From Clavelina lepadiformis (taxonomy: Eukaryota > Chordata > Ascidiacea > Aplousobranchia > Clavelinidae): a stretch of DNA of 64,000 nucleotides. A program made the position numbers and the translations under genes. Shown here piece after piece: positions 1 through 64,000 of this stretch. The notes beneath the pieces are model-generated. The model had not been told where the DNA came from, did not search any database, and was given only the letters and a program-made list of their open reading frames with translations. Location of the stretch: positions 1,056,501 through 1,120,500 of the forward strand of contig NC_135246.1 in the NCBI RefSeq assembly GCF_947623445.1. The letters are read 5' to 3'. Each line of letters starts with the position of its first letter. Position 1 is the stretch's first letter.

Positions 1-36
1 TTTCGCTTCCAACTTTAATCGCTCGTGTGTTTTCAG

Positions 37-197
37 GTGGGTATAAACTCCACACAAGTTGTGTATTTTTGGTAAAGAAACTTCTTAATGACACTGAAGC
101 CGCGGCAGCTAATTTCGGCACTGCTGTATATTTTGTTCCAGATATCAGATGGTGGCAATCTCTACAAGTTACTCCTAGCATTGTGAAATTTGCCTAA
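37..197 (+). CDS. Last exon of an unidentified gene (partial)
   Basis: A reading frame is open from base 3 and ends in TAA at 195-197. A pyrimidine-rich tract ending in TTTTCAG at 30-36 is a good acceptor, so the exon probably starts at 37. It would encode about 53 residues, including FGTAVYFVPDIRWWQSL, whose aromatic-rich composition looks like real protein. I do not recognise the family. The gene would be convergent with PDSS2, whose stop codon is about 480 bp away. The alternative is a chance frame, and the exon is short. Confidence 0.35.
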
Positions 198-675
198 AAA
201 CAAAACGTTTTAAATAAGGTTTCTTAAATTTCTGTAACAGTCGGTGTGAAAAATGACAAATCAAAAACAATTCCTTTCAGCAAAAAGTGCACTTCTTAAC
301 AGAAAACAGACAGCAACAACAAAAAAATTTTCTTAGATATGTGCCAAGCTACAAATTAGGTTCTGTGAAAGTGATCTTTTTCTACAACAAAAGTTACATT
401 TGTCATACTCGAAGTGATTACTTTTCTGTCGTTGACAGCCAAAGTTAAAAAATATAAACCTGACCAAAATATCTTTCAATAGCACGGCCAATACTTTTCA
501 ACTCATCATCTAATGCTATGTCGAAGATGGGAGTGTTTTTGCAAGCAAGTTTTTGAGAGTTTTTACACAGATTGTCCCACAGTAAAACGCGTGTCATTTC
601 TTTGCTCCCATGTTGAGGCTGAAATGAAGTGAATTTGAAGCTGTCAGACCTCTTGGTCACAAACATTTTCTTTTG
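198..675. other. Convergent 3' intergenic/UTR stretch
   Basis: This AT-rich stretch lies between the stop of the left-edge exon and the PDSS2 stop. It probably holds both 3' UTRs. AAATAA-type strings near 210 could serve the + gene. The open frame at 445-666 on the minus strand shows no similarity I know and lies just past the PDSS2 stop, so I take it as 3' UTR. Confidence 0.4.
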
Positions 676-3600
676 TTAGCCAACATCTGAGAAAGCACAA
701 GTCAGTTTTTCTAAAGAGTCCCTCGCTTCACTTTCAGGGAGTTCTTTGAGGCAATCAAGAGCCAACATCCGATGCTTGCTCCCAACGTCTCTGCATTTTT
801 CCATTATTGATGAACTTTCACGTACGTGGGAATTCAGCTGCAATTATTAATGGTTAGTTAACGAGTTAGTAAGTTGATTAGTTTTGAATAATTTTAATTG
901 ATTAAAGCCAGCAGTGAAATAACTTAAATTGAGTTGGACAAATTAAACATTCTGAACAAAAGCAATATTTGAAAATATTCAATTCATTGAATGTTATGAT
1001 TCCGCACATGGATGCAGATGACTAAGAATTTGAAAATTTGTTTGTTCACGTGACTGTAACAAAAATCAAAACCGATGAAAAAACACAAAAAATTTCCAAT
1101 AATTAACGACATTAAATCTAAATTTGGTCTAAATGCTCACTTCTTCTGTCATGAGAATCAATCTTCCGTCTTTTTCGGACTTTTTCAGAAATTGTTCAAA
1201 CCATTTCCTGCCACCGTTGTCATGAGCAGCGATCACGACAGGCAAAGCGCAAAGTTCAGACGGGGCCAAGTTTATTTTGCCATTGTTGCTGTGGTCAAGT
1301 TTAGAAATTCGTTGGAAATCAAAACTAGCCTTCGTACACAAAGTTACAAATATTCACAAAACTTATTGAAAAAAATTTCTTCAAAGCAAAAATTAAACCA
1401 AAATTGCTGATTTTACTGAAATCGCATTTAATTGCAAAAATCAAACCTGGTGTGCCAAAGTAAAATGTTTCCCAAAGTTGCTGCAAACATCTCCGTACTT
1501 ATCTCCCATATCTACAAATTCAGTAACAGACCTGCACGCCTGTGATCAGAATTTGTTTAAATCTGTTACCAAATACACGAGAACTGAATCCAATAAAATG
1601 ACTGATAAACGTAAAAAAACACCCACGTTTGACAACAAACTTCCATATGCAAGGCACATAACATCTTCCCATTTCTCTGTAGAATCTGGCAGATCATCAA
1701 GAGAGGCCATAGCTGAGAACTTGCCTGACTCGGGTAAAATAAAGAATCCATGCGACATGTCACTAATGGCCTTTGACATCAGATTAACGACCTACATGAG
1801 CAATTCATTAGTTTCATTCTTGTTTAACCAGCATGCAGCAAAGGATAGCTTTGCAGTAGCCACGCTTTGCAAATATATAGACCGGGGGTGTTCAAATGGC
1901 GGATCTCGATCCGGATCCGGATCTTTTCAACTTTTTGTGTGGATCTTCCAATGTAGTCTTGAAACAATCTTACAGCTGTAGCACACTTCACTTTTGACTT
2001 TTGCAAAGTTATTAATATGTTGTAGGCCCTACAATGTAGGGTACATTTACATAAATAAAGCACCATAAAATTTAAAGCATGTCCAATATGTTTACTATTC
2101 GTATTTAGTGGATCATCACGTTGTCAGGTTTGGTTGTGGTGGATCATGGCAGAAATCATTTGAACACCCCTGATATAGACTATATACAGTACAGCAAATA
2201 TATAGACTTAAGAAAGAAATTCCACATTAATACTAATTAAAAACAGATAGAACAAAATAATATTGATGTTTTTTTAAATATGATTTGTGATAGTGGTGCT
2301 TTGTTTTAAAAAAAAAAAAAAATAGAACATTGAAATATTATGAAGTCATAGTATTACATCTATGAGCATAACTTGTTCACAGTTTGGACCTATTAACTGG
2401 TTTAATTGTAACTATTACCTTGTGAGCCTGACAGTAATTTGTTGTTAAAATCAAAGGCTTACCAACTAAGTTAGAGAGTATATATGTAAAGTTCACATGT
2501 GTATATTAAAATTCCGCCTACGTGCATTTTCGAGGGAACCAAATGTCATAACATTGGTCACTATTTCGTACAAAGAAAGAAAATACAAGAAGCGTTAAGT
2601 GTTTCATTTATCCTCGTACCTGAAGATTCTTCAAATCTGCCAGAGCAGCACATGCATTGGCCAATAAGAAGTCACCACTGAGCACGGCCATTTTATTCCC
2701 AATTTCCATTTCTGACCAATATTTATCGCTACTGGAGCCATTACAGCTTTCATCGATCGTGTTTTTATTGACTATTCCTCGATGGACTAAAAATGCGATA
2801 TGAATGAGTTCCGTCAACTCAGCTAAAGCCCGTTGCCTGCAAAGTAAATTAAAGTAATTAATTAATTTAATTAAATAAATTATGTCAGCAATACAAGTAG
2901 AGTATATTCAAAAAATTAATTTTAATTTAAACTAACATTGATCAACAAATATGGTTACGTTACATATAATAAGATAACAGCAATATGGCAGTATATCATT
3001 GAAAATCACCAGAAATGATTAAATATGACAATTTACTTGTTGAATGCTTCATTTGCTTGGATATGATCAATTCCAGAAGCATTTTCAACAATGGCTTTTG
3101 ACAATAATAACACAACAATACCACGGCCTTGAACGCTGTCTTTTGAGTCAAACAATACTCCTCTGGAACCAAAATAATTTATATTGTTTAGTTTAGTTCA
3201 AATAAAAGTTTAAAAACACGACCGCTTGAAATCAACTATAGTGAAAGAAAACTATACTATAGTATAATTAAATAAACCTGGCTGTAGTCATGGCCATTGA
3301 ATGCCACTCATGAATATTGTGATGTAACATGCTGGTATAGTATTAAAACATTTATTTTGAAGCAGAGGAATGTGTTTGAAAGATTCAACCGAGCATTAAT
3401 TAGTTACCACTTGTGTCCCGCTTACAAGGCTTGTCTGTATAATTTCTGGTGAGCACATTTTCATATTTGCTTTTAAGTTTTTTTTGTAGCTTTGTCTAAA
3501 TCTAAACTTAAAAGTGTTCACCAAGTGCTTCAGGGATATATTTCAACAGGTTTTTCCAAATGACTTGAATATACTAACATCAATTATAACCAATTAGAAC

Positions 3601-4280
3601 TATTTGAAATTGGTCATGTTTCCTCATCTTTAAATTAAGAGCTTCCACTGTCATTTAAAATTACCAATGGAACAAATAAGCAACATAAAATAATTGAAAA
3701 ACCGACGGTTTGTTTTTCAACAATCGCAACTTGCCTGGCTATTGACAGAAGTGGATGATTCGACTTGACGAGTTTCCTGATGTGCATCGCAACTCCGCTG
3801 AGTTCATCACTCAAAAGCGTCCGTAAACTTAAAAATGAAGTGGGAAAACCAACTATTTTCTCTGCATCAGAAATCACCTTATCTAATCCGCTATTCGAGC
3901 TTTTGAATGGGTTTTTGAATGATGACAAATTGCGTTTTTCATTTGGGTGATTTCTCACACTAAAAGCATCCGATCCTACATGCAAAAATATTAGCATAAC
4001 AATAATACATATTAACTACTGTGTTTAATAATAACATATTACCATTAATTAATACAATTTAAACATTCTGTATACTGTTACCTTTGATAGGTATCCATTT
4101 TTAAGTTCTTTTGTTAAGTAGCTAGGCTAATAGGCATAGTCTATACTAGCCTAAATAGTAAGCAAAGGACAACGAACATGACACTTATTTCTTTAAGTTA
4201 CAATACCAATTTACAATGTGCTACCTACCTGAATACACAAACAATCTTCTGGAAAAGTGACCAAATTTTCTTGTGAGCAT
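676..4280 (-). CDS. PDSS2: Decaprenyl-diphosphate synthase subunit 2 (8 exons, complete)
   Basis: This is the regulatory subunit of the trans-polyprenyl diphosphate synthase that makes the ubiquinone side chain in mitochondria, partner of PDSS1. Exons in transcript order are 4280-4229, 3975-3735, 3162-3037, 2836-2620, 1791-1627, 1539-1447, 1329-1141 and 837-676. All phases join, giving 414 residues (human about 399). The start gives a basic N-terminus, [13 protein letters not shown], typical of mitochondrial import. Diagnostic blocks are [35 protein letters not shown] and [20 protein letters not shown] replaces the Asp-rich motif of catalytic subunits, as is known for PDSS2. Exon 6 supplies [11 protein letters not shown] and the last exon [14 protein letters not shown]. 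Intron 2 appears to use a GC-AG pair (AG|GCAAGT at 3734). The gene is divergent from the GTPase gene. Intron 4 carries a small hAT-like element. Confidence 0.93.
1883..2172. mobile_element. hAT-like MITE in PDSS2 intron 4
   Basis: This 290-bp non-autonomous element begins CGGGGGTGTTCAAATG and ends with the near-inverted CATTTGAACACCCCTG. The flanks are a perfect 8-bp target duplication, atatagac, at 1875-1882 and 2173-2180. Eight-bp duplications are the hAT signature. The GGATC-rich left interior and the later GGATCA strings are subterminal repeats. It carries no coding capacity. Confidence 0.85.
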
Positions 4281-5974
4281 ATCTGCGTGGTGACTTTTAC
4301 AGTTTTGACAATCTGCAGATTTCGGTCTGTCTGTCACGGCAGTTACTTAACTATGGTATAGATAATAGAACATACAGGTGAATGTTATAGTGTAGCAATG
4401 TAGCAAGTGAACTTACGCCAAATAACCACATGAAAGTAAGCTACGCATTATGCACGGCTGATGAAAAATTTCTTGTCGAAACCTTGAAGTTTTTCCACGA
4501 GATTCAAGGTTTAAGGATACTTCATTAGGGGATTAACCTTTTTAAAAACTTTTGTGTAAAGTTACATAATAAAAATACTCAAGAACAGTTCAATTTTATA
4601 AATAACTTGTTAAAATTTTAAGCTATTAGTGGTTTCTTTAATTGTACATGTAAAAGCGGTAATGAGTTTATTAAAAAAAGAAAAGTAAAATCATTTCAAA
4701 ACAAAAACAAACGACGGTAAAAGATGGGATAAATTTAATGGAATAAAATAACATTTACATAAAGTGTTTAAAAAAGTTAAAATTAGGTTTAAGATAATTT
4801 GTAAACTTTCATTCGTTAGGTCAGTAATATGTTTGCCTACAAATAAAGCAGACACTTATAAGAAAATACCTTTGCCTAGTTGCCCGTGAGAGTTGTTGTG
4901 ATGTCATTTGATTTGGTCGTCAATTCGGATTTGTGGCGTCCTTTGTTACCAAACTTGGCTTTTGCAGGCGCAGTATGCCGTAGACTTAATGCAGCCCAGA
5001 CTACAGTAACTTTGACTTAGGACGTTATAAATTACCGTAATTGTTATTGTAACGAAGTTATTCCTTTATCCTCTTCGAAAACTGTCATTCTTTCCAGTCA
5101 GGATAGGTTAGTCATATTACATTATTATGGACGCCAGATTGGAAAGTTTACTTAGTGCACGAAAGCAAGGAGATAAAAATTAATTGCGCATACAATGGCT
5201 ATTGTTTGATCTTATTGCGCGAGGGATTTCTCACCCAAAAGAACAAACTTTCTAATCTGGTATGGATTTAACACTGAGGCCTAAATATTGATCTGCAGAC
5301 GTGACCGGCTATGGAATGTCTTTGCATAGACTTCAACTTCACTTCATCAGTCTAGCATCAGTTTTTGTTACTTAGTTACATTAAGTCTAGCTGCAGTAAT
5401 TGTAATAGCCTAGTTACAATCAATAGCGTGCATTTCAGTGAGTAGTAGCTATCTACTACAGTTACATTAGCAACTATTTGATACTGTGATACATATTTCT
5501 GAATTTAGACTAGTTTATACACCACATTGCTGATATAGACATGTTAGCTACATTAGGCATGATACAGTAAGCCTACCTAAATTTTGATATTGAGAAGGTT
5601 TCATATCTAATATTGTAATACCTTGTTTCGTTTTAAGCAAATGGCTTTCCAGTGGTTGTTGTAAACTCATATGTTTTTCCTCTTGTACTTGTTAATTCTT
5701 TGTATTGGTCTATAATTTTATTTTTTTGCAATCGTCTATGAAAAGCAAAAAGCTTGGTGCTAGCCTTGTTTCAGCAAAACATACTATTTTTTTTATCGAT
5801 TTATTAATTATAATTATTGCATTTTATTTCATTTAAATATGTTTTTTATTCATTTCTTTAGAAACTAAGATCACGAAAGTTAATTTAGACGGAAATGTAA
5901 TTTCTGTGTTTTTTAATATTTTTGTATATTTTACTTCTAATTTTTGAAGTGAAAACTAACTAAATAATCCAGAA
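4281..5974. promoter_or_regulatory. Divergent intergenic region between PDSS2 and the GTPase gene
   Basis: This 1.7-kb gene-free stretch separates the two divergent start codons, so both promoters should lie here. I see no clear TATA or CpG-rich core. The most GC-balanced part, about 4880-5330, is the likeliest promoter core for one of the genes. A small inverted-repeat element sits at about 5130-5262. The rest is AT-rich and featureless to me. Confidence 0.45.
5130..5262. repeat. Small inverted-repeat (MITE-like) element
   Basis: CCAGATTGGAAAGTTTA near 5130 is matched in inverted orientation by AACAAACTTTCTAATCTGG ending at about 5262, with a few mismatches over roughly 20 bp. The whole could fold into a hairpin with a loop of about 90 bp. 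No target duplication is obvious. It may be an old MITE or a structured regulatory segment. Confidence 0.45.
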
Positions 5975-8900
5975 ATGGGAAACGGCTGCACTTCGTATAA
6001 AGCAGGTAAATTGTTTTAAAATGTCTGACTTAGAATGTTTGAACAAAAGTTTCAGTTAACTTTAGAGCTTGTTTAAAAAATTTTTTCTTTCTTTGAAGGT
6101 ATTGTATACAATATACTTTCAACAAATGGTACTTTAAAAACTTTATTAATGATTCAGTAAAATTGGCCGAAACCACAACAAAACTGCCCAAGTTAAAACT
6201 GGTGCTTGTTGGTGAGTCGACGGGAGGGAAATCAAGTATTTTGGAAAGGTTTGAGAAAAATCATTTTCAAGATGAATACCTACCCACTAAAACTGTTAAT
6301 ATTATCAGGTAAATAACAGCAAAACTTGCACTAATTTTTACGCACGTTTACTTCCATGCTATATATTAACAATGAAACCATAGGAAGCTATATAAATAAC
6401 TTGATAAGCATGTGCATAAAATTGAACGCACCCGTGTTTGAGACTGCATGTAGTCTATGCATATGAAATATTTTCTGTGCAGTGTCGTGAAAAAAGTCAA
6501 CATTCCCGACCAAGGTATCATCTCATTAGAACTTTGGGATGTACCAGACCATGAGAGGACTGATCTCAGGAAATCCTACTATTTAAACGCTGACGCTGTA
6601 ATAGGTACGTAGTTAGTCATGTGCCAACGTTAGGTCTACGTTTTCATAATTATGATAATTTAGTTGAGTGTTTAAACAATCGTTTGTTTAGCCAGAATAT
6701 CCCGTTTTTGTAATCTTGGCATTTTTATCTTTAAACCTGTATAACATGATTTATCATTAAAATAACATGAAACCACTCGCATTAATTTTGATTACGAATG
6801 ATGCAGCTTAAATATTACATAGTTACAGGAAATATTCGTAGACCTTCGATCGATACTCATATTCGGAATTATAAGCCACTTCAAATATGATGGATTGCTT
6901 TTAAGTTTACCCGTTTGAGCATCCAAGGCTTACTAAGATTTATGTTAAACCATTAAGTTGTATAAGTATAATACACATTTTGTTTGCAAAAAAATTCCAA
7001 AATGCAAAATCTATTCTTAACCATTACACAACATTTTTTAAGCAAAATATGTGTGACCTTAATCTCATCATTATCGATTTTTTAAAGTAAAAATTTAAAT
7101 TAATAACAACAGTTATTCTTCTATTTAGTGGTTGTTGATCTTGCTGATGACGAAAATGCATTTGACAATGCCGTAAAATGGAAGCATGATGTATCATCAA
7201 ACTTACTACATTCCAGACCAGTCGATAAGTCAACAGTGGTTGATCACAGCAATGCTGCAAGGTAGTGATAAAACACTAGCACAGCTTTAAAAACTTGGAA
7301 ACAGAAACCACTTAATTTTTATTACATTTTCCTCTTTTGTCCCGATGTAATTATTGTGGTTATTTTAGTGTGATTGTGTTTCTACCAAGAGCTGATTGCA
7401 TTGTGTTGTTGACAACTAATTCATCTACAAAGTCAAAAATCAAGAGTGCACTTATCATGTGTCAAGAAGCACTTAAGAACACTCTGACCAAATGAATAGC
7501 TTCTTAAGATTTTTAATTTGACGATAACAACAAAGTTTGTTTCTGGTTTCTACACAAAGGGTTTGATGAAACTATAAAGTTGTCACTAAAGCTGATTTAC
7601 AATGACCAATATAAAAAGTTAGCGTTGTTTAAGCTGGGGGAAATTCTGACATTTCTTGTGTGTTTTATCATGGTTCTGCGAAACTATTTTATCCTGGCGA
7701 AGATTAGATTGTCTGAAATCTTTCTTTGTCATCTCTCTTTGACACCAAGAGACAAAACAAATAAAAGTCAAAAAGCACGGCCCTGTAGTTAAATATTTGA
7801 TCAACCATTCAAGGCGTTTTACATAACGCTCAGCTGTAAATATAATCACTGTCTCCTTCTATTGTAGCATTAGATAATAATCACATAATTTAATCTTTGT
7901 GTGGTTTTGTAGGTTGGACTACTTCAAACCAAAATCCAATGCTGTACCTTTGCTCTTGCTCGGAAATAAATTTGACCTCGTGAGTCTTTCTTTCTTTTTT
8001 TATTTCGGCTGGAAACTAATGCTTGTCAGCCATGTTACAATACAGCTTTTAATTTAAACTCCACGAAATATTGCTCACCAAGTCGGTACCAGGCTGCAAA
8101 TTGTTGTGAATGTTACGGTCGTTATTAATGCTAATTGGAAATTGCTAATGGTAGCAACGACTGAATAACAATAAAGTGCTGTGAAGTCGAGTACGATATA
8201 AATCAGTTAATGTTGGCCGTTATCTGGCTGGAATGTGGGTAAAATCATTATCGACTGCTGAAAGGAAAATTGTCAGTCAACATAATTTGTATTGACATGT
8301 TTTATCAGTGAAATTATCATAATCTTTTACTTTACGCATTCTGATATATAATCGATTTATTCTTTTTCTCATTAGTAGGTTACAATAAGCAGTACTAGTG
8401 GTCAGTGGCTATTGAATTGAATAATACCTGGTTGATAATGGAAATGATATCATAATGTTTTTTAAAACCGACACGATTTTATACTCTCCACTTGAGTTTT
8501 GTTATACATGCAAATATTTGACTGCTGTATAGGTTTGTATAGTTTCAAACATTTTTCCGCCTCCATCTTCATTAAAGTTGTATTCGTAGGTCAAAGAAGC
8601 TTTCCTCCGCGAGCAGTACTCCCTGTATGACGCAACGTCATCTCAAGCACACAATAGTGCAACGCATCGTGGCAATAATGACATCACAGACAATGGCACG
8701 CATCCAGAAGAGATGAACACGACTTACCCCGACCTTGTCAATAGCACGGAATCAGGAAAACTGGGTGAAGAAGAAGATAACACGGAAGATGTTAAAAGTG
8801 ACACTACTCCTCCTGCAAAGAGCGCAGAAGATGTTGAGGAGAAAGAAAAGCCTCCAGTGAATGGAAGTTGTGAAGATGAACACAAAGAAGGAGCAAACGA

Positions 8901-11626
8901 ATCAACCACAGCGGAAACACCACCTGACCACGCATCCAATGAAACTAAACCTCTCCTGGAAAATGGAAATCTCGCAGATGATGGTGTCACCATGGAAATC
9001 GATAATCCTGGACATAAATCTGATAATAATAATATCACTGATAATCCTGAACCTTCCGTTGATGGTGAAGGACCTGATCCCCCAGCCGCATCACAAGATG
9101 AGTTGGAAGCAGAAAAACCTTCAACCGAAACACAAAACGGCGATGAATCTGATGGCATGTTATTTATTCTAAATTTGGAATGATTTTTAGCAAGTTTTTT
9201 TTTTATTCATTGGACGTCATCTGTATTCAACTCATTCATTTTCAGTTGATGAGATTCATGCAACACAAAAGAAGTTCAAAAAATTATCACCAAAGGATTT
9301 ATTTATCCACAATCAAGAAATGGAAACCCTACAAGAAGAAAATAAACCGAAATTGTTGGTCAGTTTCTATGTTAATCCCACACCAAAAATATCGCGGGAG
9401 TCGTGTTCTAACAACGTTGTTATACCAGTGTTTTAATGTCATGTTAGGTTGTATAAAGAGTTATTTAAAGTGATGTTTGTTCAAGGTGACTGCTCAGGCG
9501 AAAACAAAAAGCTTAAGCACGGATGGTGTCAGTGCGCCAAGCATAGCGACTACTTTCATGTTACCGCCTTGCATCGAGCAATTAGAAAAATGCGCAGAAG
9601 AACACGGATTTATTGCGGGGTATTTATTATCTCGTATATGACGTGGATATTACATTGAAAATTTTTGAAAATCGTTTGTTTGTCGTGAAACCTTACTCTA
9701 CAGAATTCCTGTATCCGCCAAAGATTCAAAAGGTGGAATTCACGAAGCAATGCAGTCTCTCATACGTCATGTCGTCAGCAAACGTCACGATACGTCAACA
9801 GAACGGAAACGTAAAACTGACGAAAGTACAAGTATGAGGTCCGAATTCAGTCAGGTGAAGAGGACGAAAAATCAGCAAAATCACACGTCGGCGAATGGAT
9901 TCAGTCAGTTGCGGGTGTGTTTGAAGTGACGCGGCAAACTGCTAAAAATCTATGTTTAAATTAAAGCAATTTTTTTCGCTTTGTATCAGATGGAGTTTGT
10001 ATTCGGTTAAGATTACTGTCAATCAAATGTAAGACTGGTGCTGTAGTTTAGAAGAGAATAGAACCAGCTCCGTTTTTAAGATGCTTTTTACTCACAGGAA
10101 GTGGGTGTCATTGAAATTGACGAGGTCTTAAAGAAGTGCAACGATGTTTTGAGAGAAGCTGATAATATGAACACGGCATACCGTGAATCTATCCACATTT
10201 TCAAGAAGGTTTGTCTGCTGTTTTCAACTAAACTACCCATTCTCTCTTTGTGTGTGTGTATCACAGTTAATATGTTTTACGTGCAATGCATTAACTTTCT
10301 GACTGTTCCGCAAACATTTGTGGCTTAATTCTTGTACCTTTTTCATTACTGGGCTCATTCGCTCATTCATTTTGTACCTAAAGCGGCGATTGTTAATTAA
10401 GACGATCGCATTGCTTTTCTGTGCACTGTTGTATAATTTTAGCTTGGTTGTGGTACTGGACGCTTCTCCGTTTGGACGTCAGCAAATAAATCTTTCTCCC
10501 CAGTAATTAACTTGTGAAAGTGGTTCACTGGGATACAGAGCATTAAAAGCAACATTTCGACATACAGGCCTGCTTTCAACGTCAACTGATCGGTAGCAGA
10601 CAAGCAAGTATTGAAGAATGTATTTCGGCCGTCAAGGATTCAGTGGAATCTCCGTCGTGGACAAATAATGGCACAAGCGATATTAGGGCCAAATTGTTAC
10701 GCGCTGAAGCAAAACCAGGTAATAATCTTTGTTTGCATATTCGTTGCCTCCTGTACTGGCTGTATACTAATTCATGTAACGGCAAGTTGAGACATTGAAC
10801 GTATGATCAGAGCTCCCAAGAAAACTCCCTATTAGTTTAGTCGCGCGTCATGCCGCTGTATTTTTGTTTATTCAGAGTTTAGACTGGTGACAATTGAAGA
10901 AGAGAATTTCCTTAATCTTTCGATTTCAAGCCTCAGCGATGGCGTAGATGGCAGGAACAATAAGAATGAAATCGCGCCACCTTCTGATTTACTTTTTATT
11001 CTCGGTATCTATCACGAAAAGGTAAAGACGGTTTTTATTCCCCCACCCTAGGTTTTAATTGCGTAATTATCCTTTAAAATTCTGCCCAGGTTCACAAGTC
11101 ATGCAGTAATGTGATGCTGTCTTCTGTGCAATTGGAGGAAGTTCTTCTTCAGCTGCATAAACAAATTTCAGCGAAAGAAGAGAATGTGAGCATTTCTCTG
11201 TCAAGTGTTTTCTTAAACTGATACAGCCGGTTGGGCACTTGAGCTTTAAAACATACTGTACCCATACTATTGCGCCAGTTTTCCTTACAACTGCCACTCA
11301 CGAACCAGCAACCGTGACGACGAAAAAATTACGCTATTGTAATAACTTTCTCCATTATTTCGTAATTGTACAACAAATTTCTACAAAAGTGAACTTTATT
11401 CGTAAGAAAAATATCATTGAAATCCTCCCCGCAACGAAATATTTTATTCCCACAGGCCTGGGACATCGCAGTAGCATCTGGTCTCTCCCAATCCAACGTC
11501 AAAGACATAATGGCGTGTTTAGCCCGAGCAAAAGTTCGCGTCAAGGGCACGGCGGACCAGCTCAAAGATACGAGACGGTCGGTGAAGGCGACACAGGCGA
11601 AGATTCGAGCTACTTTGTTGTTTTGA
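5975..11626 (+). CDS. Atypical Rab-like GTPase with acidic insert and helical tail (14 exons)
   Basis: Exons: 5975-6005, 6158-6308, 6483-6604, 7129-7261, 7913-7979, 8590-9154, 9246-9358, 9486-9619, 9704-9914, 10098-10208, 10568-10718, 10876-11021, 11090-11185 and 11456-11626. Phases join throughout, giving about 733 residues. Small-GTPase motifs are the P-loop GESTGGKS (29-36), WDVPDHE (79-85) at the G3 site, NKFD (164-167) and SAK (443-445). G3 normally reads WDTAGQE, so the Gly and catalytic Gln are replaced and hydrolysis is doubtful. Between G4 and G5 lies an insert of over 200 residues that is mostly Glu/Asp/Ser/Thr/Pro-rich. The N-terminus MGNGCTS fits N-myristoylation with a nearby Cys. 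Exons 10-14 encode a helix-rich tail ending ATLLF, with no prenylation cysteines. The G5 region resembles Rab32/Rab29. Exon 6 needs a GC donor at 9155. The exon 8 acceptor could instead be at 9498. Exact family unknown. Confidence 0.82.
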
Positions 11627-11745
11627 CTTTTTTTCCACTGTCACGTTGGAATCACTGTAAATTTTTTATCGTTTTGCAATATCGACAACTTTTAGAGCAA
11701 GGTGCACTTAATACATTGAAAATCACTTTATTTCTGGTACCTGGT

Positions 11746-12601
11746 TTAACCTGGGATTAATCCCATGCCTTGTAACGCTGCAGTTGCCGCTTGTGACTTC
11801 GCTAGTTTCTTGTTCATCGACGCTACAGAAGGTTGATAGAATGTATCGTTCACTCGAACCTGAACAGGCAACGCAGCAGAAAATAATTGTACATTTAACG
11901 TTGATCACTGATTTAGTTTTCTTGATTTTAAGAGGTTCGTCACGTCATAACATGGGTGCAATTTCTAAGGAACTAAACATGACTGCGGCAGTACATTAGC
12001 AGCATTAATATTAACAATGAAGTATACAAAGCAGGGTCCAGAACACAAACCTTAAACATGAAACTTCGACTGTGATCTGGTCCCGAGTTCAAGACAAGAA
12101 CAAAGTCCGGCGGCTTCCATCTTCTCTTGCTGCAGATTTCCATCAGAGCACTCACCGGGTGCTTTCCCGATAAATCTCTCACCACTGGGTGTGTCTTTGC
12201 TACGGGGGGTGTGGATGTGGGGCCCTCCATCATGCTGCTTAACCCTGGTATAAAATATTTTTCAACCAACTGTGAAAATACGAAGTTCAAGAGAGTTCAT
12301 TAAAGTCAGTGATTTTTAACATTTTAAAGGGCTTTGCGAACCTGTAGCTGGTTTCGTAACCAATCAACGGAAATAAACAAAGGTATTTACGAGGTATTAT
12401 ACATTCAGTTAATATCTGCATCCATGCATTCTCCGCAATTGCTCAGTGGCTTTTACCTTTCCTATCAGTCTTCACATTGACGCGAAGCGGTTCGAGCATG
12501 CCCACGTTGGTCTTCCCCAGGGATTCACCCTCCTTCCACCCCATCTTCTGCAGCAGGCACTTCCCGATGCCGCCAACTTGTTGCCCCGCGTTCAAGGTTT
12601 C
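11746..12601 (-). pseudogene. Orphan SON 3' exons, unit 0
   Basis: This copy holds the three terminal SON exons: G-patch 12601-12457, dsRBM first half 12244-12051 and dsRBM second half 11859-11746. Splice sites and frame are all intact. There is no SON 5' part to the right, because the next unit begins instead. AATAAA on the minus strand at 11732-11727 follows the stop by 14 nt. The stop lies 119 bp from the GTPase stop, tail to tail. Confidence 0.85.
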
Positions 12602-13676
12602 CTGGTAAAGGTGAATAATTGTCGATATTCGACATGATACTGCTCGGGATTGCTTTCATTATGAACGATATGTGTTAAATTAAGTATACGTATGAAGAGG
12701 CATGCAAGACTTTCCTTCGTTACACAAACCCGTTTTGTACGTATTTAAAAAGACAAAGAGTGAAATAACGTTAGGCAAAGCTCTTTTGCTACTCTGTTCA
12801 CATCACATCGGTATCTTCCAGCTCTTCTTTTGTGAAAGTTCCGATGAACAGACAGTTTTGATTTTTTGTTATATTGCACAAATGTGGAACTGCTCGTCAG
12901 GAATACTGAACAGGAGCAAATGTCGTTCATAATTAGCTCAGGGATATTCAAGGGTATTGCATCAACAGCGTAACTACGATTCGAGCCCAGCTCATATACA
13001 CTATTTACGAGCCAAGCAGGTTGATCGAGCTGACACATTTCTCCGAATATGATTGTAAAATCTAAGTAGCAGCAAAGAAGCTTTGCCTAATGTTACCAAC
13101 TGTTGACAAAAGACAGTGTTGGATCCTCATAAAATTCTGTTTTAATTTCTTCTTGCTGGTTGGAGCTGAAAAAAATCCAAGTTAATATGATGCTACAAGC
13201 TGTTTGTGGGCTTATGAAGGACAATTTGCTTCATTTGAGACAAAACCGACACAACAGTCACTTAGGATAGAAGCTGTTTTCAACAAACTCCAACAATTGA
13301 ATTTGTCAATTCAATAAAAGAGCTATGATTAGCACGCCACTGCTGTTTATATTGAAGTATTATAAACCCTGGCAATTTGGTCGACATTATGTTTTCTGCA
13401 TTTCTATGAAATTGATATTTCTATGGGACATTTCTATGAAATGAATGCTGTGTCACAATGCAGCCCATAAACAGCATTATTACACAGCTTGATTAGAACC
13501 TTGGTTAGAGACATACGATACAAACAATCATCAGCTATGTATCCAAGCACATAATACTCTGGCGTAATCACAAAATAAGTCTGATATTTTCAAGTTCATC
13601 ACCATTTTTTCTCCATTCTCCTGGTAAGCTGATGTTTATTTTTTACCAACGGCACGTAACACTTGATATTTTTTAA

Positions 13677-14139
13677 GGGGTCATATCCCAATTCAAAGAG
13701 ATAGGCTTTTTAATGCAAAGTACATTAAATCAAGAAGCTACCAACGCAAAACTACATGATAAACCTACCATGAATTTTGGATTGCAACGAGATCTAGGTT
13801 ATGACTTATGACTGTCTGCAGTCTTAATTTGGACAAAATCCATGTAGGCCTACTCAGTTTTCTATAACAGCTGCCTAAACTTTACAACAAGTTTTTAGCT
13901 TAAAATTTTAGGACAAATACTCCAAAATACCAAAAATTCAAACCCACACAAAATTCACAACTTAGCCTAGACCTGGAACCAGCTGTCGCCAAAACAACAA
14001 CAAATTACTCCGTATCGACGTCACATGCGCATTGGACCGGAAAATTTCTTACTCTTTTTAATATGACGCATTGAGTGCGAACACGCAACAATCACCGGGT
14101 TGCCGGCTCAAAATTGTCTTTCCATTGGCAAGTGACCCC
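13677..14139. mobile_element. TTAA-bounded junction segment, unit 0/1
   Basis: This 463-bp segment lies between TTAA at 13673-13676 and TTAA at 14140-14143. Its ends read GGGGTCA and TGACCCC inverted, so with TTAA there is an 11-bp inverted match. This looks like a piggyBac-type MITE (TTAA target duplication), but the termini are not those of a family I can name. The segment occurs only at internal unit junctions. Its right TTAA fuses exactly to GTPase exon 8 sequence. An ATG at 14071 is in frame with that exon. Confidence 0.6.
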
Positions 14140-16254
14140 TTAAGCACGGATGGTGTCAGTGCGCCAAGTATAGCGACTACTTTCATGTTACCGCCTTGCA
14201 TCGAGCAATTAGAAAAATGCGCAGAAGAACACGGATTTATTGCGGGGTATTTCTTATCTCGTACTGTATATGACGTCGATATTACATTCAAAATTTTTGT
14301 AAATCGTTTTGTTTGTACCTTACCTTGCAGAATTCCTGTATCCGCCAAAGATTCAAAAGGTGGAATTCACGAAGCAATGCAGTCTCTCATACGTCATGTC
14401 GTCAGCAAACGTCACGATACGTCAACAGAACGGAAACGTAAAACTGACGAAAGTACAAGTATGAGGTCCGAATTCAGTCAGGTGAAGAGGACGAAAAATC
14501 AGCAAAATCACACGTCGGTGAATGGATTCAGTCAGTTGCGGGTGTGTTTGAAGTGACGTTGCAAACTGCAAAAAATCTATGTTTAAATTAAAGCAATTTT
14601 TTTCGCTTTGTATCAGATGGAGTTTGTATTCGGTTAAGATTACTGTCAATCAAATGTAAGACTGGTGCTGTAGTTCAAAAGAGAATAGGACCAGCTCCGT
14701 TTGTTAAGATGCTTTTTACTCACAGGAAGTGGGTGTTATAGAAATTGACGAGGTCTTAAAGAAGTGCAACGATGTTTTGAGAGAAGCTGATAATATGAAC
14801 ACGGCATACCGTGAATCTATCCACATTTTCAAGAAGGTTTGTCAGCTGTTTGCAACTAGATCACCCATTTTCTCTTTGTGTGTGTGTATCACAGTTAATA
14901 TGTTTTACGTGAAATGCATTAACTTTCTGACTGTTCCGCAAACATTTGTGGCTTAATTCTTGTACCTTTTTCATTACTGGGCTCATTCGCTCATTCATTT
15001 TGTACCTAAAGCGGCGATTGTTAATTAAGATGATCGCATTGGTTTTCTGTGCACTGTTGTATAATTTTAGCTTGGTTGTGGTACTGGAAGCTTCTCCGTT
15101 TGGACGTCAGCAAATAAATCTTTCTCCCCAGTAATTAACTTGTGAAAGTGGTTCACTGGGATACAGAGCATTAAAAGCAACATTTCGACATACAGGCCTG
15201 CTTTCAACGTCAACTGATCGGTAGCAGACAAGCAAGTATTGAAGAATGTATTTCGGCCGTCAAGGATTCAGTGGAATCTCCGTCGTGGACAAATAATGGC
15301 ACAAGCGATATTAGGGCCAAATTGTTACGCGCTGAAGCAAAACCAGGTAATAATCTTTGTTTGCATATTCGTTGCCTCCTGTACTGGCTGTATACTAATT
15401 CATGTAACGGCAAGTTCAGACATTGAACGTATGATCAGAGCTCCCAAGAAAACTCCCTATTAGTTTAGTCGCGCGTCATGCCGCTGTCTTTTTGTTTATT
15501 CAGAGTTTAGACTGGTGACAATTGAAGAAGAGAAATTCCTCAATCTTTCAATTTCAAGCCTCAGTGATCGCGTAGATGGCAGGAACAATAAGAATGAAAT
15601 CGCGCCACCTTCCGGTTTACTTTTTATTCTCGGTATCTATCACGAAAAGGTAAAGACGGTTTTTATTCCCCCACCCTAGGTTTTAATTGCGTAATTATCC
15701 TTTAAAATTCTGCCCAGGTTCACAAGTCATGCAGTAATGTGATGCTGTCTTCTGTGCAATTGGAGGAAGTTCTTCTTCAGCTGCATAAACAAATTTCAGC
15801 GAAAGAAGAGAATGTGAGCATTTCTCTGTCAAGTGTTTTCTTAAACTGATACAGCCGGTTGGGCACTTGAGCTTTAAAACATACTGTACCCATACTATTG
15901 CGCCAGTTTTCCTTACAACTGCCACTCACGAACCAGCAACCGTGACGACGAAAAAATTACGCTATTGTAATAACTTTCTCCATTATTTCGTAATTGTACA
16001 ACAAATTTCTACAAAAGTGAACTTTATTCGTAAGAAAAATATCATTGAAATCCTCCCCGCAACGAAATATTTTATTCCCACAGGCCTGGGACATCGCAGT
16101 AGCATCTGGTCTCTCCCAATCCAACGTCAAAGACATAATGGCGTGTTTAGCCCGAGCAAAAGTTCGCGTCAAGGGCACGGCGGACCAGCTCAAAGATACG
16201 AGACGGTCGGTGAAGGCGACACAGGCGAAGATTCGAGCTACTTTGTTGTTTTGA
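14071..16254 (+). CDS. Candidate truncated GTPase-tail gene, unit 1
   Basis: A new ATG at 14071 in the junction segment reads in frame into GTPase exon 8 (14140-14246). It can splice on through exons 9-14 to the TGA at 16254, giving about 353 residues that lack the G1-G4 motifs. All splice sites match the parent gene. Intron 8 is 84 bp and open in this copy, so an unspliced reading also gives a 161-residue frame (14071-14556) ending in exon 9 read-through. Relative to unit 0 there are missense changes, including Asn to Lys, Gly to Arg and Asp to Gly in exon 12. Expression is unproven, and it may simply be an orphan fragment. Confidence 0.45.
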
Positions 16255-16373
16255 CTTTTTTTCCACTGTCACGTTGGAATCACTGTAAATTTTTTATCCT
16301 TTTGCAATATCGACAACTTTTAGAGCAAGGTGCACTTAATACATTGAAAATCACTTTATTTCTGGTACCTGGT

Positions 16374-17229
16374 TTAACCTGGGATTAATCCCATGCCTTG
16401 TAACGCTGCAGTTGCCGCTTGTGACTTCGCTAGTTTCTTGTTCATCGACGCTACAGAAGGTTGATAGAATGTATCGTTCACTCGAACCTGAACAGGCAAC
16501 GCAGCAGAAAATAATTGTACATTTAACGTTGATCACTGATTTAGTTTTCTTGATTTTAAGAGGTTCGTCACGTCATAACATGGGTGCAATTTCTAAGGAA
16601 CTAAACATGACTGCGGCAGTACATTAGCAGCATTAATATTAACAATGAAGTATACAAAGCAGGGTCCAGAACACAAACCTTAAACATGAAACTTCGACTG
16701 TGATCTGGTCCCGAGTTCAAGACAAGAACAAAGTCCGGCGGCTTCCATCTTCTCTTGCTGCAGATTTCCATCAGAGCACTCACCGGGTGCTTTCCCGATA
16801 AATCTCTCACCACTGGGTGTGTCTTTGCTACGGGGGGTGTGGATGTGGGGCCCTCCATCATGCTGCTTAACCCTGGTATAAAATATTTTTCAACCAACTG
16901 TGAAAATACGAAGTTCAAGAGAGTTCATTAAAGTCAGTGATTTTTAACATTTTAAAGGGCTTTGCGAACCTGTAGCTGGTTTCGTAACCAATCAACGGAA
17001 ATAAACAAAGGTATTTACGAGGTATTATACATTCAGTTAATATCTGCATCCATGCATTCTCCGCAATTGCTCAGTGGCTTTTACCTTTCCTATCAGTCTT
17101 CACATTGACGCGAAGCGGTTCGAGCATGCCCACGTTGGTCTTCCCCAGGGATTCACCCTCCTTCCACCCCATCTTCTGCAGCAGGCACTTCCCGATGCCG
17201 CCAACTTGTTGCCCCGCGTTCAAGGTTTC
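16374..17229 (-). pseudogene. Orphan SON 3' exons, unit 1
   Basis: This is the same three-exon block as in unit 0, with the G-patch and dsRBM exons open and splice sites kept. No upstream SON exons are attached. The G-patch exon flank is the unit 0 type (acceptor side reads GTGAATAATTGTCGATATTC on the plus strand). Confidence 0.85.
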
Positions 17230-18304
17230 CTGGTAAAGGTGAATAATTGTCGATATTCGACATGATACTGCTCGGGATTGCTTTCATTATGAACGATATG
17301 TGTTAAATTAAGTATACGTATGAAGAGGCATGCAAGACTTTCCTTCGTTACACAAACCCGTTTTGTACGTATTTAAAAAGACAAAGAGTGAAATAACGTT
17401 AGGCAAAGCTCTTTTGCTACTCTGTTCACATCACATCGGTATCTTCCAGCTCTTCTTTTGTGAAAGTTCCGATGAACAGACAGTTTTGATTTTTTGTTAT
17501 ATTGCACAAATGTGGAACTGCTCGTCAGGAATACTGAACAGGAGCAAATGTCGTTCATAATTAGCTCAGGGATATTCAAGGGTATTGCATCAACAGCGTA
17601 ACTACGATTCGAGCCCAGCTCATATACACTATTTACGAGCCAAGCAGGTTGATCGAGCTGACACATTTCTCCGAATATGATTGTAAAATCTAAGTAGCAG
17701 CAAAGAAGCTTTGCCTAATGTTACCAACTGTTGACAAAAGACAGTGTTGGATCCTCATAAAATTCTGTTTTAATTTCTTCTTGCTGGTTGGAGCTGAAAA
17801 AAATCCAAGTTAATATGATGCTACAAGCTGTTTGTGGGCTTATGAAGGACAATTTGCTTCATTTGAGACAAAACCGACACAACAGTCACTTAGGATAGAA
17901 GCTGTTTTCAACAAACTCCAACAATTGAATTTGTCAATTCAATAAAAGAGCTATGATTAGCACGCCACTGCTGTTTATATTGAAGTATTATAAACCCTGG
18001 CAATTTGGTCGACATTATGTTTTCTGCATTTCTATGAAATTGATATTTCTATGGGACATTTCTATGAAATGAATGCTGTGTCACAATGCAGCCCATAAAC
18101 AGCATTATTACACAGCTTGATTAGAACCTTGGTTAGAGACATACGATACAAACAATCATCAGCTATGTATCCAAGCACATAATACTCTGGCGTAATCACA
18201 AAATAAGTCTGATATTTTCAAGTTCATCACCATTTTTTCTCCATTCTCCTGGTAAGCTGATGTTTATTTTTTACCAACGGCACGTAACACTTGATATTTT
18301 TTAA

Positions 18305-18767
18305 GGGGTCATATCCCAATTCAAAGAGATAGGCTTTTTAATGCAAAGTACATTAAATCAAGAAGCTACCAACGCAAAACTACATGATAAACCTACCATG
18401 AATTTTGGATTGCAACGAGATCTAGGTTATGACTTATGACTGTCTGCAGTCTTAATTTGGACAAAATCCATGTAGGCCTACTCAGTTTTCTATAACAGCT
18501 GCCTAAACTTTACAACAAGTTTTTAGCTTAAAATTTTAGGACAAATACTCCAAAATACCAAAAATTCAAACCCACACAAAATTCACAACTTAGCCTAGAC
18601 CTGGAACCAGCTGTCGCCAAAACAACAACAAATTACTCCGTATCGACGTCACATGCGCATTGGACCGGAAAATTTCTTACTCTTTTTAATATGACGCATT
18701 GAGTGCGAACACGCAACAATCACCGGGTTGCCGGCTCAAAATTGTCTTTCCATTGGCAAGTGACCCC
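18305..18767. mobile_element. TTAA-bounded junction segment, unit 1/2
   Basis: This copy is 463 bp, the long form seen at the first junction, again bounded by TTAA and fused to exon 8 sequence at its right end. Confidence 0.6.
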
Positions 18768-20882
18768 TTAAGCACGGATGGTGTCAGTGCGCCAAGTATA
18801 GCGACTACTTTCATGTTACCGCCTTGCATCGAGCAATTAGAAAAATGCGCAGAAGAACACGGATTTATTGCGGGGTATTTCTTATCTCGTACTGTATATG
18901 ACGTCGATATTACATTCAAAATTTTTGTAAATCGTTTTGTTTGTACCTTACCTTGCAGAATTCCTGTATCCGCCAAAGATTCAAAAGGTGGAATTCACGA
19001 AGCAATGCAGTCTCTCATACGTCATGTCGTCAGCAAACGTCACGATACGTCAACAGAACGGAAACGTAAAACTGACGAAAGTACAAGTATGAGGTCCGAA
19101 TTCAGTCAGGTGAAGAGGACGAAAAATCAGCAAAATCACACGTCGGTGAATGGATTCAGTCAGTTGCGGGTGTGTTTGAAGTGACGTTGCAAACTGCAAA
19201 AAATCTATGTTTAAATTAAAGCAATTTTTTTCGCTTTGTATCAGATGGAGTTTGTATTCGGTTAAGATTACTGTCAATCAAATGTAAGACTGGTGCTGTA
19301 GTTCAAAAGAGAATAGGACCAGCTCCGTTTGTTAAGATGCTTTTTACTCACAGGAAGTGGGTGTTATAGAAATTGACGAGGTCTTAAAGAAGTGCAACGA
19401 TGTTTTGAGAGAAGCTGATAATATGAACACGGCATACCGTGAATCTATCCACATTTTCAAGAAGGTTTGTCAGCTGTTTGCAACTAGATCACCCATTTTC
19501 TCTTTGTGTGTGTGTATCACAGTTAATATGTTTTACGTGAAATGCATTAACTTTCTGACTGTTCCGCAAACATTTGTGGCTTAATTCTTGTACCTTTTTC
19601 ATTACTGGGCTCATTCGCTCATTCATTTTGTACCTAAAGCGGCGATTGTTAATTAAGATGATCGCATTGGTTTTCTGTGCACTGTTGTATAATTTTAGCT
19701 TGGTTGTGGTACTGGAAGCTTCTCCGTTTGGACGTCAGCAAATAAATCTTTCTCCCCAGTAATTAACTTGTGAAAGTGGTTCACTGGGATACAGAGCATT
19801 AAAAGCAACATTTCGACATACAGGCCTGCTTTCAACGTCAACTGATCGGTAGCAGACAAGCAAGTATTGAAGAATGTATTTCGGCCGTCAAGGATTCAGT
19901 GGAATCTCCGTCGTGGACAAATAATGGCACAAGCGATATTAGGGCCAAATTGTTACGCGCTGAAGCAAAACCAGGTAATAATCTTTGTTTGCATATTCGT
20001 TGCCTCCTGTACTGGCTGTATACTAATTCATGTAACGGCAAGTTCAGACATTGAACGTATGATCAGAGCTCCCAAGAAAACTCCCTATTAGTTTAGTCGC
20101 GCGTCATGCCGCTGTCTTTTTGTTTATTCAGAGTTTAGACTGGTGACAATTGAAGAAGAGAAATTCCTCAATCTTTCAATTTCAAGCCTCAGTGATCGCG
20201 TAGATGGCAGGAACAATAAGAATGAAATCGCGCCACCTTCCGGTTTACTTTTTATTCTCGGTATCTATCACGAAAAGGTAAAGACGGTTTTTATTCCCCC
20301 ACCCTAGGTTTTAATTGCGTAATTATCCTTTAAAATTCTGCCCAGGTTCACAAGTCATGCAGTAATGTGATGCTGTCTTCTGTGCAATTGGAGGAAGTTC
20401 TTCTTCAGCTGCATAAACAAATTTCAGCGAAAGAAGAGAATGTGAGCATTTCTCTGTCAAGTGTTTTCTTAAACTGATACAGCCGGTTGGGCACTTGAGC
20501 TTTAAAACATACTGTACCCATACTATTGCGCCAGTTTTCCTTACAACTGCCACTCACGAACCAGCAACCGTGACGACGAAAAAATTACGCTATTGTAATA
20601 ACTTTCTCCATTATTTCGTAATTGTACAACAAATTTCTACAAAAGTGAACTTTATTCGTAAGAAAAATATCATTGAAATCCTCCCCGCAACGAAATATTT
20701 TATTCCCACAGGCCTGGGACATCGCAGTAGCATCTGGTCTCTCCCAATCCAACGTCAAAGACATAATGGCGTGTTTAGCCCGAGCAAAAGTTCGCGTCAA
20801 GGGCACGGCGGACCAGCTCAAAGATACGAGACGGTCGGTGAAGGCGACACAGGCGAAGATTCGAGCTACTTTGTTGTTTTGA
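18699..20882 (+). CDS. Candidate truncated GTPase-tail gene, unit 2
   Basis: Same structure as the unit 1 copy: new ATG at 18699 in the junction segment, GTPase exons 8-14 intact, stop at 20882. The translated exons match unit 1. It has no recognisable promoter other than whatever the junction segment may supply. Confidence 0.45.
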
Positions 20883-21001
20883 CTTTTTTTCCACTGTCAC
20901 GTTGGAATCACTGTAAATTTTTTATCCTTTTGCAATATCGACAACTTTTAGAGCAAGGTGCACTTAATACATTGAAAATCACTTTATTTCTGGTACCTGG
21001 T

Positions 21002-21857
21002 TTAACCTGGGATTAATCCCATGCCTTGTAACGCTGCAGTTGCCGCTTGTGACTTCGCTAGTTTCTTGTTCATCGACGCTACAGAAGGTTGATAGAATGT
21101 ATCGTTCACTCGAACCTGAACAGGCAACGCAGCAGAAAATAATTGTACATTTAACGTTGATCACTGATTTAGTTTTCTTGATTTTAAGAGGTTCGTCACG
21201 TCATAACATGGGTGCAATTTCTAAGGAACTAAACATGACTGCGGCAGTACATTAGCAGCATTAATATTAACAATGAAGTATACAAAGCAGGGTCCAGAAC
21301 ACAAACCTTAAACATGAAACTTCGACTGTGATCTGGTCCCGAGTTCAAGACAAGAACAAAGTCCGGCGGCTTCCATCTTCTCTTGCTGCAGATTTCCATC
21401 AGAGCACTCACCGGGTGCTTTCCCGATAAATCTCTCACCACTGGGTGTGTCTTTGCTACGGGGGGTGTGGATGTGGGGCCCTCCATCATGCTGCTTAACC
21501 CTGGTATAAAATATTTTTCAACCAACTGTGAAAATACGCAGTTCAAGAGAGTTCATTAAAGTCAGTGATTTTTAACATTTTAAAGGGCTTTGCGAACCTG
21601 TAACTGGTTTCGTAACCAATCAACGGAAATAAACAAAGGTATTTACGAGGTATTATACATTCAGTTAATATCTGCATCCATGCATTCTCCGCAATTGCTC
21701 AGTGGCTTTTACCTTTCCTATCAGTCTTCACATTGACGCGAAGCGGTTCGAGCATGCCCACGTTGGTCTTCCCCAGGGATTCACCCTCCTTCCACCCCAT
21801 CTTCTGCAGCAGGCACTTCCCGATGCCGCCAACTTGTTGCCCCGCGTTCAAGGTTTC
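21002..21857 (-). pseudogene. Orphan SON 3' exons, unit 2
   Basis: The G-patch and dsRBM exons are intact in frame. From this unit on, the intronic flank of the G-patch exon carries the other variant (GCGAATAATTGTCGAAATTC). An intronic A-to-C change near 21539 is also shared by units 2-5. Confidence 0.85.
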
Positions 21858-22897
21858 CTGGTAAAGGCGAATAATTGTCGAAATTCGAGATGATACTGGC
21901 CGGAATTGCTTTCATTATGAACGATATGTGTTAAATTAAGTATACGTATGAAGAGGCATGCAAGACTTTCCTTCGTTACACAAACCCGTTTTGTACGTAT
22001 TTAAAAAGACAAAGAGTGAAATAACGTTAGGCAAAGCTCTTTTGCTACTCTGTTCACATCACATCGGTATCTTCCTTCTTCTTTTGTGAAAGTTCCGATG
22101 AACAGACAGTTTTGATTTTTTGTTATATTGCACAACTGTGGAACTGCTGGTCAGGAATACTGAACAGGAGCAAGTGTCGTTCATAATTAGCTCAGGGTAT
22201 TTAAGGGTGTTGCATCAACAGCGTAACTGCTATTCAAGCCTAGTTCACATACACTATTTATGAGCCAGCCAGGTGGATCGAGCTGACACATTTCTCCGAA
22301 TATGATTGTCAAATCTAAGTAGTAGCAAAGGAGCTTTGCCTAAGGTTACCAACTGTTGACAAAAGACAGTGTTGGATCCTCATAAAATTCTGTTTTAATT
22401 TCTTCTTGCTGGTTTGAGCTGAAAAAAATCCAAGTTAATATGATGCTACAAGCTGTTTGTGGGCTTATAAAGGACAATTTGCTTCATTTGAAACAAAAAC
22501 GACACAACATGCAGTCACTTAGGATAGAAGCTGTTTTAAAGAATTTCAACAATTGAATTTGTCAATTCAATAAAAGAGCTATGATTAGCACGCCATTGTT
22601 GTTTATATTGAGATATTATAAACCCTGGCCATTTGGTCGACATTTTCTTTTCTGCATTTCTATGAATGTTGTGTCACAATGCAGCCCATAAACAGCATTA
22701 TTACACGGCTTGATTAGAACCTTGGTTAGAGACATACGACACAAACAATCATTAGCTATGTACCCAAGCACATAATACTCTGGCGTAATCACAAAATAAG
22801 TCTGACATTTTCAAGTTCATCACCATTTTTTCTCCATTCTCCTGGTAAGCTGATGTTTATTTTTTACTAACTGCACGTAACACTTGATATTTTTTAA

Positions 22898-23325
22898 GGG
22901 GTCATATCCCAATTCAAAGAGATAGGCTTTTCAATGCAAAGTACATTAAATCAAGAAGCTGCCATGAATTTTGGATTGCAACCAGATCTAGGTTATGACT
23001 GCCTACAGTCTTAATTTGGACAAAACCCAAGTACTCAGTATTCTATAACAACTGCCTAAACTTTACAACAAGTTTTTAGCTTAAAATTTTAGGACAAGTA
23101 CTCCAAAATACCAAAAATTCAAACCCACACAAAATTCACAACTTAGCCTAGACCTAGAACCAGCTCAAGCTGTCGCCAAAACAACAAAAAACTACTCGTA
23201 TCGACGTCACATGCGCATTGGACCGGAAAATTTCTTACTCTTTTTAATATGACGCATTGAGTGCGAACACGCAACAATCACCGGGTTGCCGGCTCAAAAT
23301 TGTCTTTCCATTGGCAAGTGACCCC
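22898..23325. mobile_element. TTAA-bounded junction segment, unit 2/3
   Basis: This is the short 428-bp form, bounded by TTAA at 22894-22897 and 23326-23329. It differs from the long form by small deletions and substitutions, for example loss of a repeated TATGACT string. Confidence 0.6.
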
Positions 23326-25440
23326 TTAAGCACGGATGGTGTCAGTGCGCCAAGTATAGCGACTACTTTCATGTTACCGCCTTGCATCGAGCAATTAGAA
23401 AAATGCGCAGAAGAACACGGATTTATTGCGGGGTATTTCTTATCTCGTACTGTATATGACGTCGATATTACATTCAAAATTTTTGTAAATCGTTTTGTTT
23501 GTACCTTACCTTGCAGAATTCCTGTATCCGCCAAAGATTCAAAAGGTGGAATTCACGAAGCAATGCAGTCTCTCATACGTCATGTCGTCAGCAAACGTCA
23601 CGATACGTCAACAGAACGGAAACGTAAAACTGACGAAAGTACAAGTATGAGGTCCGAATTCAGTCAGGTGAAGAGGACGAAAAATCAGCAAAATCACACG
23701 TCGGTGAATGGATTCAGTCAGTTGCGGGTGTGTTTGAAGTGACGTTGCAAACTGCAAAAAATCTATGTTTAAATTAAAGCAATTTTTTTCGCTTTGTATC
23801 AGATGGAGTTTGTATTCGGTTAAGATTACTGTCAATCAAATGTAAGACTGGTGCTGTAGTTCAAAAGAGAATAGGACCAGCTCCGTTTGTTAAGATGCTT
23901 TTTACTCACAGGAAGTGGGTGTTATAGAAATTGACGAGGTCTTAAAGAAGTGCAACGATGTTTTGAGAGAAGCTGATAATATGAACACGGCATACCGTGA
24001 ATCTATCCACATTTTCAAGAAGGTTTGTCAGCTGTTTGCAACTAGATCACCCATTTTCTCTTTGTGTGTGTGTATCACAGTTAATATGTTTTACGTGAAA
24101 TGCATTAACTTTCTGACTGTTCCGCAAACATTTGTGGCTTAATTCTTGTACCTTTTTCATTACTGGGCTCATTCGCTCATTCATTTTGTACCTAAAGCGG
24201 CGATTGTTAATTAAGATGATCGCATTGGTTTTCTGTGCACTGTTGTATAATTTTAGCTTGGTTGTGGTACTGGAAGCTTCTCCGTTTGGACGTCAGCAAA
24301 TAAATCTTTCTCCCCAGTAATTAACTTGTGAAAGTGGTTCACTGGGATACAGAGCATTAAAAGCAACATTTCGACATACAGGCCTGCTTTCAACGTCAAC
24401 TGATCGGTAGCAGACAAGCAAGTATTGAAGAATGTATTTCGGCCGTCAAGGATTCAGTGGAATCTCCGTCGTGGACAAATAATGGCACAAGCGATATTAG
24501 GGCCAAATTGTTACGCGCTGAAGCAAAACCAGGTAATAATCTTTGTTTGCATATTCGTTGCCTCCTGTACTGGCTGTATACTAATTCATGTAACGGCAAG
24601 TTCAGACATTGAACGTATGATCAGAGCTCCCAAGAAAACTCCCTATTAGTTTAGTCGCGCGTCATGCCGCTGTCTTTTTGTTTATTCAGAGTTTAGACTG
24701 GTGACAATTGAAGAAGAGAAATTCCTCAATCTTTCAATTTCAAGCCTCAGTGATCGCGTAGATGGCAGGAACAATAAGAATGAAATCGCGCCACCTTCCG
24801 GTTTACTTTTTATTCTCGGTATCTATCACGAAAAGGTAAAGACGGTTTTTATTCCCCCACCCTAGGTTTTAATTGCGTAATTATCCTTTAAAATTCTGCC
24901 CAGGTTCACAAGTCATGCAGTAATGTGATGCTGTCTTCTGTGCAATTGGAGGAAGTTCTTCTTCAGCTGCATAAACAAATTTCAGCGAAAGAAGAGAATG
25001 TGAGCATTTCTCTGTCAAGTGTTTTCTTAAACTGATACAGCCGGTTGGGCACTTGAGCTTTAAAACATACTGTACCCATACTATTGCGCCAGTTTTCCTT
25101 ACAACTGCCACTCACGAACCAGCAACCGTGACGACGAAAAAATTACGCTATTGTAATAACTTTCTCCATTATTTCGTAATTGTACAACAAATTTCTACAA
25201 AAGTGAACTTTATTCGTAAGAAAAATATCATTGAAATCCTCCCCGCAACGAAATATTTTATTCCCACAGGCCTGGGACATCGCAGTAGCATCTGGTCTCT
25301 CCCAATCCAACGTCAAAGACATAATGGCGTGTTTAGCCCGAGCAAAAGTTCGCGTCAAGGGCACGGCGGACCAGCTCAAAGATACGAGACGGTCGGTGAA
25401 GGCGACACAGGCGAAGATTCGAGCTACTTTGTTGTTTTGA
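23257..25440 (+). CDS. Candidate truncated GTPase-tail gene, unit 3
   Basis: New ATG at 23257, GTPase exons 8-14, stop at 25440. The translated exons match units 1 and 2. Expression is unproven. Confidence 0.45.
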
Positions 25441-25559
25441 CTTTTTTTCCACTGTCACGTTGGAATCACTGTAAATTTTTTATCCTTTTGCAATATCGAC
25501 AACTTTTAGAGCAAGGTGCACTTAATACATTGAAAATCACTTTATTTCTGGTACCTGGT

Positions 25560-26415
25560 TTAACCTGGGATTAATCCCATGCCTTGTAACGCTGCAGTTG
25601 CCGCTTGTGACTTCGCTAGTTTCTTGTTCATCGACGCTACAGAAGGTTGATAGAATGTATCGTTCACTCGAACCTGAACAGGCAACGCAGCAGAAAATAA
25701 TTGTACATTTAACGTTGATCACTGATTTAGTTTTCTTGATTTTAAGAGGTTCGTCACGTCATAACATGGGTGCAATTTCTAAGGAACTAAACATGACTGC
25801 GGCAGTACATTAGCAGCATTAATATTAACAATGAAGTATACAAAGCAGGGTCCAGAACACAAACCTTAAACATGAAACTTCGACTGTGATCTGGTCCCGA
25901 GTTCAAGACAAGAACAAAGTCCGGCGGCTTCCATCTTCTCTTGCTGCAGATTTCCATCAGAGCACTCACCGGGTGCTTTCCCGATAAATCTCTCACCACT
26001 GGGTGTGTCTTTGCTACGGGGGGTGTGGATGTGGGGCCCTCCATCATGCTGCTTAACCCTGGTATAAAATATTTTTCAACCAACTGTGAAAATACGCAGT
26101 TCAAGAGAGTTCATTAAAGTCAGTGATTTTTAACATTTTAAAGGGCTTTGCGAACCTGTAACTGGTTTCGTAACCAATCAACGGAAATAAACAAAGGTAT
26201 TTACGAGGTATTATACATTCAGTTAATATCTGCATCCATGCATTCTCCGCAATTGCTCAGTGGCTTTTACCTTTCCTATCAGTCTTCACATTGACGCGAA
26301 GCGGTTCGAGCATGCCCACGTTGGTCTTCCCCAGGGATTCACCCTCCTTCCACCCCATCTTCTGCAGCAGGCACTTCCCGATGCCGCCAACTTGTTGCCC
26401 CGCGTTCAAGGTTTC
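25560..26415 (-). pseudogene. Orphan SON 3' exons, unit 3
   Basis: The three terminal SON exons are intact and of the unit 2 variant. They have no 5' gene attached. Confidence 0.85.
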
Positions 26416-27455
26416 CTGGTAAAGGCGAATAATTGTCGAAATTCGAGATGATACTGGCCGGAATTGCTTTCATTATGAACGATATGTGTTAAATTAAGTA
26501 TACGTATGAAGAGGCATGCAAGACTTTCCTTCGTTACACAAACCCGTTTTGTACGTATTTAAAAAGACAAAGAGTGAAATAACGTTAGGCAAAGCTCTTT
26601 TGCTACTCTGTTCACATCACATCGGTATCTTCCTTCTTCTTTTGTGAAAGTTCCGATGAACAGACAGTTTTGATTTTTTGTTATATTGCACAACTGTGGA
26701 ACTGCTGGTCAGGAATACTGAACAGGAGCAAGTGTCGTTCATAATTAGCTCAGGGTATTTAAGGGTGTTGCATCAACAGCGTAACTGCTATTCAAGCCTA
26801 GTTCACATACACTATTTATGAGCCAGCCAGGTGGATCGAGCTGACACATTTCTCCGAATATGATTGTCAAATCTAAGTAGTAGCAAAGGAGCTTTGCCTA
26901 AGGTTACCAACTGTTGACAAAAGACAGTGTTGGATCCTCATAAAATTCTGTTTTAATTTCTTCTTGCTGGTTTGAGCTGAAAAAAATCCAAGTTAATATG
27001 ATGCTACAAGCTGTTTGTGGGCTTATAAAGGACAATTTGCTTCATTTGAAACAAAAACGACACAACATGCAGTCACTTAGGATAGAAGCTGTTTTAAAGA
27101 ATTTCAACAATTGAATTTGTCAATTCAATAAAAGAGCTATGATTAGCACGCCATTGTTGTTTATATTGAGATATTATAAACCCTGGCCATTTGGTCGACA
27201 TTTTCTTTTCTGCATTTCTATGAATGTTGTGTCACAATGCAGCCCATAAACAGCATTATTACACGGCTTGATTAGAACCTTGGTTAGAGACATACGACAC
27301 AAACAATCATTAGCTATGTACCCAAGCACATAATACTCTGGCGTAATCACAAAATAAGTCTGACATTTTCAAGTTCATCACCATTTTTTCTCCATTCTCC
27401 TGGTAAGCTGATGTTTATTTTTTACTAACTGCACGTAACACTTGATATTTTTTAA

Positions 27456-27883
27456 GGGGTCATATCCCAATTCAAAGAGATAGGCTTTTCAATGCAAAGT
27501 ACATTAAATCAAGAAGCTGCCATGAATTTTGGATTGCAACCAGATCTAGGTTATGACTGCCTACAGTCTTAATTTGGACAAAACCCAAGTACTCAGTATT
27601 CTATAACAACTGCCTAAACTTTACAACAAGTTTTTAGCTTAAAATTTTAGGACAAGTACTCCAAAATACCAAAAATTCAAACCCACACAAAATTCACAAC
27701 TTAGCCTAGACCTAGAACCAGCTCAAGCTGTCGCCAAAACAACAAAAAACTACTCGTATCGACGTCACATGCGCATTGGACCGGAAAATTTCTTACTCTT
27801 TTTAATATGACGCATTGAGTGCGAACACGCAACAATCACCGGGTTGCCGGCTCAAAATTGTCTTTCCATTGGCAAGTGACCCC
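27456..27883. mobile_element. TTAA-bounded junction segment, unit 3/4
   Basis: Short 428-bp form, fused to exon 8 sequence at its right TTAA. Confidence 0.6.
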
Positions 27884-29998
27884 TTAAGCACGGATGGTGT
27901 CAGTGCGCCAAGTATAGCGACTACTTTCATGTTACCGCCTTGCATCGAGCAATTAGAAAAATGCGCAGAAGAACACGGATTTATTGCGGGGTATTTCTTA
28001 TCTCGTACTGTATATGACGTCGATATTACATTCAAAATTTTTGTAAATCGTTTTGTTTGTACCTTACCTTGCAGAATTCCTGTATCCGCCAAAGATTCAA
28101 AAGGTGGAATTCACGAAGCAATGCAGTCTCTCATACGTCATGTCGTCAGCAAACGTCACGATACGTCAACAGAACGGAAACGTAAAACTGACGAAAGTAC
28201 AAGTATGAGGTCCGAATTCAGTCAGGTGAAGAGGACGAAAAATCAGCAAAATCACACGTCGGTGAATGGATTCAGTCAGTTGCGGGTGTGTTTGAAGTGA
28301 CGTTGCAAACTGCAAAAAATCTATGTTTAAATTAAAGCAATTTTTTTCGCTTTGTATCAGATGGAGTTTGTATTCGGTTAAGATTACTGTCAATCAAATG
28401 TAAGACTGGTGCTGTAGTTCAAAAGAGAATAGGACCAGCTCCGTTTGTTAAGATGCTTTTTACTCACAGGAAGTGGGTGTTATAGAAATTGACGAGGTCT
28501 TAAAGAAGTGCAACGATGTTTTGAGAGAAGCTGATAATATGAACACGGCATACCGTGAATCTATCCACATTTTCAAGAAGGTTTGTCAGCTGTTTGCAAC
28601 TAGATCACCCATTTTCTCTTTGTGTGTGTGTATCACAGTTAATATGTTTTACGTGAAATGCATTAACTTTCTGACTGTTCCGCAAACATTTGTGGCTTAA
28701 TTCTTGTACCTTTTTCATTACTGGGCTCATTCGCTCATTCATTTTGTACCTAAAGCGGCGATTGTTAATTAAGATGATCGCATTGGTTTTCTGTGCACTG
28801 TTGTATAATTTTAGCTTGGTTGTGGTACTGGAAGCTTCTCCGTTTGGACGTCAGCAAATAAATCTTTCTCCCCAGTAATTAACTTGTGAAAGTGGTTCAC
28901 TGGGATACAGAGCATTAAAAGCAACATTTCGACATACAGGCCTGCTTTCAACGTCAACTGATCGGTAGCAGACAAGCAAGTATTGAAGAATGTATTTCGG
29001 CCGTCAAGGATTCAGTGGAATCTCCGTCGTGGACAAATAATGGCACAAGCGATATTAGGGCCAAATTGTTACGCGCTGAAGCAAAACCAGGTAATAATCT
29101 TTGTTTGCATATTCGTTGCCTCCTGTACTGGCTGTATACTAATTCATGTAACGGCAAGTTCAGACATTGAACGTATGATCAGAGCTCCCAAGAAAACTCC
29201 CTATTAGTTTAGTCGCGCGTCATGCCGCTGTCTTTTTGTTTATTCAGAGTTTAGACTGGTGACAATTGAAGAAGAGAAATTCCTCAATCTTTCAATTTCA
29301 AGCCTCAGTGATCGCGTAGATGGCAGGAACAATAAGAATGAAATCGCGCCACCTTCCGGTTTACTTTTTATTCTCGGTATCTATCACGAAAAGGTAAAGA
29401 CGGTTTTTATTCCCCCACCCTAGGTTTTAATTGCGTAATTATCCTTTAAAATTCTGCCCAGGTTCACAAGTCATGCAGTAATGTGATGCTGTCTTCTGTG
29501 CAATTGGAGGAAGTTCTTCTTCAGCTGCATAAACAAATTTCAGCGAAAGAAGAGAATGTGAGCATTTCTCTGTCAAGTGTTTTCTTAAACTGATACAGCC
29601 GGTTGGGCACTTGAGCTTTAAAACATACTGTACCCATACTATTGCGCCAGTTTTCCTTACAACTGCCACTCACGAACCAGCAACCGTGACGACGAAAAAA
29701 TTACGCTATTGTAATAACTTTCTCCATTATTTCGTAATTGTACAACAAATTTCTACAAAAGTGAACTTTATTCGTAAGAAAAATATCATTGAAATCCTCC
29801 CCGCAACGAAATATTTTATTCCCACAGGCCTGGGACATCGCAGTAGCATCTGGTCTCTCCCAATCCAACGTCAAAGACATAATGGCGTGTTTAGCCCGAG
29901 CAAAAGTTCGCGTCAAGGGCACGGCGGACCAGCTCAAAGATACGAGACGGTCGGTGAAGGCGACACAGGCGAAGATTCGAGCTACTTTGTTGTTTTGA
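27815..29998 (+). CDS. Candidate truncated GTPase-tail gene, unit 4
   Basis: New ATG at 27815, GTPase exons 8-14, stop at 29998. The translated exons match units 1-3. Expression is unproven. Confidence 0.45.
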
Positions 29999-30117
29999 CT
30001 TTTTTTCCACTGTCACGTTGGAATCACTGTAAATTTTTTATCCTTTTGCAATATCGACAACTTTTAGAGCAAGGTGCACTTAATACATTGAAAATCACTT
30101 TATTTCTGGTACCTGGT

Positions 30118-30973
30118 TTAACCTGGGATTAATCCCATGCCTTGTAACGCTGCAGTTGCCGCTTGTGACTTCGCTAGTTTCTTGTTCATCGACGCTACAG
30201 AAGGTTGATAGAATGTATCGTTCACTCGAACCTGAACAGGCAACGCAGCAGAAAATAATTGTACATTTAACGTTGATCACTGATTTAGTTTTCTTGATTT
30301 TAAGAGGTTCGTCACGTCATAACATGGGTGCAATTTCTAAGGAACTAAACATGACTGCGGCAGTACATTAGCAGCATTAATATTAACAATGAAGTATACA
30401 AAGCAGGGTCCAGAACACAAACCTTAAACATGAAACTTCGACTGTGATCTGGTCCCGAGTTCAAGACAAGAACAAAGTCCGGCGGCTTCCATCTTCTCTT
30501 GCTGCAGATTTCCATCAGAGCACTCACCGGGTGCTTTCCCGATAAATCTCTCACCACTGGGTGTGTCTTTGCTACGGGGGGTGTGGATGTGGGGCCCTCC
30601 ATCATGCTGCTTAACCCTGGTATAAAATATTTTTCAACCAACTGTGAAAATACGCAGTTCAAGAGAGTTCATTAAAGTCAGTGATTTTTAACATTTTAAA
30701 GGGCTTTGCGAACCTGTAACTGGTTTCGTAACCAATCAACGGAAATAAACAAAGGTATTTACGAGGTATTATACATTCAGTTAATATCTGCATCCATGCA
30801 TTCTCCGCAATTGCTCAGTGGCTTTTACCTTTCCTATCAGTCTTCACATTGACGCGAAGCGGTTCGAGCATGCCCACGTTGGTCTTCCCCAGGGATTCAC
30901 CCTCCTTCCACCCCATCTTCTGCAGCAGGCACTTCCCGATGCCGCCAACTTGTTGCCCCGCGTTCAAGGTTTC
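30118..30973 (-). pseudogene. Orphan SON 3' exons, unit 4
   Basis: The three terminal SON exons are intact and of the unit 2 variant. They have no 5' gene attached. Confidence 0.85.
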
Positions 30974-32013
30974 CTGGTAAAGGCGAATAATTGTCGAAAT
31001 TCGAGATGATACTGGCCGGAATTGCTTTCATTATGAACGATATGTGTTAAATTAAGTATACGTATGAAGAGGCATGCAAGACTTTCCTTCGTTACACAAA
31101 CCCGTTTTGTACGTATTTAAAAAGACAAAGAGTGAAATAACGTTAGGCAAAGCTCTTTTGCTACTCTGTTCACATCACATCGGTATCTTCCTTCTTCTTT
31201 TGTGAAAGTTCCGATGAACAGACAGTTTTGATTTTTTGTTATATTGCACAACTGTGGAACTGCTGGTCAGGAATACTGAACAGGAGCAAGTGTCGTTCAT
31301 AATTAGCTCAGGGTATTTAAGGGTGTTGCATCAACAGCGTAACTGCTATTCAAGCCTAGTTCACATACACTATTTATGAGCCAGCCAGGTGGATCGAGCT
31401 GACACATTTCTCCGAATATGATTGTCAAATCTAAGTAGTAGCAAAGGAGCTTTGCCTAAGGTTACCAACTGTTGACAAAAGACAGTGTTGGATCCTCATA
31501 AAATTCTGTTTTAATTTCTTCTTGCTGGTTTGAGCTGAAAAAAATCCAAGTTAATATGATGCTACAAGCTGTTTGTGGGCTTATAAAGGACAATTTGCTT
31601 CATTTGAAACAAAAACGACACAACATGCAGTCACTTAGGATAGAAGCTGTTTTAAAGAATTTCAACAATTGAATTTGTCAATTCAATAAAAGAGCTATGA
31701 TTAGCACGCCATTGTTGTTTATATTGAGATATTATAAACCCTGGCCATTTGGTCGACATTTTCTTTTCTGCATTTCTATGAATGTTGTGTCACAATGCAG
31801 CCCATAAACAGCATTATTACACGGCTTGATTAGAACCTTGGTTAGAGACATACGACACAAACAATCATTAGCTATGTACCCAAGCACATAATACTCTGGC
31901 GTAATCACAAAATAAGTCTGACATTTTCAAGTTCATCACCATTTTTTCTCCATTCTCCTGGTAAGCTGATGTTTATTTTTTACTAACTGCACGTAACACT
32001 TGATATTTTTTAA

Positions 32014-32441
32014 GGGGTCATATCCCAATTCAAAGAGATAGGCTTTTCAATGCAAAGTACATTAAATCAAGAAGCTGCCATGAATTTTGGATTGCAACCA
32101 GATCTAGGTTATGACTGCCTACAGTCTTAATTTGGACAAAACCCAAGTACTCAGTATTCTATAACAACTGCCTAAACTTTACAACAAGTTTTTAGCTTAA
32201 AATTTTAGGACAAGTACTCCAAAATACCAAAAATTCAAACCCACACAAAATTCACAACTTAGCCTAGACCTAGAACCAGCTCAAGCTGTCGCCAAAACAA
32301 CAAAAAACTACTCGTATCGACGTCACATGCGCATTGGACCGGAAAATTTCTTACTCTTTTTAATATGACGCATTGAGTGCGAACACGCAACAATCACCGG
32401 GTTGCCGGCTCAAAATTGTCTTTCCATTGGCAAGTGACCCC
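32014..32441. mobile_element. TTAA-bounded junction segment, unit 4/5
   Basis: Short 428-bp form, the last copy. Unit 5 ends without one. Confidence 0.6.
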
Positions 32442-34556
32442 TTAAGCACGGATGGTGTCAGTGCGCCAAGTATAGCGACTACTTTCATGTTACCGCCTTG
32501 CATCGAGCAATTAGAAAAATGCGCAGAAGAACACGGATTTATTGCGGGGTATTTCTTATCTCGTACTGTATATGACGTCGATATTACATTCAAAATTTTT
32601 GTAAATCGTTTTGTTTGTACCTTACCTTGCAGAATTCCTGTATCCGCCAAAGATTCAAAAGGTGGAATTCACGAAGCAATGCAGTCTCTCATACGTCATG
32701 TCGTCAGCAAACGTCACGATACGTCAACAGAACGGAAACGTAAAACTGACGAAAGTACAAGTATGAGGTCCGAATTCAGTCAGGTGAAGAGGACGAAAAA
32801 TCAGCAAAATCACACGTCGGTGAATGGATTCAGTCAGTTGCGGGTGTGTTTGAAGTGACGTTGCAAACTGCAAAAAATCTATGTTTAAATTAAAGCAATT
32901 TTTTTCGCTTTGTATCAGATGGAGTTTGTATTCGGTTAAGATTACTGTCAATCAAATGTAAGACTGGTGCTGTAGTTCAAAAGAGAATAGGACCAGCTCC
33001 GTTTGTTAAGATGCTTTTTACTCACAGGAAGTGGGTGTTATAGAAATTGACGAGGTCTTAAAGAAGTGCAACGATGTTTTGAGAGAAGCTGATAATATGA
33101 ACACGGCATACCGTGAATCTATCCACATTTTCAAGAAGGTTTGTCAGCTGTTTGCAACTAGATCACCCATTTTCTCTTTGTGTGTGTGTATCACAGTTAA
33201 TATGTTTTACGTGAAATGCATTAACTTTCTGACTGTTCCGCAAACATTTGTGGCTTAATTCTTGTACCTTTTTCATTACTGGGCTCATTCGCTCATTCAT
33301 TTTGTACCTAAAGCGGCGATTGTTAATTAAGATGATCGCATTGGTTTTCTGTGCACTGTTGTATAATTTTAGCTTGGTTGTGGTACTGGAAGCTTCTCCG
33401 TTTGGACGTCAGCAAATAAATCTTTCTCCCCAGTAATTAACTTGTGAAAGTGGTTCACTGGGATACAGAGCATTAAAAGCAACATTTCGACATACAGGCC
33501 TGCTTTCAACGTCAACTGATCGGTAGCAGACAAGCAAGTATTGAAGAATGTATTTCGGCCGTCAAGGATTCAGTGGAATCTCCGTCGTGGACAAATAATG
33601 GCACAAGCGATATTAGGGCCAAATTGTTACGCGCTGAAGCAAAACCAGGTAATAATCTTTGTTTGCATATTCGTTGCCTCCTGTACTGGCTGTATACTAA
33701 TTCATGTAACGGCAAGTTCAGACATTGAACGTATGATCAGAGCTCCCAAGAAAACTCCCTATTAGTTTAGTCGCGCGTCATGCCGCTGTCTTTTTGTTTA
33801 TTCAGAGTTTAGACTGGTGACAATTGAAGAAGAGAAATTCCTCAATCTTTCAATTTCAAGCCTCAGTGATCGCGTAGATGGCAGGAACAATAAGAATGAA
33901 ATCGCGCCACCTTCCGGTTTACTTTTTATTCTCGGTATCTATCACGAAAAGGTAAAGACGGTTTTTATTCCCCCACCCTAGGTTTTAATTGCGTAATTAT
34001 CCTTTAAAATTCTGCCCAGGTTCACAAGTCATGCAGTAATGTGATGCTGTCTTCTGTGCAATTGGAGGAAGTTCTTCTTCAGCTGCATAAACAAATTTCA
34101 GCGAAAGAAGAGAATGTGAGCATTTCTCTGTCAAGTGTTTTCTTAAACTGATACAGCCGGTTGGGCACTTGAGCTTTAAAACATACTGTACCCATACTAT
34201 TGCGCCAGTTTTCCTTACAACTGCCACTCACGAACCAGCAACCGTGACGACGAAAAAATTACGCTATTGTAATAACTTTCTCCATTATTTCGTAATTGTA
34301 CAACAAATTTCTACAAAAGTGAACTTTATTCGTAAGAAAAATATCATTGAAATCCTCCCCGCAACGAAATATTTTATTCCCACAGGCCTGGGACATCGCA
34401 GTAGCATCTGGTCTCTCCCAATCCAACGTCAAAGACATAATGGCGTGTTTAGCCCGAGCAAAAGTTCGCGTCAAGGGCACGGCGGACCAGCTCAAAGATA
34501 CGAGACGGTCGGTGAAGGCGACACAGGCGAAGATTCGAGCTACTTTGTTGTTTTGA
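32373..34556 (+). CDS. Candidate truncated GTPase-tail gene, unit 5
   Basis: New ATG at 32373, GTPase exons 8-14, stop at 34556. This orphan lies tail to tail with the functional SON 3' end (stop codons 119 bp apart), so its transcript would overlap real SON mRNA. The translated exons match units 1-4. Confidence 0.45.
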
Positions 34557-36586
34557 CTTTTTTTCCACTGTCACGTTGGAATCACTGTAAATTTTTTATC
34601 CTTTTGCAATATCGACAACTTTTAGAGCAAGGTGCACTTAATACATTGAAAATCACTTTATTTCTGGTACCTGGTTTAACCTGGGATTAATCCCATGCCT
34701 TGTAACGCTGCAGTTGCCGCTTGTGACTTCGCTAGTTTCTTGTTCATCGACGCTACAGAAGGTTGATAGAATGTATCGTTCACTCGAACCTGAACAGGCA
34801 ACGCAGCAGAAAATAATTGTACATTTAACGTTGATCACTGATTTAGTTTTCTTGATTTTAAGAGGTTCGTCACGTCATAACATGGGTGCAATTTCTAAGG
34901 AACTAAACATGACTGCGGCAGTACATTAGCAGCATTAATATTAACAATGAAGTATACAAAGCAGGGTCCAGAACACAAACCTTAAACATGAAACTTCGAC
35001 TGTGATCTGGTCCCGAGTTCAAGACAAGAACAAAGTCCGGCGGCTTCCATCTTCTCTTGCTGCAGATTTCCATCAGAGCACTCACCGGGTGCTTTCCCGA
35101 TAAATCTCTCACCACTGGGTGTGTCTTTGCTACGGGGGGTGTGGATGTGGGGCCCTCCATCATGCTGCTTAACCCTGGTATAAAATATTTTTCAACCAAC
35201 TGTGAAAATACGCAGTTCAAGAGAGTTCATTAAAGTCAGTGATTTTTAACATTTTAAAGGGCTTTGCGAACCTGTAACTGGTTTCGTAACCAATCAACGG
35301 AAATAAACAAAGGTATTTACGAGGTATTATACATTCAGTTAATATCTGCATCCATGCATTCTCCGCAATTGCTCAGTGGCTTTTACCTTTCCTATCAGTC
35401 TTCACATTGACGCGAAGCGGTTCGAGCATGCCCACGTTGGTCTTCCCCAGGGATTCACCCTCCTTCCACCCCATCTTCTGCAGCAGGCACTTCCCGATGC
35501 CGCCAACTTGTTGCCCCGCGTTCAAGGTTTCCTGGTAAAGGCGAATAATTGTCGAAATTCGAGATGATACTGGCCGGAATTGCTTTCATTATGAACGATA
35601 TGTGTTAAATTAAGTATACGTATGAAGAGGCATGCAAGACTTTCCTTCGTTACACAAACCCGTTTTGTACGTATTTAAAAAGACAAAGAGTGAAATAACG
35701 TTAGGCAAAGCTCTTTTGCTACTCTGTTCACATCACATCGGTATCTTCCAGCTCTTCTTTTGTGAAAGTTCCGATGAACAGACAGTTTTGATTTTTTGTT
35801 ATATTGCACAAATGTGGAACTGCTGGTCAGGAATACTGAACAGGAGCAAGTGTCATTCATAATTAGCTCAGGGTATTCAAGGGTATTGCATCAACAGCGT
35901 AACTACGATTCGAGTCCAGCTCATATACACTATTTACGAGCCAAGCAGGTTGATCGAGCTGACACATTTCTCCAAATATGATTGTAAAATCTAAGTAGCA
36001 GCAAAGAAGCTTTGCCTAATGTTACGAACTGTTGACAAAAGACAGTGTTGGATCCTCATAAAATTCTGTTTTAATTTCTTCTTGCTGGTTTGAGCTGAAA
36101 AAAATCCAAGTTAATATGATGCTACAAGCTGTTTGTGGGCTTATGAAGGACAATTTGCTTCATTTGAAACAAAAACGACACAACATGCAGTCACTTAGGA
36201 TAGAAGCTGTTTTCAACAAACTCCAACAATTGAATTTGTCAATTCAATAAAAGAGCTATGATTAGCACGCCATTGCTGTTTATATTGAAGTATTATAAAC
36301 CCTGGCAATTTGGTTTTGTTTTCTGCATTTCTATGAAATTGGTATTTCTATGGGACCTTTCTATGAAATGAATGTTGTGTCACAATGCAGCCCATAAACA
36401 GCATTATTATTTATTACACAGCTTGATTAGAACCTTGGTTAGAGACATACGACACAAACAACCATCAGCTGTGTATCCAAGCACATAATACTCTGGCGTA
36501 ATCACAAAATAAGTCTGACATTTTCAAGTTCATCACCATTTTTTTCCATTCTCCTGGTAAGCTGATGTTTATTTTTTACTAACGGC
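32442..36586. repeat. Tandem array unit 5 (rightmost)
   Basis: Homology to the other units runs to about 36586 (after TTACTAACGGCA) and then stops. The sequence continues into unique SON intron instead of a junction segment. Its SON exons are the functional ones because the SON 5' exons lie just to the right. Its intron sequence (about 35750-36586) differs from units 2-4 and is closer to units 0/1 in places. The GTPase exons here are orphans. Confidence 0.92.
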
Positions 36587-39500
36587 ATAAATGAAGATTT
36601 TATTCTGTCAGGAGTAAATATTTTGAAAACATAATCAAATTCATCTTACTGTGCTTGCCCATGCTTGTTGTCCCTTTACCAGTTCGCTCTTCTTCAGCGG
36701 TTGGAGTCCAACCTCCCCGGTAAATCGGCCTGGGATCAATCTGGAAGTTGTCCAGCTGTCAAGCTGAGGATTATTTTAATGAAAGAGTGACGTAAGATAG
36801 CTCAGTGCAGAGAAATTATCGATATCACAACTGTACGCCATATTCATAGATACATATCAAATAAGTCGTATTTTTCCCACTAAACGTTTGCCAACGATAT
36901 TACGTGGGGGAAGTTGGAATAGTTCTGTTGCACTAAAATCTTATACAGCCAATGCAGAGTTATTCAGGAGGATTTTTAAACTAACATGTTTTCAACTTTA
37001 AAAATATTCTTTTGACGGAGTAAATAAAGTCGAAATATTCACAAAATTTATAAAACAAAGTGTTAATGTAAACCAGTGATTCCCAACCGCGGCTCTAACA
37101 TAGCATTCTTGCGGCTCTCATTGACCCCTGAAAATCCCCCAAAAAATATAAAAAATCTATTTATAATAATTAGGGCGATTATTTTTTGACTTGTCAGTTG
37201 GAGTTGGAGTCAAGTTGAACATTAAATTGATTTGTGTTATTTTTCTTGTTAATGTTGCTATTCGTTGGTACATGCTTTCATGTTTTAAAATTTCGTTCTA
37301 ATTACTTGAGTGTTTTCATGGGCATAGACTGAAGGCAACAGATAGACACTGGCCAGAAATACATATAAGGGACTGCAAATGCATTAAGTTTACATCCGAA
37401 CTAAATAGATTAGGGCAGAAGTGTAATATAACAGACAAAGGCAATTTCATGGAGACCACTAAACATCGAACGTGTTGCTTTTCTGAATCAAACCTTTTGA
37501 AAATATTTTGCATCATTTTAGAGCAAAAAGTGAAGGAAGTGTGACTTCACATATATATCTGGTATATTCAGTTTCATTGTCCAAGTACTGTAGTACACTC
37601 TACAAATATTTTGACATATATGTAGCAAAATGATAAATTACAATTCCATCTAAACAGTACTTTTAATTAAAACTCAGTTCAATCAACTGCACTAGTTTAT
37701 CATTAAAATATCTCGCACCTTTTTCTGAGACTCATATATCGACTTCATCGCCTTAAAATCATTGGGGTTAGTTTGCAGCTCGCGAACAGCGGTTACTCTC
37801 TGCGCAATTACATCCTTGATGGCGAGAGTGTTGTCTGTTTCCGGGGCGTCTGGAAACACCTGCATAGAAACTTCATTTAACCGATGGACACTTGTTGCAA
37901 CACATTTTTGGGAATAATGGAAGTAAAAATGAATAATAAATGAATAATACTGGAGGGTTTCGGTCGCAAAAGGTTAAAGGTCGGTCACAAGTTTGCATCC
38001 GAGTAAATGCAGTTGAAGATAAATGAGCTGTTACCTTCTCCTCAACGATTGCTTTCATTGATTGTTTCGCTTCTTCGTCCTTCATAATTGGCTCCCACTT
38101 CCCGTAGACTTCTTCCAGGACCTCTTTGCGCTGATGCTGCGCTCCACAAGACACAGGGAACTCCTTGGTTAGTTCAGTGATAGGTTTCAGTTTCATTGGG
38201 GGAGGAGGAAGCATGTTCTAAAAAAAGGTCAAAGTTAAACCCAATGTCAAGTTATATTTTTGTTATTTCATTGAAAAACGTAATGTGTAATAAGAATCAC
38301 CACGTAACAAAATTTTGCGAAAGTTGCATAAAAATTTTTATGTATTGTGTTTTGCTCCAAACTAATCACCAAAGTAGTAAAAATTTTTCCTGAAGTGTCC
38401 TTACTTTTGATGAAATGTCGCTTTTTCTGATTTCTGGTTTTACTCAAAAATTTTCTGTATTAATAAGCATAATTTTGTATTAGACGTGTAAACATGCGAA
38501 CACAAATAAATATTACACACAAATACAGCCCATATATGCATTATGCTAACACTCCAAAAATCATCAGAAGTGAATGTTTGTGTGACTTGCGTCTATGAAC
38601 TGAGAAACCTTGTACCATGTTTCCAGGGTTTCAGGTTTCATCATGTTCTTCGCTTACATCACCCATAGTGGGACTAAAAAAATCAAGATGGGAAGATGTA
38701 GGTAATGCATTTTCAAGGACATGCGACACCCTATTTTTTTCGTATTCCTTCATCAGATTGTTCACCTCAAGTTTCTCTCTGGACAATCTTTTCGAGAATA
38801 ATGTTCAGTCACAGCTCTGGAGTCCGATAAACAAAGAAAACACGAGTATTTTGTATAAACTCCTTTTGATCCTTTCAAGAACCCAATCATTTTGAAATCT
38901 CCAAAGAGTTGTATCTAGCATGGTTAATACTTTCAAGAAGAAACTTTACATTTTTGTAATCTTCTTTCAATTGGACAGAATGGCCAATGAGTATAGATGG
39001 ATACTGGTTTAAGCATAGAGAGCCTGCCATAGAAAAATACTTTGAAAATCATTCATGCCCTTTTCTTGACGAAGAACATCAACATGATGAATCTAACTAG
39101 TTCCATTCTTTCAACCTTGAAGTCAGAAGTTCCGCATTCGACTTTGTCAGCTCCATGTCTCTAATTAAGTCGTCCAGTTCTTGTTAGCTTGCAAAGTGTG
39201 GTTCTGAATTTATGTCTGTATGAGATATGTTAAATTCATCATCAGAGTGTTTTTCTATATCTTGAGACACTGCTGAATCTTCTGGAGGTTTTTTGCGAGG
39301 TGGTTCAGGTAGTGGCAACTGATATGCGAAACAGGTGCAATAGAAGATGGTAAGGAGGATATGCAATACCTTGTCGGTTTTTAGCTTTTCTAAACCTTGA
39401 AAAGCCAACCATACAGAAATAACGGTCATCTGTATGGTTTCGGGGTTCTCTCCAGACTCTTGGAATAGCAAATGGCATCGAATGTCGGTCTCCCCTAAGC

Positions 39501-42500
39501 CAGCCATCCAAATTTGATCGGCATGTTCCGCAGATCACATGAGGTACTTAACTTTTATCTCGGTCACCAATTTTCATGCCACAATACATTTAATAAGCAT
39601 AAGAAAGCTTTGCTTCTAACTTTATTTTATATTTCACTTGTTTTAAGCTGATATATAGACCACAGACATAGCAAAAACAATCAGTAGAAAGTTTACATTT
39701 ACATGGTGATGCCGTTCCCCAATTTATCTGCAATTAGGCTACAGCATTTTACAGAACACAGTAAAAAACAATTTGCTGTATTCTGAGACCATGACAAAAA
39801 AGGTCATTGTCACTATACTAGTTACAATTATCAAGTTAAAAAGATAGGCCATTATGACATCACAGTTATAGAGAATTTTGAATAAGAATTTGAGAAACAG
39901 GGTGATGAAAGCTAAAAATACTTAAAAAATATTTTTAAACGACACTTGCGGTAAAAAATTGCAAGAAACATATTATATTTAGCAATACATTTCAGAAAAT
40001 ATTAAAAAATCGGCACAACTAAATTTTTGTTACATGGTGAATTAGTTAATTGGATAACTTAATGAAAAGTAATTGGAACGTGTTCATCACCTTTATGTTG
40101 ATTGAGATAGGATGACTTTCTTTAACTTGAAAAGGATGATGTACTTTGGAAGGTTGAACGGATTCGGGTTCCACGGCCTCGCGCTTACCCTCCGATATGT
40201 CCTGACAAACCCCGGTCAACTGCTTTAGGGTGATCCCCCCAGATCTAAAGACTGCCTGCACATTTTCGTACAAACATTTTCAATTGTAATGGTCTTCTCT
40301 GTTTGGTAATACAATATTCTGATAACATGTATGCATAGCCGCATACCACGCTATGTAACATACCATCAATACTTCAAAGAAGCAAAATTGTGCATCAAAT
40401 TAAAAGAGCTAGATATGCTAAGCATAGAAGCTCGATAACATAATCAGGGGTTTGAAAGAAAATGTGACTTTAGTGGTAAAATGCACCTGGCAGTTAAATT
40501 ACTTGAGGACTTTTTAAATAAGTTCTGTGAAAAGCTGAAAAGATTTGTACCTTGCTCTCATGTGAGAGCGTCGTTATATTCAAGTCTGCTTTATGCTGGG
40601 CCAAGACGTTGGCTTTTGCTATTTCAAGAAGTCTCACTTTGTCTTGAGTGGATATTACCGGGGACAGTGACCTGTACAAATGTCAAATGGTGATAGTAAT
40701 AATGGCAGCACGACAATTTACGATTGTTATTTAAAAATAACGGTAATAGCCCAAGCAATTGTGGACTTTCCATTCAACTATGATAAACATCTAGAAATAT
40801 TTACTGTATAGTACAAACATATACACACATATGTATAGATAGATATCTACATACAAAATATACATCCAGAAGTTATAAAAAATCAGTAAATCATCTCATG
40901 AGACGAATTTGCAATCTCATTAACTTACCTTTTTCGTCTTGAACTTTTGTGTCTCCTGTGGCTGTCACTCGACCTAAAAATTTAAATAAGTTTTTGTAGT
41001 TTTTGAGGGTTTCTGTTAAAACCATCCAAAAATTGCTTTAACTGCTTAATGCTGTGGTCAGTATCATTAATACAGTGAAAATATTTAAGTCTTTATTTCG
41101 TTAAAGGGAACATTTTTAACGAAAGAGCTGGGGAATAACTTAATAAGATATTCTGAAAAGGAATGTGCATGCTTTGAAAAATAATATGCTATATACCTAT
41201 GATGATGATGCCGTCTGTGTTTTCTTGGAGATCTGCAAAAATTATCGTAAATAAAATGTATATATTGTTATTATTGATTGAAGACGAGCTATCGTTGGTC
41301 TTGTTCCACAACTACCTTGATCGTGATCGATGGTCACTTCTTGGTGTTTTTCTTTTCTGTGACCTGGAGCTGAAATAGACATCATACAATATCGTTATTT
41401 TAACTTTGTTAAAAATTAAAAGAATTAAAAATTATTGAAAGAGATTATTTAGAAATTGATTTATAACATCTTTAGCAAGAATTTACACAGATGGTTTTTT
41501 CTTTGTGATGAATTCAAAAAAAAGACAGTAGGCTATTTATAAAATTTTTAAATTATATAATGACATGACGCTAGGTTCTACATTAAGCAAAATTATACAT
41601 AAAAAGCTAGGCTTGTGTTTGTTGAATTAAAAAGGATTTTTCTAAACTGCATTGTGCACTTTTACCGTAAATGAATACAATAACGTTTTGATTTCTCACT
41701 TACGAGCTTTCCAAGGTTCAGATTCGCCAGAATATCAAAAACAGTCAATATTCATATTCGTGTATAACATTGCACTTTTTGTTCGATACAGTACATACCC
41801 ACAAAACTTACCGAGACCTTTTTCTTCTTGACTCTTTCTTCTCTTCTTTTTCTTCTTCTTTAACTGATTGTTTTGCACTTGAGAGTTTGTTGGCAGATGT
41901 ATTGTTACCAGAGTCAACCTTAGGCAAAATATCGTTTTGTTCAGCCGAGTTAGAGTTATCACCTAATCTCTCAACAGCTGCAACTTTCGATGTGCTTGAG
42001 TTAAACGATACATTGTTAGCTATGGAATTTTCTGACAAATGTCCCAAGTTTGTCTTGAAATCTGTTGATGATTCAATTGTGACGTTTTTAGTGGCAGTGC
42101 TATCATTGTTTTCTTTTTTTATTGCACCGGTCTCATTAGTGGGAGAAACGTTGACGTCTTTGACAACTGATTCTTCACTTTTATTGCCAATGTCATTCAA
42201 GTTGTTCATTTTTCTTTCATTGGTCACAGTTTTCGTGCCGTTTTCACTTTCGTCAACACACAGTGAGAGTTTTTCAATTTCTTTGATCTTTGAAACAGTG
42301 TCATGGTAACAATTGAGTTTTTTCTTTTTAATAATCACTTCGCTATCGTCCTCTACAATCAACTTCTTTTTCAAAGCAAGTTTTTTCGATTCAGTTTCAC
42401 CATTTTGTGGAACAGTAACCCTCTGACCATTTGGAGAATCAATGTCTTTATGTTTTGACTTCTTTTTTTTCTTAGTCTTTTTTTCTTTTTTGTGCTTTTT

Positions 42501-44353
42501 CTTTTTCTCTTTTTTGTGTTTATGTTTGGGTTGCTTTTTCCGACATTCGCTTTCTTGAATTGTTTCACCATTTCTTTCCCTTTCATCTGAAATAGAAGCA
42601 GATATGGTCATTAAGTAGACGTTACATCCCTTGACTATACTGTACAGCAGGGGTCGGCAACCTTTTGCTAGTCACGGGCCAAATGTTGAGTGTACAACTC
42701 TTTGGCGGGCCGGAATTTTTATTAATACTATAATTCACACTCATTTGAGTATATTACGCCACATTGCTGCAATCTCAATCATACCAATCACAAAAAGAAC
42801 AAAATTTATGTATTCACACTTCAACAACACAGCATTAATGTGACACTTGATGCTGCTTGCTTTGTGAAAGTTTTTCAACATCTGGTGACCAGTCAGATGA
42901 AGCAAGAACCAGAACATTTTCTAAATGTCTTTTCTCGTTTGGCCTCTGTACTCCGAAAACTTCGAATGCTTTGTCTCATAATGACGCTTAATATTAAATT
43001 CCTTGTTTACAGAAACAGACTGATTGCAAATTAAGCACGTGGGTTTACCAAAGTGTAGTATGGAAAAGTACTTTTCCGTCCATTCTTCATTAAAACCTCG
43101 GCACTCATCATCAACCTTTCGACGTTTTGCTAACATCCTAAATTATAACAAACTTTAGGTTAACCCTATCCTAACCAGGCTCGCAAGTTTACTAAAAAAC
43201 TAGGTGTGGCCGACCCCGCACACACATTTTCAATCATTAATTACTAGAAAACTATATATACGTCGTAAACTGATCGGATTTTGACAGGTTAGTAGAAAAA
43301 TCATCTGGCTTCCTGTATACATCATAATTGTAAAACTAAAGAAAGTGAACTTAGTATAAATTAAGTATTTCTAAAAGTGACACATTTCTAGAAATTCTTC
43401 TTGTTACGCCGCGCCCCCGCTGTGCGGGAAACCAGCTGACCGCGAGAAGGGAACGAAAGAGAATAGTTAGTCGAGTTATTGGTGCGTAAATGAGTACTCT
43501 ACAGACAATCTCGTACTGATTACGAGATACTAGTCTACCGCCTTCTCACCAGTTTTATGGCGTAACAATAGACTAGTACGACGTACTTATGGCGTAACAA
43601 TACCACAATTTTTTCAAACAATGCTAACACTACAGTTTGAAACTCAATAAGACACGGCGGGCCGTATTCTTGTGATAACTAATTAATATGTCTCGGGCCG
43701 GACGATTTCGCATGGCGGGCCGGATCCGGCCCGTGGGCCGTAGGTTGCCGACCCCTGCTGTACAGCATAACATATAATTTTAAAATTGCGTTTATAATCT
43801 GAATACAGCTGAAATATATCACAAAACATAAACATATCGTAACAAATATATATTTCTATATATACGAGTATATTGTGAAGGTTGATAACATAAGTATGTT
43901 ATCACATATAACAACTAATGTGTCTGACACATGGCATAAGCCTTAAACAACATACATATTAATTCAATATCGACAAATATACATAATCGGGTTTCTAATT
44001 AAATGTCTTTAGCTTTTGACGAATGTCAGTTGCACACTGCCAGCTACATACCAACTGTTTTGTTTTCACTTTTCTCTTCAGGTCTCGCGGCACCTCTACA
44101 AAAATTTGAAGTTTTCAATTTTGGTTTAATTGGCAAACGATTAGTCTTACCTTTAAAGTAAGCTTCAAAACAACAATATAAGAAGTTGTATCAACTAAAT
44201 CTGAAATCAAGGTTACTCTGGAACACTTTATTCCATCATCAATCATTTGAACATAATTACAAGAAATCCAAAAATAATTTACCTTTTTAAACCAAGCTCC
44301 TTCAGTTTGTGGTTGACAAACGATTTAAAAATATCATCCACATCATCATCCAT
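34676..44353 (-). CDS. SON: SON splicing cofactor homologue (14 exons)
   Basis: SON is a nuclear-speckle protein that binds RNA and helps splice weak introns. Exons in transcript order: 44353-44283, 44095-44052, 42586-41812, 41369-41316, 41232-41197, 40973-40929, 40671-40551, 40255-40091, 38217-38035, 37859-37719, 36763-36650, 35531-35387, 35174-34981 and 34789-34676. All phases agree, giving about 733 residues. The N-terminus MDDDVDDIFKSFVNHKLKEL matches the SON start. Exon 3 has a Lys/His-rich tract and low-complexity acidic/Ser sequence. Exons 4-7 are tiny RS/RH-rich pieces. Then come LLEIAKAN, the HHPFQVKES block, TKEFPVS and IPGRFTG, a G-patch (GIGKCLLQKMGWKEGESLGK) and a dsRBM (GKHPVSALMEICSKRRW ... 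SGPDH ... GMGLIPG). It is far shorter than human SON because the long repeat region is missing. The last three exons lie in array unit 5. AATAAA follows the stop closely. Confidence 0.93.
37075..37160. mobile_element. hAT left-end fragment in a SON intron
   Basis: CAGTGATTCCCAACCGCGGC at 37075 resembles hAT termini of the CAGTGGTTCTCAACC type found elsewhere in this window. I could not find a matching right end or target duplication nearby, so this is a truncated relic or a resemblance. Confidence 0.35.
38580..39540 (-). mobile_element. Broken relic of a multicopy mobile-element-associated ORF
   Basis: The segment lies in the large SON intron between exons 8 and 9. The minus strand encodes FAIPRVWREPRNHTDD and RYFCMVGFSRF, followed by a Pro-rich stretch and an acidic block. 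From memory this resembles an uncharacterised protein family present in many copies in arthropod and cnidarian genomes, which I associate with mobile elements. The class is unassigned. It is clearly broken and old, and no terminal repeats are visible. Confidence 0.4.
42648..43757. mobile_element. hAT element with BED zinc-finger remnant, in SON intron 2
   Basis: This 1,110-bp element has termini CAGGGGTCGGCAACC and its inverse GGTTGCCGACCCCTG. It is flanked by a perfect 8-bp duplication, ctgtacag (42640-42647 and 43758-43765). GGGCCGG-rich subterminal repeats are obvious. Inside, on the minus strand (43136-42921), the start of a transposase remains: MLAKRRKVDDECRGF, then a BED-like finger CLIC ... 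HYETKH. The rest of the transposase is absent, so the element is an internally deleted, non-autonomous copy. Confidence 0.9.
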
Positions 44354-45152
44354 GTCAACGTTGTCTCTAAGGAGCCTTAACTAGCCTACCAGTACTTGAG
44401 CACTGTACTGCACTTAAAATCTAAGCCTATGGCTTTAACTGTCGCTAAGCTGTGGTCGAGAAAAGTTTTTATAAGGATTCATGAGATATGTGTACAAAAG
44501 AGTGAAAAGAAAAACGTACCGCATTAAAATTTAAAATCTACAACCCTATAACCACAGACAAGCTATGGCTTCAAAAAGTTGGGTCCAGCGAAGAAGTGAC
44601 AACCAAATGACGTCACAATTTGAGTAGCTGGGCTCTAGTATGTAAAGGTATCCTGTGGATGTGCATTTCTGCACCGGACCCAAAACGTTAATTTTAAGGG
44701 AATCGACTTCATCTGACACATGCTGCATCACACATATTAAACTCCTGTTGACAATTTCCATAGTCACGCTTCAGACAGTTAATCCAGTCTCGCATATAAT
44801 AACAAGAAGAGACAGAATGCGGATAGCCTTGTTTATTAATGTAAAGTTTGGCTAACCAGAAAATGATTCTATGTCACTGTCAGCCAGCATGTGCACAAAA
44901 CAACTTGACAAATAAATCTTTCTACGCACAATCCAAGGTTTTGAAAATTGGTAATGACTATTTCACCGTAAGTAGGTCAGGTAGCCTGTTGTGAAAGACA
45001 GGTGGTTGGGTTTGGAGAAAGACAAAGCAAAAAGTTGATTTTAGCTATTTAAGGTTTTTTTGGGGTTAAAATTAGATTAGAAAGTACAATTAGGTCACAA
45101 TGCTATAAAATTTACGTTAAGTTAACCAGAAACTGTGAAAAATACCTTAGAA
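44354..45152. promoter_or_regulatory. SON upstream region
   Basis: This 0.8-kb stretch between the SON start and the hAT element at 45153 should contain the SON promoter. I see no TATA box at a convincing distance and no conserved gene. Short open frames here have no similarity I know. Confidence 0.35.
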
Positions 45153-45608
45153 CAGTGGTTCTCAACCGGTGGTCCGCGAAACGTTTTCAGTTGGTCCGTG
45201 AGAACTTCGAAATTTGCAACATAAAGTACGAGTTTTTAAAAATTTTTTGCTGTTTATCATTGCTTTTTGAAATAGGCTTGAACATTTGCTTAATTGCCTA
45301 TTGTGATGGGACAATACAAAAGCTTATTGAGATTTATCACCCGCAGGGAAGGCCTATTGTGATGCACTAGATTGCGGATTATACGAGAAGACAGCTGGAT
45401 ACAGTGATTTTAAGTAAAAATATCCGCATAGTTTGATGTTATTTTGAATGAATAGCGCAGTTGTGCACCAAGACTATTAAGTAAAACTAAGCAAAGAAAC
45501 ATTTAAGTGCAGTCTCAGAACCCTTAGTTTGCTTAAACTTCAGGGGTCCGCCACTGCTTTGACAGCAGCAAAAGGGGTCCGCCAAGATCAGAAGGTTGAG
45601 AACCACTG
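45153..45608. mobile_element. hAT MITE
   Basis: This 456-bp element starts CAGTGGTTCTCAACCGGTGG and ends GGTTGAGAACCACTG. The perfect 8-bp duplication ccttagaa lies at 45145-45152 and 45609-45616. Repeated GGTCCGC(G/C) subterminal motifs are present. It carries no transposase. Confidence 0.9.
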
Positions 45609-46083
45609 CCTTAGAATGTACAACTTTTTCCAGTGAAATAGCGCCGGCCTCAAATATTTTCACACGTTTTAAGACCTATTTCTGTGTATGAGAAAGAGCC
45701 ACTTTTACCCATAGCAAATATACATAGAAATAAAAATGCAGACTCAAGTAACAACCAACATGCTTTTAAACTTTGCTTACTGTTCGAGTGAAGGAAAGAA
45801 ATAAGTTAAGCTACCTGGTACGATGCTTTGTTGCCGGTGTTTTTAGATCTGGGTCATATATGTACGTGCACAACTACCTCAAAGTTACTAAATTATGACG
45901 TCATACGATACAGGGTAAAAAGCAAATGAAAATGACACAGCAAACAATTACTAGACCACGTCTTAAATATGAAAGGGGAAATCACCATGAAAAATCGAAA
46001 AAACGATTTTTTGAGCCTCTAATAAACTAACGCCATTTAAACAAAAAAAAATTAAATTAATGACGATGAAACTATGCCACAAG

Positions 46084-47443
46084 CAGGGCTTTGGAGCCAG
46101 AGCACTGGGGCCGTGCATTTTCAACGGAGCTGGAGCCGGAGCTCTAAGTGAAATTCAAATGGAGCTGGAGCCAGTTGTTTGAAAAATAGCTCCAGCTCCG
46201 ATGTATTTCATAAGATGTTATGCTACTAGCCTACTACTATTGGCTGAATTCACATAATTTAACAGCAACCCTTCACAAAATTAAGAATTGCTGGGAATTT
46301 GACAGCAGAGCAGCCACATGTTTAGGGTTACCATATTTTCGTGGCCTAAAATCCGGACACTCTTTAGTGCCCACTAGCGGTTTTTAAAATGAACACATTG
46401 TCTGTCAATATGACGTCACACTAGCAATGCTTTGCCTATCCATTGTATACCGGAGTGGATTTTGAACATAGTGTCGTCATTCACTAGGCTTTTGGGCCAT
46501 CTCTGATTTGACCTCTGGTCAGGCATACTATATTTTTGTGCTTAAAGAACGGGAAGCTTCAGAGCAACGAGCCTTATTAGACAAATGTGGTTCATATTTT
46601 ACTAGGAGTATGAAACTATTTTGGATTCCTATCGTCAGGGACAACTAAAGTAGTAAGACACCAAGAATAACTAAAATAATGCATTTTACTTGGAAACAAA
46701 ACAATGTTCAAGCATTTGTAAATTTACATAATCGTCCAATCATACTTTTCTGTAGACAATACTTTCTTCAAGAAGTCTTTATTCGACTTTAATTTCTCAT
46801 AAAAATCACAGCAGGTAACGTCCGTGTTAATTTCGCAGGTGATAAGGGCTTACAAATTCAAATGTTTTTTTACAGAAGGAAATGCAAACAAGTACCGGTA
46901 CGAAATAAGTTCTTTCAATAACCTAACTGTAAAAAGATCACCTTCTCCTTCTAGCCTATTATTACTGAACTAGCAAATGCGCTAACAATCAACTCACTAC
47001 TGGACCAATTACCCGCTAGAATGACGTAACAATAACTTTCACATTTAACACAAAGAAACAAGAACACGCATCGAGCATTGTTCTTCAGCAAGTTGGCTAA
47101 ACAGACCTATCACAGTGTGCTAATATTCGTGTAGTGTGGGGCAATGCTGGTTCACTAAATGCCAAAGCGGGACTTTTGGTTGACTAACCGGGACGCCGGG
47201 ACAAAGCCTTAAAAAGCGGGACTGTCCCGGCTAAAACGGGACGTATGGTAAGCCTACACATGTTCATAGCTGCAACCGATGTACTGACTACTGACTGACC
47301 CATTGAGCTAGATATTCCAAATTGAGCGTTCATCCTTAAACCTCAGTTTTTGACATAGTGGAGCCGGAGCTGGAGCTAGTTTATGATAAAAGAGAGCTCC
47401 GGAGCTGGAACAATTTACCATTTACGCCTGCTCGAAAGCCCTG
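46084..47443. mobile_element. hAT-like element hosting another hAT
   Basis: The termini are CAGGGCTTTGGAGC and GCTCGAAAGCCCTG (one mismatch when inverted). The flanks gccacaag and gttacaag match at 6 of 8 positions, consistent with an aged hAT duplication. GGAGCTGGAGC-type subterminal repeats occur at both ends. It contains a younger element at 46323-47256. Without that insert the host is about 420 bp and non-coding. Confidence 0.8.
46323..47256. mobile_element. Nested hAT-type element (TAGGGTTACC family)
   Basis: This 934-bp element starts TAGGGTTACCATA and ends TATGGTAAGCCTA (one mismatch when inverted). A perfect 8-bp duplication, cacatgtt, lies at 46315-46322 and 47257-47264. GGGAC/GTCCC strings mark the right subterminal region. 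There is no clear coding frame. It lies wholly inside the CAGGGCTTT element and is therefore younger. Confidence 0.85.
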
Positions 47444-49320
47444 GTTACAAGTCACAACCAACGTTGTAATGACTCCAGTCACGTTTTTGATGACTGTACG
47501 TGACTCGAGTCAAAGTGTAAAATGACTCGAGTCACGTCATGAGGATTATGACCCACAGACTCAAGGTTGAGAAACCTTAGACCAAATGTAGCAATTTAGG
47601 CTGCTAAAGTGAACAAAAAATCGGCATTTGAGCCAGGTGAAGTAGGCCTACTTGTGATAATATTATGAATTAATGTAATACAAGATTGTGTAAGACATAG
47701 AATTCTCATCTATCGAATCAGCGAAGCATAACACTGCGTGACGTAATCGATTACTTCCTGGTTATTGATGTGCATTTTGAGTTATTCATTCCTTTCTTGC
47801 TATTACGAACAACGCCGCAACATGGACGTCTTTATGCTGTAGTTGCTGTACCAATGTTTTATCTAGATGTATTCGTTCAAAGAAGCTTCAATATAATCAG
47901 AATTTACAGTTGTCAAGGTGAACGATTAATTCTAAGATTAAGAAAAGCAGAACAACGACCTTGAGACTCATTTACATCGAGGACAATAAACAATTCAATT
48001 TACAAACATTGTAGTGAAATGGTCGCCCTTACAGGTTAAGGTTACGACATACAACCATTTCATTACACACTAATGCGACACCCACTTATTATCAAATATT
48101 CAATGCTCTTTTTATGGAAACGGAAAACACTTTTTCTAATTTACTTTTGGCATGGAGCAAGTATGTTTAACTACCTATTCTCGCTTTTGCGTTAGTAATT
48201 TAATTTGGTGAGTTAATCGATAGACAAGTTACAATTCCTCAGTTAAGTCGAAAAACTTAGGCTGCTGCTTGCCAAGATTATGGCGGTTTAAAGCGGTGCC
48301 TTCTACTGGCTTCGTCTCGCGCCAGTTAAACAACAGAATAGTAATGTGCCAGATGAAAAAACATTCGAATGACTCCATTACTTTGCTCATTGTACGTCAT
48401 CTGTTGGGATTGTTTGAACTCTGGCACGCGCGTTTATTGACGTATTTGAAATTGCTTTTATTGTGCTGATTGCTTGTCACTAACCTATATAAAAAGGCAT
48501 TCTACTTTACCAATCCTTCTACAATCTCCAGGCAACGGTCTATCTGGTACTTAGTATAGTATCATCACCATCTTCAATGCCAACCAAACAAGTTAAATTT
48601 CAATGTTTTGTTAAATACAAGATATAGGGTTGGATCCGAGTCTGGGGACAACAAAAATTATCGATATTTGGAATCTTGTTGGATTCTGCACAATCGTACA
48701 ACAAAATAAAAATACAGTAGCACTGTCTCCATCTTGATTTGCGCGTTGCTGCTTGGTAAGCAATTGTCAACAAACTTTATTAAAGCATTGAAGAGGCAAA
48801 ATGAAAGTTTATCATAGAAAATTACAAAAAAACAAATTGACATGGTTGCAAAGTTTGAAACCGTCTCTAATATGGCAATTGAAAATAAAATTGGGCCATC
48901 AATGTCTGAAAGTTTTACTTGGTTTTATGTGTAACGGTGCAGCGGAACAAGCAAGTGTTTACAATTTACAACTAACTGGGTTTGATATAATGCATTTTTC
49001 TTTGGTTTGTGATTATTTAAGCCTAAAATCTTACATGATGAAAAGGTTCTGCCTAAGACGCCCTCATTTTAGCCACCAAGCAACTATCATCGAACGTTTT
49101 GTAAAAAGACAAGCAAAAATGTAAATCAAAAACAAAAGCTTAGCAACAGTGGACGAGCATCAAGTACACTTAAACTCGGCAAGAAATGATTTTAAAGCAA
49201 CTTCCTTCCCTAGTTCATTTCTTCCTCCAAAAACCCTGACCGCTTGGACAGGATCAACAGGACAACTTCCTACGACCACCAAAATGATATGATGATTTTA
49301 GTAAAACATAATTGCAAAAG
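47444..49320. other. Intergenic stretch downstream of TAF8
   Basis: A cluster of TGACTCGAGTCA-like palindromes at about 47470-47545 looks like another repeat fragment. The remainder holds the TAF8 3' UTR near its right end and otherwise AT-rich sequence. A 107-codon + strand frame at 48801-49124 lacks any motif I know and I do not call it a gene. Confidence 0.4.
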
Positions 49321-51796
49321 TCATTTTCTCTTCGACTTTGGATTTTTGACTGGTCTAAGGAAAGGGTTGTGCATTACGCTACTATGGGGATTCACCGCAT
49401 TCGATACGATCACCCTGTTCGAGTCTGAGGTCTGGCCTTCTACTGAATTGGAACCGCTGTGCTCGTTGGGTGGGCGTTGTCGTTTGTTCTGTTTCTGCTT
49501 GGATTGAGCATCGCCTAAGTCTTTTTCCTGCATGGCAAATAAATATCTAGTCAAAGCAATGCGATTGAGAGATGGCCTCTTGAATGGGCTCTGGGGCCCG
49601 ATTTCCATGATGGTCAAATAGAAAAGTTAAAAACAATTTAAAAACTTCGCCAAAACTATGAATAAAAAAATCACCCATTTTCACACTGCTATTTGGGTCC
49701 AACTGATGAAAAATTTGAAGTTCTTATTCTTGCAAAAATTTCACTACGTTCAATGCCGAGACTAGAGCAGCATGTCACAGCCCGGATATTTCATCGACTT
49801 ACCGATCTTTCGTTATCTTTTTCCTCACTGGCTTCCATGAGTTTCTGCATTTCCAGATCCGATGGTAAAATTGCTGACAAATATGGATGTGTGGAGGGTT
49901 CAGCTGCTATTACTGTACAAAATAATCAAAAAAATAGTGACGAAAATGCCCAACAAAATAACTATTCCACTCAAAGACTATTCGATATTAGAGGTAGAGG
50001 CAAGCCAAAAGAATAGGCTAAGGATCGTTTGAAACAGACATATATGACTTGTACTATCTGTGGACACTAACATGGAAATGCATTTTTGTCATCTGGCAGC
50101 AAAGGTAAACTCCTTCCCGTCTTGGCAACAAATCTTGTCAAAGCCCTTTCAACATCTCGCTTTTGTGACGAAGTTCGCTCTCGCAAAATAACGTAATCGT
50201 TTTCAGGCGTCTGACCTGTCTGACAATAAACGGTATTTTGATACAGATTGCCTTCACCACAATGGTTCGATAGCAACAAATTATACATTAAACTATAATC
50301 CATAACACTATTTTTGTGCACACTCTAGCTCACCATTGTTCTAATATAGGCATGTGGGTCAGGATAGTGAGGATAATTGAAAGTGCTTGGGATGTAATTT
50401 GGGAAGTTGATCGATTTACCGACTTGCAACACGGGCGCAGGCAGTGTCTCATTAGTTTTAGTCACTGAAAGTATAACATAGAAAGTGTATACCTGTTCAG
50501 TAAGCGCTGAATAACTTGAATAGCAAAAAGCAAGACAACAGTGTTACATTTCCATGAAGCAAGACTAACTGTACACTAACTGTTTGCGATTCCAATCATT
50601 GGTATGCTAGGCTTTAAATCTGATTTCATTTTACACAACTTACAGAATGTGGGTAACAAAATCACTGTATATAATAAATTTAAAAATTAGCTTTCTACAG
50701 AAACAATTAATTAAGCTCAGTTTCACACAGATACCATCGCACAACTAATGATGTATTCTATACAACAAACTATTCTATAACATTTAGCAAACTAAACTCC
50801 GTGTAACAAAGCCTATCTACAACATTAGTCCGTTACATTGTCCAAGGTTGATTCTTTCAGTCCTGTGCATATAAGCAATGAGATTATTCGGGGTAAAGCC
50901 AAGATCAGCAATTGCTGACATCACATCAAGATTTGTGGGAAGAGTTCTTCCACCAAGCTCGCAATAAGCGTGAGTACTTCTACCAGTTTCTGTTAAGTCT
51001 AAAAATAAATGAAAGCAGAATTTCTTTAAACATACCGTACATTGCATGTAGTTGTATCATATTAGGGATGCGCTGAGGAGAAAATTATTCGAGGTTGTGT
51101 GAACACAAATTATACGCAGTTTGACAAGATCAAAACACAGATCTATTTCTGTCAGCTCCAAGCTATAAAACGTATCAATATGTTGCCTAAATTGGCAGGT
51201 TTCACATATTTCTTGTACAATTTCTTTTTAACCAAAAAAATATTATTTAATGGAATTTCAAGACACAACAGGATCAAACAGAAACAAAATTATGTGCATG
51301 ACATTTTGATAATAATTATTTAGTGATTCGACAATAGCTGTGCTTGGTTAAAAGTAGACGCATGAGTTGAAAATACACTACGCTGTTTATTTTTCTTGTA
51401 ACGGCACAGAGCAAACAAATCAGGCAAAGCGATAAAAATTTATGGAAATCTATTTTGATATGAAAACAAAACCCATGAAATGATATGAAACCCATGATAT
51501 GAAAACAAAACCCATGAAATAATATGAAACCCATGATATGAAAACAAAACCCATGAAATGATATGAAACCCATGATATGAAAACAAAACACTTATTAAAT
51601 AAATAACTTATGTGCAAAGTCTGTAAGGGTGGTAGTCAAAGTTTCATGAATACTTACAACTTTGCAGCATTTCCATCAGTGTTTCCATCACACTTTCTTC
51701 AACACTTTCATATCCTGCTTCATAACACAGAGCAGCTACAGCCATGGTTAAAGATTGATGGTTAGCATCGGCAGTACTGGATGTTTCCGCAGCCAT
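49321..51796 (-). CDS. TAF8: TFIID subunit TAF8 (6 exons, complete)
   Basis: TAF8 pairs with TAF10 through a histone fold and brings TAF2 into TFIID for RNA polymerase II initiation. Exons in transcript order are 51796-51658, 50998-50837, 50464-50334, 50210-50072, 49912-49803 and 49527-49321. Phases join to 295 residues (human about 310). The start MAAETSS precedes the histone fold (AALCYEAGYESVEESVMETL, then GRSTHAYCELGGRTLP and DVMSAIADLGF). The Pro-rich TAF8 C-terminal region follows: HYPDPHAYIRT, DYVILRERTSSQKRDVERAL, IAAEPSTHPYL and LPSDLEMQKL. The conserved C-terminal NPFLRPVKNPKSKRK serves as the nuclear-import tail. An ATG farther upstream in frame would add 37 residues without family support, so I choose 51796. 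Intron 1 holds a minisatellite. Confidence 0.93.
51457..51590. repeat. 39-bp minisatellite in TAF8 intron 1
   Basis: About 3.4 copies of a unit of roughly 39 bp, made of the half-repeats ATGAAAACAAAACCC and ATGAAATGATATGAAACCC, run head to tail with one or two base differences. It produces a repetitive antisense open frame that is not a gene. Confidence 0.85.
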
Positions 51797-53488
51797 TTTC
51801 AGAATTCTAAATTCCCTAAAGTTGGTTCTTCTGCGATAGGAATGCACTATTTTAACAACACTACTATTGTTTGTAGCGTGCGTGAAAGAATTTTCGCTGG
51901 CACCCATTTGTCTTAATATATTCGCTTTTTTTCTCTAATCGTTTGTGTTTAGTTTTGATTTTAATTGCAGAATGTAACTGGGAGATAACTTTGTACCAAA
52001 AAGTTTGAAGAGCATGATTTTGCATTGGCAAAGAACAGGGCAAGCTGACTGACGAGCATAAAAAATATTTCCAGATGCGCAAATTTTAAAAATATTGTTA
52101 CTTTGTGTGCATTTCGCCAAGTTAGCAGTCTCACTCTTTGTAATTGCATCAATTGGTCAATTAGCTGCCGCTCTCCATACAGACAGAATGGCTTTATTCC
52201 GTACCGCTTAAACTCATATTCATAAATATATTAGCATTTATCATATACAAATCCGAACTCCCAAATCAAACTCTATCTAACATTAAGTTAAAAAAGTGGT
52301 TAATCGCATGAAGGAATAAATAGAATTATCGCATATCGGCACGTTTTTGTTCCAGTTGTTACTTTTGTTTGCTTAATTGCATACTTTCTAAAAATATGGT
52401 GTAAAAAACTTTCATAAAACGTTCCACTTCGGAAATCTTTATGCGGCACAGTCCGGTTGCTAAAGTCTGTTTGATTTCTACATAGACATATTACAGGGGT
52501 CTTAGTATTCCACAACCACTTGTATAAAGAAAAACTGCAGTTTTGTCACCGGCTAAAGTTTTATCAACACTTCGAGGGATTTTATGATTAATTTGCAGTA
52601 ACATTGCACTTCTTTAATCTTGTTCTTTTAAGCATAATCATGTAATAATGTTAACTATTCATCGAACATGCTCTATTTTGACCTAAAAACATGAAAACTA
52701 TTTTCACCTATCTTCAGATCTGACCTGTATGGCCTCTCCTACTATTGTTTTAAGAGGCTTATTCACTTATTTGACTAGTATATATATTCAGTTTTGTTCA
52801 AGGGTAATTTTATGAAGTACATGGACATCTGTTCACCATAAAATTTTTCCCTAATTAGATAATAATAAATTATTAGAATAGAATTAATTACGTTAATGTT
52901 GATTAATTTTATAGTAACCTTGAAAAATAGTATTTGCTCAAAATTAACGAATTCATGAAAGTTTCAAATTGTACCATTCTTCTGTAGTTAGGATTTTCTG
53001 TATTTTTCTTAAATATGAAAAAATAGTTTTGACAACATTACATGAAATGTAAGGTATTCAGAAAAAATATTAGCTAAAATCTTTTTTTGCAATTTTCACG
53101 AGAAAATATAGGTTTGTTTCCATCAGGCATAAAAGTTTAACAAAATTAATGGCTGTATCTCTTTCATTATTGTCTTGTCTATTATTGTTTTCATTATTGT
53201 CTCTTTCATTATTGTCTCATTATCTAGCTCTTTCATTATTGTTTATTTAGTGTTCACAGAACTGTTAAATTGAAAAATTTATTATGACAAGCTTAAAAAT
53301 TTTGATGAAGCAATATGATGAAGCACTTTTCATGAAGCAATATGACTTGATAAACATACAAGAAATGCCATGAAGACATCAAGAAAAGAACTCACAAATT
53401 GAAAGCGCTGTCTAAGTAGTAATATTTCAACCAAGAGACATATTTTGTCAAGCATTTTTTAAGGTGAATTTCACTTCAATTTCATTTG
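51797..53488. other. Intergenic stretch between TAF8 and the zinc-finger gene
   Basis: The TAF8 promoter should lie near the right of 51797, and the 3' UTR of the zinc-finger gene near 53400-53488. A degenerate TTTCATTATTGTCT simple repeat occupies about 53157-53247. Nothing else is recognisable. The sequence is very AT-rich. Confidence 0.4.
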
Positions 53489-54196
53489 TCATTGCGTGCT
53501 CAATTCTGAAGTTATTCTCTTTTTATTTCTGTTCATTTGATCATGATCGTAGTTCATGTGATCGTAGTTTTTGCTGCAACACCGTCTTCTGTGAACATTT
53601 AACTTGCCAGAAGTTCTAAATGTCTCTGTACAAATAGAGCAAGCGTAAGGCGTAAGCTCTCTTGTGTGGATGTTTTCGTGACGTTCTAAATTATGTTTCC
53701 TCTTGAAACTTTTCTTGCAGATGCTGCATTGATAAGGTCGATCCGTGGAATGTGCCGGCAAATGTTGGTTAAACGTGGATTGGTACATAAACTTTTTTTC
53801 ACAGATGCTGCATTTGAAAGGTTTTTCCTTTATGTGCTCGTCATTTAAGTGTTTAAGTAAATCTTGTTTTGTCCTGAAACCTTTATCACAGATGTCACAT
53901 GAAAAACCTCGTATAACAACAGTATGAGTCCGGCTATGTCTCTTCAAATACTTCTTTCTTTTAAACTTCTTTCCACAAAGATCACAAGCAAATGGTCTTT
54001 CGTCAATATGACTTGGTTTGTGTTTCATTAAATCAGATTTCGTCTTAAAGCTTTTCTCGCAGATATTGCAACTAAATGGTCGTTCATCAGTGTGGCATCG
54101 AACATGAACTTTCAAACAAGACGGCCAAAAGCAATCTTTAAGGCAATACTTGCACTGGTACTTGATCTCGTTAAGAGACGAAGCTTTTTTGGACAT
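53489..54196 (-). CDS. C2H2 zinc-finger protein, seven fingers, single exon
   Basis: This is an uninterrupted 235-residue frame. Seven C2H2 fingers follow one another, starting at CKYCLKDCFW, CNICEKSFKT, CDLCGKKFKR, CDICDKGFRT, CSICEKKFMY, CSICKKSFKR and CSICTETFRT. The last ends in H-x4-C. Linkers 1 and 2 are of the T/I-DERPF type, close to the classical TGEKP linker. Finger 4 has a longer H-x4-H ending. There is no effector domain, only a basic tail after the last finger. It is probably a nuclear DNA-binding regulator, but the target cannot be inferred. Lack of introns, unlike every neighbour, suggests a retrocopy or a recently expanded lineage-specific ZNF. It is on the same strand as TAF8, 1.7 kb upstream of it. 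Confidence 0.85.
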   Translation of the reverse strand: MSKKASSLNEIKYQCKYCLKDCFWPSCLKVHVRCHTDERPFSCNICEKSFKTKSDLMKHKPSHIDERPFACDLCGKKFKRKKYLKRHSRTHTVVIRGFSCDICDKGFRTKQDLLKHLNDEHIKEKPFKCSICEKKFMYQSTFNQHLPAHSTDRPYQCSICKKSFKRKHNLERHENIHTRELTPYACSICTETFRTSGKLNVHRRRCCSKNYDHMNYDHDQMNRNKKRITSELSTQ

Positions 54197-54776
54197 GACG
54201 AATAAAATTCAAGTTGCCAGAATTGAAATTTAACTTCTGTTTCTGTAACCGATCCGAGCAGTAAATTAAGGATTATCATAATTGTATAATTAGCTGTTTC
54301 ATAATTAATGCAGATTTAAGCGCATGCGTATATTGAAGTGCACTTAATAAGTGTATTCGTGGTAAACTTAAATTTAAATTACAGTAGAATTCGCCTATAG
54401 TGACACCTGTTGCAAAGTCCCGTTTGCAAACCATATGTTTTGCATAGAAATGACTTCGCCTATAGTGACTTCGTGTATAAGAACACTTTGCTTACAGTGA
54501 CACCACATTTCTGTCCCTTGTGCTCAAAAATTTCCGTATAAGGACACTCGTTAGTATGTGATGCAATAATATATACTTTATCCATGCGCAAGCAAGATGA
54601 TAGAAAAGGTTTATGAGCAGGCTTTATAATTGTGATGTAATAAAAGCGTAGGCTGCTAGGCTAGTTCCAGGCTTTTGTTCTTGTGAGTTGTGATCTCAGT
54701 TCTCTCCGCATAAGCCAGGTTGATTAATTATCATTGTATAGTTTGTCGATCTAGCACAAATTTCTAAGTTTGTACA

Positions 54777-55540
54777 ATGACACTAAAGCAGGTGTTCTCA
54801 ACCTTTTTATGTTCTCGTACCACTTAGCCACCACGGATTGTCAACACGTACCACTATTTTTAATTTACACTATTTTTACTATTTAAAATCAGTAGTTGTG
54901 GAACAGCGTGGGAAGCTAGTGTTGGGTATGAAGAAGCAACCAACAACAACCAACCAACATCAGAATAAATGCAATTCTGCATTTGCACAGACCACATTGC
55001 ACAAGTAATAGTTTCGTCACAGACACCATTCACATTGCACACATAATAGTTTCGTCACAGACACCATTAAGTTCGCACAGCAGCATTGTATTAATAACAA
55101 TGAAAGCAGGGAGCAAGATCGACAAAAGTAGCTTACTGAGTGCAGAAAATTTAGTACGGAAAGAAATAAAAGTGTTGTTTGCATATTTTAGCAACTCAAA
55201 ATTAAATTGTTATACTAGGCTACTGTATATCGCATGCAACGGAAAGCTGCTCGCGTACCACCTGAAAAGCCCCGCGTACCACCGGTTGGGATCCCCTGCA
55301 CTAAAGAGAAGATCGTATTCGTTGAAGGAAAGATATGAAGTCGTGAAAGCTGCAGAAAGAGAGCGTAGCAAAAAGTCTGTTGCAGACCGCTTGGGAATGC
55401 TAAGAAGTTCCGTTATTAAGATGTGCAGAAACTCGGATGCCATAATTTCAGAGTATGAAAGCGGGTGTAACGCTCAAATTAAAAGGCAAAGAGGGCACAA
55501 TTTTGAAGATGTAGATGAGCATATAATGGAGTGGTCTTGA
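54777..55540 (+). pseudogene. Tigger-like transposase, N-terminal piece
   Basis: The original start appears to be ATGACACTAAAG at 54777, interrupted after four codons by the hAT MITE. It resumes at 55307 with RRSYSLKERYEVVKAAER ... KSVADRLGMLRSSVIK. This is the CENP-B/psq-type N-terminal helix-turn-helix used to bind the terminal repeats. The piece ends in a stop just before the foldback insertion. It cannot make a working transposase. Confidence 0.75.
54789..55298. mobile_element. hAT MITE inside the Tigger-like element
   Basis: This 510-bp element has termini CAGGTGTTCTCAACC and GGTTGGGATCCCCTG (imperfect inverted pair). A perfect 8-bp duplication, cactaaag, lies at 54781-54788 and 55299-55306. 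GTACCAC repeats occur near both ends. It is non-coding and splits the start of the transposase. Confidence 0.88.
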
Positions 55541-55548
55541 ATGGCTAC

Positions 55549-58057
55549 AGAGTCATTCCATGTATATAATCAACCAATTTTTTTTAAATTTGTAACCACT
55601 ACTCTTGGATTTTGATAATTTCATATTACATATGTTATAGACCTTGGAAAAACACGAAGATTAAAAAAAAAATTTTGAAAATATCTCCAGGCGTTTTCGA
55701 GTTATTCAAATTTGAATTTTTCGCCACACGATGGCGATTTGTTAGTGAGCACTGGTCACGCTTCATGATTTTCTTTAATATCTTTATTTCTGAAGGTAGA
55801 ATGATGAAACAAATGTTGAATTCACCATTTTTGGGGTCAAGGAATTCATTTAAGCACATAAAAAAACCTATATCACACTTCCTTCATGGAGTAAATTAAG
55901 TTTTTTCATTAATGTCAAAGTTCAAGTTTACGATGCAATTACAAAAATAGCAATCGTATTGGAAACATAATTTTTGCACTTTTCTGTAGCATGGTTCATG
56001 TATTTTCATATATCCAAAAATTGGAAACTTGTTTTTTGTGCTTTAGGAGTAAAGTTGGTTTTAACAGCAAGCACTATTTTTATGATTCTTATAAGATATA
56101 ATAATGCGGATTTGAGCAACATCGTATAACTGGTCATGCATATATGCAAGGTTGCAATTCCAAGGCACCAACTGCTAGTGTTTAAAGATTATTCACCAAA
56201 AACATTAACTACTGCCTGCTAAAGGTGCACTCTGAGAGAGGTTACAGTAAATTCGAGCTCCTTTGTGAACTTCAATTTGGCCTACTCCTATTGTGATTCT
56301 TGCCCTTAGTACCATACCCAACAAAAGATCTGACACATAACAGTAAAAGCTATTGCTCAAGCTAGTAACTTGCCACAACTTTTTAATATTAGTGGTCTTT
56401 CCTCCTCCCAAAACATAATGGGTACACTTCTAACATCTAAGAAGTTTTCACACATTAAATGTAAAAAGAATACCTTAAAATGAGGGCAAGGCCAATACTT
56501 AACACAATATAAAATTGCCAAAAAGATGTATTTGTGGGACCTGGTAGGTGCATAAACTTCACTTGGGCATCAAACTGAGCACTGTCGACTTCGTCGATTA
56601 ATCCCATTCACCACTTTCCATCATAGTTGCAAGCTACATAGTCATGTTGCAATGTGCAATGTCATATTGCAATGTGAAAAGTAATGAATGCCTGTGAGTT
56701 TGTTATCATCACTTGTTCGCTTGTATCCAATTGAAGATTTCCAAAGGGGTTGAAAATGGTGGAAAGATCATCTTCCAGGTATTGTGCTTCCTAATAAAAA
56801 CCTTGATGGCATTGCAAGTCGGTCCTTTTGTAAATCTTCTGAATGCAAAAACTGGAATGCAATTCCATTGATGTTGTCACAACAATAAGCTAGCTGTCTT
56901 AATCAGTCGTTTAGCTGTATAATCTACCTCCAATGTACCTCCAACACCGTCACATGGAGATTTCCCGTGACTGGTTTCAAAAAAGGACCAACACATTTCC
57001 AGGTTGAAATCACACTTGTGATGGCACAAATTCAGCATATTTTTATACTGTCCAGCGCAAACGGCCGAGTAATTTTCAACTTTAGTAATGGTGCTGGACA
57101 AGCTTGGAATCAATGCAATGAGTTTGTACAAAAGCCCATGCACAAAAGCTGTGTCATGTGTCTAAATAGTTGTGGGGGTTGATAACTTGGTATAAAGTAT
57201 TTAAATAAGGGCCAATCTTGCATGCAAATGATCGTTACAATTTGCTTTGTTACTAGCTTGAGCAATAGCTTGTACTGTTGTGTGTCAGATCTTTTGTTGG
57301 GTATGGTACTAAGGGCAAGAATCACAATAGGAGTAGGCCAAATTGAAGTTCACAAAGGAGCTCGAATTTACTGTAACCTCTCTCAGAGTGCACCTTTAGC
57401 AGGCAGTAATTAATGTTTTTGGTGAATAATTAATCTTTAAACACTAGCAGTTGGTGCCTTGGAATTGCAACCTTGCATATATGCATGACCAGTTATACGA
57501 TATTGCTCAAATCTGCATTTTATATCTTATAAGAATCATAAAAATAGTGCTTGCTGTTAAAACCAACTTTACTCCTAAAGCACAAAAAACAAGTTTCCAA
57601 TTTTTGGATATATGAAAATACATGAACCATGCTACAGAAAAGTGCAAAAATTATGTTTCCAATACGATTGCTATTTTTGTAATTGCACCGTAAACTTGAA
57701 CTTTGACATTAATGAAAAAACTTAATTTACTCCATGAAGGAAGTGTGATATAGGTTTTTTTATGTGCTTAAATGAATTCCTTGACCCCAAAAATGGTGAA
57801 TTCAACATTTGTTTCATTATTCTACCTTCAGAAATAAAGATATTAAAGAAAATCATGACGCGTGACCAGTGCTCACTAACAAATCGCCATCGCGTGGCGA
57901 AAAATTCAAATTTGAATAACTCGAAAACGCCTGGAGATATTTTCAAAATTTTTTTTTTAATCTTCGTGTTTTTCCAAGGTCTATAACATATATTGAAATT
58001 ATTAAAATCCAAGAGTAGTGGTTACAGGGCCTAGTTGATTACACATGGAATGACTCT
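55549..58057. mobile_element. Foldback element with arms of about 0.8 kb
   Basis: The left arm, about 55549-56374, is repeated in inverted orientation at about 57252-58057. The match begins at AGAGTCATTCCATGT and runs to AAGCTAGTAAC with only scattered differences. The unique centre is about 880 bp. Arm ends lie next to TA dinucleotides, so a TA target is possible but not certain. The arms contain mirrored 95-codon open frames that are a by-product of the repeat. The insertion interrupts the Tigger-like transposase. Confidence 0.85.
56877..57143 (-). pseudogene. Mobile-element ORF fragment in the foldback centre
   Basis: The minus strand encodes CAGQYKNMLNLCHHKCDF and SHGKSPCDGVGGT. From memory this matches an uncharacterised, highly repeated animal gene family with an SHGKxxxDGxGGTxKR signature. 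Only a fragment remains. The class of parent element is unknown to me. Confidence 0.45.
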
Positions 58058-58058
58058 A

Positions 58059-58310
58059 GAGATAAAAAAACTAGTTGTGTCTGGCGAAATGCTGCTCCAT
58101 AAAGCAAGGGGATTTACTATTGCACTTGAGCATGAGGACAGTAAAAACATCGATATGAACTGGATTAATCGTTGGAAGAAAAGAAAGGAAGTAATTTGCA
58201 AGAAGTTGCATGGTGAAGCTGAGTCTGTAGACCAGGTAGGTGTAGATATTTGGTTGAGAAACCACCACATCGATTCTATTCACCTAAGGAACATCTGGAG
58301 ACGAAGCTGA
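58059..58310 (+). pseudogene. Tigger-like transposase, second DNA-binding-domain piece
   Basis: Downstream of the foldback element the frame continues as EIKKLVVSGEMLLHKARG ... INRWKKRKEV. This fits the second CENP-B-type helix-turn-helix of Tigger transposases. The catalytic DDE region is absent, as the sequence soon runs into the right terminal region. The element is therefore also internally deleted. Confidence 0.7.
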
Positions 58311-58512
58311 CCGAGAAATGTCATCAAAATCTAAGCAAACAACAATTTCGGGTTTTTCAAAAAGTAACTTTATTTGAGGTGTAGATTGTAATAAACGGCT
58401 TGTTTTGTTTGTTTACTGGTTTGGATTTGTACACAGTATATTCTGACAGTAGCCCATTGTATAGTTTTGTATTGTACCATACTGAAGTAGCTGATTCAAC
58501 AGTCGCTATGTA

Positions 58513-58676
58513 CAGTAGAACTTGCATATAATGGAAACGTATATAACGGATAACCGTATACAACGGACTAATTTTCTAGACTAGTTTTCCCTTTGAGGAA
58601 AACAATATAAAATACCTTGCATATAAAGGACAAATTTCACTGGTCCCGACTGGTACGTTATATGCGAGTTCTACTG
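58513..58676. mobile_element. 164-bp pogo-type MITE
   Basis: The termini CAGTAGAACTTGCATATAA and TTATATGCGAGTTCTACTG are near-perfect inverted repeats, flanked by TA. The interior is AT-rich with ATATAACGGA-like repeats. It lies near the right end of the Tigger-like element and shares the CAGTAGAA start, but is a different family. Confidence 0.88.
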
Positions 58677-59020
58677 TAGTCATCTGTGGCCATTTTACCT
58701 TGACTTCGTCTATAGTGACACTTTTTCCGCGGTCCCTTCAGGTGTCACTATAGGGGAATTCTACTGTACAAACTTAGATTATTTTCCTAAAAGTAACAGG
58801 ATCATGTAGAAAAAGGTAATCTGGCTGCTGACAACAGATATTTATCTGCTAGGCTAACGTAATTACAGAATAACATATTTAGTATAAATTAATAGGTTTG
58901 GTGATATTCTGTCTTTCCGATGCTTGCTTCTTCCCTATTCTGACATGCTATTTGGTGTGTGTCACTTACATTTATATCACATTGAAGTTCAGTCGTGTGG
59001 CGCGCCACTTACATGGGATA

Positions 59021-60288
59021 CCGTCAACCGGGGCTACTTTGATTTTGGGGGCTACTATGGTAATGCTATCATAGCAGCCCCATGCACATTTTTCTGAAGT
59101 TTATCTGCAATTTTTGCATAGTTTTTGCAAGGCAGTTTTTGCCACCAATGACTGTTTATAAGTCAAAGAATCTTTATGCAGAGTGGACTCGAAATGGACC
59201 CCAAAATGCTTTATACGACCATTCCGTGAGTGGTTGGTTTGACGCTTCTTTGTTTGAAAAATGGTTTTATGGTTTGTTTCTGGAAGCTGTCAAGGACACT
59301 CAAGGTACCAAGATTATGCTGGGTGACAACTTGGACTCCTCCTTCAACCATTGGACGTCAGTGTCTTTGGGCCAGGTAAACGAATGTGGCGTCGAATTTT
59401 AGCAGAATGGAGGAAAGAGAGTCGTTCCAAAAACTCCATTCCGAAGAATATTTTTCCTATGTTGCTCAAAAGACTCTGTGATGGGTTGAACGAAAAGCAG
59501 CAAAATTTGGTCGCAGGGTTTAAAGCCTGTGGAATTTTCCCAAAAGACCGAGAGCAAGTGCTGAAGCGACTGCCACCTGCCAATTCTCAGCCAGTTCAAG
59601 AAGTGCTTGGTAATGCAGTCGCCACAATGCTTGAGGAATATATTTCACCAAGACAAACAGCATCAAGAAAACATGGTCCCAAGATAACTCCAGGAGCAGC
59701 AATTTCATCATGTGATATTGCTGATTTAAATTCATCTCGATCTGATGCAAGAAAACGCAAACGTGCTGCTGCAGAACCCAATGATTCCAGTGAAGATGAA
59801 GGGGAAGTTTGCGTCATCTGCAACCTCTTGGACCCTCCACGAGGTAGAAGCAGAGATGTGGATTGGGAGGGATGTGACAATTGTGATTTGTGGTATCACA
59901 AAATCTGCCTCAGAGACAATGGTGGATTGAGTGCCTCCGATTATTGCAGCTGTGCTTAAAAATGTTTTTTTGACACTTATGTTTTTTATTGCTGTGATGT
60001 TTTGTTTAATGCAAAAAACTATTAGAAAAGCCCTAAGGGAGGGCTACAATGAACATTTTAGGTATTTACAATGTATTATCGTTGTAGCCCCAACCCAGGG
60101 GCTACAACGATAATTTTTTAAAGTTGAATAAAAAAAGTGTGAAAACATAAAAATGAATTTTTTCTATTTTTTTGAGAAGCTTAGGACCAAAGTGTTACTC
60201 ATTCAAGAAACAGACCCTTTTTGAGCAACATGTGAGAGAGGAGGCAAAGAAATGTCCTGAATCTTATCATAGTAACCCCGGTTGACGG
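59021..60288. mobile_element. Internally deleted pogo-type transposon with PHD-finger transposase
   Basis: The termini CCGTCAACCGGGGCTACT and AGTAACCCCGGTTGACGG are inverted with one mismatch. TA flanks both ends (59019-59020 and 60289-60290). GGGGCTAC / GTAGCCCC strings recur in both subterminal regions. The + strand encodes parts of a DDE transposase and a C-terminal zinc finger. At 1,268 bp it is too short to be autonomous. Confidence 0.88.
59146..59959 (+). pseudogene. Pogo/Jerky-type DDE transposase remnant with C-terminal PHD-like finger
   Basis: The first piece, from MTVYKSKNLYAEWT (59146), reaches MLGDNLDSSF, the region of the second catalytic Asp. An internal deletion then removes the stretch that normally leads to the PxxxHxxQPLD region, and the frame changes. 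The second piece resumes at about 59351 with LDVSVFGPGKRMWRRILAEW and GFKACGIFPKDREQVLKRLP, classic pogo/Jerky sequence. It ends with a finger of Cys-His spacing CVIC ... CDNCDLWYHKIC ... CSC, like a PHD finger. The DNA-binding N-terminus and first catalytic Asp are missing. Confidence 0.75.
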
Positions 60289-63200
60289 TAATATATTAAA
60301 CATACGTTACTCAGATATTGTTTCTGTGATATGTTACAAGCTATCGATCATGATAAGATACGGGTAATGATAAGTCTCAGACGTTAGTACGGCAATCATT
60401 CCGTAACTCCAGAATCATAAATTGCAAATTCCTGACAATGTTTTAGTAACGATTAGCTAACGTAACATCGTTGCTTCACAGGTTACGGGTATTACAAGAG
60501 TCGTATTGTTTTTAAAAAGGCTGGGCGGTTGTGGGAACCCGAAATGTTTCTACTGATTTTGCCTGGCGGATGAGGGTGCCTGCATTGTTATCATTATGAG
60601 TTTAATCTATTTGCCAATTGAACTTACTTCTGTTAAACACAGTGATATCAGTTCCTTTAGTTTACTTCACAATAATACAACCATGAAATCAAATTAGATC
60701 AAACATTGTTTCCCTCATTTTCTTATTGTGTCATAGCTTCCAGTAACAGTAGGAAAGACATTATATATCAGATAGCTTCAGGCTGATTTTAGCAGATAAC
60801 TTTTGCCACTGATAAAAAACCGTGACATGCATAGTGACACACTTGTTGCTTTATTACAAAGGAAATCAATAAAAAGGTCCCCCGGAGCAAGCAAGCAAAT
60901 CCAGTTATTATTTTAAACGCAAACTTGGTCTATTTGATAAAAATCTAGGCTATAGCCTACCAAACGCAAAACGGCCGTCAGCCGGACGGTATTTTTACAG
61001 TTTCAAACGTTTTTTGACAAGATCTTGGGTGTACAATAATCCAAAGACGTACCTTACGTGTGCTGTCACAGCCTTTCAAGCGCAGGTATTAGGCCTAATG
61101 CTTTAACAAGCCCCAGCACAACATGTTTGCTATAAGACTGAGCTACTGTACAAGATGCATAAAAACTGCATGCACATAAAATCTACCTAAGCCGAGAATT
61201 CTGGTGACGGGGCTGTAACCGAAAGTGGCCTCGTAGCAAGTGATTCGAATGTCTAGCGGTGTCATGTGTCACGTGTCTCATATACCTAGCGGTATTGGTG
61301 ACATGTGCTGACAAGCACCTTGCGTTACTGGTGGCACGTATCTGGCAATGTCGGCGAAATATGGGATTTTGTGTATAAATGGCGGAGTGATAGGTTGCCG
61401 TATCCGCTTTATAGTAATCTGTTGCAGTTGTCTATGATGTAATTGCACACAGATTTAGTAGCACATATCTGCCAGGCAGGCTGTATATCAAAACTGCAGG
61501 CTTTAAAACATAACCTGGGTAGCTATAAGCCCAACTGGAAAGTACGGCTGTTTTCAATAAGGAGTCGTGCGTGCAAAGACACAAACTTTGCCGTGATGCG
61601 TGATGGCGTGGATTGAAGCTTCAATTCTTTGTTTCTTTATCTATTTATTGGCGTTAAACCAACCAGCATTATTTGTTTATGTATTATAATTCGGTGTGAA
61701 GATAATTGTTTGATTCTGTGTGATGAAATGGCGAGATGGACGGTAAAATATAAGCGCGTTACTGTGCATTCGCCTGATATTTGCAGGTAGAGGAAGTAGT
61801 TACCAACGGTAGCCTATGGTTACTGGTATACTGGCAATGGTTGCAGTAGCAGTTTTAACAGAACACATGCTAAAACTTTCTCGTGATGTTACAAATTGCA
61901 GCATGCTGGTATTCAATAGTGCTCTACAATTGGTGATCGTGGTCGCTTATCAGAATAACAACTTGTTGTTGATAACGCTATGTATTGCCTAGTTTTTCAT
62001 TGAGAAAGGCAAGGTTATAATCAGAAAAACGAATGTTTTTCAAACGGAAAATCAGCCTGCTGTTTTCAAATAGCACCCTTTGATTGTTAACTGCTCAGTA
62101 ATTGATAGGCTGCTATTAGTGACATAACACAAGATTCATGACATAATGAACCGCAAGTTGTTGTTTGCTCGAGCTGCAAGCACTTGAAACAAATCCACAT
62201 CAGCTGATCAATTTTTTAAAGAACTAAACCGCTCTTGGTTTTGTCACAAACTACAGCCACCAACAACAGTCAGTGAGTCACTAACAGAATTCTATTCAGC
62301 AAAAACACCCGTCGTTGTGGTTATGACCGCGCCTTAGTGCTTTAGTACAGCATGGACTAACGTCACCAATTGATGATGTGCAAAGTTTGTTACATATTTA
62401 GTCATTTCACTATGCATGAACTTTTCCCCAACAAAACTTAAAGACGTAAATTTGGAAATGGTTGCGTGCACTAAGCATGAAGCTTAAATTGTACTGGGTA
62501 GGCTACATGTTTCTTTTGATTGCAGGTCGGTGTCGAAATAGCATGCTGACGTTAGTTGTTGGTGAGGTTAATGGTTATGCCTCTGTTTGCAAATTGTTAT
62601 TACAACGACCAAATTTGTACTGTGTGTTTGTCATGTGGTGAATTGGCATGAAGATGAAAAGTTTCGGCGTGCATACTGATGAGCTTAGTTCGTGGAAGTG
62701 CCACACCTTGCATAATGGCCGGGATTGTTGTTACACGGCTATTGTACTAAATGTGTGGCAGGGCTTTGCACACATGAGATTTACAGACATGTTTTGCAAA
62801 ACGGTCACCGCAGTCAATCTTTTCACTTTTACATGAAAACGAACCAATGCAGATTAGTTTGTTTCAAAAACAATTTGCAACAATTATGAAGCAAAAATTA
62901 AAAGTACACTGCATGTTGTTTTGCCAAAATCTGTTATTATGCGCTCACTACTTCATTTCATAATTGTCCATGCTTTTTTGTTAATTATGGTACATAATTT
63001 TGGCTTTTAGCGACAATTTTTGTTTTTACTCTAACTCATAACAAGTAATCAAAGAATTTAAAGTGTAGTGCGGGCTTTCACGACATATTTGGCGTTTTTT
63101 GCATATGATGCTGCGCACATATGTCAAAGAAACGATTACAAGTACGTGAGTACATGCCAAGAATGACGTTAGGTATTTGTGGCACATGCCACCTGTAAAG

Positions 63201-64000
63201 CTAGCAACGTGGTACGAGGCAGGTGGTCGGTTACGACTGTTGTTGTAATTGCTGGTTCACAAAAAAGAAAAATTTCATAACGGACTTGTACGGATTGCCT
63301 GAAATGAATACAAGACGTAGATATTGTTCTATATTACAGACGCATTTTTATTATATCTATGGTAAAAGATGGACAAAAAAGAAACGGACTTACAAATTCT
63401 AAAGATTGTTGTAAGGCAAGATTATCTGGTAGAAAGTCATCAGAGTTATTTCAAATTTGTAAATAACGTTGTCATTGATACCATTTTAATCCAACTGCAC
63501 GAGGACATATTTTGCGATAACAAATAAACATGATCATGTTCAATGGTAGAGTTCGTCATGTGCAATATAAACGGGTTTAAACGAAAATGGGTTTAAAAAA
63601 TAACTTTGTGGTGAAAATGTTTTGGAAATTCCTGAAAAATTACTTTTGTCTTCTCATTCCACTAAGCTTTTTTTGCTGTCATTATGTCGTTTTGTCGCTT
63701 TCAAAACCTACGAAATTGCTTGGGAAGAAGATGTCGTAAAAAGGATAAAATAGAAACAAGTTACTGCAGTGCGGTGATTTGTATTGAAAATAAGATTCCT
63801 CTCTTAAGAAAAACGTTTAATCGTTTTTCTCGTCATTGGTCGAGTCTTCGAGCAGCTGCTAAAATACAAATAAAAAAATATCAATAAATGAGAGCTAATT
63901 ACCTGCTGCAACATTATAATCCGTATATGAGTAGCCTTGCTTTAGTAAATCACCAGTTTAATTTTTCACTTGAACATTAGGCTACATGCTATTTGTCTCG
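60289..64000. other. Gene-poor right flank
   Basis: I find no exon chain or family motif in these 3.7 kb. The sequence is AT-rich with scattered balanced patches around 61000-61600. A 67-codon + strand frame at 63684-63887 (Arg/Cys-rich start MSFCRFQNLRNCLGRRCRKK) could be a small gene or chance. Distal regulatory sequence or introns of a gene beyond the window are possible. Confidence 0.4.
63684..63887 (+). CDS. Possible small hypothetical protein
   Basis: This 67-residue frame has a basic, Cys-containing N-terminus and a C-terminal stretch, RAAAKIQIKKYQ, that faintly resembles part of an IQ motif. No signal peptide or membrane segment is visible. There is no family match I can name and no supporting neighbour. 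Chance occurrence is likely at this length. Confidence 0.15.
   Translation: MSFCRFQNLRNCLGRRCRKKDKIETSYCSAVICIENKIPLLRKTFNRFSRHWSSLRAAAKIQIKKYQ

Follow-up and report, generated by a model that had tools for sequence, protein, structure and literature searches.

A tandem array of the convergent 3' ends of two genes in Clavelina lepadiformis, with a MITE-like element at each internal joint

The 3' ends of two convergent genes of Clavelina lepadiformis, a Rab/Ras-like GTPase gene on the plus strand and a SON-type gene on the minus strand, are confirmed in the assembly as a tandem repeat, in which each internal joint carries a short dispersed element, R, that has the anatomy of a MITE. The array probably, if far from certainly, originated as a direct tandem duplication with the TTAA-flanked R at its joint, followed by expansion through unequal crossing-over and by mixing through haplotype exchange. 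The window, the whole stretch of DNA analysed, is 64 kb long (C7:1056501-1120500), and genome-wide matches were sought in the assembly of 209 Mb and 95 contigs. Self-comparison of the window yields a single array of six copies of a segment of about 4.1 kb, termed U, that ends at 36587 (Table 1), with steps of 4627, 4628, 4558, 4558 and 4558 bp between the starts of U and a final copy of 4147 bp; shifted self-alignments of the array are 96.7-98.7% identical. The full order is U-R-U-R-U-R-U-R-U-R-U, with six U, five R and no R at either outer edge, and the copies lie head-to-tail and join single-copy flanks on both sides, as in a tandem segmental duplication. Full-length U accounts for six of the 40 genome matches listed, all inside the array, and the other 34 are short diverged repeats; no alternate haplotype of the locus in the primary assembly is among these 40. 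No known structured RNA at Rfam gathering scores and no tRNA (ARAGORN) was found in the window. The six-copy array of convergent 3' ends reported in a preliminary description is thus upheld, six being the number in the assembly; its unit of about 4.6 kb agrees with the steps of 4558-4628 bp but consists of U plus a spacer containing R, U alone being insufficient.

Table 1. Positions of the genes, array copies and joint components in the window
Feature	Positions	Strand	Description
Rab/Ras-like GTPase gene	5975-11626	+	Hand-made model of 14 exons; copy 1 supplies the 3' end
U copy 1	9512-13654		GTPase tail (+) in use, SON tail (-) orphan; left own type (E), right type A
22-bp junction sequence	13655-13676; also starts at 18283, 22876, 27434, 31992		Ends in TTAA; at all five joints
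R, joint 1	13677-14139	+	Type A, 463 bp; ends GGGGTCA/TGACCCC, TTAA on both sides
U copy 2	14139-18282		Left type B, right type A
R, joint 2	18305-18767	+	Type A, 463 bp
Perfect 4558-bp periodic repeat	18639-35749		17.1 kb; identity run 18639-31191 at a shift of 4558
U copy 3	18767-22875		Left type B, right type C
R, joint 3	22898-23325	+	Type C, 428 bp; about the last 130 bp same as type A
U copy 4	23325-27433		No difference from copies 3 and 5 over 4558 bp, spacer included
R, joint 4	27456-27883	+	Type C, 428 bp
U copy 5	27883-31991		Identical to copies 3 and 4
R, joint 5	32014-32441	+	Type C, 428 bp
U copy 6	32441-36587		Left type B, right type D; supplies the 3' end of the whole SON gene; orphan GTPase tail
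SON-type gene, 3' end	34676-36755	-	Last four exons, G-patch and dsRBD; gene extends rightward

U holds the final exons of the GTPase gene together with the final three of the SON-type gene. In a hand-made splice model, in which one proposed donor (after 9154) is GC instead of GT, the GTPase reading frame is open over 2202 bases including the stop and runs through copy 1; its protein matches Pfam Ras (PF00071, E 2.3e-16), and its best PDB matches include Rab-7L1, Rab-38 and Rab-32. The minus-strand frame, in a model that covers the 3' exons from 36650-36755, is unbroken from that exon via copy 6 to the stop, and its protein has Pfam G-patch and dsrm matches, a pair of domains from which the gene is presumed to be SON. 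The left edge of the array, a TTAA at 9513, falls within the GTPase exon 9486-9619, and the right edge lies within a SON intron, between exon 36650-36755 and the G-patch exon 35387-35531. One breakpoint in each gene, completion of the GTPase gene by the leftmost copy and of SON by the rightmost, and five orphan GTPase tails and five orphan SON tails between the outer genes had all been described from the sequence before, and are borne out by these positions and open frames. The sparing of both genes had also been presented as unusual, which was wrong: a direct tandem duplication keeps the left flank with the first copy and the right flank with the last, and so both genes are retained whole. 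The sparing of genes cut by the breakpoints is automatic in any duplication of this kind, a matter of geometry for which selection is not required.

All five internal joints possess a spacer of 449-484 bp, most of which is R, and the final copy possesses none. Each spacer consists of a 22-bp sequence ending in TTAA, followed by R and then by the TTAA with which U begins; the C preceding this TTAA is common to the end of R. The 22-bp sequence is exact at the five joints and matches 11 other listed places in the assembly with three mismatches each, and an assembly search gave no other source with fewer than three. With R as the query, no copy beyond the five joints was found in the 64-kb window. 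R is short (428-463 bp), dispersed, and bounded by the terminal inverted repeats GGGGTCA/TGACCCC, features that suggest a MITE-like element; 544 first-look candidates were obtained genome-wide, of which 40 were scored. TTAA lies on either side of R at the window joints and at many of 30 loci, several of them in one array, and some loci elsewhere have TTCA or TGAA flanks or unequal sides. A TTAA target is reminiscent of the piggyBac or Kolobok superfamilies. The right TTAA of R coincides exactly with the left breakpoint of the duplication, and as there are 37 TTAA sites in 9512-13676, a random later insertion would hit that of the joint about once in 37. Neither the element at each joint nor the mosaic structure of the copies had been noticed in the preliminary description.

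The copies are mosaics. Their right parts are of type A in copies 1 and 2, type C in copies 3-5 and type D in copy 6, whereas copies 2-6 are identical across the first 2.77 kb. The differences between copies 1 and 2 are confined to 9512-10987 and site 11671, and all six copies agree over 10988-12282 except at one site. No difference separates copies 3, 4 and 5 over 4558 bp, which, together with the mosaic patterns, indicates homogenisation or exchange among copies. Between A and C joints, the U part differs at 9/616 and 42/827 sites (51/1443 in total, plus indels), the 22-bp piece at 0/22 and the first part of R at 13/334 plus indels, whereas the rest of R differs at 0/133 and the next U at 0/2795; U and the left portion of R contain ten indels, the final one at the switch point. 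The change from type A to type C is, judged from these patterns, most readily a recombination point inside R, at which R plus the SON-intron side would be older than the GTPase side. The nearest kin of R on both sides of the switch belong to the same R subgroup in a comparison with 28 other copies, a set that excludes L055 and L056, which are fragments, as well as repeats of the same array; a fusion of two R subfamilies at this point, suggested by 13 other copies, was not upheld with the 28. One sign is mixed: in the first ~55 bp, members of the nearest subgroup (L017, L045, L047, L051) end differently or are unaligned, and R matches the main family.

The GTPase exons of copy 1 differ from those of copy 2, which copies 2-6 share, by seven synonymous and four nonsynonymous changes, giving a dN/dS of 0.16 by simple count (binomial 0.003 against equal rates). 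Over 9512-11000, the exons of these two copies differ at 11/705 sites and the noncoding sequence at 25/777. Given the low dN/dS, the diverged copies look like different functional alleles that were brought together, and the divergence of copy 1 looks like older allelic variation between working alleles rather than the decay of an orphan.

Elsewhere in the genome, 56 of 93 sampled R places have a neighbour on the same strand no more than 12 kb away and form 14 clusters, against an expectation of 0.5 and a maximum of 6 in 2000 trials of random placement. The 93 places were pooled from genome searches, with window copies excluded and places of one element merged, and as best-scoring matches they favour young arrays. 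The three most regular arrays contain 24 of the 56 clustered places: ten on C4, ten at C7:19.02 Mb and four at C8:2.36 Mb. The periods of regular clusters are 2309 bp on C7, 2485 bp on C4 and C8, and 11,426 bp on C3. Unlike the window array, the arrays on C4, at C7:19.02 Mb and at C8:2.36 Mb are terminated by R where an outer edge was read. The idea that R always lies at duplication joints is ruled out by C6:14.34 Mb, where R is inside the duplicated unit. R-X arrays and C6 aside, no R between direct duplications of unique DNA was found in the 1.5-kb flanks of 38 loci, a search that gave a 67-bp inverted match at 75% in L004-L006 and that longer units would escape. The link of R with arrays is clear, whereas R as their cause is not clear. 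As a tentative proposal, R could be a general amplifier, recombination between its copies repeatedly making kilobase-scale arrays from the intervening DNA, gene pieces included, with the GTPase/SON array as a young and still changing example.

The founding state of the array might have been R in the SON intron (after CACTTGATATTTT) on some chromosomes, with R also in the GTPase exon of a different chromosome. If these two R copies, on different homologues, underwent ectopic exchange, the product would be U-R-U without R at the outer ends, and the event would also yield TTAA on each side of R and two alleles on one chromosome; later unequal exchange among copies of U and R could then have given about six copies. 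Founding at R is supported by the U-R-U...U layout with R at five joints only within 64 kb, by the exact coincidence of its right TTAA with the left breakpoint, by the location of the A/C switch inside R, by the allele-like divergence of copy 1, and by the clustering of R elsewhere. Several features speak against an exchange between two R copies. Copy 6 does not possess the 22-bp flank of R, which calls for a further deletion or for filler DNA at the joint; the near-invariance of 10988-12282 would not be expected of two alleles unless they were homogenised by later exchange; and R lies inside the unit at C6:14.34 Mb and terminates the other arrays whose edges were read. The shared kin of R on both sides of the switch give no direct sign of a two-insertion fusion there.

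The main rival is that R transposed later into the TTAA of a ready-made joint containing about 18 bp of filler, after which the dimer expanded. TTAA on both sides of R is the outcome of a normal insertion, and the restriction of the 22-bp sequence to the joints, among assembly matches with fewer than three mismatches, is as expected of filler. This order of events is nonetheless doubtful, as it requires R to have struck the joint TTAA among the available sites, and R and the adjacent SON intron differ by 4-5% between the joint types whereas the next U does not differ at all, which would imply an old dimer in which the right side had been homogenised. Aberrant transposition, in which the TTAA of the GTPase exon on the sister chromatid was the target of R ends located in the SON intron, would likewise place a breakpoint exactly at the end of a MITE and its target motif, and in maize the reversed-ends transposition of Ac/Ds gives rise to tandem direct duplications with endpoints at element ends (PMC3744419). 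The reversed-ends cases described in that source, however, also have an element at one outer end, where the window array has none, and TTAA is common to most R insertions seen and hence does not discriminate, which leaves aberrant transposition unlikely.

An error of assembly would account for the number of copies, and perhaps for the combination of junction types, if two haplotype arrays were walked as one path. Shearing reduced the DNA to 12-20 kb on average, and the assembly, made from 117-fold HiFi coverage with hifiasm and purge_dups, is not fully phased (PMC10884593); with a perfect periodicity of 17.1 kb, these conditions make the count of six, and the presence of types A, C and D on one chromosome, unsafe. 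The existence of several copies is fairly safe: copies 1, 2, 3-5 and 6 are distinguishable by variants, gene structure is normal across the join to single-copy DNA at either outer edge, the U-R-U joints require some tandem copies, and the coverage is high. Such an error is accordingly quite improbable as an account of the array, and the concern about an artefact raised in the preliminary description was justified for the count and less so for the presence of several copies. Variation in copy number between individuals, as was also proposed there, is plausible given the identity of units 3, 4 and 5 over 4558 bp. It is very improbable that the array is functional, providing alternative 3' ends or antisense control of both genes. 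All five orphan GTPase tails have an open frame of 331 codons including the stop, and each of the five orphan SON tails retains three coding exons that match those of copy 6 exactly, with AG and GT splice dinucleotides, as a functional array might; however, because the copies are so alike, with copies 2-6 identical at their left ends, the intactness of these tails would show youth rather than use or selection, and because the GTPase breakpoint is inside an exon, the orphan GTPase tails do not possess the splice acceptor of the cut exon. The best account is that the orphan tails are passengers, no role having been found. As regards gene counts near such arrays, the five extra GTPase and five extra SON tails are probably passengers, and expression evidence is needed before orphan tails are annotated as genes.

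Should R-mediated exchange be responsible, the genome offers a series of joints of different ages in which a small non-autonomous element can be followed as it converts two insertions into a copy-number change of gene parts. Among the titles listed for MITE arrays or ascidians, none is on the GTPase/SON array or R, which is no proof of absence. The ace-1 amplification of Anopheles gambiae (PMC5137868) resembles the array in its direct tandem copies with diverged alleles on one chromosome; its copy number is variable and a Harbinger transposase locus overlaps one breakpoint. The ace-1 unit is, however, 203 kb (PMC5137868), compared with a Clavelina unit of 4.6 kb that contains gene tails only, has a whole MITE-like element at every joint and is not known to be under selection. 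Maize Ac/Ds reversed-ends duplications (PMC3744419) share a breakpoint at an element end and a target site, whereas the Clavelina array has no outer-end element, involves a TTAA element, and was seen with no reciprocal deletion. MITE-derived satellite arrays (PMC9659126) are similar in that the R family forms regular arrays of kilobase period elsewhere in the genome; unlike these satellites, the window array has a host gene segment as its spacer and U rather than R at its outer ends.

R, the MITE-like repeat at five joints of the gene-end array, also forms an array near 19.02 Mb on C7, the contig holding the window, where it stands at no fewer than 10 places among the matches listed. The R-to-R spacings there are 5631, 2496 and then seven times 2309 bp among these matches, and the spacer contains internal repeats about 159 bp apart. 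The array is flanked on the outside by CTGAA at the 5' side and TGAAG at the 3' side, so that its sequence reads as if one TGAA target duplication enclosed the entire 24.7 kb. A 2485-bp R-spacer unit is common to arrays on two chromosomes, C4 and C8, and TTAA lies beside unshared DNA at the three outer edges read (the last R of C4, and the last and first R of C8). It looks as though an R-bounded unit had moved and undergone expansion.

Coordinates of the R arrays and of further features in the window
Feature	Location	Strand	R places
R array	G000:C7:19016937-19041694		L020-L027, L030, L032
R arrays with common unit	G000:C4:23956337-23978831; G000:C8:2354956-2362540		L058, L061, L065-L069
Dispersed repeat	window 37055-37300		
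Minisatellite	window 51456-51589		
Zinc-finger ORF	window 53489-54196	-	
CENP-B-domain ORF	window 54983-55540		
Inverted repeat	window 55591-56369 and 57249-58026		

Within the window, an intron of the SON-type G-patch/dsRBD gene harbours a dispersed repeat of ~230 bp, which has 39 further places in the assembly (85-96% identity) among the matches listed. A minisatellite (39-bp period, 3.4 copies) and a 235-aa ORF with several C2H2 zinc fingers are also present. Self-comparison of the window revealed an inverted repeat with ~780-bp arms that are 97% alike. A neighbouring ORF encodes a CENP-B N-terminal domain, and we take the two together to be, probably, a pogo/Tigger-like element.
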